DNA of 64,000 bases, from positions 32,734-96,733 of the forward strand of contig NZ_JACHMI010000002.1 in the NCBI RefSeq assembly GCF_014207985.1, written 5' to 3'. Position numbers and translations under genes: made by a program. Shown here in pieces: positions 1-64,000 of the stretch (position 1 is its first letter; every line of letters begins with the position of its first letter). This stretch comes from Nonomuraea rubra. Its GTDB lineage: Bacteria; Actinomycetota; Actinomycetes; Streptosporangiales; Streptosporangiaceae. The notes beneath the pieces are model-generated. The model searched no databases and was not told the origin of the DNA. It worked only from the letters and a program-made list of their open reading frames with translations.

Positions 1-128
1 ACGACATGGCCGACGCCGCAGTGCTCGCCGCGCTGGGAGCCGACTACCTCGGGCACCCGCTCGCGGACATGCCGAAGGCGCACCGCGCTGCGATCGACAA
101 GCTGACGTGGCCGGAGGTGGCCAAGTGA
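1..128 (+). CDS. C-terminal end of an unidentified small phage-type protein (partial)
   Basis: An open frame enters from the left edge and stops with TGA at 126-128. The last 42 residues or so are visible (ending ...KLTWPEVAK), with no recognisable domain. Its stop overlaps the GTG start of the next gene in a GTGA arrangement, so it belongs to the same translationally coupled early operon. The N-terminus lies outside the window, so no function can be given. Confidence 0.6.
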   Translation, partial: DMADAAVLAALGADYLGHPLADMPKAHRAAIDKLTWPEVAK

Positions 129-1051
129 CACGAGACCCCTACGCCGAAGCCCGACGCCGCTACTGGCAGAAACGCGACAAGGAGAAGAGAGCGGGCACCT
201 GGCAGGGCCTCGTCGATGCCGAAGAAGCGCGCCAGCACGTGCGGGAGTTGCATCGAATTTGGCTGGTCAGCTACGAGGCAATCGCCGAACTCGCAGGGAT
301 CTCGCACACGACAGTAAGGCACCTCGCTGTAGGCAGTGCGACTCGGCAGCTACCGCCACCGGCTCGGGTCGGGGCGTACACAGCCGAAGTGCTTCTCACG
401 GTCACCGTGGACGACCTGCCGGACAACTGCCTGGTCAACGCGACCGGGTCAATGCGGCGGATGCGCGCGCTATCGGTCGAGGGGTGGCCCGTGCGGTACA
501 TCGCCAACCAGATGGACGCCGCCTGGGACGGTCTCAAGCAGCTTCGGCGCGGCGAGAGAACCACGGTCGTCCTACGAACTGCCCGCCTGCTCCGGCGGAC
601 GTACGACGAACTGATCCTCCTCGACCCGTACGCGCACTGCCGCAAGACCGTCGTGACGACCCTGCGCAAGCAGGCCGCCGCCAGCGGCTGGTATCCAGCG
701 GCAGCGTGGGCCGACGCCATCGACGACCCCGCCGCCAAACCATGGCATGTCGTCCGCTGCTCCTACCAGACCTGCATCAACGGGTCCAAGGACGAGCGCC
801 TGCTGTGCGACACCCACCTGAAGCTGCTCAAGAAGCGGGGCACCCTCGAAGGGGCCCGCCTGATGCGGAACACCCAGGCCCTGCTGGAAGACGCCCGGTT
901 CATCCTCGCGACGGACCCGCCGATCAACCCGCGCACGCAGGAGATCGACAAGGAGCGGCTCGCCGAACGGCTCGGCACCAACTGGGAAGCGCTGGAGCGC
1001 GTCCTGCTCCGAGCGAACATCAACCTCGGCAAGCTGCGCGAATCCGCATGA
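125..1051 (+). CDS. Helix-turn-helix phage protein with possible zinc site
   Basis: The product is 308 aa and probably DNA-binding. A helix-turn-helix is visible at about residues 48-70 (EAIAELAGISHTTVRHL), and a second HTH-like stretch lies at about 115-145. Cys212, Cys217, Cys228 and His231 could bind zinc, and the C-terminus (about 278-300) looks like another small helical DNA-binding segment. GTG at 125 is preferred over GTG at 107 because GGAGG lies 9 nt upstream and the start overlaps the previous stop. It leads the early gene chain, and a regulatory or replication-linked role is inferred only from the HTH. Confidence 0.75.
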   Translation: MTRDPYAEARRRYWQKRDKEKRAGTWQGLVDAEEARQHVRELHRIWLVSYEAIAELAGISHTTVRHLAVGSATRQLPPPARVGAYTAEVLLTVTVDDLPDNCLVNATGSMRRMRALSVEGWPVRYIANQMDAAWDGLKQLRRGERTTVVLRTARLLRRTYDELILLDPYAHCRKTVVTTLRKQAAASGWYPAAAWADAIDDPAAKPWHVVRCSYQTCINGSKDERLLCDTHLKLLKKRGTLEGARLMRNTQALLEDARFILATDPPINPRTQEIDKERLAERLGTNWEALERVLLRANINLGKLRESA

Positions 1052-1101
1052 GCCAGAAGCGGAACCGCAATCAGGTAGTCGAGCAGGAGCAACGCCCATG
1101 A
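1048..1101 (+). CDS. 17-residue coupled micro-ORF
   Basis: ATG at 1048 overlaps the stop of the upstream HTH gene, and its own TGA (1099-1101) overlaps the ATG of the next gene, so both ends are coupled by ATGA. The peptide is basic and polar (MSQKRNRNQVVEQEQRP). It spans a degenerate copy of the dispersed palindrome. It may be a coupling peptide that carries ribosomes across the operator rather than a functional protein. Confidence 0.35.
   Translation: MSQKRNRNQVVEQEQRP
1052..1075. repeat. Degenerate copy of the dispersed 24-bp palindrome
   Basis: The right half (ACCGCAATCAG) matches the family perfectly and the left half is degraded; about 19 of 24 positions fit the family consensus. It lies between two HTH genes. 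This is the weakest accepted member and depends on the better copies elsewhere. Confidence 0.4.
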
Positions 1102-1394
1102 GCAACACGGCGACCGAGGTCATCTCCGACGCCCTTACGTCCACCTCACCCAGCGCCGACGACATCCTCGACGCCCTCGGCAACGCGGGCTACCACGTCA
1201 TCCGACCCGAGGACGGGCCGGCCTGGATCCCCGTCACGCCGAGAAGCCTCGCCAAGGCGCAACGCATCGCAGCGCTGATCAACGACGGCAAGACGCTGCA
1301 GCAGATCGCCGCTGAGACGCGGATGTCGCTGCGCCAGGTCGAACGGTACAGCGCCGCCGCCCGCGACATGGGACTCATCGAGCGGAGGCGCTGA
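1098..1394 (+). CDS. Small helix-turn-helix protein
   Basis: The 98-aa product has a C-terminal helix-turn-helix at about residues 66-92 (TLQQIAAETRMSLRQVERY) ending in a basic tail. The N-terminal 50 residues are acidic to neutral with no known motif. It is coupled upstream to a micro-ORF and downstream to a WhiB-like gene by ATGA overlaps. It is probably a transcriptional regulator of early phage-type genes; its target is unknown. Confidence 0.7.
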   Translation: MSNTATEVISDALTSTSPSADDILDALGNAGYHVIRPEDGPAWIPVTPRSLAKAQRIAALINDGKTLQQIAAETRMSLRQVERYSAAARDMGLIERRR

Positions 1395-1687
1395 TGCCCG
1401 GCCGCAAGGGGTGGCGGAACCGCGCCGCCTGCCGAGGACAGGACCTGGTCCTGTTCTTCGGACCCGGTGAGGGCGAGCCCCGCGAGAGCCCAAAGCAGAA
1501 GGAGAACCGCATCGAGCGGGCCAAGCACTTCTGCCGCACCTGCTCCGCCCAGGCCGAGTGCCTGGACTTCCATCTGCAGGCCAGCGCGGCGCAGTACGGC
1601 GTCGCCGGAGGCCTCGACGAGGACGAGCGCACGGCCTACCGGCGGCGCCTGCAACGCAAAGCAGCACGAGAAAGGAGAACCCCGTGA
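1394..1687 (+). CDS. WhiB-like Fe-S transcription factor
   Basis: The 97-aa product has the four-cysteine WhiB signature: Cys13, Cys47, Cys50 and Cys56 (AACRGQD; HFCRTCSAQAEC). These should bind a 4Fe-4S cluster. The turn normally written G[V/I]WGG reads GVAGG here (about 69-73), followed by a basic C-terminus fit for DNA contact. WhiB-like proteins are actinobacterial and are often carried by actinophages and plasmids to modulate host sigma-factor-dependent transcription. It overlaps both neighbours by 4 nt or less, so it is co-translated with them. A second WhiB-like gene lies at 56.5 kb. Confidence 0.88.
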   Translation: MPGRKGWRNRAACRGQDLVLFFGPGEGEPRESPKQKENRIERAKHFCRTCSAQAECLDFHLQASAAQYGVAGGLDEDERTAYRRRLQRKAARERRTP

Positions 1688-1953
1688 CAAGCCTCGCCCG
1701 CGAGAACGCTATCAAGGGACTCGCGCACCGCGCCTACGACCGCGACCACACCGACGCCGGGGAACGGCCCAGCACCACGGACTTCGCGTTCGAGTACGTC
1801 ACCTGGCTTCTCGCCCAGGGCTGGAGTGAGCCGCCAGAGGCTCAACCGGCACCCGCTCCCGCGTCTCCGACGCCCCCGAACGGGCTGCGTGGGGCGGCCA
1901 TCGCTCGTCACGCCCTGGCCCAGATCGGCAAGGGAGGCAGCGATGACCGCTGA
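1684..1953 (+). CDS. Unknown phage-type protein
   Basis: The product is 89 aa. The GTG start at 1684 overlaps the WhiB-like stop (GTGA), which decides the start over upstream in-frame codons. The sequence is mixed charged N-terminally and proline/alanine-rich around residues 50-65. No family is recognised. It sits in the early coupled chain. Confidence 0.6.
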   Translation: MTSLARENAIKGLAHRAYDRDHTDAGERPSTTDFAFEYVTWLLAQGWSEPPEAQPAPAPASPTPPNGLRGAAIARHALAQIGKGGSDDR

Positions 1954-2308
1954 CCTCGACGACGACAAGGCGTTGGTGCCGTACGACGAGTTCGGCAACC
2001 TGCTGCGCGCCGCATGGACACCCGAAGGAGAGATCGTGTGGCGCGCACCGGAGCCGTTCAGCGCGCGACTCCAGCTCGGCCAGTTCGCCCGCGGCCGCGC
2101 CGCCGGCTACGTCGTGTGGCTCAACGACGAAAGCCGCATGTTCCCCATGTCGATGACGGAGTTCGTCGAGACCGTACGCACGGTCGGCGTCGAGCCCGGC
2201 GGCTACGTCGAAGCGGAGTGGATCGCGCACCGCCGCGGTGGCGCGTACGGCATACAGCTGTACATGTCGCGGCGCGAGCGGCGCCAGGTACGGCGCGGCC
2301 ATGACTGA
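1943..2308 (+). CDS. Unknown early protein, paralogue of the next gene's C-terminal domain
   Basis: The 121-aa product starts at ATG 1943, overlapping the previous gene by 11 nt. It matches the second half of the next product in order: Y-D-E-G-N/D-L near the start, W-R-x-P/N-E-P-F, R-G-R-x-A, FPM, and a C-terminal R-R/K-G-x-x-Y-G. The two are tandem paralogues of a single-domain family of roughly 110 residues. The domain's function is unknown. Confidence 0.65.
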   Translation: MTADLDDDKALVPYDEFGNLLRAAWTPEGEIVWRAPEPFSARLQLGQFARGRAAGYVVWLNDESRMFPMSMTEFVETVRTVGVEPGGYVEAEWIAHRRGGAYGIQLYMSRRERRQVRRGHD

Positions 2309-2891
2309 GCGCCTGGTCGCGCAGGTCAACGGGTGCCGCTACTGCGGCCTTCCTCAACGCGGCAGCCGCAGGCAGCTCCCGCACGCCAGCCGGTGGACTC
2401 CCACGGCCGGCTGGCACGTCTGGACGCCGCCCACGCAAGACCAGATCAAGCAGCGCATGAAGGCCCGCCGGACCATGCAGGGCCAGCGCGCCTCTCACGT
2501 GATCATCGACGAGGCCACGAAGTGGCCCGCCCTCGAAAGGACCGACATGCCCGTCACTGAAGCCCCCTACGACGAGCGGGGCGACCTCATGCACTACCCG
2601 AAGCGCAACGCCGAGTGGCGACCCAATGAGCCGTTCACCGCCACGCTGCGCATCACCGGGTGGGAGCGCGGCCGGTCGGCAGCACGGTTCTTCCTCGCCG
2701 ACCAGGACGACCACGAGTTCCCCATGTTCCTCAAGGACCTCTGCGCGATGCTCAACGCCGCCACCGTCAGCCGGGGCACGGTCACCGGCCGCTGGCACGT
2801 GGTGAAGCGAGGCGAGAACTACGGGCTGAGCTTCCTCGGGCCGGCCGACGACGATCAGGCGCCGACCACCGGACGGGAGGCTCAGGTCTGA
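2301..2891 (+). CDS. Zinc-finger-like N-terminus fused to a domain paralogous to the previous gene
   Basis: The product is 196 aa. Residues 1-60 have CxxC (Cys12, Cys15), His28 and His39 and a basic QRMKARR stretch, suggesting a small zinc-binding nucleic-acid module. Residues 83-185 are paralogous to the preceding 121-aa protein. Met83 (ATG at 2547) is preceded by AAAGGA and could start a second, shorter product containing only the paralogous domain. The gene overlaps the upstream stop by 8 nt and the next start by 1 nt. Confidence 0.65.
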   Translation: MTERLVAQVNGCRYCGLPQRGSRRQLPHASRWTPTAGWHVWTPPTQDQIKQRMKARRTMQGQRASHVIIDEATKWPALERTDMPVTEAPYDERGDLMHYPKRNAEWRPNEPFTATLRITGWERGRSAARFFLADQDDHEFPMFLKDLCAMLNAATVSRGTVTGRWHVVKRGENYGLSFLGPADDDQAPTTGREAQV

Positions 2892-3493
2892 TGGCCATCG
2901 GAGTGGACTTCGACGGCGTGATCCACGCCTACAGCCGAGGCTGGTTCGACGGGACGGCCTATGACGAGTCGGTGCCCGGCGCGATCGAGGGGCTGCGCGC
3001 CCTCATGGACAAGCACGCGGTGTTCGTCCACACCAGCCGTGACGTTCGCCAGGTAGCCGGGTGGCTGGCCACGCACGGCTTCGAGACCACGACCTTCACT
3101 CCGCCGAAATTCTGGAACGAACGCGGCCGGCTGCTCGTCACGAACTGGAAGGTCCCGGCCACGGCATACCTCGACGACCGCGCTGTCCGCTTCACCACCT
3201 GGACGGCGGCGCTCGACGAGCTGCTGCACGGTGGCCGGAAGACCACGGACCTGCGGGCCGCGTTCGACCGCATCGACGCCCGCCACCAGCCCACGACGAC
3301 GGAGACGTGGGTCTCCTGCAGCGACCACTGCGGGCAGTGGGTGACCGGCGTCCTGATCATGTGCGCGATGTGCGCGCCCCGGCCCGTCACCGTCTGCACC
3401 AACGACGACTGCCCCACCTGGCCCTGCCCCGACCACCTCGCCCTCCACGGAGAGACCGCCGACACCTGCACCCACAAGGGAGACAGCCGATGA
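2891..3493 (+). CDS. HAD-like phosphatase with C-terminal cysteine-rich tail
   Basis: The 200-aa product has HAD-type motifs: GVDFDGVIH (Asp6 and Asp8 as nucleophile and acid/base), a motif II-like TSR at 48-50, Lys87, and acidic YLDDRA at 93-98. Phosphatase or polynucleotide-phosphatase-type activity is plausible; the substrate is unknown. The last 65 residues carry about nine cysteines in CxxC-like pairs and several histidines, probably a zinc-binding extension. Start and stop are coupled to the neighbours by ATGA. Confidence 0.7.
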   Translation: MAIGVDFDGVIHAYSRGWFDGTAYDESVPGAIEGLRALMDKHAVFVHTSRDVRQVAGWLATHGFETTTFTPPKFWNERGRLLVTNWKVPATAYLDDRAVRFTTWTAALDELLHGGRKTTDLRAAFDRIDARHQPTTTETWVSCSDHCGQWVTGVLIMCAMCAPRPVTVCTNDDCPTWPCPDHLALHGETADTCTHKGDSR

Positions 3494-3912
3494 CCGAGCA
3501 GCAGCCGATGACGCTCACCGACTGGCGGGGCAACCCCTACACGGTCGGGACGACGATCTTCTACCCGCGCATGTCCGGCCGGTCGTGCGAGATCCAAGAA
3601 GGCGTCGTCATCGACATCTGGGACGCCGTGTACGACCGCGACGTGTACAGGTGGGTTCGGCTCAACCCGAAGAAGGCCAGCCACCAGGACGCCACCGGGA
3701 ACGACCGTCAGACACGCGTCAAGGTGCAGCCGAACGGGCGCGGTTCCCGCAACTTCTACCGCAGTGACGAGCGTCTGGTCACCGATGAGCAAGGCGAGTG
3801 GGTCCGAGACGAGCAGGGCAGCCCCGTGTGGGAGTCCGTGGGCATCAAACCCGTCACCCTGATGATCACCGAGAACATCACCGTCGCCACCTGCACCCAC
3901 AAGGACGGCTGA
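3490..3912 (+). CDS. Unknown early protein
   Basis: The product is 140 aa, starts with ATGA over the previous stop, and is polar and beta-rich in appearance (GTTIFYPRMSG; EGVVIDIWD). No catalytic motif is visible. It ends with THKDG, much like the preceding protein, which ends near THKGD, so the two share a short tail. The function is not recognised. Confidence 0.6.
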   Translation: MTEQQPMTLTDWRGNPYTVGTTIFYPRMSGRSCEIQEGVVIDIWDAVYDRDVYRWVRLNPKKASHQDATGNDRQTRVKVQPNGRGSRNFYRSDERLVTDEQGEWVRDEQGSPVWESVGIKPVTLMITENITVATCTHKDG

Positions 3913-4457
3913 TGCTCGAACACCTCAGCCCGAGCGAGCGGGCCGTCCTCCTCATCATGCTGAACCGCAGCCTCGACGACCACCGCGTACCGCCCGAAGC
4001 TGCTGACCACGTCCGGCAGCACTTCCGGGACCAGCTCGAAGCCTTCGTCAGCCCGCGCCCCGCCACCCTGGTCTACACCGGGTGGCGGGGCGCCGCCCGT
4101 CAACGCGTCCGCGCCGACCTCGAGACCACGCTGGCGCGAGCCCGCGGCCGTCTCCACGTGATCGTCGGCTACAACCCCGACACCGACGAACCCTCGGGCG
4201 GGGATCGGTGGACGTACGAATGGGCGATCCACACGCCGGGCGTGACCGTCGAGACGCACCCCGCGCCGTGGCACATCCCCGCCCTGTCGAGGTCAGCGGG
4301 GCCGTACCGGAACGGATTCATGCTCGGCGTCGCCGCCGGCCGCGGGGGCGCCTTCGAGGTCCTGGCCCACCTGCACCCGTCCAGCAGAGGCGCATCCGGT
4401 ACCGCCGCGTACGCCGACCACCTTGGCCTACGCATCCGGAAGGAGCCCGCCTTATGA
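3912..4457 (+). CDS. SLOG/DUF2493-like nucleotide-binding protein
   Basis: The product is 181 aa. From about residue 48 it follows the DUF2493 (YpsA/SLOG) pattern: an opening TGWRG turn, a strand VIVGYNPDTDEPSG, then WA-x-H/T-P-G-V, HPA-x-W, and the family hallmark AGPYRNGFML. SLOG proteins bind nucleotide-derived ligands through a Rossmann-like pocket; in phages and plasmids their targets are mostly unknown. It is ATGA-coupled on both sides. The assignment rests on motif order only. Confidence 0.55.
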   Translation: MLEHLSPSERAVLLIMLNRSLDDHRVPPEAADHVRQHFRDQLEAFVSPRPATLVYTGWRGAARQRVRADLETTLARARGRLHVIVGYNPDTDEPSGGDRWTYEWAIHTPGVTVETHPAPWHIPALSRSAGPYRNGFMLGVAAGRGGAFEVLAHLHPSSRGASGTAAYADHLGLRIRKEPAL

Positions 4458-5602
4458 CCAACAAGTCCGACGTCAAGAAGCTCGTCGAGACCGAGACGGA
4501 ACGCCTCGGCTTCACGATGCAGCTTGCCAACGGCAAGTTCCTCATCACCAACCCGGAGAACGGCCGCACCGGCGAGATCCCGCTCCAGGCCATGGGCCGT
4601 GGCCTCGACAACTACAAGACCAAGATCCGATCCCTGCTGAACGACCACCCCACGAAACCCTCCCCCATGGTCGCCGCCACCGACCCCGCCCCCGAGAAAG
4701 CCGACACCATGCCCCGTGACACCTGGTGGAGCGTTGACGAGCTCGTCGGCGCAGCCCTCGCGAACGGCATCAAGCCGTACGTGTCAGGAGGACTCCTCCA
4801 CACCCCCGGCCCCGTCGAGTCCAAGTCGTACGCGGACATGCTGCACGCCCGCGAAACCGAGGTCATCGCCTACCTCACCAAGAACACCACCACCGCCACC
4901 ACCGAAGGAGACACCGACGTGCCGAAGATCGGCGACACCGCGACCGTCGTCCGGAGCAAGCCCCGCGACATCTTCGCCGACGCCGAAGCGCTCTGGGGGC
5001 TGCTCCGCGACGCCGCCCGCGACCAGGGAGACAAGCCGCTGACCAACGGCAACGTCCCGGGCGTCCAGTGGGTCGGCGCCCTCGCCGACATCATCAAGGC
5101 CACCTGCCCCGACTGGGACTCCGAGCACGAGAAGGACGTCCGCCAGTACCTGAACCGGACCGAGCACACCCGCTGCCACCGGCCCCGCGCCAACCCGCCC
5201 GTCTGGTGGATCGCGCTGGAGTGGAACGACGGCGGACTCACCGTCACCAAGACCACCCCGAAGCCCGATCCCAGGACCGTCGCAGCCGCCGCCGCGAAGG
5301 CCTCGACGAAGAAGACACCCACACCCGTCCCGGCCTCGGCCGACACCGCGCCGCCGGCCACAGCAGGCCCTGCGCTCCGGGCGCTCCTCGGGTTCGAGCA
5401 GGCCATTCAGCGGACCGAGGCCGAGCGGGACCAGGCCATCCGCGAACGCGACGACGCCCGCACCGCGCTGGAGGAGATGCGCGCCGACCGGGACAACCTC
5501 CTCGTCGAGCTGGACGAGATGAAGGCCGAACGCGACCAGGTGAAGACGGAGCTGGACGCCATCAACGCCGTGTTCGCCCGGTACAACGGAGGCACCGCGT
5601 GA
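4454..5602 (+). CDS. Large early protein with C-terminal coiled coil
   Basis: The product is 382 aa and starts at ATG 4454 over the previous stop. The N-terminal 55 residues (TERLGFTMQLANGKFLITNP) resemble a small nucleic-acid-binding fold of HicA-like size. A middle region (about 155-260) is unrecognised, an Ala/Lys/Pro-rich linker follows, and a strongly heptad-like charged coiled coil spans about 310-375. It may be a scaffold or replication accessory protein; this is inference. Confidence 0.6.
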   Translation: MTNKSDVKKLVETETERLGFTMQLANGKFLITNPENGRTGEIPLQAMGRGLDNYKTKIRSLLNDHPTKPSPMVAATDPAPEKADTMPRDTWWSVDELVGAALANGIKPYVSGGLLHTPGPVESKSYADMLHARETEVIAYLTKNTTTATTEGDTDVPKIGDTATVVRSKPRDIFADAEALWGLLRDAARDQGDKPLTNGNVPGVQWVGALADIIKATCPDWDSEHEKDVRQYLNRTEHTRCHRPRANPPVWWIALEWNDGGLTVTKTTPKPDPRTVAAAAAKASTKKTPTPVPASADTAPPATAGPALRALLGFEQAIQRTEAERDQAIRERDDARTALEEMRADRDNLLVELDEMKAERDQVKTELDAINAVFARYNGGTA

Positions 5603-5652
5603 TCGAACTGTCCGGATCGGACATGGGGGAGTGGCGTGTTCTCTCGCGCTGA
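5599..5652 (+). CDS. 17-residue coupled micro-ORF
   Basis: GTG at 5599 overlaps the preceding stop and the frame ends at 5652, overlapping the beginning of the J-domain gene. Its size matches the micro-ORF at 1048. It could couple translation into the next gene or be chance. Confidence 0.2.
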
Positions 5653-6169
5653 CGTGAAGCCGTGCAAGGGCAGCAAGGACAAGATGCCGTGCGGGCGGTT
5701 CGTCCGCTGGACTCGCACCGTGGCCGGCGTCCCCTACGCGGTTGACCTGGCCCCGCACGAGGACGGCAACACCGCCGTCTGGAGGGACGTCCACGGGATC
5801 CTCCGGTCCCGCCGCATCACCGAGGACCTGCCGCTCGTTCCGCCGGAGAAGCGGATGATGCCGCACGCTGCGACCTGTCCCGGCAAACCGCGGGTCCAGA
5901 CCCCGCCACCGCCACCGCGGCCGCCACGCAGGCCCGCACCACCACCGGCCGGACGGCTGTACGACCTGCTCGGCGTCACCAGCACCGCGCATCCGGACGA
6001 CATCAGGAAGGCGTACCGCAGGCTGGCCCGCCAGCTCCACCCCGACGTCAACCCCGACCCGAAGGTGGCGGCGCGATTCCAGGAGATCGGGGAGGCATAC
6101 CACGTCCTGTCCGATCCCGGCCGGCGGCGGACGTACGACCTGACGGGTCGGCCACCACGAGCCGGATGA
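5636..6169 (+). CDS. J-domain (DnaJ-like) phage protein
   Basis: The product is 177 aa. Residues 107-171 form a J domain with the invariant HPD at 135-137 and the helix IV pattern [21 protein letters not shown], so it should stimulate an Hsp70 ATPase. The N-terminal 80 residues hold Cys10, Cys19 and Cys81 and are joined to the J domain by a proline-rich linker (about 86-105). Classical DnaJ has its J domain at the N-terminus, so this is a reversed layout. The GTG at 5636 follows GGGGGAG. Recruiting host DnaK to replication or head assembly, as phages are known to do, is inferred. Confidence 0.8.
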
Positions 6170-6171
6170 AC

Positions 6172-6195
6172 GCTAATAGCGGTACCGCTATCGTT
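6172..6195. promoter_or_regulatory. Dispersed 24-bp palindrome, copy upstream of the initiator gene
   Basis: The core ATAGCGGTACCGCTAT (6176-6191) is a perfect 16-bp palindrome, flanked by GCTA on the left. It lies between the J-domain gene stop and the replication-initiator-like gene, where an operator would be expected. Its protein partner is unknown. Confidence 0.7.
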
Positions 6196-6251
6196 GCGGG
6201 ACGCCTCTTCCCTCGGTGGCTCCCTTGGAATACCAGCACGTAAGGGGCCTG

Positions 6252-7253
6252 ATGGGTTACAAGTTGGCCGACGAGGTGGCGATCAACGCGCCTAAGAGCA
6301 CGCCTCCGAGGGACCTGCTCGCGTTGATCGCCATCGCTCGCAGGATCAACGACGCGACTCGCACCGGCTGGCTGACCCGCGAGGAGATCGCGCACTGGGC
6401 GAGGATCGACGTGCGGTCGGTGAAGGCGATGCGGGAGCGGCTGGTCGAGGCTGGGCTGCTCGTCGTGCTCGAATCGGGGGGCGGCCGCCGGAAGGCGACC
6501 GTGTTCTACATCCCTCCGATGCCTGGGTATCTGCCCGGGGAGCCGCCGCGTCCGCTCGACCTGGAGCTCGAAGCGGGCCCCTCGGACTTCCCCGTTTCGG
6601 GGCCGGACGGGTCCACGGGGGACCGGAAAGGGGGAAGTCCAGACTTCCCCGTTTCTCCTGTGGATGACGCTGTGGACGACCGGGAGACCGGTGGAAAAGG
6701 GGGAAGTCCAGGCTTCCCCGTTTCCGCGACCGAAAGGGGGAAGTCTGGACCGCAAAAGGGGAAGTTTGGGGCGAAAAAGGGGAAGTTTGGGGCGAAAAAG
6801 GGGAAGTCTGGACTTCCCCCCAATCCTCTCTCCACTCCTCAACTTCAATCCTCTTCTTCTCCGTACGGGGTCGAGGAGGAACCAAGCGCCCAAGCCGCCG
6901 ACCACCACCCGGAAGACGAAGACAAGATCAGCAAGGAGGAGAAGAACACCCCGGCGGCCAGCCGCGCCGCCCGGGTCATCACCAAGCGCATCGGAGTGCC
7001 GCTCGACGAAGCCGAGCGCATCGCCCAGACCATCGCCCACGAAAACCGCGTCCGCCGAGCCCTGCACGTGTACGTCGCGGGTATCCCCGCAGCGGACCTG
7101 CGCACCTGGCGCGAGACCGCCCGCAACCACGAAGCCCGCGAACAGGCCAAGGCCACACGGACCAACCGCCCCGCCGGCCGGTGCGACCTGCACTGGCAGC
7201 CCATCCCCTGCATCGGGTGCGCGGCCGACGCCAAGGCTATGCCCGACGCGTGA
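6252..7253 (+). CDS. Winged-helix replication-initiator-like protein with internal iterons
   Basis: The product is about 333 aa. The start is taken at ATG 6252, which has AAGGGG just upstream; GTG 6216 is the alternative. The N-terminal 90 residues are a winged HTH (GWLTREEIAHWARIDVRSVKAMRERL). The middle is low complexity, because the DNA there carries seven repeats of a GGGGAAGT core and so encodes repeated KGKFGAKKG-type peptides. The C-terminus is helical and charged with a terminal CDLH...CIGC motif. A wHTH initiator whose gene contains its own origin repeats recalls lambda O. The initiator function is inferred from this architecture. Confidence 0.65.
   Translation: MGYKLADEVAINAPKSTPPRDLLALIAIARRINDATRTGWLTREEIAHWARIDVRSVKAMRERLVEAGLLVVLESGGGRRKATVFYIPPMPGYLPGEPPRPLDLELEAGPSDFPVSGPDGSTGDRKGGSPDFPVSPVDDAVDDRETGGKGGSPGFPVSATERGKSGPQKGKFGAKKGKFGAKKGKSGLPPNPLSTPQLQSSSSPYGVEEEPSAQAADHHPEDEDKISKEEKNTPAASRAARVITKRIGVPLDEAERIAQTIAHENRVRRALHVYVAGIPAADLRTWRETARNHEAREQAKATRTNRPAGRCDLHWQPIPCIGCAADAKAMPDA
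6583..6819. repeat. Iteron-like array, candidate replication origin
   Basis: Seven copies of a GGGGAAGT(C/T)-type unit occur in about 240 bp inside the initiator-like gene. Three are perfect or near-perfect inverted pairs, GGGGAAGTC-NN-GACTTCCCC (6631-6650, 6700-6719 with one change, 6800-6819). Direct single units lie at 6737, 6758 and 6779, and one reversed unit at about 6585. The 3' side (6820-6865) is a C/T-rich, lower-GC stretch that could melt. This resembles the lambda-type ori layout. Confidence 0.65.
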
Positions 7254-7378
7254 CCCGCAGGTTGGCGGATAGAGCGACACCCCGCAAGCCTGCTACCAGC
7301 GCAAACGCGGAACGCGCCCGCAAGGCGGACCGCCGGAATCACGCGAAAACAGGCCAAAGAGCGGCCGAACCGGGCCGG

Positions 7379-7427
7379 AAACCCATCAGAACGAGGCTGG
7401 GCCACCTCCTCGTCGCTGATGGGTTTT
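7379..7427 (+). terminator. Rho-independent terminator after the initiator-like gene
   Basis: The arms AACCCATCAG and CTGATGGGTT enclose a second pairing (ACGAGG/CCTCGT) and are followed by TTTT. The position is 126 bp past the initiator stop. Confidence 0.75.
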
Positions 7428-7447
7428 CGCATGCCCGGAGACGCTTC

Positions 7448-7466
7448 ATGACGCATCTGACGCACC
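7448..7466 (-). repeat. TGCGTCA-type repeat, inverted copy
   Basis: On the minus strand this 19-mer differs at a single position from 63447-63465 upstream of the excisionase-like gene. It contains two TGCGTCA-like units 9-10 bp apart. It may be a site for a shared DNA-binding protein. Confidence 0.45.
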
Positions 7467-7699
7467 ATGAGAGACGCGACGCACCCCGCAGAACGCTCTG
7501 AGATGGATGCAGGGGGACGAACACCGGTCCTCCGGCATAGAGGAGTACCCCCGGGACAGAGAAGCGCTCTGCGTCGATCTGGGAGCGTTCAATCAAGATC
7601 AAGAGTTGGAAATTCGAGCCGGGGCTGGATGGCGCGTCGGCGGTCGGCGGTTCGGGTGATTCGGTGCCAACGTAGACGATCAGCCTCACTGACTATCTA

Positions 7700-7715
7700 T
7701 CGAACGCGCGTTCGA
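7700..7715. promoter_or_regulatory. LexA (SOS) box
   Basis: TCGAACGCGCGTTCGA matches the actinobacterial SOS consensus TCGAAC-N4-GTTCGA exactly, within an 18-bp perfect palindrome (7699-7716). It lies 107 bp upstream of the collagen-like gene, which would then be DNA-damage-inducible. Control of a shorter undetected minus-strand transcript cannot be excluded. Confidence 0.75.
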
Positions 7716-7822
7716 TTTGCCTTCAGGCCGGCCCGTTTTGTGACCTAACCGTTATAAATCCGCCGGAAAACCGTTACAAAAATTGGGCCCCCAAAGATCC
7801 TTACTGGTCTACCGTTTGTCAT

Positions 7823-8728
7823 GTGCAGATACGAACAAGCGAACGGCTCGCGTGGCTCACCGCAGTTGCGGCGCTCGCGTTCCTAGTAGCCAACACGCAG
7901 GCAGGAGGGGATGTGACCACGGCAACGCTGGTAGCGGACGAACCAACCGCGACCGTCACTGTCAGCGGTCCCCCCGGCCCGCCCGGACCCCAGGGCCCCC
8001 AGGGCGACCCCGGACCGATGGGCCCCCAGGGACCGCAAGGCGAACCCGGCGCGTCCGGCCCGCCCGGACCGCAGGGCAACGCCGGACCGATGGGAACCCC
8101 CGGACCTTCCGGCCCGCCCGGTCCCCAGGGCGACCCCGGACCTACGGCAACCGTCACCGCCGTACCGGTCCCCGGGCCCAAGGGCGACAAGGGCGACAAG
8201 GGCGACGCCGGACCCCAGGGCGAGCAAGGGCCCGCCGGACCGTCCGGCCCTCCGGGACCATCCGGCCCACCCGGACCCCAGGGCGACCAGGGCGACACCG
8301 GCCCCAAGGGCGACCCCGGACCGACCGGACCGCAGGGCGACCCCGGACCCACCGGAAGCGCCGGGCCATCCGGCCCGCCCGGCACCGGCGACCCCGGACC
8401 GACTGGAGCCGCAGGGCCCGCCGGACGGGACGGCACCGCAGGGAGCCCCGGACCGTCCGGCAAGCCCCGATCGCCCGGACCCAAGGGCGACCAGGGCGAC
8501 CCCGGAACGGCGGACACGCCGGAACCCGGCGAGATCGACGCGGCGAACACGGCCAACGGCGACCCCGTGACCGTGTGGGCCGCGTGGCTTGCCGCCCTGC
8601 TGGCAGTCGGAGCCGCCACGCTCGGACTGCTGATCAGGCGGCGACGCCGCAACCGCAGACCGGCCAGCGAAACCGCTGGTCAACCTGCTAACAGCGGTAC
8701 CGCTATCGACGACACACAGCAGCTCTAA
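7823..8728 (+). CDS. Membrane-anchored collagen-like protein
   Basis: The product is 301 aa. Residues 9-27 are a hydrophobic signal-anchor ([17 protein letters not shown]). Two blocks of Gly-X-Y repeats follow, about 49-107 and 118-226, rich in GPP, GPQ, GDP and [11 protein letters not shown] and split by a [10 protein letters not shown] hinge. A second hydrophobic segment (about 251-269) is followed by RRRRRNRR, so the C-terminus is probably cytoplasmic. Phage collagen-like sequences usually occur in tail fibres; a stand-alone two-anchor protein suggests a surface-displayed trimer on the host. It lies downstream of a LexA box, and a dispersed palindrome overlaps its 3' end. Confidence 0.75.
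8687..8710. repeat. Dispersed 24-bp palindrome, copy in the collagen-like gene 3' end
   Basis: GCTAACAGCGGTACCGCTAT and flanks fit the family closely (one asymmetry in the core arms). It encodes part of the last 15 residues of the collagen-like protein and lies about 80 bp before the next gene. Confidence 0.65.
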
Positions 8729-8735
8729 CCAACCC

Positions 8736-8760
8736 GCCCGCCCGGACCGTCCGGGCGGGC
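8736..8760 (+). terminator. GC-rich hairpin terminator
   Basis: Perfect 12-bp arms (GCCCGCCCGGAC / GTCCGGGCGGGC) are separated by one base and lie 8 bp after the collagen-like stop. There is no T-tract, as is common for actinomycete terminators. Confidence 0.6.
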
Positions 8761-8786
8761 ACCCAACACCACGAAAGGCACGACCC

Positions 8787-9425
8787 ATGCAGATCACCAT
8801 CAACCCCGCCGAGATCTTCGACGCCATCGAGCGCGTCACCGTCGCCCACAAGGCCACGTTCTCCCGTCAGGGCATCTCCCGCCCGACCGGCAACGTCGTG
8901 ATCGGTCTGGCCGCTTCCGGCCGCCTTGACGAGCTGGCGAACGCCGACTCTGAGGGCAGCGTCGCAGACCGCATCATCACCGGCGACGAGCTGAAGGACC
9001 TGCCCGCCGAGTACATCGCCACTCTCGGCACCGGCAAGAACGCGCCCAAGTTCACGACGTACGCCCTGATCGGCATGCGCGTCGCCGCACAGCTCGGGTT
9101 CGGACAGGCGACCCTCGCGGAGCTGGGCAAGGTGCCCGGCACCAGCGCCACCAAGGTGCAGAACTTCCTTGCTGAGCTTCCCGAGATGGCCGAGTACCGC
9201 AAGGAGATCGAGGCCCGTAAGAAGGCCGCCGCGAAGGTCGCCGCCGACACGGCCGCCGTCCGCCTCGTGTGGAAGTTCGCCGAGAAGTTCAAGGCCCCGC
9301 ACAGCGAAGAGACGTACGCGGAGGTCATGGAGGAGCGCGGCATGTCGTTCGACCGCGTGCAGGAGATCATCCGGCTTCTGACCGCTGAGGCCGACGTCAA
9401 GGCCGCCGAGAAGGCCGACGCCTAA
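8787..9425 (+). CDS. Unknown phage-type protein, helical and charged
   Basis: The product is 212 aa. Its ATG follows GAAAGG. It is largely alpha-helical in appearance, with a Lys/Ala/Glu-rich segment at about 140-165 that may be coiled coil. No signal peptide, membrane segment or catalytic motif is seen. It stands alone between two hairpin terminators, so it is probably a monocistronic, individually regulated gene. The family is not recognised. Confidence 0.65.
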   Translation: MQITINPAEIFDAIERVTVAHKATFSRQGISRPTGNVVIGLAASGRLDELANADSEGSVADRIITGDELKDLPAEYIATLGTGKNAPKFTTYALIGMRVAAQLGFGQATLAELGKVPGTSATKVQNFLAELPEMAEYRKEIEARKKAAAKVAADTAAVRLVWKFAEKFKAPHSEETYAEVMEERGMSFDRVQEIIRLLTAEADVKAAEKADA

Positions 9426-9433
9426 CCCCCACC

Positions 9434-9466
9434 GGGCGCGCCCGTGTCGCCACCACGGGCGCGCCC
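9434..9466 (+). terminator. GC-rich hairpin terminator
   Basis: The arms GGGCGCGCCCGTG and CACGGGCGCGCCC (13 bp, 7-nt loop) lie 9 bp after the preceding stop. Confidence 0.65.
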
Positions 9467-9515
9467 GCCCCACCCCTCACTCACCAACGCCACAACGCCG
9501 CAGGAGGCCCCCAAC

Positions 9516-10202
9516 ATGATCCGCCGTGAGCAGGTAGAAGTGACCCGAGAGCACGCGCTGAACGCGCACCGGTCCGTCAGGGACCACATGAGCCGATGCC
9601 GCCCATGCACCAAGGAGCCCATCCCGTGCGAGCTGGGCAGCATGTTGCAGCGTGGCGCGGGCAAGATCTCCCGCGAGGCAGCCGACGCCCTAGCCGCCTA
9701 CCTCCCGCCCGGCACCGAGGTCACCTACCAGGGCGACCGGCCCGAGTATCGGGGTAGGACGTTCGTTGTCGTGGGGCTTGCCCCGCGAACCCCGTGGATC
9801 GGCTACGTCCTCCGTGGGAGCGGCATTCGCCCGTTCTTCGCGACGCTGCCGAACGTCCAACCGAGCAGCCGCGAGGCTCAGCAGCGGAACCGGCTCGAAG
9901 CCGTCAAGCGCACGGTGGCCGTGTGCTGCGCCGTGCTGGCTCAGCACATGGTGTATCTCGACGTGAAGACGGAGCGGAGCGACACCGGCGTTATCTGTGT
10001 GACCTGGAGTAGCGCGGAGTTCGTAGGCGCGGAGAACCGCGCGACGAGCGAGAGCGGCAAGCAGTCCGGGCAGTACATCGCCGGAGCGCTCTACCTGTTG
10101 CAGGCGCTACGCGCGCACACGCAGCGCCGTTCGTGGGATGACGTGGCGCGCGTCGCCCACAACGCCCAGAAGCTAGCCGACCATGCGGGCGTTCGCGTGT
10201 AG
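9516..10202 (+). CDS. Unknown protein, phage/plasmid type
   Basis: The product is 228 aa. ATG 9516 is chosen because GGAGG lies 7-11 nt upstream; a GTG at 9444 falls inside the terminator. An N-terminal CxxC (CRPCTKEPIPC, about 28-38) may bind zinc. The middle has a beta-rich GTEVTYQGDRPEYRGRTFVVVGL segment resembling an SH3-like or KOW-like barrel. The C-terminus is helical. No family is recognised. Confidence 0.6.
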   Translation: MIRREQVEVTREHALNAHRSVRDHMSRCRPCTKEPIPCELGSMLQRGAGKISREAADALAAYLPPGTEVTYQGDRPEYRGRTFVVVGLAPRTPWIGYVLRGSGIRPFFATLPNVQPSSREAQQRNRLEAVKRTVAVCCAVLAQHMVYLDVKTERSDTGVICVTWSSAEFVGAENRATSESGKQSGQYIAGALYLLQALRAHTQRRSWDDVARVAHNAQKLADHAGVRV

Positions 10203-10216
10203 CGCGACGCGCGACC

Positions 10217-10247
10217 AGCGCCGGACCGCATCGCGCGGTTCGGCGCT
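10217..10247 (+). terminator. Hairpin terminator
   Basis: AGCGCCG.ACCGC pairs with GCGGT.CGGCGCT around an ATCGC loop, with a G-T wobble in the stem, 15 bp after the preceding stop. Confidence 0.6.
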
Positions 10248-10369
10248 TCCGCATGCCCCCCGAGGGTACCCCGTTCGGGGCCGGCCAGGGCTGCATTCGG
10301 CTTGGTACCTGCGAAAAGATTTTGATCTTGTAGCCTTGTGGGCGTTTCGTCTCGGGGTCAGGGGGTGCC

Positions 10370-11122
10370 GTGTCTGGTCTTGCTTCTGGGGTGTCGGTGG
10401 TGTCGGGCGCGTGTGTGGGTCCGTGTAATGGCAGGTCGCGGCGGGCGTGGGCTGCTTTCGAGGCGGCTCGTGACGTGCATGCGGATCTGGTGGATGAGTG
10501 GGTGCGGGCGGGGGAGGTGGGGGAGCCGCCTGTGGAGCCGGAGGTTCCGGAGGTTCGGTGGCGTCCGGGGGAGCCGCTGGTGTGCGGTCGGTGTACGGCG
10601 TCGGTGCGGGCGGCGCTGTTGGAGGTGGATGGGTTTGCTGCGCAGCTCGCGAGGGAGGCTGATGGGTTCCGGCCGCCGTCGAAGTGGTCGAGGGTGTCGG
10701 GGTCGCGGCCGAAGCCTGCGGTGTCGCCGGTGGGGGAGCTGCTGGAGAAGCTGACGGGCGGTCTGCTCGACTTCGAGGGGCGGGCGCGGGTGTGGCTGGG
10801 CGCGGGGGCGCGTCTGGGTGGTGTCCGGTCGGCGGTTGCTCGGTCGCGGGCGGTGGGCTGGCTGACGGAGTCGGGCCGGCTGGAGAGCGTCCTGGTGCGT
10901 GAGGAGCTGGTGGGCCTCGTGGACTTCGCTCTGTCGTGGCGGCTGGTGTTGGAGCGGCTGGTCGGGGATGAGCCGCCTGCGTGGTCGCCGGCGCGGTGCC
11001 GGTGTGGTGAGCGGTCGTTCCGCTGGGACGTGAAGGCGGGCTTCTACGTGTGCGCCGCGTGTGGGACGCACGTTTCTGAGGGGGAGGCGTCGGCGCGGGT
11101 GGAGGAGGAGGCCGCACGCTGA
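10370..11122 (+). CDS. Unknown zinc-ribbon-containing protein with atypical codon usage
   Basis: The product is 250 aa. GTG 10370 follows GGGGGT. CxxC pairs occur at Cys72/Cys75 (VCGRCTA) and near the C-terminus (CRCGERSF ... YVCAACGTH), so two separate zinc sites are likely. Codons end mostly in G or T (GTG, TCG, GGG, GCT), unlike the C-ending usage of the genes at 1-9.4 kb, which suggests a different origin for the block starting here. Similar proteins beside small HTH genes are common on actinomycete mobile elements, but no function is known to me. Confidence 0.6.
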   Translation: MSGLASGVSVVSGACVGPCNGRSRRAWAAFEAARDVHADLVDEWVRAGEVGEPPVEPEVPEVRWRPGEPLVCGRCTASVRAALLEVDGFAAQLAREADGFRPPSKWSRVSGSRPKPAVSPVGELLEKLTGGLLDFEGRARVWLGAGARLGGVRSAVARSRAVGWLTESGRLESVLVREELVGLVDFALSWRLVLERLVGDEPPAWSPARCRCGERSFRWDVKAGFYVCAACGTHVSEGEASARVEEEAAR

Positions 11123-11146
11123 GGCCAATGTAGAGCTGGGCGAGCG

Positions 11147-11896
11147 TTACGTACAGGGCGTGATCCCACGTCGAGCCACCTTGAGGGGAAGTGAATGGAT
11201 GGTGAAGGCGACGTCGTCAGGCCATGTGTCTAACCCGATCCAGTCATCGAAGACGGGTATGGGCTCAGGTGGTGATGTCCGCGTGGGTCTCGTCCACGTC
11301 TGTCCCTCCGTCCATATGACGGATGCATTGGCGATGGTCAATTCTTGACTGCCGCCAGTGTCGTCCAGCTTGCTCGCCGATTCCTGGAGCACGATTTGGC
11401 CTTCGCTGCACGGTTCGACGATGACTTCCCAGAGCTCAGTCGGCAGCTTGGTGGGGCGATGCAGGACGTATACGTATGCCCGCCGAGAGTTGGCGTTGCG
11501 CACGTTCCAGGACCAGGCGTCAGGGACGGTTCCGTAGGCCTCGTCGGCGATATGGATACGGCTAGGAAACGCGATCTTGGCGATGGCGTCCGCTTCGGCC
11601 TTGGCCTGTGCTTCCCTTTTCTTGTCCTCTGCCCGCTGGGCGAGAGCGTCCGCACGCTGTTGCTGGCCGAGTTCGAGAGCGTTCAAAGAGATGATGAGCG
11701 CGGGAACGGACATGAGGCCAGCGACAACGCTGGTGAGGGCGGCCCACCATTGGACGGACCAGCGGACATCGCGGAGTCTCCGGCGCTGGCGCGGCTTGAG
11801 CCGTTGGCGTTCGGCGATCACTCTTGTGGTGCGAGCTGAGGAACGCGATGCGAGACCGCGATCTATGGACGGTCGGGGGCGTCGGCGTGCGCTCAC
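11147..11896 (-). CDS. Membrane-anchored coiled-coil protein
   Basis: The product is 249 aa. A very basic N-terminus (about 1-45) precedes a membrane segment at 47-70 (WWAALTSVVAGLMSVPALIIS). A charged coiled coil follows (about 74-107, RADALAQRAEDKKREAQAKAEA), then a beta-rich C-terminal domain of about 140 residues. It runs opposite to its neighbours, a typical position for genes expressed from a carried element independently of lytic operons. A role in host-surface change or superinfection exclusion is possible but unproven. Confidence 0.6.
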   Translation of the reverse strand: MSARRRPRPSIDRGLASRSSARTTRVIAERQRLKPRQRRRLRDVRWSVQWWAALTSVVAGLMSVPALIISLNALELGQQQRADALAQRAEDKKREAQAKAEADAIAKIAFPSRIHIADEAYGTVPDAWSWNVRNANSRRAYVYVLHRPTKLPTELWEVIVEPCSEGQIVLQESASKLDDTGGSQELTIANASVIWTEGQTWTRPTRTSPPEPIPVFDDWIGLDTWPDDVAFTIHSLPLKVARRGITPCT

Positions 11897-11972
11897 GACT
11901 GAATATCGTGCGCGGGCGAAGCGACGTTAGGCTGCGCGGTTTCGCGGCGGACACGAGCGGAGGAGGCGGATC

Positions 11973-11996
11973 GTTGATTGCGGTGCCGCTGTTGGC
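11973..11996. promoter_or_regulatory. Dispersed 24-bp palindrome, intergenic copy with four mismatches
   Basis: TTGATTGCGGTGCCGCTGTT is centred between the divergent membrane-protein and HTH genes, and 20 of 24 positions fit the family consensus. Confidence 0.5.
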
Positions 11997-12063
11997 TTGC
12001 GCCTGGCGGGGTGGGTGTGTAACACTTCCGGGCGACGGAGAGACTTGTGCCCTCGGACCGATC

Positions 12064-12333
12064 ATGGTTCGAGGGCTTTCCGCTGTTCGGGGGGTGTTGG
12101 TGTTCCCTGCGACGGCGAAGACTGCTGCTGTCCGGCTGGGCCGGGAGGCGGTGACGATCCGGCAGTGGGCGCGCCGGTATGGCGTGCGTGTGCTGGGGCG
12201 AGCCAGCCGCGAGGTCGTGTACGACTTCGCTGATCTGGCGACGATCGAGGGCTGTATCTGGCGGGGCGACGACGTGCCTGATTCGCCGGAGGGCCGGGAT
12301 GCGTTGCGGGCTCGGCTGGCGGCGGCTGCGTAG
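12064..12333 (+). CDS. MerR/excisionase-like small HTH protein
   Basis: The product is 89 aa if started at ATG 12064; the frame is open further upstream through the palindrome, so the start is uncertain. Residues 20-65 (REAVTIRQWARRYGVRVLGR...YDFADLATIE) fit a small winged HTH of the MerR/AlpA-type. It precedes another HTH gene by 25 bp, probably in one transcript. It is a likely DNA-binding regulator of the element. Confidence 0.55.
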   Translation: MVRGLSAVRGVLVFPATAKTAAVRLGREAVTIRQWARRYGVRVLGRASREVVYDFADLATIEGCIWRGDDVPDSPEGRDALRARLAAAA

Positions 12334-12358
12334 GAGCAATCAGACAGGGGTGGCTGTG

Positions 12359-12586
12359 ATGGTTCGGAAGTATCAGCGGGTGGCGGGCGCGGAGCGCGAG
12401 GCGCTGAAGGCGGAGCTGAAGCGCCGGTACATGGACGGGGAGTCGATCCGGCGGCTGTCGATCTCGACGGGCCGCTCGTACGGGTTCGTTCACCGGCTGC
12501 TGGAGGAGGCGGGGGCGCCGCTGCGGCCGCGGGGCGGCAACCAGCGGCCGGCTCCTGTGGTTGTAGACGGGCGACCATCTAGCTGA
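12359..12586 (+). CDS. Small actinobacterial HTH protein
   Basis: The product is 75 aa with a clear helix-turn-helix at about 27-52 (GESIRRLSISTGRSYGFVHRLL) followed by GAPLRPRGG. This is a widespread actinobacterial family of stand-alone HTH proteins, frequent on plasmids and chromosomes; its regulon is generally unknown. It overlaps the convergent membrane-protein gene by 8 bp. Confidence 0.7.
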   Translation: MVRKYQRVAGAEREALKAELKRRYMDGESIRRLSISTGRSYGFVHRLLEEAGAPLRPRGGNQRPAPVVVDGRPSS

Positions 12587-13019
12587 TGCTGTTCACCCAG
12601 ATGCCGATTGGGATCGAAAGGATTGCGGATACAAGAACGCCCGCGAGGAAGTAGGCGAGTTGCTGTCGCCGCTCGGCGCGGATGGTGGCCTTCGTTTCGT
12701 GGGTGAGGATGCTGCGGATCTTCTCGGCCTGTTCCTCGTTCACGGCCAGCAACTCTTGCTGTCGTTTCGCCTCTTCGATCAGTGCTGTGCGGGTTGCCTG
12801 CTGGGCTTCAAGATCTTTCTGCAACTCCTGCAGCAGCATGCCCGCCTCCGAGAAGGCAGCGTTGACTAGTTCGATACGGCGCTGGAGCCGTTTCCCGGGA
12901 TCTTCCTCAGCCTCCCTGATGCGTCTACGTCTCAGGAGGCTCACCAGTTCGTTCGCCGCCACGCCGATCAACGAACTGCCCAAGACTACGAAGAGGCTTC
13001 CCAGAAGATCCATGTGCAT
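12579..13019 (-). CDS. Two-pass membrane protein with central coiled coil
   Basis: The product is 146 aa. A hydrophobic segment at about 4-28 is followed by a basic RRRRIREAEED turn. A long coiled coil spans about 42-95 (LLQELQKDLEAQQATRTALIEEAK), and a second membrane segment lies at 121-143. The same layout, membrane plus coiled coil on the minus strand, is seen in the gene at 11147-11896. No enzymatic motif is visible. Confidence 0.6.
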   Translation of the reverse strand: MHMDLLGSLFVVLGSSLIGVAANELVSLLRRRRIREAEEDPGKRLQRRIELVNAAFSEAGMLLQELQKDLEAQQATRTALIEEAKRQQELLAVNEEQAEKIRSILTHETKATIRAERRQQLAYFLAGVLVSAILSIPIGIWVNSIS

Positions 13020-13108
13020 ATTCGATCGTGTCGGCTCTGTGCGTGTATCGGAAGTGCCCCAATCGAAACCCTGGGCCGCCCATGATCAGAGCAATCAAGA
13101 TCGATAGA

Positions 13109-13138
13109 AGAGGAACATAATTCAGGTTATGTTCCTCT
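13109..13138. promoter_or_regulatory. Inverted repeat in divergent promoter region
   Basis: Twelve-bp perfect arms (AGAGGAACATAA / TTATGTTCCTCT) are separated by 6 nt, in an A/T-rich spacer between divergent genes. It is most likely an operator for one of the nearby small HTH regulators. It could fold as a hairpin, but no transcript should end here. Confidence 0.55.
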
Positions 13139-13188
13139 CTCCGGTGTTACGCTCGAAGTGATCACCCCTTCCACGAAAGAAGATCATC

Positions 13189-13392
13189 ATGAGCGTGCGA
13201 AAGTTCCCGCTGACTCTGCGCGTCGCCGTGACCGGAGCAACACCGGATGAGATCAGAGAAGCGGCCGTGGCGCAGGCCCTCGCGTTCTTCGGGTCGAGCA
13301 CCGAGCTGGACGTCATCAGCGCCGAAGCCGAGCCGGAGGGGGAGCATCACAGCCGCTACCGCGCGGTCGTCGTGTTCCGGAAAGTCGCCTGA
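13189..13392 (+). CDS. Small unknown protein
   Basis: The 67-aa product has an alternating beta-alpha-beta appearance (FPLTLRVAVTGATPDEIREAA ... SRYRAVVVFRK). Its ATG is preceded by GAAAGAAG. It is ATGA-coupled to a 27-codon ORF and then to the recombinase gene, so it may be a recombination accessory protein; this is only positional inference. Confidence 0.55.
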   Translation: MSVRKFPLTLRVAVTGATPDEIREAAVAQALAFFGSSTELDVISAEAEPEGEHHSRYRAVVVFRKVA

Positions 13393-13475
13393 TGCGCCGC
13401 GCCAGCGATAAGGCCGGGGATGCCGTCGCCGGCTTCCCGCTGCCGTTCGGCGCAGGGGACGATCGTGAACGCTGA
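13392..13475 (+). CDS. 27-residue coupled ORF before the recombinase
   Basis: Its ATG overlaps the stop of the 67-aa gene and its stop (13473-13475) lies just inside the recombinase frame, so it may pass ribosomes on to the recombinase GTG. The peptide has no recognisable feature. Confidence 0.3.
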   Translation: MRRASDKAGDAVAGFPLPFGAGDDRER

Positions 13476-14433
13476 GCTGATCGTCGTCCGGAGCGAAGAC
13501 GTCGCGCTGCCGCTGGACCTGCCGCCGATCATTCTCGACCTGACCCGGGCGTGGCTGTGGTCGTTCGACTCGAAGAACACGCGGGACACGTACGAGCGGT
13601 ACATTCGGCGATGGTTCGAGTTCTGCAACGAGACCGGCCTCGATCCGCTGGAGGCCCGCAAGCCGCACGGCGACGTGTTCTCCCGCTGGTTCCAGGAGAC
13701 GGCCCGCCGACCACCGAAGCCGAAGACAGTGGCATTAGTCCTGTCCACGGTGTCGTCCTGGTACGAGTACCTGCACGAGACCGAAGCCCTCGACGCCAAC
13801 CGGTTCAAGAAGACGCGACGACCGAAGATCCCCCGCAAGCACTCCGAGACGGTCGCGCTCACCAAGGGCGAGGCGCGGGACCTCCTCCGGGCGGCCGACG
13901 CCGACCATGGCCGGGAACGGCTGCGCACCGCGGCGCTGCTCCGGCTGCTGCTGCAGACCGGCGTCCGCATCTCCGAGGCGGTGAACGCGCAGATCGACGA
14001 CCTCGGGTTCGCCCGTGGGTATCGGACGCTGCGCATCACGGTGAAGGGCGGCGACACGATTACCCGGCGGCTGCCGGTGGAGGCGACGCACGCGCTGGAT
14101 GTCTACCTCGCTGAGCGGGCGCACCGCGAAGGGGTCGAGCTGCAGGACCTGCGGGGCCCGCTATTCGCGACCTCGACGGGCCAGAGCTGGAGCAGGTCGA
14201 AGGCGTTCGAGCTGGTGCGGCGCATTGCCGCCCAGGCGGGCATCACGTCGAAGGTGGGGCCGCACTCCCTGCGGCACACCTACGCATCGCTGGCGCAGGA
14301 GGCCGGCGTCGCGATGCGGCAGATCCAGCTCGACCTCAACCACGCCGACGTGTCCACGACGGAGATCTACTTGCACAGCCGGGACCGGCTGGAGAAGGAC
14401 GCCTCTCAGGTGGTGGCGTCGCTGCTGGAGTAG
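13465..14433 (+). CDS. Tyrosine recombinase (Xer/integrase family)
   Basis: The product is 322 aa, a length typical of XerC/D-type enzymes, with an N-terminal SAM-like domain (about 25-120) and a catalytic domain. All catalytic residues are visible: Arg168 (TGVRISEA), Lys194 (VKGGD), His267 and Arg270 (HSLRHT), His293 (LNHAD) and Tyr302 (EIYLH). Codon 91 is TTA, rare in high-GC actinomycetes and read by the bldA tRNA in Streptomyces, so expression may be tied to development. GTG 13465 follows AGGGGA. It lies between early and structural genes, so dimer resolution is as plausible as integration. Confidence 0.88.
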   Translation: MNAELIVVRSEDVALPLDLPPIILDLTRAWLWSFDSKNTRDTYERYIRRWFEFCNETGLDPLEARKPHGDVFSRWFQETARRPPKPKTVALVLSTVSSWYEYLHETEALDANRFKKTRRPKIPRKHSETVALTKGEARDLLRAADADHGRERLRTAALLRLLLQTGVRISEAVNAQIDDLGFARGYRTLRITVKGGDTITRRLPVEATHALDVYLAERAHREGVELQDLRGPLFATSTGQSWSRSKAFELVRRIAAQAGITSKVGPHSLRHTYASLAQEAGVAMRQIQLDLNHADVSTTEIYLHSRDRLEKDASQVVASLLE

Positions 14434-14442
14434 GAGGAGCAC

Positions 14443-14607
14443 GTGCCCAGGTCGAGAACGAGCGCGCTGGACAAGTCGGCATGGACGCACCACTGCGGCG
14501 CGATCAACCTGGGCACGTGGACCGACCGCGCGGTGTGCGGCGGCTGCCGGTACTCGGTGGGTCACGCCGAGGATGTCGAGCAGTACCGGCTTGTGCGTGT
14601 CTGGTGA
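14443..14607 (+). CDS. Small zinc-ribbon-like protein after the recombinase
   Basis: A 54-aa frame starts at GTG 14443 with GGAGGAG just upstream, 9 bp after the recombinase stop. Cys18, Cys32, Cys35 and His16/17 or His41 could bind zinc (THHCGA ... VCGGCRYS). It is probably co-transcribed with the recombinase. A directionality or DNA-binding role is possible but unsupported beyond position. Confidence 0.5.
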   Translation: MPRSRTSALDKSAWTHHCGAINLGTWTDRAVCGGCRYSVGHAEDVEQYRLVRVW

Positions 14608-14855
14608 CGCAGCAACGCGCAATCTTCGCATTGGTCGCGTTTCTGGACATTAGAAACGTCGATCACCCGAGATGTGTGCGTCTCAGCTGCACGCTGATGC
14701 GTAATTGGGGCTGTCTGAAGGCCATTTGGATGCGTCTGAATGTCGATCTTGTTAGCGTTGCTCTGAGACGTTTTCGCGGGTCACCGACATAACGGCAAGT
14801 GCAAAGGCTGGTGACCCTCGCAAATAGGTCACCGGCGGGCGGATGGTCGAGTCAA
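14608..14855. other. Intergenic region with GCGTCT repeats, possible recombination site
   Basis: The 248 bp have lower GC than the flanks. Three GCGTCT(C/G)A-type units lie at about 14674, 14731 and (inverted) 14764. They resemble arm-type sites and the TGCGTCA units near 7.45 and 63.45 kb. No tRNA sequence is seen. No gene is supported. Confidence 0.35.
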
Positions 14856-15731
14856 TCAACCGGTAGGGGGAAACTCCTCATCGTCCTCTTGATTGCCACT
14901 GATCACTGTGATGTCCAGCTTCGTGCGCAGCCAGCAGGCGCCTCGATGGAAGACCCAGGCGGTAGGAACCGCGAGTAGAGCTGAACCCCACCCCTGTTCC
15001 ATCACAACGTCAATCAAGGCTGACAGGGTCACAGTACCGATGACCAGCCAGGTGCGGATCTCGGAGGAGAGTGCCCAGCAGGTGGCACGGATAAGCGGTT
15101 CCAGCGGGTGTGCGGCAGGGTTCGCCAAGGTGCGACGCAGCGCCCAGATGCGGCTGAGTTGGCGAAGCGCGTAGTAAATCTGCATGCTTCCGGTGGCCTT
15201 CGCCTTAGCAAGCTCGTGAAGCTCGCTAAGGATCTCTTCTCCGTAACGGCTTCGGTGCCTAGCGGGCAGAACGTGCATAGTGAGATTGACGATGGTGCTG
15301 GCCTTGCGAGCAACGGGACTCGTCTTGTCCCGTTGTCTCAGAGCGTCCAGGTGGGCCGCTGCGGATGCCCTCACTAGACTCCTGGTCTCGAATATGACCT
15401 CGGTAGCCAGATCCAAGGCTGCGATCAGCTCAAGGCGAGACGGCTCATAGGAAGACTCGAATGCGGCTTGCAGCTGATCGAGGACGGAGAGGCGCGTTTC
15501 CAAAATGTCGGAGGCGTGAATATCTGCCCTGGTAAGGGCGACATGAAGATCAAAATGATGATCGCTGATAGTCGACAGGGTCAGCCTGACTTCGGAATCG
15601 GTGCCACTCAGCGCGGGCTTGTGCTGAAGTACTTTTCGCAGGTGCACGATGGCGTCGGTCAGCTTGCCGAGGAGGGCGTGAGCATGGCCTAGGGCCTCGC
15701 TTCGCGAGGATTCTTCGGCGGTTTGGATCAC
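14856..15731 (-). CDS. Membrane protein paired with PadR regulator
   Basis: The product is 291 aa. It is mostly helical and polar to about residue 200, with the motif LPARHRSRYGEEILSELHEL (154-173), typical of actinomycete membrane proteins encoded beside PadR genes. Two hydrophobic segments lie at about 217-263 and the tail is acidic. It is ATGA-coupled to the PadR gene, so that repressor probably controls it. Substrate or partner is unknown. Confidence 0.65.
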   Translation of the reverse strand: MIQTAEESSRSEALGHAHALLGKLTDAIVHLRKVLQHKPALSGTDSEVRLTLSTISDHHFDLHVALTRADIHASDILETRLSVLDQLQAAFESSYEPSRLELIAALDLATEVIFETRSLVRASAAAHLDALRQRDKTSPVARKASTIVNLTMHVLPARHRSRYGEEILSELHELAKAKATGSMQIYYALRQLSRIWALRRTLANPAAHPLEPLIRATCWALSSEIRTWLVIGTVTLSALIDVVMEQGWGSALLAVPTAWVFHRGACWLRTKLDITVISGNQEDDEEFPPTG

Positions 15732-16069
15732 GCCGTTCCTCCGGACAATCCCCGGGAGAGGCCGGATAGACGGCTGCGCTTGGCTTCCGCATGAGCGAGC
15801 GATTGCCTTGCCTGCTCGATCCCGTCTCGCGTCAGGCGATAGTAGCGGCGCCGAGGTCGGCCCTGCTGATGGGGGTCTGTTTCTTCCCAGCGCGACTCCA
15901 GCCAGCCGAGGCCCTCGAAGCGGGCGAGAATGGGATGAATCGTCCCCGTGGGGAGACTAGCGGCGGCGCAAATCTCCAGACCATACATCTCTTGTGTGGG
16001 GTCTTCGAGCAGTGCTCGAAGCACGAGTTGCGTGGGCAGCGTCATGCGCGGCCTGGACTGCTCGTACAC
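15728..16069 (-). CDS. PadR-family transcriptional repressor
   Basis: The product is 113 aa from GTG 16069; ATG 16045 (MTLPTQLVLRALLEDP) is an equally likely start and matches usual PadR N-termini. The winged helix shows MYGLEICAAASLPTGTIHPILARFEGLGWLE and the wing GRPRRRYYRLT. PadR proteins bind palindromes near their own promoters, and a 9-bp-arm inverted repeat lies 9 bp upstream of the GTG. It should repress itself, the coupled membrane-protein gene, and possibly the divergent ParB-like gene. Confidence 0.85.
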   Translation of the reverse strand: MYEQSRPRMTLPTQLVLRALLEDPTQEMYGLEICAAASLPTGTIHPILARFEGLGWLESRWEETDPHQQGRPRRRYYRLTRDGIEQARQSLAHAEAKRSRLSGLSRGLSGGTA

Positions 16070-16077
16070 GGTCGTAT

Positions 16078-16098
16078 TCTACCTAGCCCCTAGGTAGA
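16078..16098. promoter_or_regulatory. Predicted PadR operator
   Basis: TCTACCTAG-CCC-CTAGGTAGA is a perfect inverted repeat with a 3-bp centre, placed between the divergent PadR and ParB-like genes. Confidence 0.7.
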
Positions 16099-16138
16099 GA
16101 ACGGCCAACCTCGCCATTTCCATCGAGCTGGAGGTGCT

Positions 16139-16768
16139 GTGCCCGCTATCGTGTCGCAGACCTATCGAATGGTCTCGGTCGCCGACCTCGAACCGCACCC
16201 CGACAACCCTCACCAGGGCGACGTGGACGTGATCGCCGAGTCGATCAAGAAGAACGGCTTCTACGGCACGGTCCTGGTCCAGAAGTCGCAGATGCGGATC
16301 ATCGCTGGTGAGCACCGCTGGCGCGGCGCGAAGGCCAACCACTTGCGGCAGGTGCCGGCCCTGATCATCGACGTTGACGACGACACCGCCACCCGGATCA
16401 TGCTCGCCGACAACCGGACCGCCGAGTTCGGCGCGTACGACGACCACGCCCTTGCCGACCTGCTGCACGGCCTGGACGACCTCGACGGCACCGGCTGGAC
16501 GGAGCAGGACCTCGACGACCTGGCCGACGCCATCGCCGCCGACAACGCGGTAGCCCTCGGCCCCGAACGCGCTCCGGTCCCGGGCGGTGGCCGCGCCGAC
16601 CAGGCCGGCGCCGACGACGAAGAAGAGCTGCCGGAACCGGGCGACGCTGAGACGCATACGCGGCCCGTTGTCTGGGGCGTCGTGGTCACCTGCGACAGCG
16701 AGGCCGAGCAGGTGCAGCTCCTCAACCAGCTCACGGGCCAGGGCTGGAACGTCCGCGCCCTGATGTAG
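16139..16768 (+). CDS. ParB/Srx-fold phage protein
   Basis: The product is 209 aa. Residues 10-95 are a ParB N-terminal-like domain: LEPHPDNPH, a GxxxP-like turn, the box IAGEHRWRGAK (55-65) and ADNRTAEFG (90-98). The ParB HTH and dimer domains are absent, so it is a phage-type ParB/Srx enzyme and not a partition protein. The middle is acidic and a small C-terminal beta-alpha domain (about 175-209) follows. GTG 16139 is preceded by GGAGGT. Together with the next gene it forms a two-gene cassette before the terminase. Confidence 0.75.
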   Translation: MPAIVSQTYRMVSVADLEPHPDNPHQGDVDVIAESIKKNGFYGTVLVQKSQMRIIAGEHRWRGAKANHLRQVPALIIDVDDDTATRIMLADNRTAEFGAYDDHALADLLHGLDDLDGTGWTEQDLDDLADAIAADNAVALGPERAPVPGGGRADQAGADDEEELPEPGDAETHTRPVVWGVVVTCDSEAEQVQLLNQLTGQGWNVRALM

Positions 16769-16797
16769 CCCCTGCTACCCCCTCGAAAGGTCGTGTT

Positions 16798-17883
16798 GTG
16801 CGAGCCGAGATCACCGTATCGGCACCGGTCCACAGGACTGCCCGAGTGCTGCAGCTCCAGGGCCTGTTCGACGTGCCCGTGGAGGAGCGGCTGAGCAACA
16901 CCTGGGCCATGGACCTGCCGATCGAGGACCAGCCGTGGAGCGTAGGGCTGATCGTCGGCCCCTCCGGGGCTGGCAAGACGACCATCGCGCGGCACCTGTG
17001 GCCCGACCACGTCACCGGCCCGCACACCTGGTCCGAGGACCGGTCGCTCGTGGACGACTTCCCGGCCGACATGTCCATCAAGGACATCGTGGCCCTGCTG
17101 GGCGCGGTCGGACTGTCCTCGCCGCCGGCCTGGCTCCGGCCGCACCGAACGCTGAGCACCGGGGAGGCGTTCCGCGCATCCATCGCACGGGCCCTGGCCG
17201 AGTCCGGCGACCTGGTCGTCATCGACGAGTTCACGTCGGTCGTGGACCGCCAGGTCGCGCGGGTCGCCAGCCACACGATCCAGAAGACCGTACGGCGCGG
17301 TGGCCGCCAGTTCGTCGCCGTGACCTGCCATTACGACGTGCTGGAGTGGCTGCAGCCGGATTGGGTGCTGGACGTCTCGACAGGCTCGTTCGAGTGGAGG
17401 TCGGTTCAACCCCGCCCCCAGCTCCAGCTCGAAATCCGGCCGGTCGATGGACAGCTCTGGCCTGTCTTCGCACGTCATCACTATCTGAGCTCGGACCTCC
17501 ACCGCTCCAGCAAGAAGTTCGCCGGGTTCATCAACGGTGAGCCGGTCGCGTTCCTGGCCTACCGGCACTTCCAGCACCCGGCGACGCGGAACCTGAAGAT
17601 GGAGCACCGGCTGGTGGTTCTGCCGGACTATCAGGGGCTCGGCATCGGGAGCCGCTTCTCCGAGTGGATGGGGCAGCGGCTGTACGAGCAGGGGTTCCGC
17701 TACCGGTCGGTGTCGTCACATCCGGCGCTGATCGCCTACCGAAGCGCGTCGCCGCGGTGGCGGATGATCCAGGGCCAGAAGAAGCTCGGCACCCGGTCCA
17801 AGCACCAGTGGATGCACGCGCAGACGCTCGACCCGCGCCGTCTCGGTGTCGTGTCGTTCGAGTACGTGGCACCGCGAATCTAG
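16798..17883 (+). CDS. ABC-type ATPase fused to GNAT domain (Mom-like candidate)
   Basis: The product is 361 aa. Residues 15-200 form an ABC-type ATPase: Walker A GPSGAGKTT (54-62), signature LSTGE (119-123), Walker B LVVIDEF (139-145) and switch His178. Residues 205-361 are GNAT-like, with HHYLSS (227-232), the acyl-CoA loop PDYQGLGIGSR (276-286), and HPALIAYRSASPRW. The phage Mu Mom DNA-modifying enzyme is a GNAT-fold protein, so DNA modification is possible, but protein or small-molecule acylation cannot be ruled out. It follows the ParB-like gene by 29 bp. Confidence 0.75.
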   Translation: MRAEITVSAPVHRTARVLQLQGLFDVPVEERLSNTWAMDLPIEDQPWSVGLIVGPSGAGKTTIARHLWPDHVTGPHTWSEDRSLVDDFPADMSIKDIVALLGAVGLSSPPAWLRPHRTLSTGEAFRASIARALAESGDLVVIDEFTSVVDRQVARVASHTIQKTVRRGGRQFVAVTCHYDVLEWLQPDWVLDVSTGSFEWRSVQPRPQLQLEIRPVDGQLWPVFARHHYLSSDLHRSSKKFAGFINGEPVAFLAYRHFQHPATRNLKMEHRLVVLPDYQGLGIGSRFSEWMGQRLYEQGFRYRSVSSHPALIAYRSASPRWRMIQGQKKLGTRSKHQWMHAQTLDPRRLGVVSFEYVAPRI

Positions 17884-18254
17884 GCGGCGAACGCCTTTGT
17901 CCACCCGGCCGGAGCTGGCCGTAGCCCCAGCGCCCCAGCCGCGGGCATTGGCGTGACGGCCGGTCGGGCGTCGGTGACCAGCCAGTGATTCACCCCGGCG
18001 CGGGCCCACAGCGAGCTGCTGTCCTGGCGGATGTCCACGAGGTTCACCGACCCGAGGATCATGCCGCGCAGCATCGGCCCGTCGAGGACGATCCCTAGTT
18101 GATCCATGAGCTCGAACCCCTCGGCGTCGATCTTGAGGCCCGAATGGATCAGGAGCCTGCCCCGATACGGCGTGCCCCAGCTCCGGTTCTCCACGTCCTT
18201 GATGCCCGCGACGAGCAACGCCGCCCATGGCTGCCGGACGGTCAGCATCCGCAC
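17880..18254 (-). CDS. ASCH-domain (PUA-like) protein
   Basis: The product is 124 aa. It opens with the ASCH signature LTVRQPWAALLVAGIKDVEN followed by RSWGTPYRGRLLIHSG. ASCH domains are PUA-like folds that bind RNA or modified nucleotides. It is encoded on the opposite strand, overlaps the GNAT fusion by 4 bp at the 3' end, and its start is 33 bp from the terminase small-subunit gene. A reader or hydrolase for modified nucleotides would fit the neighbouring candidate modification gene; this is inference. Confidence 0.75.
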   Translation of the reverse strand: MRMLTVRQPWAALLVAGIKDVENRSWGTPYRGRLLIHSGLKIDAEGFELMDQLGIVLDGPMLRGMILGSVNLVDIRQDSSSLWARAGVNHWLVTDARPAVTPMPAAGALGLRPAPAGWTKAFAA

Positions 18255-18286
18255 CCGAGAAGCGTAGTAGATCAGGAGCTGCCCTC

Positions 18287-18772
18287 ATGGTCGTCAGCAA
18301 GGCCCGTCAGGTCGAGATCTCCCAGCGGCGCTACCAGGCGGTCCAGATGCGGATCGCTGGAGTGTCGCCCACGGTCATCGCCGAGCGGCTGGGCTACTCG
18401 GGCGCGGCCTCGGTGTCGAAGGACATCGACAGGGCGCTGCAGAAGGCCGCCAAGCAGGAGCAGATGGCGAGCGAGCAGCTTCTCAAGCTGGAGATCGACC
18501 GGCTCGACCGCATCATGGCCTCGCTGTGGCCGAAGGTCGTCAAGGGCGAGGTTCAGGCCTGCGAGACGGCGCTGAAGTGCATCAACCGGCGGTCGGCTCT
18601 GCTGGGCCTGGACCTGATCAACAGGAACGGCATCGCGGACGGCGACATGGCGTCTCTGCTGGGCAACCTGCTGCTCCAGATCCAGCAACGGCACACCATC
18701 CCCGACCCCGACACGGACACCATCCTCGAGGCCGAGGTGATCGGTGAGATCGAGTCGGGGGACGGCCTGTGA
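18287..18772 (+). CDS. terS: Terminase small subunit
   Basis: The product is 161 aa. An N-terminal HTH (about 10-45, RYQAVQMRIAGVSPTVIAERLGYSGAASVSKDI) is followed by a helical oligomerisation region (about 50-115). This layout, and the GTGA overlap with the large subunit, identify it. It recognises viral DNA and regulates the large subunit during packaging. ATG 18287 has AGGAG 8 nt upstream. Confidence 0.82.
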   Translation: MVVSKARQVEISQRRYQAVQMRIAGVSPTVIAERLGYSGAASVSKDIDRALQKAAKQEQMASEQLLKLEIDRLDRIMASLWPKVVKGEVQACETALKCINRRSALLGLDLINRNGIADGDMASLLGNLLLQIQQRHTIPDPDTDTILEAEVIGEIESGDGL

Positions 18773-20055
18773 GCACGCCGGCGCCGACGCCGCTGAACCT
18801 GTCGCCCAAGCAGCTCCGGTCGATCGGCGAGTCCACAGCTCGCCTGAACATCTGGTCGGGCGCGATCCGGTCGGGCAAGACGATCGCCTCGCTGCTGCGG
18901 TGGGTTATGTACGTCGCGAACGCGCCGCGCGGGGGCTCGTTGGTGATCGTGGGCAAGACATCGGACACGATCGCCCGGAACGTCTTTGACGTGCTGCAAG
19001 ACCCGGCGATCACCGGCCCGATCGCGCGGCGGATCATCTACACCCGTGGCGCTCCCACGGCGAACATCCTCGGGCGACGCATTGAGATCATCTCGTCGAA
19101 CGACGCCCGGTCGGAGAACCGGCTGCGAGGCATGACCTGTGCTGGTGCTTACGTCGATGAGATCACGCTGATCGAGCGGGAGTTCTGGGACCAGCTCTTG
19201 GCCCGGCTCAGCGTCACGGGCGCCAAACTGTTCGGGACCACGAATCCCGATGCTCCGAACCACTGGTTGAAGCGCCAGTTCCTTGACCGCAAGTACGAGC
19301 TTGACCTGCGGCATTGGCACTTCAGGTTGGACGACAACACCGCGTTGGACCCGGCGTACGTCAAGGCGCTCAAGGCTGAGTACACCGGGCTCTGGTTCAA
19401 GAGATTCATCTTGGGCCAGTGGGTCATGGCCGAGGGCGCGATCTACGACATGTTCGACCCGGACCGGCACGTCGTGGACATCCTGCCGCCCATGGAGCGA
19501 TGGCTGGCCTGCGGCGTTGACTATGGCACCGTCAATCCGTTCGATGCCATCCTCATCGGCGTATCCACTCCGGACGACACTGGCCAGCGGCGCATCTATC
19601 TCGCCAGCGAGTTCCGCTGGGACTCCCGCGCCGAGCGGAAGCAACTCACCGACGCCGAGTACAGCCTGAAGCTCGGGGCGTGGCTGGACAACATCCCCGA
19701 CACCTACGGCCCCGGCACCCGCGGGGTACGGCCGCAGTGGGTCGTGGTGGATCCATCCGCCGCGTCGTTCATCACGCAACTCCAGCGCGACGGCTTCACC
19801 CCGACCATGGGCGACAACTCCGTCAACGACGGCATCCGCACCGTCAGCAATCTGCTCGGCGCTGACCACCTGCGGATCCACCGCTCGGTGTCCGGGTTCC
19901 TCGACGAGGTCGGCTCGTACGCGTGGGACGACAAGAAGGCCGAGAAAGGCGACGACGTGCCCGTGAAGGTGGATGACCACGCGTTGGACGCTGTCCGGTA
20001 CGGCCTGCACACCACGCAAGCGGCCTGGCTGCCGCTGCTGCAGCCGGTCTACTGA
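18769..20055 (+). CDS. terL: Terminase large subunit
   Basis: The product is 428 aa. The packaging ATPase has Walker A SGAIRSGKT (30-38) and Walker B GAYVDEI (126-132). The nuclease half has the acidic residues of the RNase H-like fold: VDYGTVNPF with Asp251, VVVDPSA near 325, and DDHALDAVRYG near 405. It resembles PBSX/phage-type large terminases. It drives genome packaging into the prohead through the portal. The full-length, intact motifs suggest an active enzyme. Confidence 0.93.
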   Translation: MSTPAPTPLNLSPKQLRSIGESTARLNIWSGAIRSGKTIASLLRWVMYVANAPRGGSLVIVGKTSDTIARNVFDVLQDPAITGPIARRIIYTRGAPTANILGRRIEIISSNDARSENRLRGMTCAGAYVDEITLIEREFWDQLLARLSVTGAKLFGTTNPDAPNHWLKRQFLDRKYELDLRHWHFRLDDNTALDPAYVKALKAEYTGLWFKRFILGQWVMAEGAIYDMFDPDRHVVDILPPMERWLACGVDYGTVNPFDAILIGVSTPDDTGQRRIYLASEFRWDSRAERKQLTDAEYSLKLGAWLDNIPDTYGPGTRGVRPQWVVVDPSAASFITQLQRDGFTPTMGDNSVNDGIRTVSNLLGADHLRIHRSVSGFLDEVGSYAWDDKKAEKGDDVPVKVDDHALDAVRYGLHTTQAAWLPLLQPVY

Positions 20056-20259
20056 CCATGAACGCGCACCCCCGTTCTGTGGCGGGCTGAGGGGTGCGTT
20101 GCTCCGCACGTCCACCCGCGTGTGTCGAGCACCTGGCGCGGTCCCGGTCCCGTAGTTGAGGGGCTACCAGGCTGGGGCCGCGCCTACGCCACACCGTGTG
20201 TTTCACCACGTCAGGGCCATCCGCACCGGGTGGCCCTTCTGCATGTCCGGGAGGGCATC
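20056..20259. other. Intergenic hairpins after terminase
   Basis: The region contains an imperfect hairpin CGCACCCC...GGGGTGCG (about 20065-20098), GTAG-TTGAGGG-GCTAC, and AGGGCCA...TGGCCCT (20213-20237), the last just before the next ribosome-binding site. These may be a partial terminator or structured leader separating packaging from structural genes. No gene is supported. Confidence 0.4.
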
Positions 20260-20811
20260 ATGCGGGAGACCGCGCGACTGACCGAGGGAAGCCACCTGGC
20301 GGCCGGCCTGGGCCGCCACGACACCGCGCGGTGGCGCTGCACCTGGCGACTGGAGAAGTTCCACGGCGACGACACCGGCCCGGACGCCGTGCCGTTCGAG
20401 GTGATCGAGCGTGAGGGCAACGCGCTGATGTACGGCGGGGTGTCCGCGCTGTGGCACCGTCTCACCGGCGGCAGCGCGGTGGCCGCGTTCGACGCGACCA
20501 ACGCGAGGATCGGTGTGGGCGACGGCACCGCCGCGGCGGACCCGCTGCAGACCGACCTGCAGGGCCCGAACAAGGTCCGCAAGGGCATGGACGCCGGCTA
20601 CCCGCAGCACACGGACAGCACCGGCGCCGCCGCCAACACGGTCACCTTCAGGGCGACGTTCTCCACGGCCGAAGCGAACTTCGCCTGGGCCGAGTGGGGC
20701 GTGTTCAACGGCGCGTCCGGCGGGCGGATGCTCAACCGCAAGGTGGAGGCCCTCGGCACGAAGACGTCCGCCGCGTCCTGGGTGTTCACGGTGCAGCTCT
20801 CCCTGACCTGA
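20260..20811 (+). CDS. Phage structural protein (unknown role)
   Basis: The product is 183 aa. ATG 20260 is chosen because GGGAGGG precedes it and longer starts run through the hairpin leader. The sequence is soluble and beta-rich, with a Gly/Ala-rich middle (NARIGVGDGTAAADPLQTDLQGP) typical of tail or neck structural proteins in actinophages. It lies between terminase and the repeat protein. The exact virion location is unknown. Confidence 0.65.
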   Translation: MRETARLTEGSHLAAGLGRHDTARWRCTWRLEKFHGDDTGPDAVPFEVIEREGNALMYGGVSALWHRLTGGSAVAAFDATNARIGVGDGTAAADPLQTDLQGPNKVRKGMDAGYPQHTDSTGAAANTVTFRATFSTAEANFAWAEWGVFNGASGGRMLNRKVEALGTKTSAASWVFTVQLSLT

Positions 20812-20843
20812 GCCACGCGACTGCCTGACGGGGAGGGGGCGCG

Positions 20844-22835
20844 GTGGCGACCATCCTGGAGGACTTCGAGGACGACACCTTCGCCCTCACCATCGAGGGC
20901 GATTGGGCGCGGGACAACGAGTTCGCTGCCCTCGGCACGTCGTGGTCTTTGAAAAGCGCCGACATCGGCGGAGAAGCCACGACGGAGGTCGTTGTCACCG
21001 TCCCGGGTGGGGCGACATCCCTGAGCTTCTACTACAAGGTGTCGTCCGAGCTCGACTACGACGAGTTCCACGTCTTGATCGACGACGTGGAAGTGCTCCT
21101 CAACTCCGGCGAGGTGGACTGGACTGAGGCCACGTTCACCCTGACCGGCGCGTCGCAGGTGACCTTCCTCTACACCAAGGACGACTCGGTAGACAGAGGG
21201 CGGGACGCTGCCTGGATCGACCAAATCCAGTTCACTGTCCCCGGCGAGACCAAGAGCGCCACCGACATCGGCGCGGTGCTGACCGAGACGGCTGCGGTCG
21301 CCCACGTGCCGGAGGTCGCCAAGGCCAGCAGTGACAGCGGGCGTTTGGTCGAGGCGCGCTGGGTGGGTGAGCCGCCAGCGGCCGGTACACCGCCGACGAT
21401 CCGCTCAACCTCAACGGGCACGTCGGGCTCGTCGAGCTACAACGTCACTGCGCCGGCCGGGGTCGCAGCGAATGATGTGCTGATCGGGATCCAAGCGGCG
21501 GACCGGGGGTCCACCGCAAACATGACGACCCCGAGCGGCGGCAGCGCGTGGCAACCGCTGGACTCGCTGGACGGGACCAGCGAACTCGGCGTCATTCAGG
21601 CGATCCGAGTGTGGTGGAAGCGTGCGGGGTCGTCCGAACCGACCGCGTACGTCTTCTCCCAGGGCAGTGGCTCGGACGGCACCTGCCTGATCGTGGCCAT
21701 CAAGGACGCATCGCTGACGGCGACACCCAAGATCGTCCGCTCGACGGACGGCACCGGGCTGAACATCACAACGCCAGGCATCACCCCGGACTCGGGAAGC
21801 AACGTTGAGGTCCGGCTGGTTGCGGCCTACGCGCTCGGCGCTGCCATGACCTTCACGACGCCGAATGGGCTGACACCGCTGACTCGCGTCCAGTCGCGGA
21901 CCTACACCGTCTTGGCGGCGGCGGCTCGTGCGCTGCAGTCGAACGCGGCCACGTCGCCTGCTGACTTCGTGGCTTCGGTAGATGCGGTGGAGTGGCGGGC
22001 CGGCTACACCCTGGCCATCGCTCCGGCTGTCACCGGGCCTCCGCAGGTGACCAAGTCAGCGGCCGATGCGGGAGTGGTGGCGGAGTCGTCTGCGGTCACC
22101 GTCCTGCCGGACGGCATTCCCAAGGCGGCCAGCGACACCGGAACCCTGGCCGAGATGGCAGTGGCCACGGCCGGCATCACCTCGTTGGACGCGGCGACGC
22201 TGGCAGAAGCCGCCGTTCTTGCCACCGAGCAGGCCGGTGCTGATCAAGCGTCGCTGATCGAGTCGTCGATGCTGACGGTCGGCTGGTCCGGCACGGACCA
22301 AGCAGTATCAGCTGAAACTGCCCAGGTGGACGTCCAGGTGACGACCAGCGACAGCGGCACGCTGGCCGAGTCGGTAGCCATCGCCGAGACGATCGGCCCG
22401 ATCTCCAGCGACCACGCAGTGCTGAACGAAGCTGCCGCGCTGGCGGTAGGGACGACAGCCGAGGACACCGGCGCGCTGACCGAGGTCTCAGACGTTGCCG
22501 TCCTCAAGCAGGCCAGCGACTTCGCGCAGCTCGTCGAGTCGGTCGAGGTGGGCCTGACATCGGCCGACAGCGCAACGCTCGTCGAGACGATGCAGGGCGC
22601 AGCGGGCATCGCTGCCAGCGACAGCGCCGTCATCGACGACGAGGCCGTGGTCGAGGCGCCGCGTGCCGCAACGGACTCGGCAGCTCTCGTTGAGACGGCC
22701 ACGGTGACAAGCCTGGGCCGGGATATCACCGGGCTTGGCCCGATCTACCGCCGCTGGTCGGCGGGTTCCCCGTACCGCAGGTACACCGCTGGTGAGCCGC
22801 GCCGCGACTGGGGCGCGGGCTCACCGCGAACGTAG
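20844..22835 (+). CDS. Large repeat-containing virion surface protein
   Basis: The product is 663 aa. Residues 1-135 form a beta-rich jelly-roll-like domain (FYYKVSSELDYDEFHVLIDDVEVLL). A second beta domain lies at about 180-400. From about 400 to 635 there are roughly eleven degenerate repeats of about 20-25 residues built on [A/S]-D-x-[A/G]-x-L-x-E-x-x-x-V (for example SDSGTLAESVAI), with one or two more at 135-175. The C-terminus is Arg/Tyr-rich. It is probably a head fibre or surface decoration protein; its place between terminase and portal is unusual for such a gene. Confidence 0.6.
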   Translation: MATILEDFEDDTFALTIEGDWARDNEFAALGTSWSLKSADIGGEATTEVVVTVPGGATSLSFYYKVSSELDYDEFHVLIDDVEVLLNSGEVDWTEATFTLTGASQVTFLYTKDDSVDRGRDAAWIDQIQFTVPGETKSATDIGAVLTETAAVAHVPEVAKASSDSGRLVEARWVGEPPAAGTPPTIRSTSTGTSGSSSYNVTAPAGVAANDVLIGIQAADRGSTANMTTPSGGSAWQPLDSLDGTSELGVIQAIRVWWKRAGSSEPTAYVFSQGSGSDGTCLIVAIKDASLTATPKIVRSTDGTGLNITTPGITPDSGSNVEVRLVAAYALGAAMTFTTPNGLTPLTRVQSRTYTVLAAAARALQSNAATSPADFVASVDAVEWRAGYTLAIAPAVTGPPQVTKSAADAGVVAESSAVTVLPDGIPKAASDTGTLAEMAVATAGITSLDAATLAEAAVLATEQAGADQASLIESSMLTVGWSGTDQAVSAETAQVDVQVTTSDSGTLAESVAIAETIGPISSDHAVLNEAAALAVGTTAEDTGALTEVSDVAVLKQASDFAQLVESVEVGLTSADSATLVETMQGAAGIAASDSAVIDDEAVVEAPRAATDSAALVETATVTSLGRDITGLGPIYRRWSAGSPYRRYTAGEPRRDWGAGSPRT

Positions 22836-22848
22836 GGAGGACCGCCCC

Positions 22849-23145
22849 ATGGAACCAATTTCCTCCCTTAGTCGGGAGTTCCTGTACATCCCCGTCAAGG
22901 GCCCGTCCGGCGGTGAAGGCGTCGAAGTCGCCTTCACCAAGGAGGACGGCAAGCCAGCCGAGACGGACTGGCACGCCGCGATGTGGGACAACCACAGCGC
23001 CGCCGGGGCTGACGCGAAGATCCTCGTCGGCCCCGGCGGTGACGGCGCGGTCGAGCTGCCTGAAGGCACCTACCGGGCGTGGGTCCGGGTGTCCGCCCTC
23101 GTCGAACAGCCAGTCCTACCCGGCGGCCTTGTCCCCGTCATCTGA
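22849..23145 (+). CDS. Small virion-associated protein (unknown)
   Basis: The product is 98 aa and acidic, with an Ig-like or beta-sandwich appearance (EGVEVAFTKEDGKPAETDWHAA; GTYRAWVRVSA). It follows the repeat protein by 13 bp with GGGAGGA before ATG 22849. It may be a fibre partner or decoration protein. No family is recognised. Confidence 0.6.
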   Translation: MEPISSLSREFLYIPVKGPSGGEGVEVAFTKEDGKPAETDWHAAMWDNHSAAGADAKILVGPGGDGAVELPEGTYRAWVRVSALVEQPVLPGGLVPVI

Positions 23146-23154
23146 GGAGACCCC

Positions 23155-23418
23155 ATGCTTCGCAACCCAGCCACCGGCGACATTGTCCGCTACCGAGGCA
23201 AGCAGGGCCTCCACGCCGTGCGCGCCGCGATCGTTACGGCGGACACGATGACGCTCGACCCCGAGGGCGTCAGGATCGGTGCGCTGCCGCCGCTGGACGA
23301 CGCATCCCACGTCCACCTGTGGGTGTTCACGCCCGGTCAGGTGGGCGGATTCCACGAGTACAACGTCGCGCCAGGCGACGCGCCAGGCACCTGGCACTGG
23401 CCGGTGACGGCCGGATGA
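23155..23418 (+). CDS. Small unknown protein in structural operon
   Basis: The 87-aa product looks beta-rich (GDIVRYRGKQGLHAVRAAIVTADTM; HVHLWVFTPG) and ends coupled by ATGA to the next gene. Its short length and position suggest a structural accessory; nothing more specific is visible. Confidence 0.6.
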   Translation: MLRNPATGDIVRYRGKQGLHAVRAAIVTADTMTLDPEGVRIGALPPLDDASHVHLWVFTPGQVGGFHEYNVAPGDAPGTWHWPVTAG

Positions 23419-23579
23419 CCAGTCAGACGATCACCTGGCGACAAGCCGCGGCCCACGCCGCCGCAGTCCTGGAGCGCGCCGACTGCGAGCCCAACCCGGA
23501 CATGGTCGAGGCCAAGGTCTCTATCGCGGAGGGCTGGACCAGCCTGGCCCTCGCCCTGTCGGAGATCGAACAGACATGA
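23415..23579 (+). CDS. 54-aa helical protein upstream of portal
   Basis: ATG 23415 overlaps the previous stop. The protein is helical and polar (WRQAAAHAAAVLERADCEPN ... AEGWTSLALALSEIEQ). It has a stable coupled start and lies 15 bp before the portal gene. Its function is unknown. Confidence 0.6.
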   Translation: MTSQTITWRQAAAHAAAVLERADCEPNPDMVEAKVSIAEGWTSLALALSEIEQT

Positions 23580-23594
23580 ACAGGAGGGTGGCTG

Positions 23595-25169
23595 ATGCCG
23601 CTTCCCGAGCGTAATCAGGAGTGGCCGCCGCCAGCGATCCGACAGGAGATGCGGCTCTACGACACTCACGGCGCCTGGTACGCCGGCGACCCGGACAAGC
23701 TGGCGCAGGTGTACGGCGGCAACCGGGCAGCGCCGATGGTGGGGATGGACCCGAAGGGCTGGGACCGGCCGATCAGCCGCATGGGCGGATACCTCGGGCG
23801 TGCAGTCCGCTACTTCTGGGGAACGCCCACACCGGCCGCGCAGTCACGAGCGACGAAGCTTCACATCCCGCTCGCCGCCGATATCGCCGCCACCAGCGCC
23901 GACCTGCTGTTCAGCGAGCCACCGACACTCAAGCTGAAGGGCAAGAAGGGGCAGCAGCGGCTCGACAGCGTGCTGCACGAGGCCGGCGTCTACGGCAGCC
24001 TCCTGGAGGCCGCAGAGCTGGCCGCCGCATACGGGGGCGTCTACCTGCGGGTCGGCTGGGACACGACGATGGCTGACCACCCGGTCGTGGACGCGTTGCC
24101 GCCGGACGCCGCCGTGCCCGAGTTCCACAACGGCCGGCTGAAGGCGGTGACGTTCTGGCGGGTCGTCTACGAGGACGACCGGTCGGGCGAGGTGTGGCGG
24201 CACCTGGAGAAGCACGAGAAGGGCCGCGTCTTCCATGGCTTGTACCTGGGCGATGAGGATCACCTGGGCAGGCAGATGCCGTTGGAGGATCACCCGGCGA
24301 CCGCCGAGTTCGCCGAGCTGGTGGACGAGGATGGCGGGTTCGACAGCGGGTTCGATCGTGGCCTGCTGGTTGAGTACATCCCGAACATGCGCCCGCACAG
24401 GATGATCCGGGGTACGGCGGTCGGCCGCAGTGACTATGCGGGCGTTGAGCCGTTGCTGGACGCGTTGGATGAGACGTGGACGTCTTGGATGCGGGACCTG
24501 CGGCTCGGTAAGGCGAGGATCATCGTCCCGGAGATCTACCTGACGACGGCCGGGCGCGGCCAGGCAGCGTCGTGGGATCCGGATCGGGAGATCTACAGTC
24601 CGTTGGGCGGCATGCTGCCGTCGCCGCAGAACCCCGGCAGCATGATCACCCTGAGCCAGTTCAAGATCCGGGTGCAAGAGCATGCGGAGACGTCGAAGCA
24701 CCTGGTGGAGCAGATCGTTCGCGGTGCCGGGTATGCGCTGCAGTCGTTCGCTGAGGGTGGCAATGGCCAGGCCAAGACGGCGACCGAGATCCACATGGAG
24801 AAGCACCGGTCGTACTCGACGCGCGGCCGGAAAATCGGCTACTGGACACCGCGACTCGCGTGGCTGTCGGAGGCGATGCTGGCCGTCGATCACGCGGTGT
24901 TCGGGACGAAGGTCGTGGCTGAGCGGGCGACCGTGGAATGGCCGGACGGCGTCATGCCCGACCCCGAGAGCATGGGCCGCACGCTGGACATGCTGAACCG
25001 GGCGCAAGCCGTCAGCCTGGACACGAAGATCCGTTGGGTTCACCCCGACTGGGACGACGTCCAGGTCCAAGCTGAGAAGGAGCGGCTGCGCGACGAGCTC
25101 GGGCTGAACGTGCCGGACCCGGCAGCCCTGGGCGAGACGTGGATCCCTGACGCGAGCGGCGACGACTGA
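23595..25169 (+). CDS. Portal protein
   Basis: The product is 524 aa, a usual length for SPP1-gp6-like portals. It has the early RMGGYLGRAVRYFWG segment, the conserved ADIAATSADLLFSEPP stretch (about 93-108), and a C-terminal region with ATEIHMEKHRSYSTRGRK and KIRWVHPDW. It forms the dodecameric ring through which DNA is packaged and to which the tail attaches. The downstream minor capsid gene overlaps its stop by 1 nt (TGATG). Confidence 0.88.
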   Translation: MPLPERNQEWPPPAIRQEMRLYDTHGAWYAGDPDKLAQVYGGNRAAPMVGMDPKGWDRPISRMGGYLGRAVRYFWGTPTPAAQSRATKLHIPLAADIAATSADLLFSEPPTLKLKGKKGQQRLDSVLHEAGVYGSLLEAAELAAAYGGVYLRVGWDTTMADHPVVDALPPDAAVPEFHNGRLKAVTFWRVVYEDDRSGEVWRHLEKHEKGRVFHGLYLGDEDHLGRQMPLEDHPATAEFAELVDEDGGFDSGFDRGLLVEYIPNMRPHRMIRGTAVGRSDYAGVEPLLDALDETWTSWMRDLRLGKARIIVPEIYLTTAGRGQAASWDPDREIYSPLGGMLPSPQNPGSMITLSQFKIRVQEHAETSKHLVEQIVRGAGYALQSFAEGGNGQAKTATEIHMEKHRSYSTRGRKIGYWTPRLAWLSEAMLAVDHAVFGTKVVAERATVEWPDGVMPDPESMGRTLDMLNRAQAVSLDTKIRWVHPDWDDVQVQAEKERLRDELGLNVPDPAALGETWIPDASGDD

Positions 25170-27145
25170 TGACCATCACTCCAGCCGCTGCCATCGAGGA
25201 GGGTCTGGAGCAGGCGCGCAAGGTCGCCGCCATGTACGCCGACGCGGAGACGGCGCTGCTGGAGCGCATCGCCGCGCGGGTCGGCAAGGACCTTGACAAC
25301 GACGATGGCGACGACTGGGCGGACAAGCGGCTCTCCGAGGTGACGCAGCTCCGGAAGGAAGCCGAAGCGATCGTCCGCCGGTTGCAGGCCGCGTCGAGAG
25401 CTGCCGCTGAGGCGGCGGTGCTGGAAACGTGGGCCGAAGGCATGGACGCCGCGGTGCGCGGTGCCGTGTTGCAGGTCCACGACCGGAAGGTCCGGAAGCG
25501 GCTGGCCAAGGTGCTGGAGGACGCGAAGAACCTCGGCGCGAGCCGGGGCATCAACGCCGGCCAGGGCGTTGCCGAGCTGGCCGCGCAGACCGTTCGTATG
25601 GTCACGTCGGTCCATGAGGGCGCGCTGCGGGCGGTGGACGACATCTTCCGCAACGTCGTCGCCGAGACTGCCAGCCGAGCGCTGATCGGCGCGGAGACTC
25701 GGCGGGAGGCGGCGCAGCGTGCGCTCGACCGGTTCACGGCCGAGGGCATCAAGGGGTTCACTGACTCGGCCAACCCGCCCCGGACCTGGAGCATGGCCAG
25801 CTACGCCGAGATGGCTATGCGGACGGCCGTCGCTCGGGCGGCGGTGGACGGTCATCTGTCCACGCTGCGCGAGGCCGGGATCAACCTGGTCAGCGTGTCG
25901 CGGCTGCCGTACACGTGCGACCGATGCGCCCGCTGGGAGGGTGAGGTACTGGCCCTGTCCGGATCGGCGGGCACGCGCGTGGAGGAGAACCCAGCCACGG
26001 GCGTGCAGGTGTTCGTGCAGGTCGCGGGGACGGTCGCGGAGGCCCGGTTGGCGGGCCTGCTGCACCCGAACTGCGGGCACAGCCTGAACGCCTACCTGCC
26101 TGGAGTGTCGAGGCCGGCGCCCGTTGTGCAGTCGAAGACCACCTACAAGGAGTCGCAGCGGCAGCGCTACCTGGAGCGGAAGGTCCGCGAGACCAAGCGG
26201 CGCGCGGCGGTTGCGCTCGACGACGACGCCCGCGCGAAGGCGGATGCGAAGACGGCCGCCTACCAGCAGCAGCTCAAGGAGCTGACGAAGGCGACAGGGC
26301 TGCGACGCAGAACCGATCGGGAGAGGGCCGACGCCCCGTCTGCGGACCTGGATGAGCTGACCGACCGGGAACTCGCCGACCTGGCCAGCAAGTTCAGCCA
26401 CGACGAGCAGGCGCTGGCCCGGCTTGAGCAGGAGATGAGCCGCCGCGACGAGGCCGACGCGGCGGCTGCGCGGGCAGCCGGCCCGGCTGCGCAGGACGAC
26501 CCGATCGCCGCGTTGTCGGAGATCAACGACCTGGGCGACCTGACCGACGACCACGTGTTGGCGCTGATGGAGCGGTACCGCGACGACGAGCAGGGCATGG
26601 CCCGCGCGCTCGACGAGCTGGACCGCATCGAGAGGCAGACTCGCGCGCGTGAGAACTGGTCGTGGAACTGGCGCGAGGAGGAGACCGACGCCGACCGGGC
26701 GATTTCGGACCTCATCGCGTCGGGCCGCTACTCCTACATGGACGCGTACGCCGAGGTGCACGGGCTGGACCCGGCCGAGCTGGACCGTCAGGAGCGGCGG
26801 GCCCTGCTGGAGGCGGACCGCCGGCCGGGCGAGGACATCGATCAGACGGTGCGCCGCCTGTACGCCGAATGGCTCGACCAGGCGTACGAGCGGGCCGAGG
26901 CCGACACGAACGGCTTCCTGCTGAACGCCGAAGGGCGTGCGGCCGGGATCAACGAGCGGTCGCTGTTCTCCGGGCCGGCCGCGCGCGCCAGGAAGTACGC
27001 CAGCGAGGAGCTGCTGCGCTGGTGGGCGAACAACGCGCGGCTCACCCTCACAGAGTTCCGCGCGCAGTGGCTCGGGCGGGAGTCCGACCGGCGGGCGGCC
27101 GAGCAGATCCGAGCGGGCGGCGCCGGGAGGGAGTTCGGAGTATGA
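25169..27145 (+). CDS. Phage minor capsid protein (MuF/min_cap2-like) with long C-terminal extension
   Basis: The product is 658 aa. The N-terminal 310 residues match phage minor capsid protein 2/MuF-type proteins: a helical region, then YTCDRCARWEGEVLAL (about 248-263) and LLHPNCGHSLNAYLPG, the Cys/His cluster typical of this family. Residues 320-658 are an extra, highly charged helical region (TDRELADLASKFSHDEQALARLEQE) that may be a second, injected or internal domain. MuF C-termini sometimes carry toxins, but no such motif is visible here. It follows the portal gene directly. Confidence 0.82.
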   Translation: MTITPAAAIEEGLEQARKVAAMYADAETALLERIAARVGKDLDNDDGDDWADKRLSEVTQLRKEAEAIVRRLQAASRAAAEAAVLETWAEGMDAAVRGAVLQVHDRKVRKRLAKVLEDAKNLGASRGINAGQGVAELAAQTVRMVTSVHEGALRAVDDIFRNVVAETASRALIGAETRREAAQRALDRFTAEGIKGFTDSANPPRTWSMASYAEMAMRTAVARAAVDGHLSTLREAGINLVSVSRLPYTCDRCARWEGEVLALSGSAGTRVEENPATGVQVFVQVAGTVAEARLAGLLHPNCGHSLNAYLPGVSRPAPVVQSKTTYKESQRQRYLERKVRETKRRAAVALDDDARAKADAKTAAYQQQLKELTKATGLRRRTDRERADAPSADLDELTDRELADLASKFSHDEQALARLEQEMSRRDEADAAAARAAGPAAQDDPIAALSEINDLGDLTDDHVLALMERYRDDEQGMARALDELDRIERQTRARENWSWNWREEETDADRAISDLIASGRYSYMDAYAEVHGLDPAELDRQERRALLEADRRPGEDIDQTVRRLYAEWLDQAYERAEADTNGFLLNAEGRAAGINERSLFSGPAARARKYASEELLRWWANNARLTLTEFRAQWLGRESDRRAAEQIRAGGAGREFGV

Positions 27146-27312
27146 CCATTTCCGAGACTGACCGCAGAGCGGCCGTGACGTTCGGTCGTCTGGCTGGCGA
27201 GCGCGGCATGCCGGTCACCGTCTGCCCGTACCCGGTGCGGGGCGATGACCGGGCGCGTGCGCTGCGGCTGCTGTGGATGCGCACGTACGCGCGGCACACC
27301 TCGGGCGCATAG
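27142..27312 (+). CDS. Small unknown protein
   Basis: The 56-aa product starts at ATG 27142 over the previous stop (ATGA). It has a basic C-terminus (LRLLWMRTYARHTSG) and no known family. It lies between minor capsid and scaffold genes. Confidence 0.5.
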   Translation: MTISETDRRAAVTFGRLAGERGMPVTVCPYPVRGDDRARALRLLWMRTYARHTSGA

Positions 27313-27388
27313 ACGCGCCCTTCTTCGGTCCGCCAGGCGCGGGCCTTTCCCATGTTCCGACGACACGCTCCAGGAGGGCGATCTCGTC

Positions 27389-28150
27389 ATGCCTGAAAAC
27401 ACTGTGCCGACCACCGACGACAGCGGCGAAGGCCAGCCGCAGCAGGAGCAGAACCCTCCGGCTGGGGCCGGGGTCACGCCGTCCGAGCCGCCGGCGGCGG
27501 ACGAGGCGGGGGTCAACCCCGACGCCAAGCGCGTGGACCAGCTCCCGACGTGGGCGCAGAAGCTCATCAAGGACACCCGCGCGGAGGCGGCCGACTGGCG
27601 GTCCAAGCTGAAGGACGCGCAGAAGACCGCCGACGAGGCGACCGCCAAGCAGGGGCCGTCTCCGGAGGAGATCACCGAGAAGGTGAAGACGGATTTCGCT
27701 CAGCAGATCGCCAAGGCGTTGGGCCTGGCGGCTGAGGAGGAGACGCCGATCGACCCGCAGAAGGTGATCGAGACTCTGACGGCCGAGCGGGACACCACGG
27801 CGAAGGAGCGCGACTCGGAGAGGGAACGGCACCGCCGTGCCTTGATCGAGCTGGCGGTGCACCGCGCCAGTCAGAAGGTCGGTGCGGACCCGGACGCCCT
27901 GCTCGATTCCAGGTCGTTTCTCAAGGCGGTCCGGGACATGGACCCGGACGCCGACGACTTCTCCACCAGCCTGACGGAGACGATCCAGACGGCGGTGGAG
28001 AACAACCCGAAGTTCAAGGCGGCCACCCAGGCGGGGCCGCCCGCGCGCTCGGGGGGCGAGTTCACCGGCGGGCCTGGTGAGCGAGCGCCGAGTTCCGAGC
28101 CCTCCATTGACGAGTTCCGCGCCAGGCGTAAGAAGCGCGCCTCGTCCTAG
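27389..28150 (+). CDS. Scaffolding protein
   Basis: The product is 253 aa and very hydrophilic. A disordered Pro/Glu-rich N-terminus (1-45) is followed by a long charged coiled-coil-like region (about 60-150, ITEKVKTDFAQQIAKALGL ... TLTAERDTTAKERDSERERH) and a basic tail (DEFRARRKKRASS). This composition and its place immediately before the coat gene identify an actinophage scaffold. It directs prohead assembly and is lost or degraded on maturation. Confidence 0.85.
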   Translation: MPENTVPTTDDSGEGQPQQEQNPPAGAGVTPSEPPAADEAGVNPDAKRVDQLPTWAQKLIKDTRAEAADWRSKLKDAQKTADEATAKQGPSPEEITEKVKTDFAQQIAKALGLAAEEETPIDPQKVIETLTAERDTTAKERDSERERHRRALIELAVHRASQKVGADPDALLDSRSFLKAVRDMDPDADDFSTSLTETIQTAVENNPKFKAATQAGPPARSGGEFTGGPGERAPSSEPSIDEFRARRKKRASS

Positions 28151-28152
28151 TC

Positions 28153-28176
28153 GCTGATTGCGGGACCGCAATTAGC
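28153..28176. promoter_or_regulatory. Dispersed 24-bp palindrome upstream of the coat gene
   Basis: GATTGCGGGACCGCAATTAG with flanking GCT is a near-perfect palindrome that begins 3 bp after the scaffold stop and ends 25 bp before the coat-protein ATG. Confidence 0.75.
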
Positions 28177-28200
28177 TCTCCAAAGAGGTGAAAGGCCCGA

Positions 28201-29139
28201 ATGGCTAACACTTTCCTGACCCCGAGCATTATCGCCAAGGCGGCGCTGGCCACGCTGTACGAGACCTGCGTCATGGCCCAGCTTGTCCACCGCGATTATG
28301 AGCAGGAGTTCGTCTCCCGCGTGGGCGACACGATCTCCGTGCGGAAGCCCGCCGTGTTCCAGGCGAACGAGTTCGACCGGGCGACCGGCATCCAGATCCA
28401 GAACGCGTCCGAGGGCAGCGTGCCGATCACGCTGAACCACTTCGCCGACGTGAGCTTCAGCGTCACCGCCGAGGAGCTGACGCTGGAGATCGAGGACTTC
28501 GGCACGCAGCTCCTCAACCCCGCGATGGAGGCGATCTCGCAGAAGATCGACAGGGACATTCTGAGCCTCAGGAACGACATCGTGCAGCGCGTGGGCGTCC
28601 CGGGCACGACTCCCACGGGCCTCACCGGCGAGGTGATCCACCCGTACGACGACCCGAAGACGGCGATCGACGCCAGGCGCGTGCTCAACCAGCGGAACGT
28701 CCCGGCGGCGGATAGGCATCTGGTGATCGGCCCGGAGATCGAGGCGCTCTGGCTGTCGGATCCGCTGTTCCACCAGGCCGACGTCAGGGGCGACACGGAC
28801 GGTCTCCGCGAGGCTTCGCTGGGCAGGCGAGTCTTCGGTCACGATGCCTACCAGACCCAGAACATCGACGCGCCCACGGGCACGCCGACGACTGGCCAGC
28901 CGAACACCGAGATCGGAGTGGCTTTCCATAGGACCGCTTTCGCGTTGGTGACTAGGCCCTTGGTCCTTCCGCAGGGCGCGGCCAACGCCGCCGTGGAGAG
29001 CTACAAGGGCTTCGGCGTCCGCGTGGTGATGGACTACGACATCTCGAAGAAGCAGGACATCGTGTCGGTGGACTGCCTCTACGGCGTCAAGACTCTCGAC
29101 GCCAACAGGGCTGTGCTGATCCACGGGGTCGCGGCGTGA
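28201..29139 (+). CDS. Major capsid (coat) protein, P22-coat family
   Basis: The product is 312 aa. It starts MANTFLTPSIIAKAALATL and continues with FVSRVGDTISVRKPAVFQA, the pattern of the P22 coat protein family (HK97 fold). The central DADR/ALLER-like helix and the late FALVTRPLVLPQGA segment also fit. It forms the icosahedral shell. GAGGTG lies 7-12 nt before the ATG. The dispersed palindrome sits directly upstream of the ribosome-binding site. Confidence 0.92.
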   Translation: MANTFLTPSIIAKAALATLYETCVMAQLVHRDYEQEFVSRVGDTISVRKPAVFQANEFDRATGIQIQNASEGSVPITLNHFADVSFSVTAEELTLEIEDFGTQLLNPAMEAISQKIDRDILSLRNDIVQRVGVPGTTPTGLTGEVIHPYDDPKTAIDARRVLNQRNVPAADRHLVIGPEIEALWLSDPLFHQADVRGDTDGLREASLGRRVFGHDAYQTQNIDAPTGTPTTGQPNTEIGVAFHRTAFALVTRPLVLPQGAANAAVESYKGFGVRVVMDYDISKKQDIVSVDCLYGVKTLDANRAVLIHGVAA

Positions 29140-29354
29140 CCGGCTGGGCCCGATTCGGTGACGTCATCTTCCCGCTGTCGTCCGTGACCAGTATCTCGGT
29201 CAAGCCCACGACCGGCGGCAAGTACTACGTCGAGGTGGACCGCTACGTGGGCAACTACCTGGTCACGAACCAGACTCCCGCGATCGACACCAAGGCGGAG
29301 GCCACTCAGACGGCCGAGCGGATCGCGCACGGTCTCTACTGGGAGGCCGCGTGA
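29136..29354 (+). CDS. Small protein after coat gene
   Basis: The 72-aa product starts at GTG 29136 over the coat stop (GTGA). The beta-rich sequence (GDVIFPLSSVTSISVKPTTG) could be a capsid decoration or stabilising protein, but no family is recognised. It is GTGA-coupled to the next gene. Confidence 0.65.
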   Translation: MTGWARFGDVIFPLSSVTSISVKPTTGGKYYVEVDRYVGNYLVTNQTPAIDTKAEATQTAERIAHGLYWEAA

Positions 29355-29635
29355 CGTTCATCTACCGCAACGCCAACACTGGGCAGGTGGTCCCGCTTGA
29401 ACAGCGAGACCCCTGCCTGGACATGTTGGACAACTGGCGGATCGTCGGCGGGCCCGAGCCCGCCGACGCGTCCGGTCCGGCTTCGGCCGGGCCGGTCCGC
29501 CCGTCCGAGCACGACAACAAGGCGGCATGGGTCGAGTACGCGGTCGCGCGCGGCATGTCCGAGAGCGACGCCAAGGCGCTGAGTAAGGCGGCCTTGATCG
29601 AGGAGTTCGGGGAGGACGACGATGGCGAGGACTGA
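29351..29635 (+). CDS. Small head protein with HeH/SAP-like C-terminus
   Basis: The product is 94 aa. The C-terminal 40 residues (AAWVEYAVARGMSESDAKALSKAALIEEFG) match the helix-extended-helix pattern found in many phage head-region proteins. The N-terminus repeats a short beta segment and there is a Pro/Ala linker. It probably assists head completion. It overlaps the next gene by 14 nt. Confidence 0.65.
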   Translation: MTFIYRNANTGQVVPLEQRDPCLDMLDNWRIVGGPEPADASGPASAGPVRPSEHDNKAAWVEYAVARGMSESDAKALSKAALIEEFGEDDDGED

Positions 29636-29963
29636 TCTGGCCGTCCGGCCCATGCCGCGCATCGGCGTTGCGCTCGGCGTCGGCCTGGTCGCGGCCAACG
29701 TGGACGGCAACGCCTTCGACCACACCGACCGGCGCATGCTGCTGATCAAGAACAGCAACGGCGCGCCCGCGACGGTGACCGTGCAGATCCCGGCGACGGT
29801 CGAGGGCCAGGACGTGGAGGACCTGCCGGTCACCATCCCGGCCAACGACAGCGTGCTGCTGCCGCCGTTCAGCGCGGTGTACCGGCAGGAGAACGGCAAG
29901 GTGTACATCGACTACGCGGCCCCGGCTGGCCTCACGGTCGGCGTGCTCGAACAGCCGGTGTAG
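29622..29963 (+). CDS. Probable head decoration or fibre protein
   Basis: The 113-aa product has an N-terminal ARTDLAVRPMPRIGVALGVG followed by a beta sandwich (ATVTVQIPATVEGQDVEDLPVT ... SVLLPPFSAVYRQENGKVYID). Small beta proteins at this position in actinophages are often capsid decoration proteins. The assignment is by size, fold appearance and position. Confidence 0.6.
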   Translation: MARTDLAVRPMPRIGVALGVGLVAANVDGNAFDHTDRRMLLIKNSNGAPATVTVQIPATVEGQDVEDLPVTIPANDSVLLPPFSAVYRQENGKVYIDYAAPAGLTVGVLEQPV

Positions 29964-29965
29964 CC

Positions 29966-30358
29966 ATGGCGTACGCAACCGCTGCCGACTACACGGCATA
30001 CAGCGGCCAGGCCGCGCCGCCCGACGACATCGACCGGAGGTTGGAGCGCGCGTCCGAGCGCATCGACGAGATGCTGTTCGCCTCGATCTACCCGACCGAC
30101 GACGCTGGCCTGCCCACCCGGCCGGAAGACGTCGAGGCGATGAAACGGGCGACGTGCGCGCAGGTCGCGTGGACGATCGCCACGGGCGATGAGTTCGGCG
30201 TGGCTGCGGCGTTCAAGTCGGTGTCGATCGGCTCGGTCCGGCTGGACCGTGGAGGCTCCGGAGACGCGCCGCCCCCGCGGTACTCACCGGACGCCTCCTC
30301 GATCCTGCAGCGGGCCGGCCTGCTGCCCGGCTACATCCTCGACGGGAGCGTGTGGTGA
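29966..30358 (+). CDS. Head-tail connector (adaptor) protein
   Basis: The 130-aa product is helical, with ATAADYTAYSGQ at the start, RRLERASERIDEML, and a later MKRATCAQVAWTI segment. This is the pattern of the gp6/gp15-type connector that binds the portal ring after packaging. It is followed directly (TGATG) by the stopper gene. Position and helix pattern together support the call. Confidence 0.78.
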   Translation: MAYATAADYTAYSGQAAPPDDIDRRLERASERIDEMLFASIYPTDDAGLPTRPEDVEAMKRATCAQVAWTIATGDEFGVAAAFKSVSIGSVRLDRGGSGDAPPPRYSPDASSILQRAGLLPGYILDGSVW

Positions 30359-30666
30359 TGCTGCCCGAATGGCTGCTGCGCCACAAGGCGACCATCGAGC
30401 CGTTCCAAGGCGACGGCGCGTACGGCCCCGTGTTCGGGGACGCGTTCGAGGCCCGCTGTCTCGTGGACGACGAGCGGCGCCTGGTGCGCGACGCCCAGGG
30501 CGCCGAGGTCGTCTCCGACACGACCGTGTTCTTCCCTCCGGGCACCACCTGCCCGGAGGGCAGCAGGGTCACCGTCAACGGGCGGCAGACCACCGTCATC
30601 ACGTCCTTCGCCCGCGACGGTGGCGGGCTGCCGACCCCGGATCACGTTGAGGTGGTGTGTCGCTGA
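30358..30666 (+). CDS. Head-tail stopper protein
   Basis: The 102-aa product is a small beta barrel in appearance (LRHKATIEPFQGDGAYGPVFG ... TVFFPPGTTCPEGSRVTVNG), the usual form of SPP1 gp16-like stoppers. ATG 30358 is preferred over the GTG codons just upstream because it overlaps the previous stop. It seals the portal after packaging. Confidence 0.75.
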   Translation: MLPEWLLRHKATIEPFQGDGAYGPVFGDAFEARCLVDDERRLVRDAQGAEVVSDTTVFFPPGTTCPEGSRVTVNGRQTTVITSFARDGGGLPTPDHVEVVCR

Positions 30667-31019
30667 TGGTCAACGCCAAGTTCAACGCGAAGATCAACGG
30701 TGAGGAGATCACCGCAGAGATGCGGCGCGCGGCCGCGCGCGGTCTGCGCCTCGCGACCGAGCACGTGCTGTCAGTGTCCAATCAGCGGGTGCCGCACGAC
30801 GTGGGCGACCTGGAGCGATCGGGCGCGGCTGTCGTTGACCGAGAGGACCTGGTCGGCGTCATCTCGTACGACACCCCATACGCGCGTACCCAGCACGAGA
30901 ACCTGGACTACCAGCACAAGCCGGGGCGCACAGCGAAGTTCCTGGAGCTCGCGCTCCGCGAGGAAGCCGAGACGGTCAAGCTGATGCTCGCCCGGCAGCT
31001 CCAGCAGGTGTTCAAGTGA
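30666..31019 (+). CDS. Neck/tail-completion protein (HK97 gp10-like)
   Basis: The product is 117 aa. EMRRAAARGLRLATEHVLSVSN and VPHDVGDLERSGAAVVD followed by YARTQHENLDYQHKPGRTAKFL is the standard HK97 gp10-like/minor capsid pattern. It acts at the head-tail junction. It is followed by the tail terminator gene with a GTGA overlap. Confidence 0.78.
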   Translation: MVNAKFNAKINGEEITAEMRRAAARGLRLATEHVLSVSNQRVPHDVGDLERSGAAVVDREDLVGVISYDTPYARTQHENLDYQHKPGRTAKFLELALREEAETVKLMLARQLQQVFK

Positions 31020-31465
31020 GCGGCTGGACGCGCGACCTGCTGACAGGGTTCGCGGTCCTGCTCGGCGAAGCCGACGTGGCGACCTGGAACCCGAACGGCA
31101 TCTACACCGACAACCAGACGGCCCTCACGATCGGTGGCCTCCCGGCCAAGCCAGACACAGCGATTGCGCTCGCCGTGTACGGCGTAGGCCAGGCCGGCGA
31201 CGACGTTGAACAGCCGGACTCGGCCGTGCAGATGCAGGCCCGATTCCGGGCCAAGACGGACCCCCGGGTTGTGGACGACCTGGCGGACGGCGTGTTCGAC
31301 GCGATTCATGGCCTGGCCAACGTGACGCTCTCGACAGGCGTGCACGTGCTGCTCGCTCGGCGGACGCTCGTCGCCCCGCTCGGCCGCGACTCCAGCGGCC
31401 GGTGGGAGCGGGCCGACTCCTTCGACCTGATGGTCCATCGGCCGTCGCCGCACCGCGACGTCTGA
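31016..31465 (+). CDS. Tail terminator protein
   Basis: The 149-aa product lies between the gp10-like protein and the major tail protein, the standard tail-terminator position. It shows an N-terminal helix (LLTGFAVLLGEADVATWNP), a central strand, and AVQMQARFRAKTDPRVVDDLADGVF, as in minor-capsid/tail-terminator families. It caps the tail tube and joins it to the neck. Confidence 0.72.
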   Translation: MSGWTRDLLTGFAVLLGEADVATWNPNGIYTDNQTALTIGGLPAKPDTAIALAVYGVGQAGDDVEQPDSAVQMQARFRAKTDPRVVDDLADGVFDAIHGLANVTLSTGVHVLLARRTLVAPLGRDSSGRWERADSFDLMVHRPSPHRDV

Positions 31466-31479
31466 TCCCACCTTTCACT

Positions 31480-31503
31480 GCTGATTGCGGTACCGCAATC
31501 AGT
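31480..31503. promoter_or_regulatory. Dispersed 24-bp palindrome upstream of the major tail gene
   Basis: 31481-31502 is a perfect 22-bp palindrome with core GATTGCGGTACCGCAATC, the most symmetrical member of the family. It lies 30 bp before the major tail protein ATG. Confidence 0.8.
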
Positions 31504-31532
31504 GCTTTGACGTGCCCATTTAAGGAGTGAAC

Positions 31533-32009
31533 ATGGCGCTGCGAAGCCTGCTCGCTAAGGACTGGAAGCTCGACGTGGCGACCGGTGCCGACCCGGAGAA
31601 CCCGACCTGGCTCCCCGTGCGGGGCCTGACGTCGTTCCAGGAGACCACCGACGACAACACCGAAGAGGACTCGGACTTCGACGACGAGGAGGGCTGGGGC
31701 TCCTCCGTCGTGACCGGCCGGACGTGGCAGATCGAGGCCGAGGGCCGCCGAAAGCGGACCGACGCCGCGGTGTTCACCGCCGACCCGGGCCAGGAGGCCA
31801 TCCGGAAGGCGGCCCGCAAGGTCGGGTTCGAGGCCAACATCAAGGTGAGGTGGTACCGGCGGGACGGCGCGAACGACGCCTACGAGGGCACCTGCACCGT
31901 CTCCGAGTTCACCAAGGGCGGTTCGGTGACCGACCTGGAGCCGTTCAACTTCACGCTGCTCGGCCAGGGCGCCCCGGTCGAGATCACGAACCCGGTGGCC
32001 ACCCCGTGA
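31533..32009 (+). CDS. Major tail protein
   Basis: The 158-aa product has the features of siphovirus tail tube proteins: KDWKLDVATGADPENPTWLPV, QETTDDNTEEDSDFDDEEGW (acidic loop, about 33-52) and a beta-rich core with TVSEFTKGGSVTDLEPFNFT. It polymerises into the tail tube. It is preceded by AAGGAGTG, by the best copy of the dispersed palindrome, and followed (GTGA) by the tail chaperone gene. Confidence 0.87.
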   Translation: MALRSLLAKDWKLDVATGADPENPTWLPVRGLTSFQETTDDNTEEDSDFDDEEGWGSSVVTGRTWQIEAEGRRKRTDAAVFTADPGQEAIRKAARKVGFEANIKVRWYRRDGANDAYEGTCTVSEFTKGGSVTDLEPFNFTLLGQGAPVEITNPVATP

Positions 32010-32524
32010 CCCAGTTCCAGGACCTCGACGAGTTCTTCGACGACACCTTGCCGCTCCCGGTGGGCGGGAAGTGGTACCGCATCCCCGCCCCCGACGCCGA
32101 GGTCGGCCTGCTGTGCCAGCGGCTCATGCACGCCAGCATGGCCGCCGAGCAGGGCGAGACGGTGGACGACCCCAAGCTCAACGAGCTGGCCGAGGTTGTT
32201 CTGTCCGATGACGAGGAGCGCGACCTGTACCAGCGCATCCTCGGGCCGGTGTGGCACGAGCTGCGCACGGACGGCGTGTCGTGGCCGAAGGTCCAGCACG
32301 TCGGCGCGACCGCGCTGGTGTGGGTCGCGGCCGGTAAGGAAGCAGCCGCGAAAATCTGGGCCTCGGGCGGCGTGGGGGAAGCCCCGGCCCCGAACCGGGC
32401 GACTCGTCGGGCGACGGCAGCGGCGGCGACATCGACCCGATCTCGGGGCTCCGCGACTACTACGACCCGGACGACGGCCTCTCGGTCTCGCAAGGCCGCA
32501 CCGTCTCGTGGCAAGACATCCTGA
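32006..32524 (+). CDS. Tail assembly chaperone, short (zero-frame) product
   Basis: The 172-aa product starts at GTG 32006. The N-terminal 120 residues (GGKWYRIPAPDAEVGLLCQRL ... PVWHELRTDGVSWPKVQHVG) match actinophage tail chaperones. After residue 125 the zero frame becomes low-complexity (TAAAATSTRSRG) and looks like unselected sequence, consistent with a ribosomal shift to another frame. It works with the tape measure protein during tail assembly. Confidence 0.8.
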   Translation: MTQFQDLDEFFDDTLPLPVGGKWYRIPAPDAEVGLLCQRLMHASMAAEQGETVDDPKLNELAEVVLSDDEERDLYQRILGPVWHELRTDGVSWPKVQHVGATALVWVAAGKEAAAKIWASGGVGEAPAPNRATRRATAAAATSTRSRGSATTTTRTTASRSRKAAPSRGKTS

Positions 32525-32697
32525 CCCGCTGGGCGCTCGTCGAGCCCGACCTGCACGAGGTGTACGGCATCGACGTCGGCGAGCCCGGCGTGCTGCGCAC
32601 CCGCTCGTGGAGGTGGCTGCGGACGCGCGTGCATGGGCTGCTGACGTGTGACTCTCGCCTGGCCCGTGCCTTGGACCCGGGCGAGGGACGGCAGTGA
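32006..32697 (+). CDS. Tail assembly chaperone, -1 frameshift fusion product
   Basis: A -1 shift at GGGGGAA (32374-32380) joins the first 124 residues or so to a second frame that runs to TGA at 32695-32697. The second frame encodes GLRDYYDPDDGLSVSQGRTV and WQDILTRWALVEPDLHEVYG, which look like genuine protein. Two chaperone forms made by programmed frameshift are the rule in siphoviruses. The fusion's stop overlaps the methyltransferase GTG. Confidence 0.78.
32374..32380 (+). promoter_or_regulatory. Programmed -1 frameshift slippery site
   Basis: G-GGG-GAA in the zero frame (codons GGG, GAA) is a slippery heptamer used by actinophage tail chaperones. It lies where the zero frame loses and the -1 frame gains protein-like sequence. 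Confidence 0.75.
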
Positions 32698-33380
32698 GGC
32701 GGGTCCTCGACGCGTTCTGCGGCGTAGGCGGGGCGGCGCGCGGCTACCAGCGCGCGGGGTTCCACGTCGTCGGCGTGGACGTCCGGCCGATGCCCCGGTA
32801 CTGCGGGGACGAGTTCGTGCGCGGCAACGCGATCGAGTTCATCGCCCGGTACGGCCACGAGTTCGACTTCATCCACGCGTCGCCGCCGTGCCAGGCGCAC
32901 ACGACGCTGACGCTCGGCACGAACCACGGTCGCGCCTATCCGGACCTGATCGCGGTGACACGGCGGGTGCTGCGGGGGACCGGCCGGCCGTGGGTGATCG
33001 AGAACGTCCCAGCCGCGCCCATCCGCCGGGACCTGATGCTGTGCGGAGCCATGTTCCCGGAGCTGGCGGTGCTGCGGCACCGCTGGTTCGAGTTCGGCGG
33101 CGTCCGCGTCGCCCAGCCCGAGCATCCGAAGCACCGCGGCCGCGTCGCCGGCTATCGGCATGGCGACTGGCACGAGGGCCCGTACGTCGCGGTGTACGGC
33201 AAGGGCGGGGGCAAGGGGCCGACGTCGCTGTGGCAGCAGGCCATGGGCATCGACTGGCCCGCCGCCCGGCGGGAGATCCGGCAGGCGATCCCCCCGGCGT
33301 ACACCGAGCTGATCGGGCGGGCTGTCCACGCGCAGCTTCCGGCCGCTGACTTCACCCCATTCAAGACCCACAGGAGGTGA
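32694..33380 (+). CDS. DNA cytosine-5 methyltransferase
   Basis: The 228-aa product shows motif I DAFCGVGGAARGYQRAGF (6-23), the catalytic motif IV SPPCQ (63-67) with Cys66, and motif VI ENV (103-105). It is much shorter than usual C5 methyltransferases (300-400 aa), and a clear target-recognition domain and motif VIII are not visible, so its specificity is unclear. It is encoded between the tail chaperones and the tape measure gene, an unusual insertion point, with a GTGA overlap upstream. It probably protects viral DNA from host restriction. Confidence 0.85.
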   Translation: MRRVLDAFCGVGGAARGYQRAGFHVVGVDVRPMPRYCGDEFVRGNAIEFIARYGHEFDFIHASPPCQAHTTLTLGTNHGRAYPDLIAVTRRVLRGTGRPWVIENVPAAPIRRDLMLCGAMFPELAVLRHRWFEFGGVRVAQPEHPKHRGRVAGYRHGDWHEGPYVAVYGKGGGKGPTSLWQQAMGIDWPAARREIRQAIPPAYTELIGRAVHAQLPAADFTPFKTHRR

Positions 33381-33386
33381 GACCCG

Positions 33387-35759
33387 GTGACGCTGAACGT
33401 TGGCGAACTCTTCGCGACCATCGACGTGAAGGACCGGGGCACGAGCAAGGTCAACCGGTTCATGACCTTCATGCGCGACGCCGCGAAGAAGCTCGACCTC
33501 GACGCGGGCAAGCTCGCCAAGTCGGCCGGCTCGGTGGGTGTCAAGGCCACAGCTACGGCGCTCCAGGTGTCCTCCATGGCAGCTTCGATGGCCGCCGCCG
33601 CGCAGGGCGCGGTCGGTCTGGTCGCGGCCCTGGCTCCGGCGGCGGGTATCGTCGCTGCTCTGCCGGGCGCGATCGCTCTCGGGCAGGCGGCGCTGGCCAC
33701 TCTCAAGATCGCCTTGGCTGGCGTGGGCGACGCTTTCTCCGCCGCACTGGGCGACGACCCGAAGAAGTTCGAGGAAAGCCTGGCGGGGCTCTCACCTGCG
33801 GCGCAGGCCGCCGCGCGCGAGCTGCACTCGGTCAAGCCCGCGATCGACGGGCTGCGGTCCGCCGTCCAGGACGCCTTCTTCGCGCCGCTGGCCGGCCAGA
33901 TCCGAGCTGTAGCGGACGCCGTGGTCGGGCCGCTGGCCAGTGGGATGCAGGGCGTGGCGCGGGAGTTCGGTCTCGCCGGTGCGGAGGCGGCGCGGTTCGC
34001 CTCCTCCTCGGCGACGGTGGCGGCCATCTCGTCCATCTTCGGATCGCTGCGTTCGGCGGTCGCTGCACTGCAGCCCGCCATCCAGCCCGTGCTGGCTGGC
34101 TTTCGTGACATCGCTGTGGTGGGCGCGTCCTTTTCGTCGGGGCTGGTTCCCGGCATCGCGTCGGCGGCTCAGCGGTTCGGAGAGTTCCTGTCCAATGCCG
34201 CTAACAGCGGTACCGCTCTTAGCTGGATGCAGGGCGCGGTGGACGTGTTCAAGCAGCTCGGACAGGTCGGCGGTGACGTGATCGGCATCGTCAAGTCGAT
34301 CTTCTCGGCGATGTCCTCGGGCGGGTCCGGGGCGCTGGGCGTGGTTGGCCAGCTTCTTGATCAGCTCAACGCCTTCTTGGCGAGCGCTCAGGGCCAGCAG
34401 GCGCTCGTGGCGATCTTCACTGCGTTGTCGCAGGTCGGAAGCGCCTTGATGCCGATCTTCCGGGCGCTCGGTGGCGCGCTGGCGCAGGTGGCGCCGCACA
34501 TCGGTGCCATCGCGACGGCGCTGGGTCCGGGGCTTGCCGCCGCGGTGTCCGCGCTCGGGCCAGCCTTGGCGGCCTTGGGTCCTGGGCTGACCATGGTCGC
34601 CCAGATGCTCGCACAGGCGTTCGCATCGCCGGAGCTGCAGTCCGGGCTGCTCATGCTCGGTCAGGGGCTCTCTGCCGCGCTCTCCGCACTCGCTCCTTTG
34701 CTGCCAGCGGTAGCGCAGTTGGCAGGCATCGTGGGCCAGGTCCTCGGCATTGCGCTGAGTAATCTCTCGGCTGCGCTCGGTCCGGTGATCAGTGCCTTGT
34801 CGAGTGCCCTGCAACCTGCCCTCGCGTCCATTTCGTCCGCTTTTGCCCAACTCGGGCCTGCGATGCAGCCCATTTATGCAGCTTTCGGTCAGATAGCGGG
34901 CGCAATTGTGCAATCCGTGCTGCCGCCGATCCTGCAGCTAGTCCCTTCGCTGCTAAATGGGCTAGTTCCTGCCTTTGTCGAACTGATCAATGCCGTTAAT
35001 CCGCTTATTCCGCTTTTGACCGATTTGCTGGTCATGGCGATCAAGGACATCCTGCCTGCGGTCGTGCCCGTCATCCCGATCGTGACTCAACTCGGAGTCG
35101 CCTTCGTGCAGATGGGCGCCAAGGTGGCCCAGATCGTCGCGCAGATCAAGCCCGCCATCGAGGCCGGAGTCGCGATCTTCCGCTGGATGTACAACATCCT
35201 CGTCGGCAATTCGATCATCCCCGACATGGTCAACGCCATCGGCACGTGGATCGGCACGAAGCTCATCGGCTGGTTCTCGGCGCTGCCAGGCAAGATCAAA
35301 AACGCGATGTCGTCCATAGGCCCGACCATGGCAGGCATTGCCCAGGACGTGGTCTCAGGCTTCTGGAACAAACTCCAGTCGCTGGCCAGCGGGCTGTACA
35401 ACAACGTCCGCAACTTCTTCTCCAACATCGTCAAGAGCGCCAAGGACGCCCTCGGCATCAAGTCGCCGTCGAAGGTGTTCGCCCAGATCGGAGCCTTCAT
35501 GATGCAAGGCATGTCGATCGGCGTGGACAAGGCCCGCGGGGTCGTCATGTCGTCGCTGAAGAAGGTGGCCACGCTGGCGACGCGGACTGCGATGCCGGAC
35601 CTGTCGGTGCCGGGTGTGACCGTCCCGGACGGGATCGGCAGTGGGCGCGCCATGTCGCGGACGGTGGTCAACGTGACGAACCACTACCCGCAGGCGGAGC
35701 CGACCTCCGTGACCGTGAACCGGTCGCTCCAGTACGTCGGCGCGATGGGAGTGATCTGA
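33387..35759 (+). CDS. Tape measure protein
   Basis: The product is 790 aa, the longest helical protein of the structural module apart from the tail-tip proteins. It has a long hydrophobic Ala/Gly/Leu-rich centre (about 80-600) and a C-terminal domain with IKSPSKVFAQIGAFMMQGMS (about 690-709), a segment common to actinophage tape measures. It sets tail length and helps DNA ejection. GTG 33387 follows AGGAGGT. A stretch at about 34.80-35.03 kb has visibly lower GC, and one palindrome copy lies inside the gene. Confidence 0.9.
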   Translation: MTLNVGELFATIDVKDRGTSKVNRFMTFMRDAAKKLDLDAGKLAKSAGSVGVKATATALQVSSMAASMAAAAQGAVGLVAALAPAAGIVAALPGAIALGQAALATLKIALAGVGDAFSAALGDDPKKFEESLAGLSPAAQAAARELHSVKPAIDGLRSAVQDAFFAPLAGQIRAVADAVVGPLASGMQGVAREFGLAGAEAARFASSSATVAAISSIFGSLRSAVAALQPAIQPVLAGFRDIAVVGASFSSGLVPGIASAAQRFGEFLSNAANSGTALSWMQGAVDVFKQLGQVGGDVIGIVKSIFSAMSSGGSGALGVVGQLLDQLNAFLASAQGQQALVAIFTALSQVGSALMPIFRALGGALAQVAPHIGAIATALGPGLAAAVSALGPALAALGPGLTMVAQMLAQAFASPELQSGLLMLGQGLSAALSALAPLLPAVAQLAGIVGQVLGIALSNLSAALGPVISALSSALQPALASISSAFAQLGPAMQPIYAAFGQIAGAIVQSVLPPILQLVPSLLNGLVPAFVELINAVNPLIPLLTDLLVMAIKDILPAVVPVIPIVTQLGVAFVQMGAKVAQIVAQIKPAIEAGVAIFRWMYNILVGNSIIPDMVNAIGTWIGTKLIGWFSALPGKIKNAMSSIGPTMAGIAQDVVSGFWNKLQSLASGLYNNVRNFFSNIVKSAKDALGIKSPSKVFAQIGAFMMQGMSIGVDKARGVVMSSLKKVATLATRTAMPDLSVPGVTVPDGIGSGRAMSRTVVNVTNHYPQAEPTSVTVNRSLQYVGAMGVI
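34200..34223. repeat. Dispersed 24-bp palindrome inside the tape measure gene
   Basis: GCTAACAGCGGTACCGCT followed by CTTAGC, encoding NSGTALS. Its coding location argues against a simple promoter role for this copy. Confidence 0.65.
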
Positions 35760-35760
35760 C

Positions 35761-36630
35761 ATGCCGAGCTACTCACTCGACGGCGTGCCGCTGGACCACC
35801 CGGCCGGCTGCTGGCGAACAAAGAAGGGGACGCAGAGGCGGCCCTTGCCTGGCGCGCGGGCCGTGAAGGTCAGCGTGCCGGGCTGGCACGGGGACATCCC
35901 GGTCGTCGGCCTCGACCTGGAGGCCACGACGTTCGGCCTGACGTTCAAGGTCACGTCGGCCACTCCTTCGGGGGCGGACGGCGGCTACGAGCAGATGGAG
36001 CGCAACCTGGAGGCGCTGTCGGCGTTGCTCGGGACGCGTCACCGGCTGATGAAGCTGCGCTATCAGGCGGGTTCGCTGGTCCGTGTCGCCGACGTGCAGA
36101 TCACGGCCGCCAGCGAGCCGGAGGTCAACACCGGCGCTGCGACCGCCCGGCTCACGGCTGTGGTCGAGGTGCCGGGCGCGCTGTGGCGGGACGAATCCGA
36201 GTCCACCTGGGCGGGTGAGCCCAACCAGCTCGCCCAGCCGGTTACCCCGCTCGCGGGCGCGACCGGCCCCATCGTGGATGCGGTGCTGCGCTTCACAGGG
36301 CCGGCCGTGCAGCCGTCGATCGGGGACGTCGCTACGGGCGGTTGGGTGCTGCGTCCGGGCGGGCTGCTGGCGGGGGAGAGGCTGCTGATCGACTGCGGCC
36401 GGATGCAGGCCGCGGTCGTCACCGACGATACGTGGGAGCTGACCGCCGGGGACGACGTGACGGGGCAGATCGACGCGATCGGCCCCGGCTCGCAGTTCCG
36501 GTGGCTGCACCTCACTCCAAGCGTGGCGGTGGCCGATCCGTTCAGCCGTGCCGTGCTGGTCTCGACCTCGGCGACGAGCACCGACGCCTCGTCCAAGGTG
36601 GAGATCAGGGCTCGCCGCTCCTACCTGTAG
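35761..36630 (+). CDS. Distal tail protein
   Basis: The 289-aa product follows the tape measure gene by one base, the usual place of the distal tail (Dit-like) protein. It begins MPSYSLDGVPLDHPAGCW and is beta-rich throughout, with MERNLEALSALLGTRHRLMK (about 80-99) as in phage tail proteins of this slot. It forms the hub that joins the tube to the tip. Its 3' end is followed by an 825-bp non-coding region. Confidence 0.75.
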   Translation: MPSYSLDGVPLDHPAGCWRTKKGTQRRPLPGARAVKVSVPGWHGDIPVVGLDLEATTFGLTFKVTSATPSGADGGYEQMERNLEALSALLGTRHRLMKLRYQAGSLVRVADVQITAASEPEVNTGAATARLTAVVEVPGALWRDESESTWAGEPNQLAQPVTPLAGATGPIVDAVLRFTGPAVQPSIGDVATGGWVLRPGGLLAGERLLIDCGRMQAAVVTDDTWELTAGDDVTGQIDAIGPGSQFRWLHLTPSVAVADPFSRAVLVSTSATSTDASSKVEIRARRSYL

Positions 36631-36697
36631 GGGCCAATGTGGTGCACAGGACTGGTAGAGCGTTGGGATGCTACGGGATCGGCATGGATCTGTAATC

Positions 36698-36745
36698 CAT
36701 CCAATCCATCCAATCCATCCACGGATGGATTGGATGGATTGGATG
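36698..36745. repeat. 23-bp inverted repeat of ATCCAATCC units
   Basis: The left arm (36698-36720) is made of CCATCCAATCC-type units and the right arm (36723-36745) is its exact complement, with a 2-bp centre. It would form a near-perfect cruciform or RNA hairpin. Confidence 0.85.
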
Positions 36746-36798
36746 AAGAATTTCCTCGCAGGATGGAAAGAAGGAAAGAAAGAAAAGCCGTATGAAGA

Positions 36799-36816
36799 TT
36801 CCATCCATGGATGGAA
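36799..36816. repeat. 18-bp perfect palindrome
   Basis: TTCCATCCATGGATGGAA, made of the same CATCC/GGATG unit as the larger repeat 54 bp upstream. Confidence 0.8.
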
Positions 36817-37184
36817 GGATGGAGTCCCGGATGGAACGAAACTCCGCGCGAACGGTGGGATGTCGCGTACTCTGGCGGCTGCTCCAACGGCGGGCGGAGT
36901 TGCTAGACTGATTGCGCTCAGATGGCAGCTGTTCCGTGGCTGCGTCGCGAGCTGGGGTGACCCCGCCCCTGGCCGCCAAACCGTAGAGCGGGGCCCATCG
37001 GACCAGCCAGTGCGATGCCTAGCTAGGCCCGATCCCCTTAAGAAGGTCAAGCAGGGCGATCAGGAGTTGGATCATCAATAACCACTCCTGGTCGTCCGGC
37101 TCGCCTGATCCCACTGCTTGCATTCATTCCTCCATCCGGGCCGATCCGCCTTGGGTGGGGCCGCGGCCCGCTCGGCCGCCCCGC

Positions 37185-37218
37185 GAGACACCCATGTGGA
37201 CTGGTCCACTTGGGTCTC
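37185..37218. repeat. Stem-loop in the tail intergenic region
   Basis: GAGAC/GTCTC, CCCA/TGGG and TGGAC/GTCCA pair in order around a 2-nt loop. It could be an RNA element or terminator upstream of the first tail-tip gene. Confidence 0.55.
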
Positions 37219-37455
37219 CCGCAGCACGGCCGCGCGACATATGGAGGAACGCGAAGCGTGAGCTATGAACCGTTAGTCTAGCGCGCCTTAAAGCGCTGCA
37301 TGCCATTCTTTGCGGCTGTAGGAAACAGTAGGGAACGGGGCGTACTTCTGCGGTTTCTCCGCCTTCTGCAGGTCAGCCGTTGAGGCCGACACATTTACGA
37401 CACGTTATGGCCTCGTCGAATGTTTCCAAGGTTGGGCCAACAAGGAGGCGGGCCG

Positions 37456-40173
37456 GTGTCGTTCGACCTCCGACTTGTCGCTTTTGCCCCATTCGGTGAC
37501 CGGCTCGGCGTGCTCCCGCACCCGCTGTCGGTCGAGGCTGGCTGGCCGCTCAATGACGTGCCATCGCTGAAGCTCAGCTACACCACGGCGGCGATCGGTG
37601 CTGCCCTGCTTGACCAGCCGTGCGAAATCGGCGTCGAGTGGAGCATCGACGGCACCGTGTGGACCGAAGCCGTGGACGCGCGGTTCCTGCGCATCAAGCG
37701 CCGTGGCGACGTCTCCGACACGACCGGGCTGGCCAGTTTCGAGCTGCCGGGCTTCGTGTGGATGCTCCGCAAGATCGTGCTCCATCCCGGTGTGGCACCG
37801 CTGGTGGACGGCAAGAGGCCGTTCCTCAGCGCGACGGCGGGCGAGATCCTGCAGACGTTCATCGCAGAGGCCAAAGGCCGGGGCGCGGTGCCGGGCCTGC
37901 AATGGGACTTCACCCCGGAGGAGGACAGCGCGGGCCAGGCGTGGGACAAGGTCATCACGATCTACTACCAGCCAGGTATCGACGCGCTGACGGCGCTGCA
38001 GAACCTAGCTGAACAGGGCGTGTGCGACTTCCGCACGTCCGGCCGTACGGTGCAGGTGTTCAACGCCGACACAACGATGGCCGACGACCTGGCGTCCGGG
38101 CCCAGTCCGGTGGACCTGCGGTACGGGCGCGACGTCGCCGAAGCGCCTGACGAGGGCACGCTGGAGGATACGGCGTCGTCGGTGCTCGTCCTCGGCGACA
38201 ACGGGCTCGTCAAGACGTACACCAACCCCGCCGCCGTCCAGCCGTGGGGGCCCTGGGAACAGTACGTCGGCGCGGGCGGCGTCTCCGACGAGGGCACCGC
38301 GACGATCCTCGCGCAGTCCGCGCTCGAGCGCGCCGCTGCAGAGCGGGTACAGCGCACTCGGGGCATCGTCTTGTACGGGGCGCGCTGGCTGCCGCTGAAG
38401 GACTACCGGCCTGGTGACCGGGTGCTCGCGCCCGGGGACGGCGGGGTGTTGGAGTCGCTGCGGGTCCGGCAGGTGACGTTGGCCCGCAACTCGACGGGCG
38501 TGCTCGGCGGGTCGCTGGTGCTGCATGACCGGTTCCTCGAACGGGACATCCGCCTGGCCCGGCGGACAGCCGGGATCGTCGGCGGTTCGACGGCGGACGG
38601 AGGGTCCGGAGCTCGACCAGCTCCGGAAGCTCCCGAGCCGCGCACGCCGGCGACCCCGGCCGGGCTGGTCGTGAACCCGCTCGCGTACATCGACGAGCAC
38701 GGCCTGCCGCACGGGCAGGTCACGGCCTCGTGGGGGGCGGTCACCTCCGACGTCGGCGGGGTCACGCTGTCCGTGGGCGGCTACGAGCTGTTCATGCGCG
38801 TCAACGAGACCGGCGCGCCATGGTTTCTCGTCACCTCGACCGAGGCGGGCGACACCACGGCGACGTACTCGCCGCTCGTCATTGGCGAGTCGTACGCCTT
38901 CAAGGTGCGGGCGGTGAACCTCGGCAAGGTCGGGACGTTCTCCGAACCGGTGGCGGTGACCATCCCCGACGATGACGAAGCGCCGCCGGTGCCGACCGCT
39001 CCGCAGCTCTCCACGCGTCTCGGCGTGGTCCGGGTGACGTGGAACGGGCTCGGCGTGGGCCCGGTGCCGATGCCGCCGGACTTCCTGCACGTCCGCGTGT
39101 GGATGCAGGACCCGCTCGCGCCCGGCTGGTCGGAGATTGGCGTTCTGGGGGAGGCCGGAGCGGTCCTCGTGCCGGGCCTTCCGTACGGCGCGGACCGGCA
39201 GTTCAGGTTCACGTCCATCGACCGGTCCGGCAACGAATCCGGCCCGTCCGTTTCGGCGACGATCGCTGCGGTGCAGCTTGTCCAGGGCGACGCCGCGAAC
39301 GAGAGCATCACGACGGGCGCGCTGGTCGCGAACGCGGTCACCGCCGACAAGCTGGCCGCCGGGGCGGTCGAGGCCGAGCACATCACGGCCGGCGCGGTGG
39401 TGGCTGACGCTCTCGCCGCGGTGATCACGTTGTCCACGCGGGTCGTCGCGGGCAGCGTGTCCGGGGCGCGGGTCGAGCTCAACAGCTCGGGCCTGGTGGC
39501 GTTCAACGGCTCGGGGCAGCAGACCGCCAGCATCTCGGCGGCCAACGGAGCGGTGTCCATCGTGGGCCAGCTCGCATCCGGGGTGACGGGCGCGCGGATC
39601 GTGGTCAACCCGGCGGGCGCGGCCAACCCGGAGATCCGCTTTATCCCGGGCAGCGGGACGAACCAGTCGCGCATCTACAGCGACGGCTCCCGCTTCACCG
39701 AGGAGGCGACGCTGGTCATGGAGTCGGGCACCAACCAGGCGAGCACCGCGATGTGCCGCCTGACGCACGCGGCAGGGTTCTGGCAGGCGGCGATCCTGAA
39801 CCCGTCGAATGGTGAGCAGCGCGGCGGTGCGGTGTCGGCGGTTGAGGGGCAGGCGTCGATCGGGTGGGTGCACCCGAGCCAGCAGGACCAACTTCTCGTG
39901 TTCGACCAGTCCGGGACGTTCCATCGGGGGACGTGGCTGTACGCCAACGACTCCGGCTTGATCATGCTGTCGGTCTCGGTGTCGAGGGGGGCCACCTACT
40001 ACCAGGTGGCTCTCGGCTTCGCTTTCCCGACCGTGCCGAAGGTCACGTTCACGGCCGAGCAGACCACGACCATGCAACTCTTCAGCCGCACCAACAGCGA
40101 CCTGTTCTTCTTCGACCCGTCCGCCGGGACCTCGCCGCCGGCGCGGACGTTCCACATCTGGGCCTGGAGGTGA
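37456..40173 (+). CDS. Tail-tip/fibre protein, first paralogue
   Basis: The product is about 905 aa from GTG 37456, which has AAGGAGG 9-16 nt upstream. Residues 1-380 are a baseplate/tail-tip domain; two fibronectin III-like domains follow (about 395-500 and 507-605). A stretch of TADKLAAGAV-type repeats (about 615-655) suggests a trimeric shaft, and a C-terminal domain (656-905) probably recognises the host. The first 650 residues closely parallel the protein at 40793-43570, while the last 250 differ more. It is probably the receptor-binding or tip hydrolase-associated protein. Confidence 0.8.
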   Translation: MSFDLRLVAFAPFGDRLGVLPHPLSVEAGWPLNDVPSLKLSYTTAAIGAALLDQPCEIGVEWSIDGTVWTEAVDARFLRIKRRGDVSDTTGLASFELPGFVWMLRKIVLHPGVAPLVDGKRPFLSATAGEILQTFIAEAKGRGAVPGLQWDFTPEEDSAGQAWDKVITIYYQPGIDALTALQNLAEQGVCDFRTSGRTVQVFNADTTMADDLASGPSPVDLRYGRDVAEAPDEGTLEDTASSVLVLGDNGLVKTYTNPAAVQPWGPWEQYVGAGGVSDEGTATILAQSALERAAAERVQRTRGIVLYGARWLPLKDYRPGDRVLAPGDGGVLESLRVRQVTLARNSTGVLGGSLVLHDRFLERDIRLARRTAGIVGGSTADGGSGARPAPEAPEPRTPATPAGLVVNPLAYIDEHGLPHGQVTASWGAVTSDVGGVTLSVGGYELFMRVNETGAPWFLVTSTEAGDTTATYSPLVIGESYAFKVRAVNLGKVGTFSEPVAVTIPDDDEAPPVPTAPQLSTRLGVVRVTWNGLGVGPVPMPPDFLHVRVWMQDPLAPGWSEIGVLGEAGAVLVPGLPYGADRQFRFTSIDRSGNESGPSVSATIAAVQLVQGDAANESITTGALVANAVTADKLAAGAVEAEHITAGAVVADALAAVITLSTRVVAGSVSGARVELNSSGLVAFNGSGQQTASISAANGAVSIVGQLASGVTGARIVVNPAGAANPEIRFIPGSGTNQSRIYSDGSRFTEEATLVMESGTNQASTAMCRLTHAAGFWQAAILNPSNGEQRGGAVSAVEGQASIGWVHPSQQDQLLVFDQSGTFHRGTWLYANDSGLIMLSVSVSRGATYYQVALGFAFPTVPKVTFTAEQTTTMQLFSRTNSDLFFFDPSAGTSPPARTFHIWAWR

Positions 40174-40174
40174 C

Positions 40175-40651
40175 ATGGTGCCGGACGACTGGCAGGTCAC
40201 GGAGGTGACCGACACGGCAGATGAGTCCGGGCGGGTCGAGGCGTGGGAGATCACGCTGACCCGGGCCGCCGATGGCGTCACGGTCGGGGTGTTCCTGCCG
40301 AAGATGGCGATCGAGTCTACAGCCGTGGCGTGCGCGCTGACCTCGACGGACGAGGTGATCGACGTGCTGATGCACCGCGCCGTCCATCCGATCTATGAGC
40401 CGAGCCTGCCCGAGACGAACCCGTGGCAGCTCAGCGGTGAGCAGGCCCGCGCCGCCGTGCTTGAACGAGTCGAGCGGTGCAAGCGCGACCACGCGACCGT
40501 CACGACAGCCGTGCCGAAGGCTCGTACGGCGGCCGCGCGGAAGGCGGCTGACGTGCTCGCCCCGCTGAAGTCGCACGTGCGGATAGACCCGGTGAAGGCC
40601 GCGGCCACGCGGCTGGAGCACCAGCGGGCGCTCTTGCGGGCGGACAGGTGA
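40175..40651 (+). CDS. Tail-associated protein, first paralogue
   Basis: The product is 158 aa. The C-terminal LAPLKSHVRIDPVKAAATRLEHQRALL is paralogous to LEPIKAHTRLDPIRVAGKKQYLEWRRA in the product of 43584-44249, so each tail-tip gene is followed by its own copy. It may be a fibre chaperone or a small tip protein. It starts 1 nt after the upstream stop and is GTGA-coupled downstream. Confidence 0.65.
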   Translation: MVPDDWQVTEVTDTADESGRVEAWEITLTRAADGVTVGVFLPKMAIESTAVACALTSTDEVIDVLMHRAVHPIYEPSLPETNPWQLSGEQARAAVLERVERCKRDHATVTTAVPKARTAAARKAADVLAPLKSHVRIDPVKAAATRLEHQRALLRADR

Positions 40652-40815
40652 CGCAGGACCTGGTGGTTGAGCCCGCGCGGATCATCGCCGTGCTGCGCCG
40701 CCGCATCGAGGAGCTGACGTATGAGAACGCCGTGCTGTCGGCGGCGGTGGACCAGCAGCGCGACGAGATCAACGAACTGAGGGGGGCCAGCGGTGCAGGT
40801 GATCATCCCAGGTAA
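40648..40815 (+). CDS. 55-aa coiled-coil protein
   Basis: GTG 40648 overlaps the previous stop, and the frame ends at 40815 inside the next gene. The sequence is a heptad-type helix (RIIAVLRRRIEELTYENAVL ... AVDQQRDEINELRG) and is a small trimer- or dimer-forming peptide in appearance. It sits only in front of the second tail-tip copy, so it may belong to that cassette. Confidence 0.6.
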   Translation: MTQDLVVEPARIIAVLRRRIEELTYENAVLSAAVDQQRDEINELRGASGAGDHPR

Positions 40816-43570
40816 GCCCGCGAAGTTCGCGCTACGGCTGGTGGCGCACGAGCCGAACGGAGATCGGCTGGGTGTGCTGCCTCACCACAGCGGTTTCGAG
40901 CTGGGCGACCCGCTGAACGACGTGCCCAGCCTCAAGGTGACCTACCCGGACGGGGGGCTGAACTCCGGCCTCATCGCTGGGCACTGCGAGGTCGCGGTGG
41001 AGTACGCGGCGAACGGCGGCGCCTGGGTCGAGCCGCCCAACGCGCGGTTCCTCCGGATCAAGCGGAGCGGCGACAGCACAGACCGCGCCGGTTCCCGATC
41101 TTACGATCTGCCGGGCTGGGCGTGGCTGTTGAGGAAGGTCGTGCTGTACCCCAACAGCGCAATGGTGGACGGCAAGCGCCAGTTCAACGCGGTCAGCGCC
41201 GGCGCGATCCTCGCGACGTTCATTCAGGAGGGCAAGGCGCGCGGCGCGTTGTCCGGTCTGACCTACCTCTTCTCCGACAGCCGCGACAGCGACAACAAGG
41301 AGTGGGACAGCACGCGGCGGCTGACGCTGGCGATCGAGCCGGGCAAGGACCTGCTCAGCGTCCTGATCAATCTGGGCGAGCAGGGCGTGATCGACTGGCG
41401 GATGCAGGGCCGCGAGCTGCAGGTGTTCAACCCGGACACGGTGCTCGGCACGGACCGCGCGTCCGGCCCTTCGCCGGTTGACCTGCGGCTTGGCCGTGAC
41501 ATCACCGAAGCTCCGGACACGGGGACGCTGGAGGACGCCGTGTCCGCCATCCTCATCGGCGGCGAAGCTGGCCTATCGGTGGAGGTGACCAACCCGGCCG
41601 CCGTCGCGCCGTGGGGCAGATGGGAGACCTACCAGTCGCAGAGCGGCGTCTCTGACGTCGGTACGGCGAGGCTGCTGGGCCAGAACGCGCTGGAGCGGGT
41701 CGGGCGGGAGCGGGTGCAGGTCACCCGCGGCCTGATGTTCGACCGTGCGCGGTGGCTGCCGTTCGAGCACTACCAGCCTGGGGACTACGTGCTCGCGCCG
41801 GGTGATGGCGGGGCGATGGAGTCGCTCCGTCTGCGGCAGATCACGTTGTCCGTGGACACGGGCGGCCAGGTCGGTGGCAACGTCGTCTTGAATGATCGCT
41901 TTCTGGAACGGGAGATCAGGCTGGCCAGGCAGGCGGCCGGGATCCTCGACGGTGGAGTGGGGTCGGGCGGTTCCGGTGGCGAGCCGGCTCCGGAGTCGAA
42001 CAACCGGGTACCTGCCGCACCGCAGGGTCTCGTGGTGAACGCCATCACCTACATCGACGAGGCCGGGTACCCGCGAGGCCAGATCACCGCTGCCTGGGCT
42101 GCGGTCGTGGCCGACGTCGCCGGGGTGGCACTCAACATCGACGGCTACGAGCTGTTCGCCCGTGTCAACCAGACCGGCGCACCGTGGATGCAGATCGCGG
42201 TCAGCGACTCCAACACAACCGTGGCCTACTCGCCGCTGCAGGCCGGTAGCCAGTACGCGTTCAAGGTGCGCGCGACCTCGGCCGGAGTGAAGGGCGACTT
42301 TTCCTCCCAGATCGTCGTGGAGATCGAGGCCGACACGGAGCCGCCGCCGGTCCCGAGCGCGCCTCAGGTGTCCACTCGGCTGGGCGTGATCCACGTTGCG
42401 TGGGACGGCCTGGGCGTCGGCGCGGTGCCGATGCCCGCCGACTTCTTCTCAGTGAAGGTCTGGATGCAGGACCCGCTCGCGCCGGGCGCGGCCGTGGTCG
42501 GCCAGTTGGAGGCGGCCGGCTCGGTGGTGATCCCGGACCAGCCGTACGGCGCTGATCGGGAGCTGTGGCTGACGTCGATCGACCGCAGCGGCAACGAGTC
42601 GGCGGCCTCAACGCACACCGTCGTGGCGACGCAGCCGGTCGTAGACACGGACCTGATCGGGCGGATCGTCAACGGCGCGACCCACATCATCGACGGCACG
42701 ATCCCAGCGGATGCGAAGGTCACAGCGGGCACGATCACGGGCCAGTTGATCCAGGCCGGGGCGATCCAGACCGGCCACCTGACGGCCAACGCGGTGACGG
42801 CCGACAAGGTACAGGCCGGGTCTATCCAGGCTGGGCACCTGGCTGCCGCCGCGATCACCGCTGACAAGCTGGCTGCCACGGCGATCGACGGTAAAACGAT
42901 CACGGGTGCCTTCATCAGGACTGCCGCGACTGGGCGGCGACTTGAGCTAGCGCCACCTGGTGCGACGTATCCCGAGATCCGCTTCTACCCGACCTCGGGC
43001 GGGAATTACTCGCGGATCTACACCCGCGACGACGTGTACACCGGCGAAGCGACGCTCACGATCACCACCAGCCAGAACTCCGGAGGTGCGTACCGGGCGC
43101 AGATGCAGATGGGCGCTACCATGACGACCCTGGGCGTTATGGATGCGGCCGCGACATCGCAGCGTGGCGGATACCTGGAGATCGCCAACGACCACGCCGC
43201 CTACGGCTACTACGCTGGCGGCACCAACTCCCAGTGCTACATCTGGTTCGATGACTCGGGCCGGTGGCAGGTGCGCGGCCGGTACTGGGACAGCAACCTG
43301 GCCGATCCCTTCGATGCCATCCATGCAGGCTCGTGGACGGTCAGCGGGTCGGCGCAGTACTTCATTTACCCGTACGGGACCGTGGACATGGCGACCAACA
43401 TGGGGCCTGTCGTTACGGTGCGCGACGGCCGCTCGGGTGGGCCGACGAACTGGGACAACCGTTATGCGGCCAAGCCGTGGGTCATCACGTGCTCAAGCAC
43501 GTACGGGTTCCAGATCAACCTGGACGCCTCAGCCAGCTTCGCTTTCTACTTCTGGTGCCACCGCCACTGA
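40793..43570 (+). CDS. Tail-tip/fibre protein, second paralogue
   Basis: The product is 925 aa and paralogous to the protein at 37456-40173 over the first 650 residues or so: GDRLGVLPH, PLNDVPSLK, the RFLRIKRSGDS segment, SPVDLRLGRDITEAPDTGTL, and both FnIII-like domains (about 410-605). The AVTADKVQAGSIQAGHLAA shaft repeats (about 630-705) are longer here. The C-terminal 220 residues are unlike the first copy, as expected for alternative receptor-binding heads. GTG 40793 overlaps the 55-aa gene by 23 nt. Confidence 0.82.
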   Translation: MQVIIPGKPAKFALRLVAHEPNGDRLGVLPHHSGFELGDPLNDVPSLKVTYPDGGLNSGLIAGHCEVAVEYAANGGAWVEPPNARFLRIKRSGDSTDRAGSRSYDLPGWAWLLRKVVLYPNSAMVDGKRQFNAVSAGAILATFIQEGKARGALSGLTYLFSDSRDSDNKEWDSTRRLTLAIEPGKDLLSVLINLGEQGVIDWRMQGRELQVFNPDTVLGTDRASGPSPVDLRLGRDITEAPDTGTLEDAVSAILIGGEAGLSVEVTNPAAVAPWGRWETYQSQSGVSDVGTARLLGQNALERVGRERVQVTRGLMFDRARWLPFEHYQPGDYVLAPGDGGAMESLRLRQITLSVDTGGQVGGNVVLNDRFLEREIRLARQAAGILDGGVGSGGSGGEPAPESNNRVPAAPQGLVVNAITYIDEAGYPRGQITAAWAAVVADVAGVALNIDGYELFARVNQTGAPWMQIAVSDSNTTVAYSPLQAGSQYAFKVRATSAGVKGDFSSQIVVEIEADTEPPPVPSAPQVSTRLGVIHVAWDGLGVGAVPMPADFFSVKVWMQDPLAPGAAVVGQLEAAGSVVIPDQPYGADRELWLTSIDRSGNESAASTHTVVATQPVVDTDLIGRIVNGATHIIDGTIPADAKVTAGTITGQLIQAGAIQTGHLTANAVTADKVQAGSIQAGHLAAAAITADKLAATAIDGKTITGAFIRTAATGRRLELAPPGATYPEIRFYPTSGGNYSRIYTRDDVYTGEATLTITTSQNSGGAYRAQMQMGATMTTLGVMDAAATSQRGGYLEIANDHAAYGYYAGGTNSQCYIWFDDSGRWQVRGRYWDSNLADPFDAIHAGSWTVSGSAQYFIYPYGTVDMATNMGPVVTVRDGRSGGPTNWDNRYAAKPWVITCSSTYGFQINLDASASFAFYFWCHRH

Positions 43571-43583
43571 ACAGGGAGATCAT

Positions 43584-44249
43584 GTGACGCCGAATGTCGT
43601 GCAGGCGTGGGACGCCGAGCTGGGATACTCGCACGTCCACCTGGCGAACCGCCCACCGGGAGGGCCGGTTGAGATTCCTTCGGGAACGACCGGGGGTGAA
43701 CCGGTATGGGGTGTTTGGACGGTGAATCCTATTGGGCAGGAGGGCGTGTGGTTCATCCAGCATTCGATGCTGGAGTGGCGGTCGAGCGCGTACGGCATCG
43801 ACCCGGACGATGTGGAGACGCTGCTGGACGTGTGCTTTCACGAGTGGTTCTTCCCGAACCCGAACGATCCCCTGATCGTGCACGATGAGGTGGCCACGCA
43901 GATCCTGCGTGAGACCAGGGACTTGCCCTCGGTGTGGACGCCGGGCGTGTCCGATGAGGCTCGCCGCGATGCGCACCTGGAGAAGATTCGCCTGGTGAAG
44001 GAGCGCGTGGCGCGGGTGGAGGCGGCGCCCAGGCAAGATCGGCAGGACGCTCTGCTCTTTGTCGGGTCCGCGCGCGTGGCACCGTCCGACCCGCTGGAGC
44101 CGATCAAGGCCCACACCCGGCTCGACCCCATTCGCGTTGCCGGGAAGAAGCAATACCTGGAGTGGCGGCGAGCAACGGCGGACGGGCCGGTCACGCCCAC
44201 TTTCGAGCTCAAGCCGCCGGCGACGTTCAGAGGGATGGTGCCAGGGTGA
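43584..44249 (+). CDS. Tail-associated protein, second paralogue
   Basis: The product is 221 aa from GTG 43584 (GGGAG upstream). The C-terminal half is paralogous to the 158-aa product of 40175-40651; the first 90 residues (VHLANRPPGGPVEIPSGTTG ... FHEWFFPNPNDPLIVHD) are only weakly comparable. It closes the second tail cassette and is GTGA-coupled to the next gene. Confidence 0.65.
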   Translation: MTPNVVQAWDAELGYSHVHLANRPPGGPVEIPSGTTGGEPVWGVWTVNPIGQEGVWFIQHSMLEWRSSAYGIDPDDVETLLDVCFHEWFFPNPNDPLIVHDEVATQILRETRDLPSVWTPGVSDEARRDAHLEKIRLVKERVARVEAAPRQDRQDALLFVGSARVAPSDPLEPIKAHTRLDPIRVAGKKQYLEWRRATADGPVTPTFELKPPATFRGMVPG

Positions 44250-44584
44250 CCGAGGAGACGCCCAATCTCGCGCTGGCACTGTCGGAGCTACGGAGCGCCG
44301 TCGAGTTGGGGTTTGAGCGCACCAACGGGTCTACGGCGCTCATCTTGCAGCGCCTCGAATGGGTGGACGATCGTCACGCCGAGCTGGTGAAGAGGGTTGA
44401 GCAGAATCAGGCCGCCGCCGAGCTGCGATATGTCGCGCTGGAGTCCCGCGTGGACGTCATGGAGCGGGAGGCCGTGACGCGTACGCAGCTCACCGAGCGG
44501 ACCCGTCAGATCATTGCCGTCGTCACCGTCCTGGTTGCCGTGGCGGGCGCGGTTATCGCGCTGATCCAGCTCACGCGCGGCTGA
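44246..44584 (+). CDS. Coiled-coil protein with C-terminal membrane anchor
   Basis: The 112-aa product has a long coiled coil (about 30-80) followed by one membrane segment at 87-108 (QIIAVVTVLVAVAGAVIALI). Such small tail-anchored proteins lie between fibre and lysis genes in many actinophages and may be lysis accessory proteins. GTG 44246 overlaps the previous stop. Confidence 0.65.
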   Translation: MTEETPNLALALSELRSAVELGFERTNGSTALILQRLEWVDDRHAELVKRVEQNQAAAELRYVALESRVDVMEREAVTRTQLTERTRQIIAVVTVLVAVAGAVIALIQLTRG

Positions 44585-44606
44585 TCCAGCGATCGCCCGA
44601 CGTAGC

Positions 44607-44819
44607 TCACATCTTGGGACCGATGTTGATGTGGGTCATATTCCGGCTGCAGTCGATGTTGTCGTTGTTGGTGGAGAGTATCGGGACGTCGATCACTCTG
44701 ATCGAGTTGCAGTTCAGCACGTTGATGTCGTCCTGGGCAGCCGACGGGCTTGCTGCGATGGCGAGTATGGCTGCGGCCGAAAGCAGGGTTGAGGTGAGGG
44801 TGATCGCGATGCGGCGCAT
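44607..44819 (-). CDS. Small secreted protein (possible lysogenic-conversion gene)
   Basis: The 70-aa product starts at ATG 44819, with GGGAG 7 nt upstream, rather than the further ATG at 44834. A signal peptide (MRRIAITLTSTLLSAAAILA ... SPSAA) is followed by a 42-residue mature peptide with two cysteines (LNCNS, DCSRN) and many Asn/Asp/Ile. It is on the opposite strand to the lysis operon it interrupts, a sign of independent expression as a carried gene. Its role is unknown; a surface or extracellular effect on the host is possible. Confidence 0.6.
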   Translation of the reverse strand: MRRIAITLTSTLLSAAAILAIAASPSAAQDDINVLNCNSIRVIDVPILSTNNDNIDCSRNMTHINIGPKM

Positions 44820-44972
44820 GGTGTGTTCTCCCATCTAAGGGGCTACGGGGTCAGTCTTCATGATTGCCGCACCAGTCGTGACAGAACGTAATTATCGGTT
44901 ACATAGAGATATCTGTAGAGGTCAGCGCCTCTACCCTGAGGTGTCCGCACACAATTCCAAGGGGAGCAACTC

Positions 44973-45938
44973 ATGCCCTGGCTTACGCAGCTCGCGGACG
45001 TCGCCCGCGCAACCGGCTTTCCGGTGACGGAGGTCGGCGGATGGAAGACTCGCGGGCACGGCCCGCAGCCCTCTGTCGAGGGCGTGGTATGCCACCACAC
45101 CGCCGGGTCTAATGACCGGCACGTCGTGGTGAACGGCAGGCCAGGACTGGAGGGGCCGCTGTCTCACATCTGGCTGCAGCACACTGGCCGGATCTGGGTC
45201 GTCGCCGCTGGGCGGTGCTGGCACAACGCGCCGAGCACCAGTTCGCACCACATGAACAGCACGAGCATCGGAATCGAGGCCGAGAACGACGGCCGCAGTC
45301 CGTGGCCGCAGGTGCAGCTCGACGCCTATTACGCGCTGTGCGCCGAGCTGTGCCGCGAGTTCGGCCTGCCCGCCAGCAGGGTGGCGGGTCACAAGGAGGT
45401 CAACACCGGCAAGGTGGACCCCCACTCGATCAACATGAACTCGTTCCGGTCACGCGTAGCCGCGCTGATCAAGAACCCCGGAACGCCCATCGAGCAGCAG
45501 GAGGACGACGTGCCCGAGGTCATCTCTCTGGGTGCCGGTGATGACCAGGCGGTCCCGGCCGGTGGCGAGTTGGCGGTGCGCTGGCACACCGAGTACACGG
45601 ACGACCCGCCCGGTCACAACGCGGACGGCGTCGCCGTCATGGCTAAGGCTGCGCGTTGGTGCATCGTGGACGGCCTGGTGAAGGTCCGCGGGCTGAAGCC
45701 GGGCACGGAGATCGACGTAGCCTGGTCGCGCTACTCGCGGGACGGCAAGGAGTTCGAGGACGACGCCTGGAGGCTGTCCTTCCGCGCCGACGCCAACGGC
45801 CGCGTCGAGTCCAGCGTGGGCGGCCAGTTCGCGCTCAACACCAAGAACCAGCTCCGGCTCCGGATCATCAACCCGACCGACGCCGCGGCGGTCGTCGAGA
45901 AGGTGACCATGGCCAAGATCGCCATGTTCAGCCGCTAA
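44973..45938 (+). CDS. Endolysin: N-acetylmuramoyl-L-alanine amidase
   Basis: The product is 321 aa. The amidase_2/PGRP-type domain spans residues 1-165, with zinc ligands His41 or His42 (VVCHHTAG), His140 (VAGHKEVN) and Asp149 (KVDPH). It cleaves the bond between N-acetylmuramate and L-alanine in peptidoglycan to release virions. The C-terminal 150 residues are a beta-rich domain (EVISLGAGDDQAVPAGGELA) probably used for cell-wall binding. AGGGGAG precedes the ATG. A palindrome copy overlaps its stop. Confidence 0.92.
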   Translation: MPWLTQLADVARATGFPVTEVGGWKTRGHGPQPSVEGVVCHHTAGSNDRHVVVNGRPGLEGPLSHIWLQHTGRIWVVAAGRCWHNAPSTSSHHMNSTSIGIEAENDGRSPWPQVQLDAYYALCAELCREFGLPASRVAGHKEVNTGKVDPHSINMNSFRSRVAALIKNPGTPIEQQEDDVPEVISLGAGDDQAVPAGGELAVRWHTEYTDDPPGHNADGVAVMAKAARWCIVDGLVKVRGLKPGTEIDVAWSRYSRDGKEFEDDAWRLSFRADANGRVESSVGGQFALNTKNQLRLRIINPTDAAAVVEKVTMAKIAMFSR

Positions 45939-45958
45939 TTGCGGTTCCGCTTTCGACA
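45935..45958. promoter_or_regulatory. Dispersed 24-bp palindrome over the amidase stop
   Basis: GCTAATTGCGGTTCCGCTTT and flank include the TAA stop codon (45936-45938) and lie 12 bp upstream of the next gene's ATG. Confidence 0.6.
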
Positions 45959-45970
45959 GGAGGCACTTCC

Positions 45971-46267
45971 ATGTCTACCCCCACCGAGACCGCGCCGACG
46001 ATCGGCCGGATCGTTCACTACAAGCTGTCCGGCCACGACGTCAGCATGATCAACCTGGAGTCGATGCAGTCGTTCGGCGGCCAGGGCGTCATCCGGTCGC
46101 CAGCCAAGCTCGGCGACGTCCTCCCGGCGATCATCACGCGAACCTACGAGGGTTCCGGGACCGCCGTGAATCTCCAGGTGTTCCTCGACGGTAACCACTC
46201 CTACTGGGCGACGTCGCGCTCGCAGGGCACCGACCACGGCCAGTGGTCGTGGCCGCCCCGCGCCTGA
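45971..46267 (+). CDS. Small protein between lysin and holin genes
   Basis: The 98-aa product has AGGAGG 7-12 nt before the ATG. It looks like a beta-barrel (GRIVHYKLSGHDVSMINLES ... LQVFLDGNHSYWATSRSQG), a pattern seen in small phage and host proteins of unknown role next to lysis genes. No membrane segment is visible. It probably belongs to the lysis operon. Confidence 0.65.
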   Translation: MSTPTETAPTIGRIVHYKLSGHDVSMINLESMQSFGGQGVIRSPAKLGDVLPAIITRTYEGSGTAVNLQVFLDGNHSYWATSRSQGTDHGQWSWPPRA

Positions 46268-46323
46268 TCTCCAACTCCCGAACCCTCCCGCCGAGGTGGC
46301 GGGCTGTCCCGAAGGAGGGGCAT

Positions 46324-46584
46324 ATGCACGCAGATCCCCAGATCAGCTACTCCAAGCCGCCCGTCGAGACCAAGGTCAAGGTCATGGGCCTGACGGCCTA
46401 CCTCGCTGGTGTCGCTGGCATGGCGGTGCTTCAGACGGTCGCTGACGACCCCAGCGTGATCGCGTTCCTGCCCGACTGGATCGAGGCGATCACGCTGCCG
46501 CTGGTGCCGACCGCGCTGGCGGCCGTGGCTGGCTTCAAGGCCAAGCACACGCCGCGGCCGGACCTTCCGGCTGACCAGCGATAG
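46324..46584 (+). CDS. Holin
   Basis: The 86-aa product has two hydrophobic segments (about 21-40, LTAYLAGVAGMAVLQTVADD, and 52-70, ITLPLVPTALAAVAGF), a charged N-terminus and a hydrophilic C-terminal tail (KAKHTPRPDLPADQR). This fits actinophage holins. It would form membrane lesions that let the amidase reach the wall. It is the last gene of the morphogenesis and lysis module, followed 18 bp later by a terminator. Confidence 0.78.
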   Translation: MHADPQISYSKPPVETKVKVMGLTAYLAGVAGMAVLQTVADDPSVIAFLPDWIEAITLPLVPTALAAVAGFKAKHTPRPDLPADQR

Positions 46585-46602
46585 CTTTTACCGTTCACAT
46601 GG

Positions 46603-46636
46603 ACGCCCCGCTCCTCCCCTGGGAGGAGCGGGGCGT
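46603..46636. terminator. Bidirectional terminator closing the phage module
   Basis: Sixteen-bp perfect arms (ACGCCCCGCTCCTCCC and its complement) with a 2-nt loop and TTTT after. It lies between the holin gene and the convergent SHMT gene, so it can serve both. Confidence 0.88.
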
Positions 46637-46649
46637 TTTCGCTTTTTCC

Positions 46650-48095
46650 TCAGCTGATGCGGACCGCCGGGTAGAGCGGATACCCGGCCATCAGGTCGGC
46701 CGCCTCCTCGCTGACCTGGTCGCGGACCTTCGCATCCAAGGTGTACTTGGCCGGAGAGGTGCTGCCGTCTGGCGTGGTGGCGGGCTGGGTGCCAGTCAGC
46801 ACCGTGTGGATCAGGTGGGCGATGCGGTCCATGTCGGCCTGGTTGAGGCCTCGGGTGGTCAGTGCGGGAGTGCCGAGACGGATGCCGGAGGTGTACCAGG
46901 CGCCGGCGGGGTCGCGCGGGATGGCGTTGCGGTTGGTGACCACGCCCGCGTCGAGCAGGGCGGCTTCGGCCTGCCGTCCGGTCAGCCCGAAGGTGGAGAC
47001 GTCGAGGAGGACGAGGTGGTTGTCGGTGCCCCCGGTGACCAAGCTGACGCCCCGTCGTCGCAGGCCCTCGGCGAGCGCCTGGGCGTTGGCGACGACGGCC
47101 TCGGCGTAGCGGGCGAAGTCGGGCGTGCGGGCCTCGGCAAGGGCGACCGCCTTGGCGGCCATGACGTGCGGGAGCGGCCCGCCGAGCACCATTGGGCAGC
47201 CGCGATCAACCTGGTCGGCCAGTTCGGGCTGGCACAACACCATCCCGCCGCGCGGGCCGCGCAGGGTCTTGTGCGTCGTGGTCGTGACGATGTGGGCGTG
47301 CGGGATCGGGTCGAAGTCGCCGGTGAAGACCTTCCCGGCGACCAGGCCGGCGAAGTGGGCCATGTCCACCATGAGGGTGGCTCCGACCTCGTCGGCGATC
47401 TCCCGCATGATCCGGAAGTTGATCTTCCTGGGGTAGGCGGAGTAGCCCGCGATGAGGATGAGCGGCCGGAACTCGCGGGCCTTGGCTCGCACCTGGTCGT
47501 AGTCGAGCAGGCCGGTGTCCGGGTCGGTGCCGTAGCTGGCCTGGTGGAACATCTTGCCGCTGATGTTGGGTCGGAAGCCGTGGGTCAGGTGGCCTCCGGC
47601 GTCGAGGCTCATGCCGAGCATTCGCTGATTGCCGAGGTCGCGGCGCAGTTCTTCCCATTCGCTGTCGGAAAGATCGTTGACGTGACGGGCTTGGGCGCGG
47701 GCCAGGGCCGGCGCTTCGACCCGCTGGGCGAGCACGGCCCAGAACGCGACGAGGTTGGCGTCGATGCCTGAGTGCGGCTGTACGTAGGCGTGCGCGGCGC
47801 CGAACAGGGCTGTGGCGTGTTCGGCGGCGATCTGCTCGACGGTATCGACGTTGCGGCATCCGGCGTAGAAGCGGCGGCCGATGGTGCCTTCGGCGTACTT
47901 GTCGCTCAGCCAGTTGCCCATCGCGGCCAGGACGGCGGGTGAGGCGTAGTTCTCGCTGGCGATCAGCTTGAGGCTTTCACGCTGGTCCTGGAGTTCTTGC
48001 CGGATCGCTTCGGCGACGCGCGGTTCGACTTTCGTGATGAGGTCCAGCGCAGCGGTGAAGGCGAGCGAGTCGGCGGGCTCATTCGGCAGGGCCAT
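46650..48095 (-). CDS. Divergent serine hydroxymethyltransferase
   Basis: The 481-aa product is a fold-type I PLP enzyme with SHMT signatures: [14 protein letters not shown] (47-60), [14 protein letters not shown] (67-80), DMAHFAGL (244-251) and the PLP lysine Lys276 in [14 protein letters not shown]. It is about 60 residues longer than housekeeping GlyA, with an insertion at about 125-160 and an extended C-terminus. SHMTs interconvert serine and glycine with folate; divergent copies in gene clusters often act on other beta-hydroxy amino acids. As last gene of the minus-strand operon it may make or cleave such an amino acid. Confidence 0.88.
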
Positions 48096-48198
48096 GATCG
48101 TGTCTCCGAGGTATGGGCGAGGAACAGCAGCACGCTAGGCCGCAAGGCTTTCACACTCCGTGCTCGCTGCGCTGCCATGCGGGCCGGGGCGGTGGTGG

Positions 48199-48501
48199 CT
48201 ATGGCCATGGCTCGCTGGCCAGCACGATGAACTTCGTTCCCTTGGGCCCGGTGATCAGCAGCGTGGGGAACGCGTCCATCACCGCATGGAGCTGCGGCAG
48301 TTTGCCTTGGAGGTCTACCGCCTCTTCGTCGGCGTAGACCTCGATCGACACGAAGCGATGGGGATTGCCGGGGTCCTGCATGATGTCGAAGTCGATCACT
48401 CCTGGTACTCGGCGGCTGACATCGACCAACTCGGCGAACAGGCGGTGAGCGCGCTGCAGATGGGCGGGGTCCACAGTGACGGCCACGCGGTAAAGGATCA
48501 T
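48199..48501 (-). CDS. ABM-family (antibiotic biosynthesis monooxygenase-like) protein
   Basis: The 100-aa product starts at ATG 48501, directly after a GGAGGAGG ribosome-binding site; an alternative ATG at 48522 overlaps the preceding stop. The dimeric ferredoxin-like ABM fold is indicated by LYRVAVTVDPAHLQRAHRLF, VPGVIDFDIMQDPGNPHRFV, IEVYADEEAVDLQ, and a final TGPKGTKFIVLA. Family members are cofactor-independent oxygenases, isomerases or simple binding proteins. Here it sits between SHMT and PhyH genes and may act on their intermediate. Confidence 0.75.
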   Translation of the reverse strand: MILYRVAVTVDPAHLQRAHRLFAELVDVSRRVPGVIDFDIMQDPGNPHRFVSIEVYADEEAVDLQGKLPQLHAVMDAFPTLLITGPKGTKFIVLASEPWP

Positions 48502-48521
48502 CCGTCCTCCTCCTGGTGTCA

Positions 48522-49364
48522 TCAGTAGCGGGCGCTGACCGGATTGAGCCCGCCGTGGCCGAGCAGTTCCAGCAGCGGCTCGTCCTCACGCGAGCGTGCC
48601 TGTTCGAGCAGCCGTTGGTAGGCGGCTGAGGGGAGGCTGGGCTCGAAATTGAACTCCGGCATGAAGATCGACGACAGTTGCAGGGTGAGCAGGCGGCGCG
48701 TCTGCTCGCTGTGGTTGGCGCCGCCGCGGTGCCACAGGGCGGCGTTCATCAGCACGACCTGGCCAGGCTCGATCTGGACCATGACCTGGTCGTCGAAGGT
48801 ATCGTCCGTCGCCGGCGGCTGGTCGAGGCGGTGGTGACTGCTCGGCACCACCAGTAGCGGGCCGGTCCGCTCGTCCGCTGCGTCGAGGTAGATCAGGCAG
48901 GTGATCACGGTGGGCGCGGACGCCAGGCGTGACGGTGGTGAGGTGTGCGGCCGGTAGTCGGTGTGCCACACGGTCCCGTCCCCGGTCCGGGGGCGGGTGA
49001 CGCGCACGTTCGAGTTGCGCAGCACGATGCGCGGGCCGAGCAGGCAGCGGACAGAGTCGGCCAGGCCGAAGGACTCCAGCGGGATCATGGCGATGCGCGG
49101 GTCCTGCTTGTGCGGGTCACGGACGTACTGGCCGGCGAACTCCTTGTCGTAGGTCTTGTCCCCGGGCGAGGGGAAGCGTTCGGCCACCTGCTGGTCGATC
49201 GCCTCGCGCAGCAGGCCGAGCAGGCCGTCAGGGATGCGGCTGTCCGGGACGACGACGCCTTGGCGGACGAAGGTGTCTTCCTCCTGCTGAGTGAGCATCG
49301 TGGTGCAGGTCCGCTCGGGCATCGTGACGTCGGCGTTGTGGATGAAGAACGTGGTGGTGGGCAT
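48522..49364 (-). CDS. PhyH-family Fe(II)/2-oxoglutarate dioxygenase
   Basis: The 280-aa product has the metal triad His134-x-Asp136 (VWHTDYRPH) and His212 (ALWHRGGAN), with Arg223/224 for 2-oxoglutarate. It matches phytanoyl-CoA dioxygenase-like enzymes, which hydroxylate amino acids, acyl chains and natural products. ATG 49364 has GAGGTG upstream. It starts 3 nt after the GNAT-like gene's stop, so both are co-translated. A beta- or gamma-hydroxylation step on an amino acid would link it to the SHMT; this is inference. Confidence 0.85.
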   Translation of the reverse strand: MPTTTFFIHNADVTMPERTCTTMLTQQEEDTFVRQGVVVPDSRIPDGLLGLLREAIDQQVAERFPSPGDKTYDKEFAGQYVRDPHKQDPRIAMIPLESFGLADSVRCLLGPRIVLRNSNVRVTRPRTGDGTVWHTDYRPHTSPPSRLASAPTVITCLIYLDAADERTGPLLVVPSSHHRLDQPPATDDTFDDQVMVQIEPGQVVLMNAALWHRGGANHSEQTRRLLTLQLSSIFMPEFNFEPSLPSAAYQRLLEQARSREDEPLLELLGHGGLNPVSARY

Positions 49365-49366
49365 GT

Positions 49367-50329
49367 TCACCTCGCACTGGGGCTTTGCAGCAGGCAGGTG
49401 CGCTGCTGGATGTGGTCCGGGAAGGTGTGCTTCTTGAACTCGAACAGCGACGCGGTTTCCGAGCCGCCGAGGTTCAGCGCCGAGGCGCCGGCGCGGCGCT
49501 GCTGGAGGTAGATGAGCCACAGGAAGTAGGTGACCAGCCGCGGTTCACTGCGGGCGGCCAGGTAGTAGCCGTGGGCGATGCCGGTGATGTCGGCGGTGAT
49601 GGCGAAGGCCGCCAGCCGGTCTCGCCGGGTCAGATAGTGGTAGGTGAGCCGATCGTGGTGCAGGGAGATGAGGCTGGCCGTGACGGCGTCGTTGAACCCC
49701 AGTTCGTGCAGGTCGTAGCCGTCCGCCCGCGCCGCGTCGGCGTGGATGAGCGCGGTTTCACCGATGCCGAGCGGTGTGGGCTGGGCGGTGTAGTGGTAGC
49801 GGGAGGCGTGCCGGAACACCGCCTCCCGCAGCGGCTTGTACTTGCGGCCGCCGGGCAGCTCGACGGCGGGAGCGGTGACGATTACTTCGGGGTGTGTTTC
49901 GTCGTCGGCTGGCGCGTCGGCGTGCCAGGGCCCGTTCATCTCCGTCCACCCTCGGGTGCGCAGGTGTTCGGCGACTGCTGGCGAGCAGTATCGGACGACC
50001 AGGGGTTGCTCTGCCCGGTCATGGGCCACGCGGGCGACGTCGTCAAGGAGCCGCATCACGGCGTCAAGAGGGCCGACCGGGCGGATGGCGATCAACCGCT
50101 CCACATCGTCCCGCCAGGACAGGCCCATCGCGGCGTTGTCGCGGCTCACGACATGCCCGCGCCCCCGGGCGCGCAGCCAGTAGAACAGGCTGTGGCTGCC
50201 GTGCACGTCGGCACCGGCCTGCAGGTAGGTGGGCAGCAGATCGACACGGTTGAGGGTCGCCAGGGTGATCGGGCGTATGTCCGTGCCGAAGTGGTGATGC
50301 AGCTCGCGGGACACGGTGGCCAGGGGCAT
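49367..50329 (-). CDS. GNAT/DUF2156-like acyltransferase
   Basis: The 320-aa product starts at ATG 50329 after GAGG. The C-terminal half has a GNAT or FemAB-like appearance, with GYYLAARSEPRLVTYFLWLI and the late NLGGSETASLFEFKKHTFP, as in DUF2156/FemAB-type aminoacyl- or acyltransferases. The N-terminal 150 residues are a second, similar-sized lobe, consistent with a double-GNAT protein. It could attach an acyl or aminoacyl group to the pathway's product. The acyl donor is unknown. Confidence 0.65.
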   Translation of the reverse strand: MPLATVSRELHHHFGTDIRPITLATLNRVDLLPTYLQAGADVHGSHSLFYWLRARGRGHVVSRDNAAMGLSWRDDVERLIAIRPVGPLDAVMRLLDDVARVAHDRAEQPLVVRYCSPAVAEHLRTRGWTEMNGPWHADAPADDETHPEVIVTAPAVELPGGRKYKPLREAVFRHASRYHYTAQPTPLGIGETALIHADAARADGYDLHELGFNDAVTASLISLHHDRLTYHYLTRRDRLAAFAITADITGIAHGYYLAARSEPRLVTYFLWLIYLQQRRAGASALNLGGSETASLFEFKKHTFPDHIQQRTCLLQSPSAR

Positions 50330-50331
50330 GC

Positions 50332-51069
50332 CTACCTCGCCTTCTTCCGCAGGGTCCACACGTGGGTGAACGCGGCAGGGTTGTAGTGGTCGCTTTCCAG
50401 GTCACGGACGCGTTCCAGGTGCATGCCTGCTGCGGCGGCCAGGTCGTGTAGCTGGTCGATGTCCACCGCGTACTGAATGTGGGTCTCCCTCCAGCAGGTC
50501 GCGTCGGTGGCGTCTCGGCGCTCGACGACGCTGACGCACCGGTCTCGCTCGGGGTCGTAGCGGTGACGCCAATGCACGGTGCTGTCCCTGAATTCCTGCA
50601 CGTCGCTGCGGTCACGCCAGTGGCAGCGCAGCAGGTGCGGAGAGGACAAGTCGGCGATGAGCCGGCCGCCCGGCCGCAAGCAGCGTGCGACCTCGCGCAG
50701 GCACCGGCCCAGCGCGGGGATGGGCAGGTAGTTGAGGGTGTCGAATCCGGACACCATCAGATCGGCTGACTCGTCGCTCAGCGGCAGGGCGTCGATGGAG
50801 GAGAGCAGCGTGTGCTCGTAGGCGTCGGCGGCCTGGGCGAGCATCGCCGCCGAGCGGTCCACGCCGAGGCGCGTGGGCCGGGGCAGGTGGGTGGCCAGGA
50901 GTCGGCCGCCGATGCCGGTCCCTGCTCCGAGATCGACGACCACCGCGGAGGGGCGCGGCTGGGTCTGCGCGGCCTCGGGCAGGATGCCGACGCGCCAGGT
51001 GTGTTCGGCCAGGTCGCCGAGGAGCGTGTGATAGTCGTCGGCGAGCCCTCTGTAGGGCTCTGCCCTCAT
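50332..51069 (-). CDS. Class I SAM-dependent methyltransferase
   Basis: The 245-aa product has motif I VVVDLGAGTGIGG (43-55), the acidic end of strand 2 (GVDRSAAML), and MVSGFDTLNYLPIPALGRCL, a pattern of small-molecule N- or O-methyltransferases. It begins at ATG 51069 and is followed 3 nt later by the GNAT-like gene. It is the first gene of the five-gene cargo operon, so transcription probably starts in 51070-51190, downstream of a hairpin on the coding strand. Confidence 0.85.
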   Translation of the reverse strand: MRAEPYRGLADDYHTLLGDLAEHTWRVGILPEAAQTQPRPSAVVVDLGAGTGIGGRLLATHLPRPTRLGVDRSAAMLAQAADAYEHTLLSSIDALPLSDESADLMVSGFDTLNYLPIPALGRCLREVARCLRPGGRLIADLSSPHLLRCHWRDRSDVQEFRDSTVHWRHRYDPERDRCVSVVERRDATDATCWRETHIQYAVDIDQLHDLAAAAGMHLERVRDLESDHYNPAAFTHVWTLRKKAR

Positions 51070-51192
51070 GGGCGTCTCCTTCCAGCCGAGCCGACGCATC
51101 AGCGTTCGGACCCATGGTCGTAGCGGGCCGTTGGGGATGTAGTAGGGGTGGGCGATGAAGGGGTCCAAGGGGTTTCCTTCGTGGAGCAGGGC

Positions 51193-51231
51193 AGCCGTGG
51201 GACGGCAGGGGCTCTCCGCCGTCCCACGGCT
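51193..51231 (-). terminator. GC-rich hairpin upstream of the cargo operon
   Basis: AGCCGTGGGACGGC pairs with GCCGTCCCACGGCT around an 11-nt loop. It lies between the 90-aa gene and the cargo methyltransferase gene on their shared strand. The stem shares CCGTGGGACGGC with the hairpin at 51610. Confidence 0.6.
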
Positions 51232-51293
51232 GGGGCCGCCCCGGACCGGGCCCAGCCGAGGGCGGCGGGGAGGCAGGCGGCTTGTGCCTCCCT

Positions 51294-51566
51294 TCAGGTG
51301 GTGTGCATGGCGCGGGTGGTGGCGCGGAACATGTGGGCGAGGTGCTGCTGCTGGGACAGCGCGGGGGCCAGCGTGTGGCAGTCGGGCGCGCGCAGGACGG
51401 GCTTGACTCCCGCCGCCTGCATGGGCTTCGTGATCGTGAAGCGGGGGATGGCGCCCCACACCTCAGCGCCGTTCTCACGGCCACGCATGATCGTCCAGCC
51501 CGGGTATTCGCAGCGGAGGGCGTGAAGCTGCAGGTGGGCCCTCGTGGTCGGGTTGTCTCGGCTCAT
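51294..51566 (-). CDS. Small unknown protein
   Basis: The 90-aa product has a beta-rich start (HALRCEYPGWTIMRGRENGA) and a basic, His/Ala-rich helix at the end. Similar small proteins occur near XRE regulators in actinomycetes. It is isolated by GC-rich hairpins on both sides, suggesting single-gene transcription. Its role is unknown. Confidence 0.5.
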   Translation of the reverse strand: MSRDNPTTRAHLQLHALRCEYPGWTIMRGRENGAEVWGAIPRFTITKPMQAAGVKPVLRAPDCHTLAPALSQQQHLAHMFRATTRAMHTT

Positions 51567-51609
51567 ATTGGATCACCGGGTTGTGCTCGTGACTTGGTTG
51601 GTGAGGTGC

Positions 51610-51655
51610 GGCCGTGGGACGGCGGGTGAGCAGTTGCGAACGCCGTCCCACGGCC
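51610..51655 (-). terminator. 15-bp-stem hairpin
   Basis: GGCCGTGGGACGGCG / CGCCGTCCCACGGCC with a 16-nt loop, upstream of the 90-aa gene. Its stem core is repeated in the hairpin at 51193. Confidence 0.55.
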
Positions 51656-51826
51656 CCCTTCACCCCGGCCAGGGGGGAGAGCGCGGGGTGAAGACGCGGC
51701 AGGTCCGAGACGGGGTAACTCGGGAGTTGCCGCGCGCGGAGGGGATTCCTCGGTCTCCTCGACGCCGTAACCGGGCAACAAGCGCCTGGCTCGTGCAGGG
51801 AGGCGTCGCCCAGGGGAGTGTGGTCC

Positions 51827-51863
51827 TCGCCGCTCCCAGTGGCCATCCCACTGGGAGCGGCGA
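51827..51863 (-). terminator. 16-bp-stem hairpin
   Basis: TCGCCGCTCCCAGTGG and its exact complement flank a 5-nt loop. It has the form of an intrinsic terminator without a T-tract. Confidence 0.6.
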
Positions 51864-51920
51864 GCGCCGGCCGGCGCGGGCCACGACGGTGCTGGATTTC
51901 CGGAAACCCGCGCCGGTAGC

Positions 51921-51960
51921 GCGTGACCGGCCATGGATGAGCAATCAAGGCCGGTCACGC
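51921..51960 (-). terminator. 12-bp-stem hairpin downstream of the 98-aa gene
   Basis: GCGTGACCGGCC / GGCCGGTCACGC with a 16-nt loop, 64 bp past the stop of the minus-strand gene at 52024-52320. A terminator role fits its position. Confidence 0.6.
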
Positions 51961-52023
51961 CAAGACGCGGCGTAGCTGCCCCGACCGCGCACGGGCTCGC
52001 CAGCCTGGCCGCGTCTCGTCTGA

Positions 52024-52320
52024 TCACCCGACCGTCCTCCTCAGGGCGTCGGGAAGTTGATGGCTCAGGGCAGGAGGTACCGGGCGTAGGCCGTTCTGGA
52101 TCGCCCAGCGACGGCTCTGGCGCTGCGTGTCGCGGATGCACGTCCACAGCGCCTCGGGGTCGTTCCAGTCGCCTGTGTGGTAGATGCCAGCCGTGTTCCA
52201 GTACCCCCGGTAGAACGCGATCACCAGCTCCTCGACCTGGAGAACCAGCCACCAGTAGCCGGTCTCCAGCTCCAGCCGATCCGCCCACCCGCGGTCCGTA
52301 CGATCTCTGACCTGATTCAC
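52024..52320 (-). CDS. Small unknown protein coupled to DUF574 methyltransferase
   Basis: The 98-aa product overlaps the methyltransferase stop by 4 nt (ATGA), so it is its co-translated partner. The aromatic-rich middle (ETGYWWLVLQVEELVIAFYR ... WNTAGIYHTGDWND) has no known motif and no signal peptide. Function unknown. Confidence 0.6.
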   Translation of the reverse strand: MNQVRDRTDRGWADRLELETGYWWLVLQVEELVIAFYRGYWNTAGIYHTGDWNDPEALWTCIRDTQRQSRRWAIQNGLRPVPPALSHQLPDALRRTVG

Positions 52321-53174
52321 GACGCCTCCGCCATGGACCGGGCGAACGTCTCGAATCGCGCCACCGCGGCGACGAAGTGAGCTCGGCCAACGTCGAGCGG
52401 CATCGCGGTATCGGGCCGCCAGGTGGAGGCTTCCACCAGGCCCGGCTCAAGGAGTTCGAGGCCGCCGAGGAACATCGACTTGATCACGTCCAGGGACCGG
52501 GGATAGATGTCGGCCGTGGCCTTGTAGTCCGCGATCATCTTCGCCCGCTCCTCCGACGTCAGGAGGTCGTCCCGGGCGTGGCTGAAGATGAAGTAGCCGG
52601 ACGGGAAATGGGCCATGTAGCGGCGCAAGATGCTGGCCGGCTTCTTCCCGTCAGGCGCGAAATGCGCGACCGCCGTCGCGATCATCCCCACGGGCTGGCC
52701 CGGGTCGAGCAGGCTCCTCGTCGCCTCGTGCCTGAGCACGGCGTCCACGTCCCAGGCGTCGCCCTCGATCAGGCTGGCCGCGCCGGGGACGTCGAGCATC
52801 GCGCGCCCATGGACCGCCACGTGCTGGTCGTTGTCCACGTAAACGACGCGCGTCCCCTTGTGGTGCTGGACGGCTGTGTCGTACGTGGTCTCGCCGTTCT
52901 GCGGTGGGAGGCCACATCCCAGGTTCAGCCACTGGCGGATGCCGTGCTCCTTGGCGACCACCCTGGTGGCGCGGGTGACGAACTCCACCTGCGCGCGGGC
53001 GGCCGTGCGGATCTGTCCCGCAGTCTGCTCCAGTGCCCCCAGCACATCCCGGTCCGGAGCAAGGTTGTCCTTGCCGCCGGTCGCGGCGTCCCAGACGCGG
53101 GCGATGGACGGCCTGGAGAAGTCATAGCGGCCTTCACCGGCCGCGTCGTGGGGAGCCACCCTGCTGGCGCTCAT
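52317..53174 (-). CDS. SAM-dependent methyltransferase, DUF574 type
   Basis: The 285-aa product is of the actinobacterial S-adenosyl methyltransferase (DUF574) family: YDFSRPSIARVWDAATGGKD near the start, WLNLGCGLPP (about 82-91), VVYVDNDQHVAVHGRAML (about 109-126), and IATAVAHFAPD. The family is abundant in streptomycetes; substrates are mostly unknown, often assumed to be secondary metabolites. It diverges from the XRE regulator gene, with a 295-bp promoter region between. Confidence 0.82.
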   Translation of the reverse strand: MSASRVAPHDAAGEGRYDFSRPSIARVWDAATGGKDNLAPDRDVLGALEQTAGQIRTAARAQVEFVTRATRVVAKEHGIRQWLNLGCGLPPQNGETTYDTAVQHHKGTRVVYVDNDQHVAVHGRAMLDVPGAASLIEGDAWDVDAVLRHEATRSLLDPGQPVGMIATAVAHFAPDGKKPASILRRYMAHFPSGYFIFSHARDDLLTSEERAKMIADYKATADIYPRSLDVIKSMFLGGLELLEPGLVEASTWRPDTAMPLDVGRAHFVAAVARFETFARSMAEAS

Positions 53175-53253
53175 GAGGCTTGCTCGTTGTGGTGCCGTGG
53201 AGCCGGGATGGCTCTACGCTTTTGCATGGGTCAGGACCTCGATTCCTGATCAA

Positions 53254-53294
53254 GGCCCCGGGCTTTCCCGGTGTTCACGCACCGGGCCGGGGCC
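53254..53294. terminator. Hairpin in the divergent region
   Basis: GGCCCCGG/CCGGGGCC with an inner CCCGGT/ACCGGG pairing. It could be an attenuator or an isolating terminator between divergent units. Confidence 0.4.
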
Positions 53295-53394
53295 GAACCA
53301 TTTTTGGAGGCGAATCAGGGCCGACAAGCAGGTTGGCCAGCGTGATATGCCTTCTGTCAGCCATGGAATCGCCGACTAGGGCTACCGTGGGAGA

Positions 53395-53444
53395 TGTTGA
53401 CCGTTGCCCTTCGGTCAGCAGGCAACAGTGGTCAACAGGTCAAC
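53395..53444. promoter_or_regulatory. Likely operator of the XRE regulator
   Basis: TGTTGACC-GTTGCC is mirrored by GGCAAC...GGTCAACA, and a third GGTCAAC follows directly. It lies 26 bp upstream of the regulator's ATG, a suitable place for autoregulation. Confidence 0.55.
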
Positions 53445-53469
53445 ACCGTTTCCGACGCGTGGGCAGGCA

Positions 53470-54702
53470 ATGACTAGCTTCGGTGAGAAGATGCGAGCGC
53501 TGATGGAGGAGCGCGGCGTCTCATTGCGCAAGCTGGCCACCGCCATCCATTACGACGTCGGATATCTGTCGAAAGTCGCGAATGACCTGAAGCGCCCGTC
53601 TCTGCCGCTGGCTCACAAGCTCGATGGCGAGCTGCAAGCTGCTGGCGAACTCGTGGAGTTGGTGCCTGAACGCGTGAATGCGCGAAGCCGGACGAGGGCC
53701 GCTACAGTTCCGCCTCACGACGACACGAAGGTGGTGAATCCGCTGGCTCTGCCTGTACCCCTTGAGGACCCGCTGGTGGATCGCCGCATGCAGCGTCTAT
53801 CTCCGAGCCATACCGAGGAGCTGCTTTCGCATGTGGGAGAGCAGTGGCACACGCTGGTTCGGACAGATAACTTGCTGGGTCCGCGGCATGCCCTCGGCGG
53901 CGTCTGCACTCAGCTCACGATCTTGACGGCGTTGCTTCGCCATGTGCGTCCTCCGCTTCGGGACGGTTCCCTCCGCCTCGCAGCCAAGTACGCCGAGTCT
54001 GCGGCATGGTTGTATGAGGACGCTGGCGATCTGACCGCGAGCCGTCTTTGGACGGGGCACGCGATGGAGTGGGCGTTGGAAGCCGGCGACCGTCCGATGG
54101 TCGCGTGGACGTTGTTCCGGCGCAGCCAGCAGGCGCAATCGGTGGGCAATGGCGCTCAGGTGGTGAGTCTCGCCGAGGCCGCGTGCCGTGAGCAAGGCAA
54201 CGTCGCTGGCCCCATGTTGGCCGCGATTCTTCAGCAACAGGCACATGGATTGGCGCTTGAGGGAGTTGAGCTGACATCGCACGACCTGCTTGATCGCGCG
54301 CGCGAGTGCGCGACCACGGACGATGCTGGCGACGCTCGGGCAGGCCACGGCTCTTTCTGCACGCCGGCGTACATCGAGATGCAGCGCGGCCGGGTCTGGC
54401 TCACGCTCGGGCGCCCCGGGCGAGCAGTGCAGGCGTTCGAGTCCGCCATCACGGATCTGTCCCCGACGTACCAACGAGACCGCGGGCTGGCCCACGCCGG
54501 GTTGTCGGTCGCTCTTGCTGCGGAGCGCCAGCCGGAAGCCGCGGCGAACGCCGCGATACAAGCGCTTACTGTTGCCCAGGACAGCGGATCGACCAGAATC
54601 CTTTCCATGGTCACTTCGGTCGCGCCTCAGCTCGCACGTCATGCACACCTGGATCCTGTCGCCGAGTTCCTGGCCGAGCTCGACGCCACGTCTGCAGTCT
54701 GA
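53470..54702 (+). CDS. XRE-family regulator with TPR-like C-terminus
   Basis: The 410-aa product has an N-terminal XRE/Cro HTH (about 18-45, VSLRKLATAIHYDVGYLSKVANDLKR) and a long helical-repeat region (about 190-400) with TPR-type features (GRVWLTLGRPGRAVQAFESA; HAGLSVALAAERQPEAAANA). This architecture is common in actinomycete regulators that sense a peptide or ligand. ATG 53470 is used. It is coupled to the RibD-like gene by a 1-nt TGATG overlap. The pair is frequent on actinomycete conjugative elements. Confidence 0.82.
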   Translation: MTSFGEKMRALMEERGVSLRKLATAIHYDVGYLSKVANDLKRPSLPLAHKLDGELQAAGELVELVPERVNARSRTRAATVPPHDDTKVVNPLALPVPLEDPLVDRRMQRLSPSHTEELLSHVGEQWHTLVRTDNLLGPRHALGGVCTQLTILTALLRHVRPPLRDGSLRLAAKYAESAAWLYEDAGDLTASRLWTGHAMEWALEAGDRPMVAWTLFRRSQQAQSVGNGAQVVSLAEAACREQGNVAGPMLAAILQQQAHGLALEGVELTSHDLLDRARECATTDDAGDARAGHGSFCTPAYIEMQRGRVWLTLGRPGRAVQAFESAITDLSPTYQRDRGLAHAGLSVALAAERQPEAAANAAIQALTVAQDSGSTRILSMVTSVAPQLARHAHLDPVAEFLAELDATSAV

Positions 54703-55574
54703 TGGCGTCCACAGTAGAGGTCGCCGCGATGCGGCGTGCGATTGCGGTGTCGGCGCTGGGGCTCGGCACGACGAGCCCGAACCCGCCGGTGGGCTGTGTA
54801 GTCCTCGACGCTGGCGGACGCGTGGTTGGCGAGGGCTTTCACCGTCGCAAGGGTGAGGCGCACGCGGAGGGCAACGCCCTCGCGGCGGCGGGCGCCGCTG
54901 CACGCGGTGGGACGGCTGTGGTGACCTTGGAACCCTGCAACCATGTGGGTCGCGCTCCTGCCTGCCGCGCGCTGTTGATCGAGGCTGGGATTGCTCGTGT
55001 AGTGGTTGCCGTCGTTGACCCTACGTCCCGAGGAGAAGGTGGCGTGGCTGAGCTGCGCCGGGCGGGGGTAGACGTCGAGGTCGGGGTGTTGGCCGACGAG
55101 GCCGAGCTGGTCCTGCGTCCCTGGCTGACCGCGCTGGGACGGGGTACCCCGTTCGTCACCTGGGCGTACAGCGCCGACGCCGAGGATCACCGCCAGGTCC
55201 CTGCCCTCGACGTGCACGGGTACGACGTTGTGGTGGGCCCTGATGGGCAGTTGCGGGAGGGCACACCGGGCGGGCATGGCGACACGTTCGTCCTGCCTGG
55301 TGAACTACCGCAGGGCAGTCCGGAGAAGGTGCTGCAGGCCCTCTACGCAGCGGGAGTCCGGTCGCTGCTGATGCTCAGTGCACGTGGACTCGCCGAGCTG
55401 TACGCCAATGCGGGTCTGGTTGACGAGATCCTTGTCCACCTGCCTGGCCGCGCTGCCTCCTCGCCGGGAGGCGAACTGCCTTCCGCAGGCTTTCGTGTCT
55501 CAGCCGTTCGTCGTCTGGAAGATCACGTGCTGGTGCGGGCTCAGCGGGAGGATCCGCCGTTCAGGGCGAGGTGA
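54702..55574 (+). CDS. RibD-like deaminase with a reduced reductase domain
   Basis: The 290-aa product has an intact deaminase domain: TSPNPPVGCVV (24-34), HAE (54-56) and EPCNHVGRAPAC (77-88), giving zinc ligands His54, Cys79 and Cys88 with Glu56. The C-terminal half is only about 150 residues and lacks the usual RibD reductase motifs. A bifunctional role in riboflavin synthesis is therefore unlikely; a free-standing nucleotide or nucleobase deaminase is more plausible. It is coupled to the XRE regulator and converges on the GntR gene, overlapping it by 14 bp. Confidence 0.8.
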   Translation: MASTVEVAAMRRAIAVSALGLGTTSPNPPVGCVVLDAGGRVVGEGFHRRKGEAHAEGNALAAAGAAARGGTAVVTLEPCNHVGRAPACRALLIEAGIARVVVAVVDPTSRGEGGVAELRRAGVDVEVGVLADEAELVLRPWLTALGRGTPFVTWAYSADAEDHRQVPALDVHGYDVVVGPDGQLREGTPGGHGDTFVLPGELPQGSPEKVLQALYAAGVRSLLMLSARGLAELYANAGLVDEILVHLPGRAASSPGGELPSAGFRVSAVRRLEDHVLVRAQREDPPFRAR

Positions 55575-56262
55575 GCGGCAGCCGCTGATCCACGATGTGC
55601 ACCCTTTGTGGGTTGGCCAGCCGGCGCAGCAGTTGAAGAGGCTGACCAGCCTGGTTGTAGGTAATGCGGGTGAGGTCGAACAGAGGGCTGCCGCGGCTGA
55701 CCCGGAACGTCAGTGCCTCCTTCGGGCTGGCCGTACGGACACGGGTCTGCAGCTCTACAAGGGCCGTTGAGCGCTCCACGTCGTAGCTGCTGGCGTCGTG
55801 CCGCTCCATTGACCAGTACAACTGATCGAGGCACACGAGTTGGCCTTCTATGTCGCCGCGTATCTCGCCGATGATCACTTTTGCCTTGGCCGGGAGACGG
55901 AGGATGTGGGAGACCTCCTCAGTCGCGGGCGTGGCACGGCTATTGACGGTTGTTAGGTGGCCGGTGATCCCGGCTCGCTGGCACGCGGCTGCCCACGCGG
56001 TGGGCTCGTCGCGGAAGTCGATGGCCATGGGGATCTGGATGGCGACGGCTGGTCCGAGGACGATCATGCCTTTGTTGGCGACGCGCCAGATCAGCCCCTC
56101 TTCCTTGAGGGCCCGCATGGTGTTGGTGATGACCTGTCTGCTGACGCCGTAGGCGCGCATGAGGTCTTCAGTGTGGGGGAGGGGTTCGCCCGGGGGATGG
56201 GTGCCGTCGAGGATCTTGGTCCGGAGGTCGGCTAGGACCTCGGGAAACCTCGCGACGGGCAC
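55561..56262 (-). CDS. GntR-family repressor (KorSA-like)
   Basis: The 233-aa product starts at GTG 56262, with GGAG 10-13 nt upstream. The N-terminal winged HTH (7-70) has PLPHTEDLMRAYGVSRQVIT and RVANKGMIVLGP; the C-terminal half (about 95-230) resembles the UTRA ligand-binding domain. In Streptomyces plasmids and integrative elements, KorA/KorSA-type GntR proteins repress the tra operon and themselves. It is transcribed away from the transfer genes, with a palindromic operator in between. Confidence 0.85.
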   Translation of the reverse strand: MPVARFPEVLADLRTKILDGTHPPGEPLPHTEDLMRAYGVSRQVITNTMRALKEEGLIWRVANKGMIVLGPAVAIQIPMAIDFRDEPTAWAAACQRAGITGHLTTVNSRATPATEEVSHILRLPAKAKVIIGEIRGDIEGQLVCLDQLYWSMERHDASSYDVERSTALVELQTRVRTASPKEALTFRVSRGSPLFDLTRITYNQAGQPLQLLRRLANPQRVHIVDQRLPLTSP

Positions 56263-56386
56263 GGGCGGGCTCCTTCGTTGGGCTGTTCTGACTGGCGTTG
56301 ATCGTAGTACGGCGGTGCGGTGGGTGCTTCTCACCTGCGCGGCTTGACAGTGATCGTCCGGTGATGCAGCATGGCTAGTGCAACGC

Positions 56387-56402
56387 TGTTTACTAGTAAA
56401 CA
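56387..56402. promoter_or_regulatory. Predicted GntR operator at the transfer promoter
   Basis: TGTTTACTAGTAAACA is a perfect 16-bp palindrome in the 288-bp region between the divergent GntR and WhiB genes. A TTGACA hexamer lies at 56344-56349. Together they make a plausible repressed promoter for the transfer operon. Confidence 0.75.
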
Positions 56403-56550
56403 CAGCGTAGCAGAGCACGAAAAAGCGGCCCTCCGCTCCACCGGAAAGCCGCACACCACAAGCCCCTGCGGGCCCACACCCGGAACTCCACTTCCAGGCG
56501 GGGCCCTGAACACCAGGTCTCTCCACCCTCGTGAAAGGAACCGAGACCCG

Positions 56551-56871
56551 ATGTCCAGCCACATCGTGGCATCGCCGTTCGGCGTTGTCACATCCGACCC
56601 CACCCCTGACTTCGACGCGATCCTCACCAGCGACGCCAAGTGCCGCCAGCCCGGCACCGACCCCGACGACTGGTACCCCCTCGACGACAGCTTGGCCTAC
56701 GACGAGGACTACGCCCGCGGCCTCTGCGCTGGGTGCCCGTTCACCGGCCTGGCCGGCGAGTGCGTGAACCGGGCGCGGGAGCTGCCGTTCGACGCCTGGG
56801 GCGTCATCGGCGGCACCACCCCGACCGAGCGCCGCCGCCTCGGCATCGGCTTCTACGAGGTGGCGGCGTGA
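56551..56871 (+). CDS. WhiB-like protein at the start of the transfer module
   Basis: The 106-aa product has four cysteines, Cys31, Cys59, Cys62 and Cys71 (AKCRQ; LCAGCPFTGLAGEC), and GVIGGTT at 84-90, where the usual Trp of the turn is replaced by Ile. It probably binds an Fe-S cluster and modulates transcription. AAAGGA precedes the ATG by 12 nt. It is the first gene after the GntR operator and overlaps the next gene by GTGA. Confidence 0.82.
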   Translation: MSSHIVASPFGVVTSDPTPDFDAILTSDAKCRQPGTDPDDWYPLDDSLAYDEDYARGLCAGCPFTGLAGECVNRARELPFDAWGVIGGTTPTERRRLGIGFYEVAA

Positions 56872-58331
56872 GACTGCTCGCCCCGAACCCGAACCGCGAG
56901 CACGCACGGCTTGAGGCGGAGCGCATCCGCCTGGAGCAGGCGGAGCTTCGCGAAGCGGCCCGGCGCAAGCAAGAGCTCGAAGAGGCCGAGCACCGCGCCG
57001 CCCTGTCCGAGCGGGCGGGCGAGCTCGCCGAGCAGGAGCAGACCCGGATCGCCGCCGAGGCCGACGCCGAGGCCGAGCGTAACCGCGCGAAGTGGCGAAA
57101 GCGGCGTGAGGTCTGGACCGAGCGCACCCGGACGGCCGGCCGCCTGCTGGTCATGAGCACGACGAACCTCGGCGTCAACCTCGTCGCTGTCAGCGGTCAG
57201 GCGATGTCGTTCATGCAGCGCGGGCTCCCGCCGCTGTGGGCCATCCTCGCGGCCGGGATCGTCGAGTCCGTCGCCGTGTACGTCTCCTGGCACGCCCACG
57301 TGGCGCTGCGGGAAGGCGACGCGGCCTGGGCCACCCGCATGTGGTCCTACGCGATCGGCGCGGGCGCTGGGTACCTGTCGTACACGCACGTGCAGGACTA
57401 CCCGGAGCTGTTCGCGGCCTGCTCGCTCGCGAGTCCGTGGCTGTGGTCGATGCACTCTCGGCACCTGCACCGCCAGGACCTACGGGCTCAAGGGCTCATC
57501 GACCCGAGGGCGCCCAAGTTCAGCGTGCTGCGCTGGCTGCTGCACACCAAGGAGACGTTCGCCGCGTTCAAGTGGGCGGTCAGCGAGGGTGTGCAGTCGC
57601 CGCACGTCGCTGTCGAGGTGGTGCGGACGCGCCGCGCCGTCCGGACGACGTGGCGGACGGTGGACGAGGCGCAGACGGCGGTGGTCGCCGCGCAGCGGAC
57701 GCAGTTGGAGCTCGCGCTGACCCAACTCGCCGCCCTGTCGGAGGAGCTGTACGGCGTGGACCCGGACGCGTTGGCGGCCAAGCAGACGATCGCGCGGTTC
57801 GTCCACCGCGTCGGCGGCGGCATGTTCCCGATGTACCGTCCGCTGCCGCCCGTCGAGCTTCGTCCGGCGGACGAGCGGACGGACGGTGCGCAGACGGACA
57901 GCGCGGACGACAGCCGGACGGACGGCGGACGGACGACGGACAACGAGCCCGAGCAGAAGCGGCCGGACGACGCGGACGGCAAGTCCCGTCCGGCCGGACG
58001 GCGCGGCCGGAAGCGCCCGGACGGACGACGCCCGTCCGGGCGGACGAACGGCGGACGGACGGCGCAGACGGGCGGTCGGTCCGCAGGTACTGCGGACGTC
58101 GCGGACGTGCTGCCGCTCGGACGGACGATCCTCGCCGACCATCAGCGGGCCGGCGTCCGGCTGACACGCGACCGCCTCGCGGCCGGGGTCAAGGCGGCCG
58201 GACAGACGATCAGCAACGAGCGCGCCAGCGCGCTGCTGAGGGCGCTGCAGACGAGCGTCTCGTCCGCCACGGACGGCGCGGACGAGAACAGTTCGTCCGC
58301 CGACGACAACGACGACAAGGGGACGAACTGA
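56868..58331 (+). CDS. DUF2637/Spd-like membrane protein
   Basis: The 487-aa product has a charged N-terminal coiled coil (about 12-78), a membrane region (about 95-200, including GQAMSFMQRGLPPLWAILAA and IVESVAVYVSWHAHVALREG) typical of DUF2637 proteins, a helical part, and a low-complexity Arg/Asp/Gly linker encoded by CGGACG repeats. The C-terminus (about 430-465) contains an HTH-like RAGVRLTRDRLAAGVKAAGQ. DUF2637 and Spd proteins support plasmid spread within mycelium together with the TraB ATPase. Confidence 0.75.
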   Translation: MRLLAPNPNREHARLEAERIRLEQAELREAARRKQELEEAEHRAALSERAGELAEQEQTRIAAEADAEAERNRAKWRKRREVWTERTRTAGRLLVMSTTNLGVNLVAVSGQAMSFMQRGLPPLWAILAAGIVESVAVYVSWHAHVALREGDAAWATRMWSYAIGAGAGYLSYTHVQDYPELFAACSLASPWLWSMHSRHLHRQDLRAQGLIDPRAPKFSVLRWLLHTKETFAAFKWAVSEGVQSPHVAVEVVRTRRAVRTTWRTVDEAQTAVVAAQRTQLELALTQLAALSEELYGVDPDALAAKQTIARFVHRVGGGMFPMYRPLPPVELRPADERTDGAQTDSADDSRTDGGRTTDNEPEQKRPDDADGKSRPAGRRGRKRPDGRRPSGRTNGGRTAQTGGRSAGTADVADVLPLGRTILADHQRAGVRLTRDRLAAGVKAAGQTISNERASALLRALQTSVSSATDGADENSSSADDNDDKGTN

Positions 58332-58346
58332 TGAGCACCAACCGGA
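57866..58346. repeat. Dense CGGACG repeat cluster
   Basis: About 23 CGGACG hexamers, many in overlapping CGGACGGACGG runs, lie within 480 bp of the DUF2637 gene and just past its end. TraB-type ATPases of Streptomyces plasmids recognise clusters of 8-bp repeats (TRS) at a clt locus, so this is a candidate. Confidence 0.55.
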
Positions 58347-58759
58347 CGGACCAGACGACCGAACTCGGCTGCTACCTGCCCATGTGGGACGAGGCCAACG
58401 ACGAGTTCCACAACGGGTGGCTGACCTACCGGACGGACGACCCGTTCTTCGTCCGTCTGGAGATCGAGGACTGGCCCCTCACGGTGGCTGCGCCTCGGAT
58501 CGTTCTCCTGGACGGCTTGAACGGTCGGGCCGAGTGCCTGTCGAAGCCGGACCGCACCGCACTGCGGGTCCAGCCGTCCTCGGACGGCGCGTACGTGCTA
58601 CTCGGGATCACGCAGGGGGACCTGCTCCTGGCGGTGTTCCGCACGCCCGCTGACGTGCTCGCCCGGCACCTCGTCGGCATGCACGAGCTGGTGCCGGAGC
58701 AGGAGGAGATGACCTGGATCGACTGGGACACCGTGATCGCCAGCCTCATGCAGGCGTGA
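58331..58759 (+). CDS. SsgA-like (SALP) protein, tentative
   Basis: The 142-aa product fits the SsgA/SsgB pattern in outline: LTYRTDDPFFVRLEI (like the LxYxxxDPYAVxxxF start), an Arg/Pro turn, LRVQPSSDGAYVLLGI (like the L-S-P-x-G-x-A segment), and a C-terminal helix with LARHLVGMHELVPEQEE. SsgA-like proteins guide septum and cell-wall events during sporulation. The RDLLxxG motif is not obvious, so the link is remote. ATG 58331 overlaps the previous stop. Confidence 0.5.
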   Translation: MSTNRTDQTTELGCYLPMWDEANDEFHNGWLTYRTDDPFFVRLEIEDWPLTVAAPRIVLLDGLNGRAECLSKPDRTALRVQPSSDGAYVLLGITQGDLLLAVFRTPADVLARHLVGMHELVPEQEEMTWIDWDTVIASLMQA

Positions 58760-58920
58760 CCGTCCGTGACCAGCCGCCAGGCCGCTCTCACTGCCGACCA
58801 GAGGTTCAGACCGCCGCCGCGAGGCGACCCAACGCGCGCAGGTGTACGTGCGCGCACGTGCGCGAGAGCGTACCACGGCCCCGCCAGCCGTAACCGTCCG
58901 TGACGATCGGGAGGAGTCAC

Positions 58921-59145
58921 GTGCCCACCAAGCCGACCCGCCGCAAGGCCCGCAAGGCCCGCTTCCACGCCCGCATCGCGGGCGCGCCCACCACCAAGGA
59001 GGCGTTCCACGAGGCCATCCGCTACCTCACGGCCGAACTCGCGGACGTGCACAACGCCGACGAGGCCGAGGGCGATCGGCTCTACACGCACTACGCCGCC
59101 GAACTCCGTAGCAGCGGCGACGACGTCAACCGCCAGAGGAGGTGA
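58921..59145 (+). CDS. Small basic/acidic protein in transfer operon
   Basis: The 74-aa product has a basic start (PTKPTRRKARKARFHARIAG) and a helical acidic middle. GTG 58921 is preceded by GGGAGGAG. It lacks membrane segments and may bind DNA or the ATPase. No family recognised. Confidence 0.6.
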   Translation: MPTKPTRRKARKARFHARIAGAPTTKEAFHEAIRYLTAELADVHNADEAEGDRLYTHYAAELRSSGDDVNRQRR

Positions 59146-59147
59146 AC

Positions 59148-59597
59148 ATGCGCAGCATCCGCTCCCCGTACCCCGCCGAGTCGAAGCCGAAGGACGAGCA
59201 GCCCGACCAGAGCGCCGAGCAGCCCCAGCCCGCCACCGACGAGGGCGAGACGGTCGCCCCAGTCGTGCCCCTGCGCGACGACCAGCCGCCGGCGCCCACC
59301 AGGCCCGCCGCGCCGCGACTGGACCAGCTCGTCGAGTTCGTCCAGGGCCCACTGTCGGACTGGATCGCCCGCGAGCGGCCCTCCTACCTGGCAAGCCCGG
59401 TCACGTTCGTCCGGGAGCGGTGGTCGCCGTCGTGGCTGCCGGGTGACGTCCGCGCCCTGGTGTGGGCGTGGCGGGTGCTGCTGCTGGCCCGCGCGCTGCT
59501 GTACACCGCGTTCTACATCCCCGCCATGACGATCTTCCTCCCGGAGCTGACCACGGCCGCGATCGTCGCCTCGCTCATCCTGTACTTCTTCGCCTGA
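59148..59597 (+). CDS. Membrane protein, Spd-like
   Basis: The 149-aa product has a long disordered Pro/Glu-rich N-terminus (1-55), an Arg/Trp-containing amphipathic segment, and a hydrophobic C-terminus (about 104-149) with two closely spaced membrane spans. AGGAGG precedes ATG 59148. Such small membrane proteins cluster upstream of TraB in Streptomyces plasmids (spd genes) and aid intramycelial spread. The function is inferred from context. Confidence 0.65.
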   Translation: MRSIRSPYPAESKPKDEQPDQSAEQPQPATDEGETVAPVVPLRDDQPPAPTRPAAPRLDQLVEFVQGPLSDWIARERPSYLASPVTFVRERWSPSWLPGDVRALVWAWRVLLLARALLYTAFYIPAMTIFLPELTTAAIVASLILYFFA

Positions 59598-59611
59598 AAG
59601 GACCCCTCACC

Positions 59612-60025
59612 GTGGACAACCTGCTCGTCGGACTCGGCGGCGTCACCGCCCTGATGCTCGCCTTCGGTGTCGGATTCATCTGGAAGAAGACCGCCCCGAA
59701 GTTCACCGCCTGGTGGATGCTCGTCGCCGGCGTCGGCCTGATCGGCACGTTCTTCGAGGCCATCGTCCGCGCGGTCACCGGCCGTCTCCACCCCGTCATC
59801 CCGGCGATCCTGCTGGGCGTCTGCGCCGCCATCTGGCTCGCGGACGTCTGGGGCAAGTCGAACAAGGTCGGCCGCGCCACCGCGATCGTTGCCACGGTCA
59901 TCCCCACGTTGCTGGTCGTCAGCGCCATCACGGTCTTCGGCATCAACACCGCCGATCTCGGCCGCGATGCCAAGAAGGCATGGCAGGACACCATGACCGC
60001 CGACGTCGAGGGAGGCCGCGAGTGA
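59612..60025 (+). CDS. Multi-pass membrane protein, Spd-like
   Basis: The 137-aa product has about four membrane segments (about 1-22, 33-52, 62-80 and 90-110) and a soluble tail. It resembles the small spread-type membrane proteins of conjugative actinomycete elements. GTG 59612 follows AAAGGAC. It is GTGA-coupled to the next gene. Confidence 0.68.
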   Translation: MDNLLVGLGGVTALMLAFGVGFIWKKTAPKFTAWWMLVAGVGLIGTFFEAIVRAVTGRLHPVIPAILLGVCAAIWLADVWGKSNKVGRATAIVATVIPTLLVVSAITVFGINTADLGRDAKKAWQDTMTADVEGGRE

Positions 60026-60876
60026 TCACCGTCATCCTGCTGCTGGCCCTGTCCGGAGTCATCACCGCCGCGCTGGTCAAGCGCCCCGACGCCCGCGCCG
60101 CCACCATGGGCGGCCTCCGGGCCGGCACGGCTCAGGCAGAGCTCGAGTTCCGGCGCGGCTTCACCGCCGCGCGCACCCACTACGACCAGGCCCAGAAGTA
60201 CCTCACCCGCCCGACCGCGTCTGGCGCCCCGCCGGGACCGCGCAACCTCCGCTGGTGGACCTCCCTCGCCTTCGGAATCGTCGGCGGCACCACCGCGGCG
60301 GTCGCGGGCGGAACGTACGGACTGCTCAAGGTCCTCGGTGGCGCAGTCCGCATCGGTCGCCAGGCTACCGAGGGTGCCCGTCAGGCCTACCGCGACTACC
60401 AGGCCACCCGCGAGATCGAGGAGGCCGAGGTGGTCGAGGACGCCGAGGAGGACGCCCCGCAGACCGAGGAGGAAGCACCCGAGGAGACGCCCGAGCTGTC
60501 GGCGCCCGCCGACCATCCGCCCACTGACAAGCCCGTCACCGACCTGACCATGTACGACACGCCCGAAGGGACCACCGTGAACGCCGAATTTGTTTCATTC
60601 CCCCAGCTCAGGCACGACCACGCGACCGCCAGCACCGACATGACGCAGGTGGCCGCAGCCATCGACGGCCAGATGGGTGGCCTGGCGTCGAAGCGCATGG
60701 GCCGCGGCGCGCTCATCGCGGCGCTGATGGCCGCGCACGAGACCGCGACCCAGCTTGCCGCCCAGCACGCGGAGATCGCGGCCCTGGCCGCCGCTCAGTC
60801 CTCCGTGGCCGAGGCTCACGCGGCGGTCGGCGGCGTGGACAACGTGGCCGACAAGGAGGCGTACGCGGAGGGCTGA
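60022..60876 (+). CDS. Membrane-associated protein preceding the transfer ATPase
   Basis: The 284-aa product has an N-terminal membrane segment (2-20, ITVILLLALSGVITAALVK), a hydrophobic Gly-rich segment at about 80-105, a very acidic linker (Glu/Pro, about 130-180), and a helical C-terminal domain (about 190-284) rich in Ala. It could anchor or regulate the neighbouring TraB ATPase. No family is firmly recognised. Confidence 0.65.
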   Translation: MITVILLLALSGVITAALVKRPDARAATMGGLRAGTAQAELEFRRGFTAARTHYDQAQKYLTRPTASGAPPGPRNLRWWTSLAFGIVGGTTAAVAGGTYGLLKVLGGAVRIGRQATEGARQAYRDYQATREIEEAEVVEDAEEDAPQTEEEAPEETPELSAPADHPPTDKPVTDLTMYDTPEGTTVNAEFVSFPQLRHDHATASTDMTQVAAAIDGQMGGLASKRMGRGALIAALMAAHETATQLAAQHAEIAALAAAQSSVAEAHAAVGGVDNVADKEAYAEG

Positions 60877-60920
60877 CGTCCGCAGCACGCCCAGCACCAC
60901 CCACGCGAAAGGAGCTCCCG

Positions 60921-62828
60921 TTGTCCAAGGTCAGCAAGCAGAAGCCGACCGAAGAGGTCGCCCGCACAGTGAGGCGGGTCGCGTTCCGTCAGCGATACCG
61001 CATGGTGATGGCGGCTCCGTTCGCGTGGCTAATAGCGCTACCGCTATCAGCAGGAGTCCACCTGCTGCCGGTCCACCCGGCCGTGGCCGTCCTCATCGCG
61101 GCGGCCACGGCTGTGGTCCCGGTCCGAAAGGCAGTCCAGGCCCGCCAGAACGTCGCCGCTGCGGCGTTCGGCGCGGCCTGGCTCATCGCCACCGCCCCGA
61201 TCGGTCCCACCGGATTGGTGGTCGAGGTCGGGGTGGCCGGCTGGCTGACGTTCGCGCTGCTGCACTGGCGGCGGCACCGCCGCCTGCCCCTGCCCGGCCG
61301 CGCGCCGGTGGTCGAGGAGGAGCCGCTGATCACCGTCGAGCAGGTCGCGTTCGACCCCGAGATAGCGCGGATCATCGCGCGGTTCAACGAGCGCCTGGCC
61401 GCCAAGGGCAAGGCGCTGGACGGCATGACGCTGACGACGCCGAAGCGGATTGACGCCGGGTACCGCGCAGAGATCCGGGCGGTGCCCGGCGAGAAGGAGA
61501 CCAAGGACATCATGCAGGCGGCCGGAAAGGTCGCCTCCGCGTTCCAGACCTCGACGCAGCTCGCCGTCCTGGAGCCGTCGCCCTCGGGGGACAACTCCCG
61601 CGCCCTGTTCACCTTGCTGCAGGATGACACGCTGGCGCAGGTGCGCCGGTTCGAGGACGTCCAGCCCCGCATCGGCGCAGACGGCCGCGCGCACATCGGC
61701 TACTTCTACGACCTCGCCCCGGCCCACTGGGCGTTCTTCACAGAGTCCGGCGGCATGCGGCACGGCATCATTGTCGGCGACTCCGAAGCGGGCAAGTCCC
61801 GCTCAGTGGAGACGCTGCTCGGTCTGGCCCACCAGTCCGACAAGGTCGCCACCGTGCTGCTCGACCCGCAGGGCGGCTCCATGCCGGACTGGAACGACCG
61901 CACCCACCGCTGCGCCCTCGGCGAGGACGACTGCGCGGACGAGCTGGAGCTGTGGCACTGGGTGATGCGCCGCCGCGTGCGCCATCTCGCGCGGATTCCA
62001 TGGGTGGACGAGGACGGCGACGAGCGGATCGGCAAGACGCACCTGGTGCCGGGTGACCCCGACGCGGGCGGCATGACAGGGATCTTCTTCGTCCTGGAGG
62101 AGGCGCCGGAACTGCTGACGCACGACGTGCACGGCAAGAAGGCGGTGGCTACGCTCGCGTCCGGCGCGAAGACCTGGCGTAAGGGCGGCGGCGGGATCGT
62201 CCTGGTCGCGCAGGACCCGAACATGACCGAGCTGGGCGGGTCGGTGACGCTGCGGGCGCAGCTCCGCAAGAACGCGTGCGCGCTGCGGACGCAGACGCCC
62301 GGCGCGGCCTACCAGATGGGGCTCCCGCAGGACCCGTCGCTGCTCCCGGCGACGTTCAAGAACGGGAAGCTGACGCAGGGCCTGGCCTACCTGTCCGGAA
62401 TCGACCGGCGGGCCGCGCTGATGCGGTGGCTGTACACCGAGAAGCCGAAGTACATCGCCCGCCAGCCCGCCGCCGGCCAGATCGACGACCTGACGATGGG
62501 CTGGATCGAGGAGTACACCAGCGCGAAGAAGGATGGGCGCGAGCCGCGCACGGGCAAGCCCGCGGCCGCGGGGGACGAGCCGCGTTCGACGCCGGGTGAC
62601 GTGAAGGCCGCGATCATCGACGTGCTCGATGACGCGGATGGCCTGGCTCTGGAGTTGGGGGAGCTGCTGCACCTGGTGCTCAAGCGGCGGGTAACGGCAC
62701 CACCGAGCGAGATCCACACGCAGCTCAAGCGGCTCGTGAAGGACGGGCGGGTGTGGCTGGTCGGCAAGGACGGGGGAGAGGCGTACGCCCTTCCTGAGGA
62801 GATTTTGGAGCGTCTGGAGGCCCGATGA
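60921..62828 (+). CDS. traB: FtsK/SpoIIIE-type transfer ATPase (TraB-like)
   Basis: The product is 635 aa and starts at TTG 60921 (GGAG upstream). Two N-terminal membrane regions (about 25-70 and 75-112) precede the motor domain, with Walker A GDSEAGKS (about 285-292) and Walker B IFFVLEEA (about 388-395). The C-terminus (about 560-630) looks like a winged helix, as in FtsK gamma and TraB TRS-binding domains. TraB moves double-stranded plasmid DNA between hyphae without a relaxase. A palindrome of the dispersed family lies in its first 45 codons. Confidence 0.88.
   Translation: MSKVSKQKPTEEVARTVRRVAFRQRYRMVMAAPFAWLIALPLSAGVHLLPVHPAVAVLIAAATAVVPVRKAVQARQNVAAAAFGAAWLIATAPIGPTGLVVEVGVAGWLTFALLHWRRHRRLPLPGRAPVVEEEPLITVEQVAFDPEIARIIARFNERLAAKGKALDGMTLTTPKRIDAGYRAEIRAVPGEKETKDIMQAAGKVASAFQTSTQLAVLEPSPSGDNSRALFTLLQDDTLAQVRRFEDVQPRIGADGRAHIGYFYDLAPAHWAFFTESGGMRHGIIVGDSEAGKSRSVETLLGLAHQSDKVATVLLDPQGGSMPDWNDRTHRCALGEDDCADELELWHWVMRRRVRHLARIPWVDEDGDERIGKTHLVPGDPDAGGMTGIFFVLEEAPELLTHDVHGKKAVATLASGAKTWRKGGGGIVLVAQDPNMTELGGSVTLRAQLRKNACALRTQTPGAAYQMGLPQDPSLLPATFKNGKLTQGLAYLSGIDRRAALMRWLYTEKPKYIARQPAAGQIDDLTMGWIEEYTSAKKDGREPRTGKPAAAGDEPRSTPGDVKAAIIDVLDDADGLALELGELLHLVLKRRVTAPPSEIHTQLKRLVKDGRVWLVGKDGGEAYALPEEILERLEAR
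61028..61051. repeat. Dispersed 24-bp palindrome inside the transfer ATPase gene
   Basis: GCTAATAGCGCTACCGCTAT and flank: one core change from the family (GGTACC to GCTACC). It is in frame, encoding LIALPLSA. This copy links the transfer module with the phage-type modules. Confidence 0.65.
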
Positions 62829-63184
62829 GGATGCTCGCTCGGATCGAGTTGGTGGCGGCGTGGCTGGCGGTCGTCTGGGCGGCCGCGCCGCTTGCGCAGG
62901 TGGCCAACTCAAATCTGGCGGTGACCGTGCCGCTCATCCTCGTAGCGGTCGGCGCGGCCCTCGAGAAGCTAGAGCGGCACGGAGCGGGCGTGGTTGGCCC
63001 ATCGCTGACGGCCGTCGCGCTGTGGGGTTTGGGGGTCACTACGTGGGGTGTGATCGGTGGTACGGCGCTGGTGGCTTCTGGTCTTGTGGTGCTGTCTTCA
63101 GGCTCATGGTCAAGCTGGGCGGTTCGGGCCCTCTCCCAAGCTGGCTGGAGAGGAGAGGAAACGGTTCAGGGCAAGGAGTCGTAA
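62825..63184 (+). CDS. Small membrane protein after the transfer ATPase
   Basis: The 119-aa product is ATGA-coupled to the ATPase gene. It has about three to four hydrophobic segments (within 2-95) and a short hydrophilic tail. A replication initiator gene normally follows traB in actinomycete integrative elements; that gene is absent here. It is probably a transfer accessory membrane protein. Confidence 0.65.
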   Translation: MRMLARIELVAAWLAVVWAAAPLAQVANSNLAVTVPLILVAVGAALEKLERHGAGVVGPSLTAVALWGLGVTTWGVIGGTALVASGLVVLSSGSWSSWAVRALSQAGWRGEETVQGKES

Positions 63185-63360
63185 TAGATCGCGAAGATGA
63201 CGAACGCTACGAAGAGAACCGTTGCGATGCCTGCGAAGACCTTCTTGCCCAAGGTGTCTAGCGGCACGGGCTCACGTTGCGACTGATCGACAATGGATTT
63301 TTTGCCCTGCTCGGCCACCAATCGGCGATGCCTGTCGTGGCCCTCCTGGAAGCTGTCCAT
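63166..63360 (-). CDS. Small tail-anchored membrane protein
   Basis: The 64-aa product starts at ATG 63360, with GAGG upstream. It has a hydrophilic N-terminus and one C-terminal membrane span (KVFAGIATVLFVAFVIFAIY). It overlaps the end of the previous gene in the opposite direction by 19 bp. Such small anchored proteins on mobile elements sometimes mediate exclusion or toxicity, but nothing specific is visible. Confidence 0.5.
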   Translation of the reverse strand: MDSFQEGHDRHRRLVAEQGKKSIVDQSQREPVPLDTLGKKVFAGIATVLFVAFVIFAIYYDSLP

Positions 63361-63446
63361 CCGGGTCCTCTTTCGGGTGGGGGCTCTTGCAAGAGTACGA
63401 CCACTCTTAGGCGTAATCCAGTCGCTCGATGTAATGGATGGCTTGA

Positions 63447-63475
63447 GGTGCGTCAGACGCGTCATATGCGTCATA
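63447..63475 (+). repeat. TGCGTCA/GCGTCAT repeat cluster upstream of the excisionase-like gene
   Basis: GGTGCGTCAGACGCGTCAT and a following ATGCGTCATATGC give three GCGTCA units at a spacing of about 9-10 bp. The first 19 bases recur, with one change, inverted at 7448-7466. Confidence 0.5.
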
Positions 63476-63557
63476 TGCTTACGATGGAAGGTAGTGCGAA
63501 AGCGTGACAAATGCGGGCCGCTGCTCAACGTGGCGGCTGGCTAGCGGAGGGACAACG

Positions 63558-63743
63558 GTGGCAGAGAAGCACCTGACTCCAGAGGACCTGGCGGAACGCG
63601 TGGGGGTGCCTGTCTCGACGGTGTACCAGTGGAACTCTCGTGGCGGAGGGCCGCGCTTCATGAGGGTTGGCAGGTACGTGCGTTACAAGATCGCGGACGT
63701 GAGCGCCTGGGAGGAGTCGTTGTACGCCGAGCAGGCCAGCTGA
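63558..63743 (+). CDS. xis: Excisionase-like HTH protein
   Basis: The 61-aa product starts at GTG 63558 with GGAGGGA upstream. It is a MerR/AlpA-like winged HTH: TPEDLAERVGVPVSTVYQWN, RGGGPRFMRVGRYVRYKIAD, then an aromatic helix. In pSAM2-type elements such proteins direct excision with the integrase, usually encoded directly after. Here a terminator follows at once, so any partner integrase would be the recombinase at 13.5 kb or a gene beyond the window. Confidence 0.8.
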   Translation: MAEKHLTPEDLAERVGVPVSTVYQWNSRGGGPRFMRVGRYVRYKIADVSAWEESLYAEQAS

Positions 63744-64000
63744 CCGTGGAAGATGTGGCCCCGGATCACAGAGAGTGATCCGGGGCCATGGCGTCTCGGG
63801 CTGTCGCTGGCCTCTGCCTGGTTCTGTGTCAGTTCTGCCTGAAAGTGGCGAGCGATGACAAGCGATGACAAGTGAAGGCAAGTATCTGCCCAGGTGAGCG
63901 ACCATTTTGCGGGATCGGCCGCAGATGGGACTTTTGCGTGCCGAAGATCTACACGATCTTCGAGGGGCACGAGCGAGATCCAGCGGCTGATCATCGGCCG
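63744..64000. other. Window edge, mostly non-coding
   Basis: The stretch holds a terminator hairpin and a direct repeat AGCGATGACA (63850-63870). A GTG at 63938 opens a frame that reaches the window end (21 codons, MPKIYTIFEGHERDP...), which may be the start of a gene, but there is too little sequence to judge. Confidence 0.4.
63756..63788 (+). terminator. Terminator after the excisionase-like gene
   Basis: A 14-bp stem (TGGCCCCGGATCAC / GTGATCCGGGGCCA) with a 5-nt loop, 13 bp after the stop. Confidence 0.8.

What the first reader, a model, noticed from the sequence alone, without database searches (positions are those of the whole stretch)
1..64000. Siphovirus genome module joined to a conjugative FtsK/TraB module, possibly one phage-plasmid or phage/ICE replicon
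Seen in sequence: a complete head, tail and lysis set (18.3-46.6 kb), an initiator-like gene with iterons, an interior Xer-like recombinase, and a GntR-WhiB-DUF2637-Spd-TraB-Xis block (53.4-63.8 kb). Known: phage-plasmids, including linear ones in Streptomyces, and TraB-based integrative elements each exist. Inference: the two are joined here. In an integrated prophage the integrase sits at an end; here it lies between early and structural genes, and the palindrome family spans both blocks. A virion-forming element that can also transfer through TraB would be unusual.
Basis: partly seen in the sequence, partly recalled or inferred. Interest (0 to 1): 0.85.

Follow-up and report, generated by a model that had tools for sequence, protein, structure and literature searches.

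The report
Virus-plasmid hybrid with hyphal transfer gene
A 96.7-kb mobile element, very probably of the soil actinomycete Nonomuraea, carries a full set of virus-particle genes and, between the same two ends, a TraB-type DNA-pump gene, so it is predicted to spread both as a virus and, likely, by direct DNA transfer between filaments; one such two-way element (pZL12 of Streptomyces) has been reported before.

Summary
The window is the last 64 kb of a separate 96,733-bp contig. Joined, the contig's ends form an attP matching the 3' end of an intact acyl-CoA dehydrogenase gene on the chromosome. The true integrase sits at the element's end, outside the window; the interior recombinase is a second one. 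In Nonomuraea sediminis the whole ~96-kb element, phage and TraB modules together, is integrated at that gene with attL and attR. Two other genomes carry it at the 3' end of glnA. Of 14 strong TraB matches in 118 genomes, 11 lie beside phage structural genes; 3 are on partial contigs. Both modules are under purifying selection. TraB's predicted fold matches FtsK motors and the conjugation coupling protein TcpA. The pairing is therefore one conserved element. That TraB moves the DNA between hyphae is inferred. It is not categorically new: plasmid-phage pZL12 has a like layout and reported conjugal transfer, and the published plasmid-phage PhiNon1 of N. gerenzanensis carries the same TraB family, not mentioned in the passages I read. 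New here are the integrating lineage and the swapping of TraB/FtsK modules among unrelated phage heads.

The parts
6252..7253 (+). replication initiator, lambda-O-like, with iteron-like repeats inside the gene
   Evidence: phrog_391 E 3.8e-6; 21-bp x 4.1 repeat 6728-6813; 3 palindromes 6631/6700/6800; Pfam no hit
13465..14433 (+). second, interior tyrosine recombinase (Xer/integrase family), not the att integrase
   Evidence: PF00589 E 3.9e-27, phrog_1; the att integrase is C2:138-1397, outside the window
16139..16768 (+). ParB_N-domain protein
   Evidence: PF02195 E 3.3e-12
18287..18772 (+). likely small terminase (by position); its PHROG carries another label
   Evidence: phrog_645 'Rnase E' E 4.1e-25; no Pfam hit; role inferred from place before TerL
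18769..20055 (+). large terminase
   Evidence: phrog_2 E 3e-45
23595..25169 (+). portal protein
   Evidence: phrog_533 E 2.5e-99; 42-47% to the 20 listed Streptomyces phage portals
25169..27145 (+). minor head protein / head morphogenesis
   Evidence: phrog_12049 E 1.5e-91
27389..28150 (+). scaffold-like protein
   Evidence: phrog_8952 E 8.8e-36 (function unknown); phrog_233 head scaffolding 1.4e-5
28201..29139 (+). major head protein
   Evidence: phrog_283 E 1e-72
30666..31019 (+). minor head / neck protein
   Evidence: phrog_556 E 1.8e-18
31533..32009 (+). major tail protein
   Evidence: phrog_3884 E 9.1e-46
33387..35759 (+). tape-measure protein
   Evidence: phrog_6090 E 1.3e-67
37456..40173 (+). 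tail protein, first of two tandem paralogues
   Evidence: phrog_31834 E 1.1e-30; 47% identical over 866 columns to the next
40793..43570 (+). tail protein, second paralogue
   Evidence: phrog_31834 E 5.5e-26
44973..45938 (+). endolysin
   Evidence: phrog_880 E 8.5e-44
46650..53174 (-). variable cargo: SHMT, ABM monooxygenase, PhyH dioxygenase, methyltransferases
   Evidence: shared with G049 but, apart from one 167-column piece in G024, not aligned in G024, G039, G008
55561..56262 (-). GntR/UTRA regulator at the head of the transfer module
   Evidence: PF00392 E 7.5e-13, PF07702 E 7.4e-10
56551..56871 (+). WhiB-family protein
   Evidence: PF02467 E 1.2e-7
56868..58331 (+). membrane protein (hydrophobic stretches seen by eye) in the DUF2637 position
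   Evidence: no Pfam hit; position matches the DUF2637 gene of PhiNon1; found in G049, G039 and G008 but not in G024
58331..58759 (+). SsgA-like protein (sporulation/septation family)
   Evidence: PF04686 E 2.2e-4, 21.5 bits, below its cut-off of 25
58921..60876 (+). four small Spd-like proteins (58921, 59148, 59612, 60022), three with hydrophobic stretches by eye
   Evidence: no convincing family; 60022 has a homologue before TraB in PhiNon1 (42% over 86 aa)
60921..62828 (+). TraB-type FtsK/SpoIIIE dsDNA translocase: N-terminal helices, motor, C-terminal winged helix
   Evidence: purifying selection; a later start (61083) is possible
63558..63743 (+). excisionase-like HTH protein, beside attP
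   Evidence: PF12728 E 2e-9; homologues in G039, G026, G024, G049, G008
63944..64000 (+). left part of the attP core, identical but for one inserted base to the 3' part of the chromosomal acyl-CoA dehydrogenase gene
   Evidence: continues in the first ~32 bases of the contig
6176..6191 (.). palindromic operator-like site ATAGCGGTACCGCTAT; others at 8691, 11977, 28157, 31484, 34204, 45938, 61032
   Evidence: several at corresponding positions in relatives

Best explanation
This is one att-bounded 96.7-kb phage element that also encodes a TraB-type translocase module, and it likely spreads both as siphovirus particles and by predicted TraB-driven transfer of its double-stranded DNA between hyphae. 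Shown from sequence: a single int/xis/attP set bounds both modules, the same arrangement is integrated as a unit in relatives, and both modules are under purifying selection. Inferred: in the lysogen the element sits in the 3' end of a coding gene (acyl-CoA dehydrogenase here, glnA in some relatives), restoring the gene's last codons, or persists as a circle with its own initiator. On induction, packaging genes make virions. Under GntR control, the TraB module (membrane proteins, SsgA-like protein, TraB) would pump the circle through hyphal contacts or septa, as TraB plasmids and AICEs do, letting the element colonise a mycelium without lysing it.
For: The window is C2:32734-96733 of a 96,733-bp contig beside a 12.78-Mb chromosome. 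C2 begins with a tyrosine integrase (138-1397) and ends with Xis. End joined to start gives an attP whose 36-bp exact core and surroundings match the 3' end of an intact chromosomal acyl-CoA dehydrogenase gene. In N. sediminis (G039) the orthologous gene is split by the whole element with attL and attR; in G049 and G024 it is at the 3' end of glnA with a 42-43%-identical integrase. In N. antri (G008) a 99,127-bp contig reads through xis-attP-int and its two ends map to the same point of C2 (19,812 and 19,824), as a full circle would. Of 14 TraB matches with E<=1e-50 among 118 genomes, own included, 9 lie 36-41 kb from the same portal type, 1 lies about 22 kb from a PhiNon1 portal and 1 beside a PhiNon1-like lysin and a distant terminase. 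Portal and TraB are on one contig in Sphaerimonospora and Thermocatellispora (same contigs by length). Two of four IMG/VR records with TraB hold this portal, but one has the length and portal coordinates of G036 and the other the portal score of G019, so they are not independent. Pairwise dN/dS in four relatives: TraB 0.12-0.28, portal 0.07-0.16, TerL 0.09-0.16, no stops. TraB fold: FtsK motor (E 2.1e-12) and TcpA conjugation coupling protein (E 8.1e-11). [quoted passage not shown]
Against: No transfer, virion or induction data. TraB is far below the NCBIfam plasmid_TraB equivalog cut-off (23.5 vs 800 bits) and slightly below Pfam's (21.7 vs 24); its model is of moderate confidence (pLDDT 73.9, pTM 0.55). 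No clt site was identified. The protein in the DUF2637 position is not found in G024. FtsK-like translocases also occur in plaque-forming Streptomyces phages, so the gene could serve an intracellular phage task. Three loci with a related portal (G042, G004, G033) showed no TraB in the flanks searched, so the module may be dispensable.
Confidence: 0.62

Rival explanations
1. One element, but TraB does not do conjugation: it is a phage-owned FtsK-like motor used inside the host, for example to spread or segregate the prophage circle along the mycelium at septation or to clear septa during sporulation.
For: FtsK-like translocases are found in the Streptomyces phages Galactica, Hiyaa, Spocter and Keanu, the closest isolates by portal; a weak SsgA-family (septation) match lies in the module; no clt site found; no relaxase was matched among the proteins scanned.
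Against: Module layout (GntR, membrane proteins, FtsK) resembles that of pZL12, whose conjugal transfer was reported; TcpA, a conjugation coupling protein, is among the best fold matches.
Confidence: 0.27
2. Two neighbouring elements, a prophage and an AICE, joined by chance in this contig.
For: Cargo of metabolic genes (46.6-53.2 kb) lies between the blocks; two tyrosine recombinases are present; three portal loci without detected TraB.
Against: One att pair bounds both blocks in three chromosomes; spacing of portal and TraB is 36-41 kb in nine places; co-occurrence in three genera.
Confidence: 0.03
3. A decaying prophage that has become a conjugative plasmid or AICE, with phage genes as remnants.
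For: For P1-like phage-plasmids, gain of mobilisation functions goes with loss of phage genes (passages in PMC10879196).
Against: None of the five structural genes examined (TerL, portal, capsid, major tail, tape measure) nor the lysin has a stop in the four relatives, and dN/dS is 0.07-0.29 for them.
Confidence: 0.08

Closest known systems
pZL12 / Streptomyces phage ZL12 (GQ919031)
   Same: Circular element of 90 kb with phage structural genes, parAB, and a GntR - membrane protein - large protein - FtsK block; reported replication, conjugal transfer and lytic cycle (title in reference lists and one passage; the paper itself is not held).
   Different: Its FtsK is not detectably related to this TraB by tblastn or by the TraB profile; the window's terminase, portal and capsid gave no match in it. 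I saw no integrated copy of pZL12 and searched for none.
PhiNon1 of Nonomuraea gerenzanensis (NZ_LT559120, 59,257 bp)
   Same: Published plasmid-phage, integrated and circular forms shown by PCR (passages); carries the same TraB family (36% identity) with a DUF2637 gene and small proteins before it.
   Different: Head proteins without a match to the window's, HK97-type; tRNA-Val att site; TraB convergent to the tail genes. The paper's text has no occurrence of 'conjugative' and I saw no mention of a transfer gene in the passages read.
Streptomyces sp. NBC_01483 plasmid (NZ_CP109440)
   Same: Related head genes (TerL 54%, portal 42%, capsid 25%) plus GntR, DUF2637 and an FtsK-like protein.
   Different: Its FtsK is of the pZL12 type (78% identical to pZL12.71c), not this TraB: the module differs on a related head.
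Actinomycete integrative and conjugative elements (AICEs, pSAM2 type)
   Same: Tyrosine integrase, Xis and att at one end, single FtsK-type translocase, GntR regulator (AICE features recalled).
   Different: A complete virion module; att sites in coding genes; 96 kb.
Streptomyces phages Galactica, Hiyaa, Spocter, Keanu
   Same: Closest isolated phages by portal (45-47%); annotated translocase or FtsK-like gene.
   Different: Their FtsK was found only with the pZL12 query (24-26% identity), not with this TraB; no integrase annotated in the 25-kb stretch of Hiyaa that I viewed.

Membership tests
Phage-plasmid (plasmid-phage) | Complete virion morphogenesis and lysis genes | tested here: met
   six of these genes open and under purifying selection in four relatives. 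The holin is not identified.
Phage-plasmid (plasmid-phage) | Own replication initiator | tested here: met
   Two initiator-like genes, window 6252-7253 (E 3.8e-6) and C2:1929-3002 (E 4.8e-7), modest PHROG matches, no Pfam or NCBIfam hit
Phage-plasmid (plasmid-phage) | Extrachromosomal state in the lysogen | tested here: inconclusive
   Separate contig with seamless attP and intact chromosomal attB; circle-like contig in N. antri; no read depth available
Phage-plasmid (plasmid-phage) | Release of infectious particles | not testable with these tools
   -
AICE | Site-specific integration by int/xis at att | tested here: met
AICE | Single FtsK/TraB-type translocase, no relaxase or T4SS | tested here: inconclusive
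   Translocase present; no relaxase or T4SS matched among the proteins scanned, but not every ORF was scanned
AICE | AICE-type Rep (RepSA, RepAM or prim-pol; recalled) | not tested
   Initiators found match phage initiators modestly
AICE | Conjugal transfer | not testable with these tools
   -
NCBIfam NF041214 plasmid_TraB equivalog | Score above curated cut-off (800 bits) | tested here: not met
   23.5 bits, E 1.8e-5: distant relative, not a member

The most novel reading that the evidence does not exclude
Filamentous actinomycetes host a whole class of dual-route viruses: tailed temperate phages that have repeatedly captured and swapped TraB/FtsK hyphal-transfer modules (at least two TraB/FtsK types on at least three head types), so that a provirus can sweep through a mycelium as naked double-stranded DNA without lysis and leave it in virions. 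For this TraB family the phage is its normal home.
Probability: 0.45. Interest if true: 0.82.

Novelty: new variant of a known kind. Interest (0 to 1): 0.6.

Why it matters
Phages and conjugative elements are usually treated as separate transmission strategies, and a survey whose passages I read describes, for P1-like phage-plasmids, conjugation-related functions gained as phage functions are lost (PMC10879196). Here an open virion set and an open translocase are kept together under purifying selection in several species. In a mycelium, where one lysis event can destroy a shared cytoplasm, moving DNA through septa may be the better route; these elements make that testable. It also suggests that mobility typing misses them: PLSDB labels PhiNon1 and NBC_01483 'non-mobilizable'.

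Tried and rejected
Considered and rejected: chance neighbourhood of prophage and AICE (att sites); the interior recombinase as the att integrase (the end-located one is beside attP); linear plasmid with telomeres (no exact inverted terminal match of 7 bases or more). tRNA att site: no tRNA in the window; ten flank loci held two tRNAs, one about 12 kb outside the G049 element and one in the flank of G029, whose boundary I did not determine. Led nowhere: a clt site near traB (only low-complexity coding repeats at 57865-58064); exact direct repeats at the ends, none of 16 bases or more in G049 and none of 18 or more in G029 and G038 (G049 has an 11-base match in the glnA 3' end). Operator control of the transfer block: the one palindrome there (61032) lies inside the traB frame and is seen within two mismatches in own, G049 and (by my arithmetic on position) G039, not in G024 or G008. 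PDB sequence search with TraB: nothing at E<=0.01. TraB in 50,697 phage records: none at E<=1e-5; the FtsK of the G001 locus: none; control: pZL12's FtsK found 8 records, two of them ZL12 itself. Literature: nine searches; no listed title or shown abstract opening describes a TraB module on Nonomuraea prophages. Only open-licence PMC is held. I read passages of six papers and saw the rest as listings.

Results against my reading: 12 further TraB matches weaker than E 1e-50 were not examined except G041:C14 and G036, which lie on a contig with a portal. A 19th portal (G033) appears split and its fetched flank had no TraB. G013 and G017 have PhiNon1-like portals (84%, 81%) but no TraB match. The one stop seen in the G039 integrase is three codons from its end.

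Full report
WHERE THE WINDOW LIES. The window is bases 32,734-96,733 of contig C2 (96,733 bp) of a two-contig, 12.88-Mb genome. Names given here to G handles (G008 N. antri, G026 strain NEAU-A123, G029 N. fuscirosea, G038 N. cavernae, G039 N. sediminis, G041 N. basaltis) rest on those contig lengths. I read the other 32.7 kb of C2 and called genes on the closed sequence.

ENDS OF THE ELEMENT. C2 starts with a tyrosine integrase (C2:138-1397, minus strand; PF00589 E 1.6e-15) and ends with a small HTH excisionase (window 63558-63743). Joining end to start gives an 89-column stretch that aligns to the 3' end of a 430-codon acyl-CoA dehydrogenase frame on the chromosome (C1:7,755,221-7,753,929; family read from the translation by eye), including a 36-bp exact core that stops at the last base of C2; the element-borne end encodes the same last residues (AVTGLPVR) and a stop. 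The chromosomal gene is intact, so the attB is empty in the assembled chromosome. That the contig breaks exactly at the edge of the core suggests an assembly-graph break at the att site; it is compatible with a circle or with a mixed population.

INTEGRATED COPIES. In N. sediminis (G039, contig 11) the orthologous gene is split: the left junction reads from the gene into the element's integrase end, and the right junction reads from the element's Xis end into a second copy of the gene's 3' end. Between them the element is collinear with C2, from integrase and initiator through head, tail and lysis to TraB and Xis, apart from the cargo and smaller gaps. In G049 and G024 the same element, with an integrase 42-43% identical, is inserted at the 3' end of a gene encoding a type I glutamine synthetase (identified by reading the G049 translation), with the shared sequence ACACGTCGTAG or longer at both ends. 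In N. antri (G008) the 99,127-bp contig reads through xis-attP-int, and its two ends map to C2 19,812 and 19,824, as expected of a whole circle; a tandem array is not excluded. G036 has a stand-alone 94,716-bp contig.

CO-OCCURRENCE. Among 118 genomes (own included), TraB has 14 matches at E<=1e-50. Nine lie 36-41 kb from a portal of this type on the same contig. One lies about 22 kb from a portal identical to that of PhiNon1 (G049). One (G012) lies beside a lysin 66% identical to that of PhiNon1 and a terminase 25% identical. The other three (G041:C570, G041:C69, G019:C208) have no portal on their contig; C570 and C208 are too short to reach the expected place (62,670 and 10,162 bp by the matching records) and C69 is a fragment match. 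Outside Nonomuraea the pair is on one contig in Sphaerimonospora mesophila and Thermocatellispora tengchongensis. Of four IMG/VR records with TraB, two hold this portal; they look like copies of G036 and G019.

WHAT THE MODULES ARE. Head and tail: see parts. The transfer block runs GntR, WhiB, a membrane-like protein, an SsgA-like protein (E 2.2e-4, below Pfam's cut-off), small proteins, TraB. In a 12-sequence alignment TraB keeps an invariant G-K-S of a Walker A motif (residues 291-293) and an invariant E394 in the Walker B position (motif names are mine). The AlphaFold model (pLDDT 73.9) has N-terminal helices, a motor and, by its secondary structure, a C-terminal winged helix; the best PDB matches are FtsK motors on dsDNA and TcpA, the pCW3 conjugation coupling protein.

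SELECTION. Pairwise Nei-Gojobori dN/dS against G049, G024, G039 and G008: TraB 0.12, 0.28, 0.27, 0.20; portal 0.07, 0.10, 0.16, 0.11; TerL 0.16, 0.09, 0.16, 0.09; capsid 0.12, 0.07, 0.15, 0.22; lysin 0.20, 0.21, 0.29, 0.25. None of the 17 genes compared has an internal stop apart from one in the G039 integrase, three codons from the end. The protein in the DUF2637 position was not found in G024; GntR, int and xis diverge more, as att or specificity types change. Both modules are maintained.

REGULATORY SIGNATURE. A 16-bp palindrome ATWGCGGTACCGCWAT occurs 14 times in C2 within two mismatches (0 in each of 20 mononucleotide shuffles) and 13, 8, 15 and 7 times in G049, G024, G039 and G008, several at corresponding places, such as before the initiator (6176, in all five) and the capsid gene (28157, in three of five) (window-only count and dinucleotide control). 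It looks like a phage repressor operator set (inference). Its one site in the transfer block lies inside traB.

COMPARISON. pZL12 (phage ZL12) has GntR (pZL12.80), a membrane protein (73c), a large protein (72c) and an FtsK (71c) beside its phage genes. [quoted passage not shown] that these are 71c-73c is my inference. The Streptomyces plasmid NBC_01483 has head genes related to the window's (TerL 54%, portal 42%) but an FtsK 78% identical to pZL12's. PhiNon1 has this TraB family (36%) on a head without a match to the window's or, for the 14 PhiNon1 proteins tried, to ZL12. G001 and G023 have more distant portals (46%) with a further FtsK type about 20 kb away. So translocase modules and heads recombine, and the pairing recurs. 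Closest plaque-forming isolates by portal (Galactica, Spocter, Hiyaa, Keanu) carry translocases found with the pZL12 query.

VERDICT. One real, conserved, integrating phage element with a TraB-type transfer module; a new variant of the pZL12 kind of plasmid-phage. That it forms virions and that TraB moves it between hyphae are inferences from homology, layout and selection, not shown here.

Noticed in passing
window 7823-8728: A collagen-like (Gly-X-Y) protein with hydrophobic stretches at both ends lies in the early region, missed by my gene caller.
   Followed up: partly
window 46650-53174: Minus-strand cargo resembling a small biosynthetic cluster (SHMT, ABM monooxygenase, PhyH dioxygenase, methyltransferases), shared with G049 but hardly aligned in G024, G039 or G008.
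   Followed up: partly
window 58331-58759; L101:41200-41661: SsgA-family proteins lie by the TraB module both here (weak match) and in PhiNon1, hinting at manipulation of septation.
   Followed up: no
window 37456-40173 and 40793-43570: Two tandem tail proteins 47% identical to each other.
   Followed up: no
G049 (L063-L068, L081, L113-L117): This genome, which holds a PhiNon1 portal at 100% identity and so is probably N. gerenzanensis, also carries a 98-kb sister of the window's element in its chromosome, not mentioned in the passages I read of the N. gerenzanensis genome paper.
   Followed up: partly
G001:C10 ~304 kb and G023:C6 ~375 kb (L153, L154): Distant prophages (portal 46%) have a different FtsK/TraB-type gene about 20 kb from the portal on the opposite strand; the G001 one has no match in 50,697 phage records.
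   Followed up: partly
L107 start and L099 end (N. antri contig): Contig ends carry what look like Nextera transposon adaptor bases (adaptor recalled), a library artefact.
   Followed up: no
L004:8269-9948 (C2:28269-29948): Large protein with a Gp3-like recombination-directionality-factor domain (PF18897, E 1.4e-32) although the att integrase is a tyrosine recombinase.
   Followed up: no
NZ_CP109340 and other Streptomyces plasmids of about 90 kb: Ten of the 40 plasmid records listed for this TraB are also among the 50 listed for the ZL12 gene 67c, a terminase by its hits; in S. decoyicus the FtsK lies about 2 kb from the terminase, so the pairing seems common in Streptomyces plasmid-phages.
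   Followed up: partly
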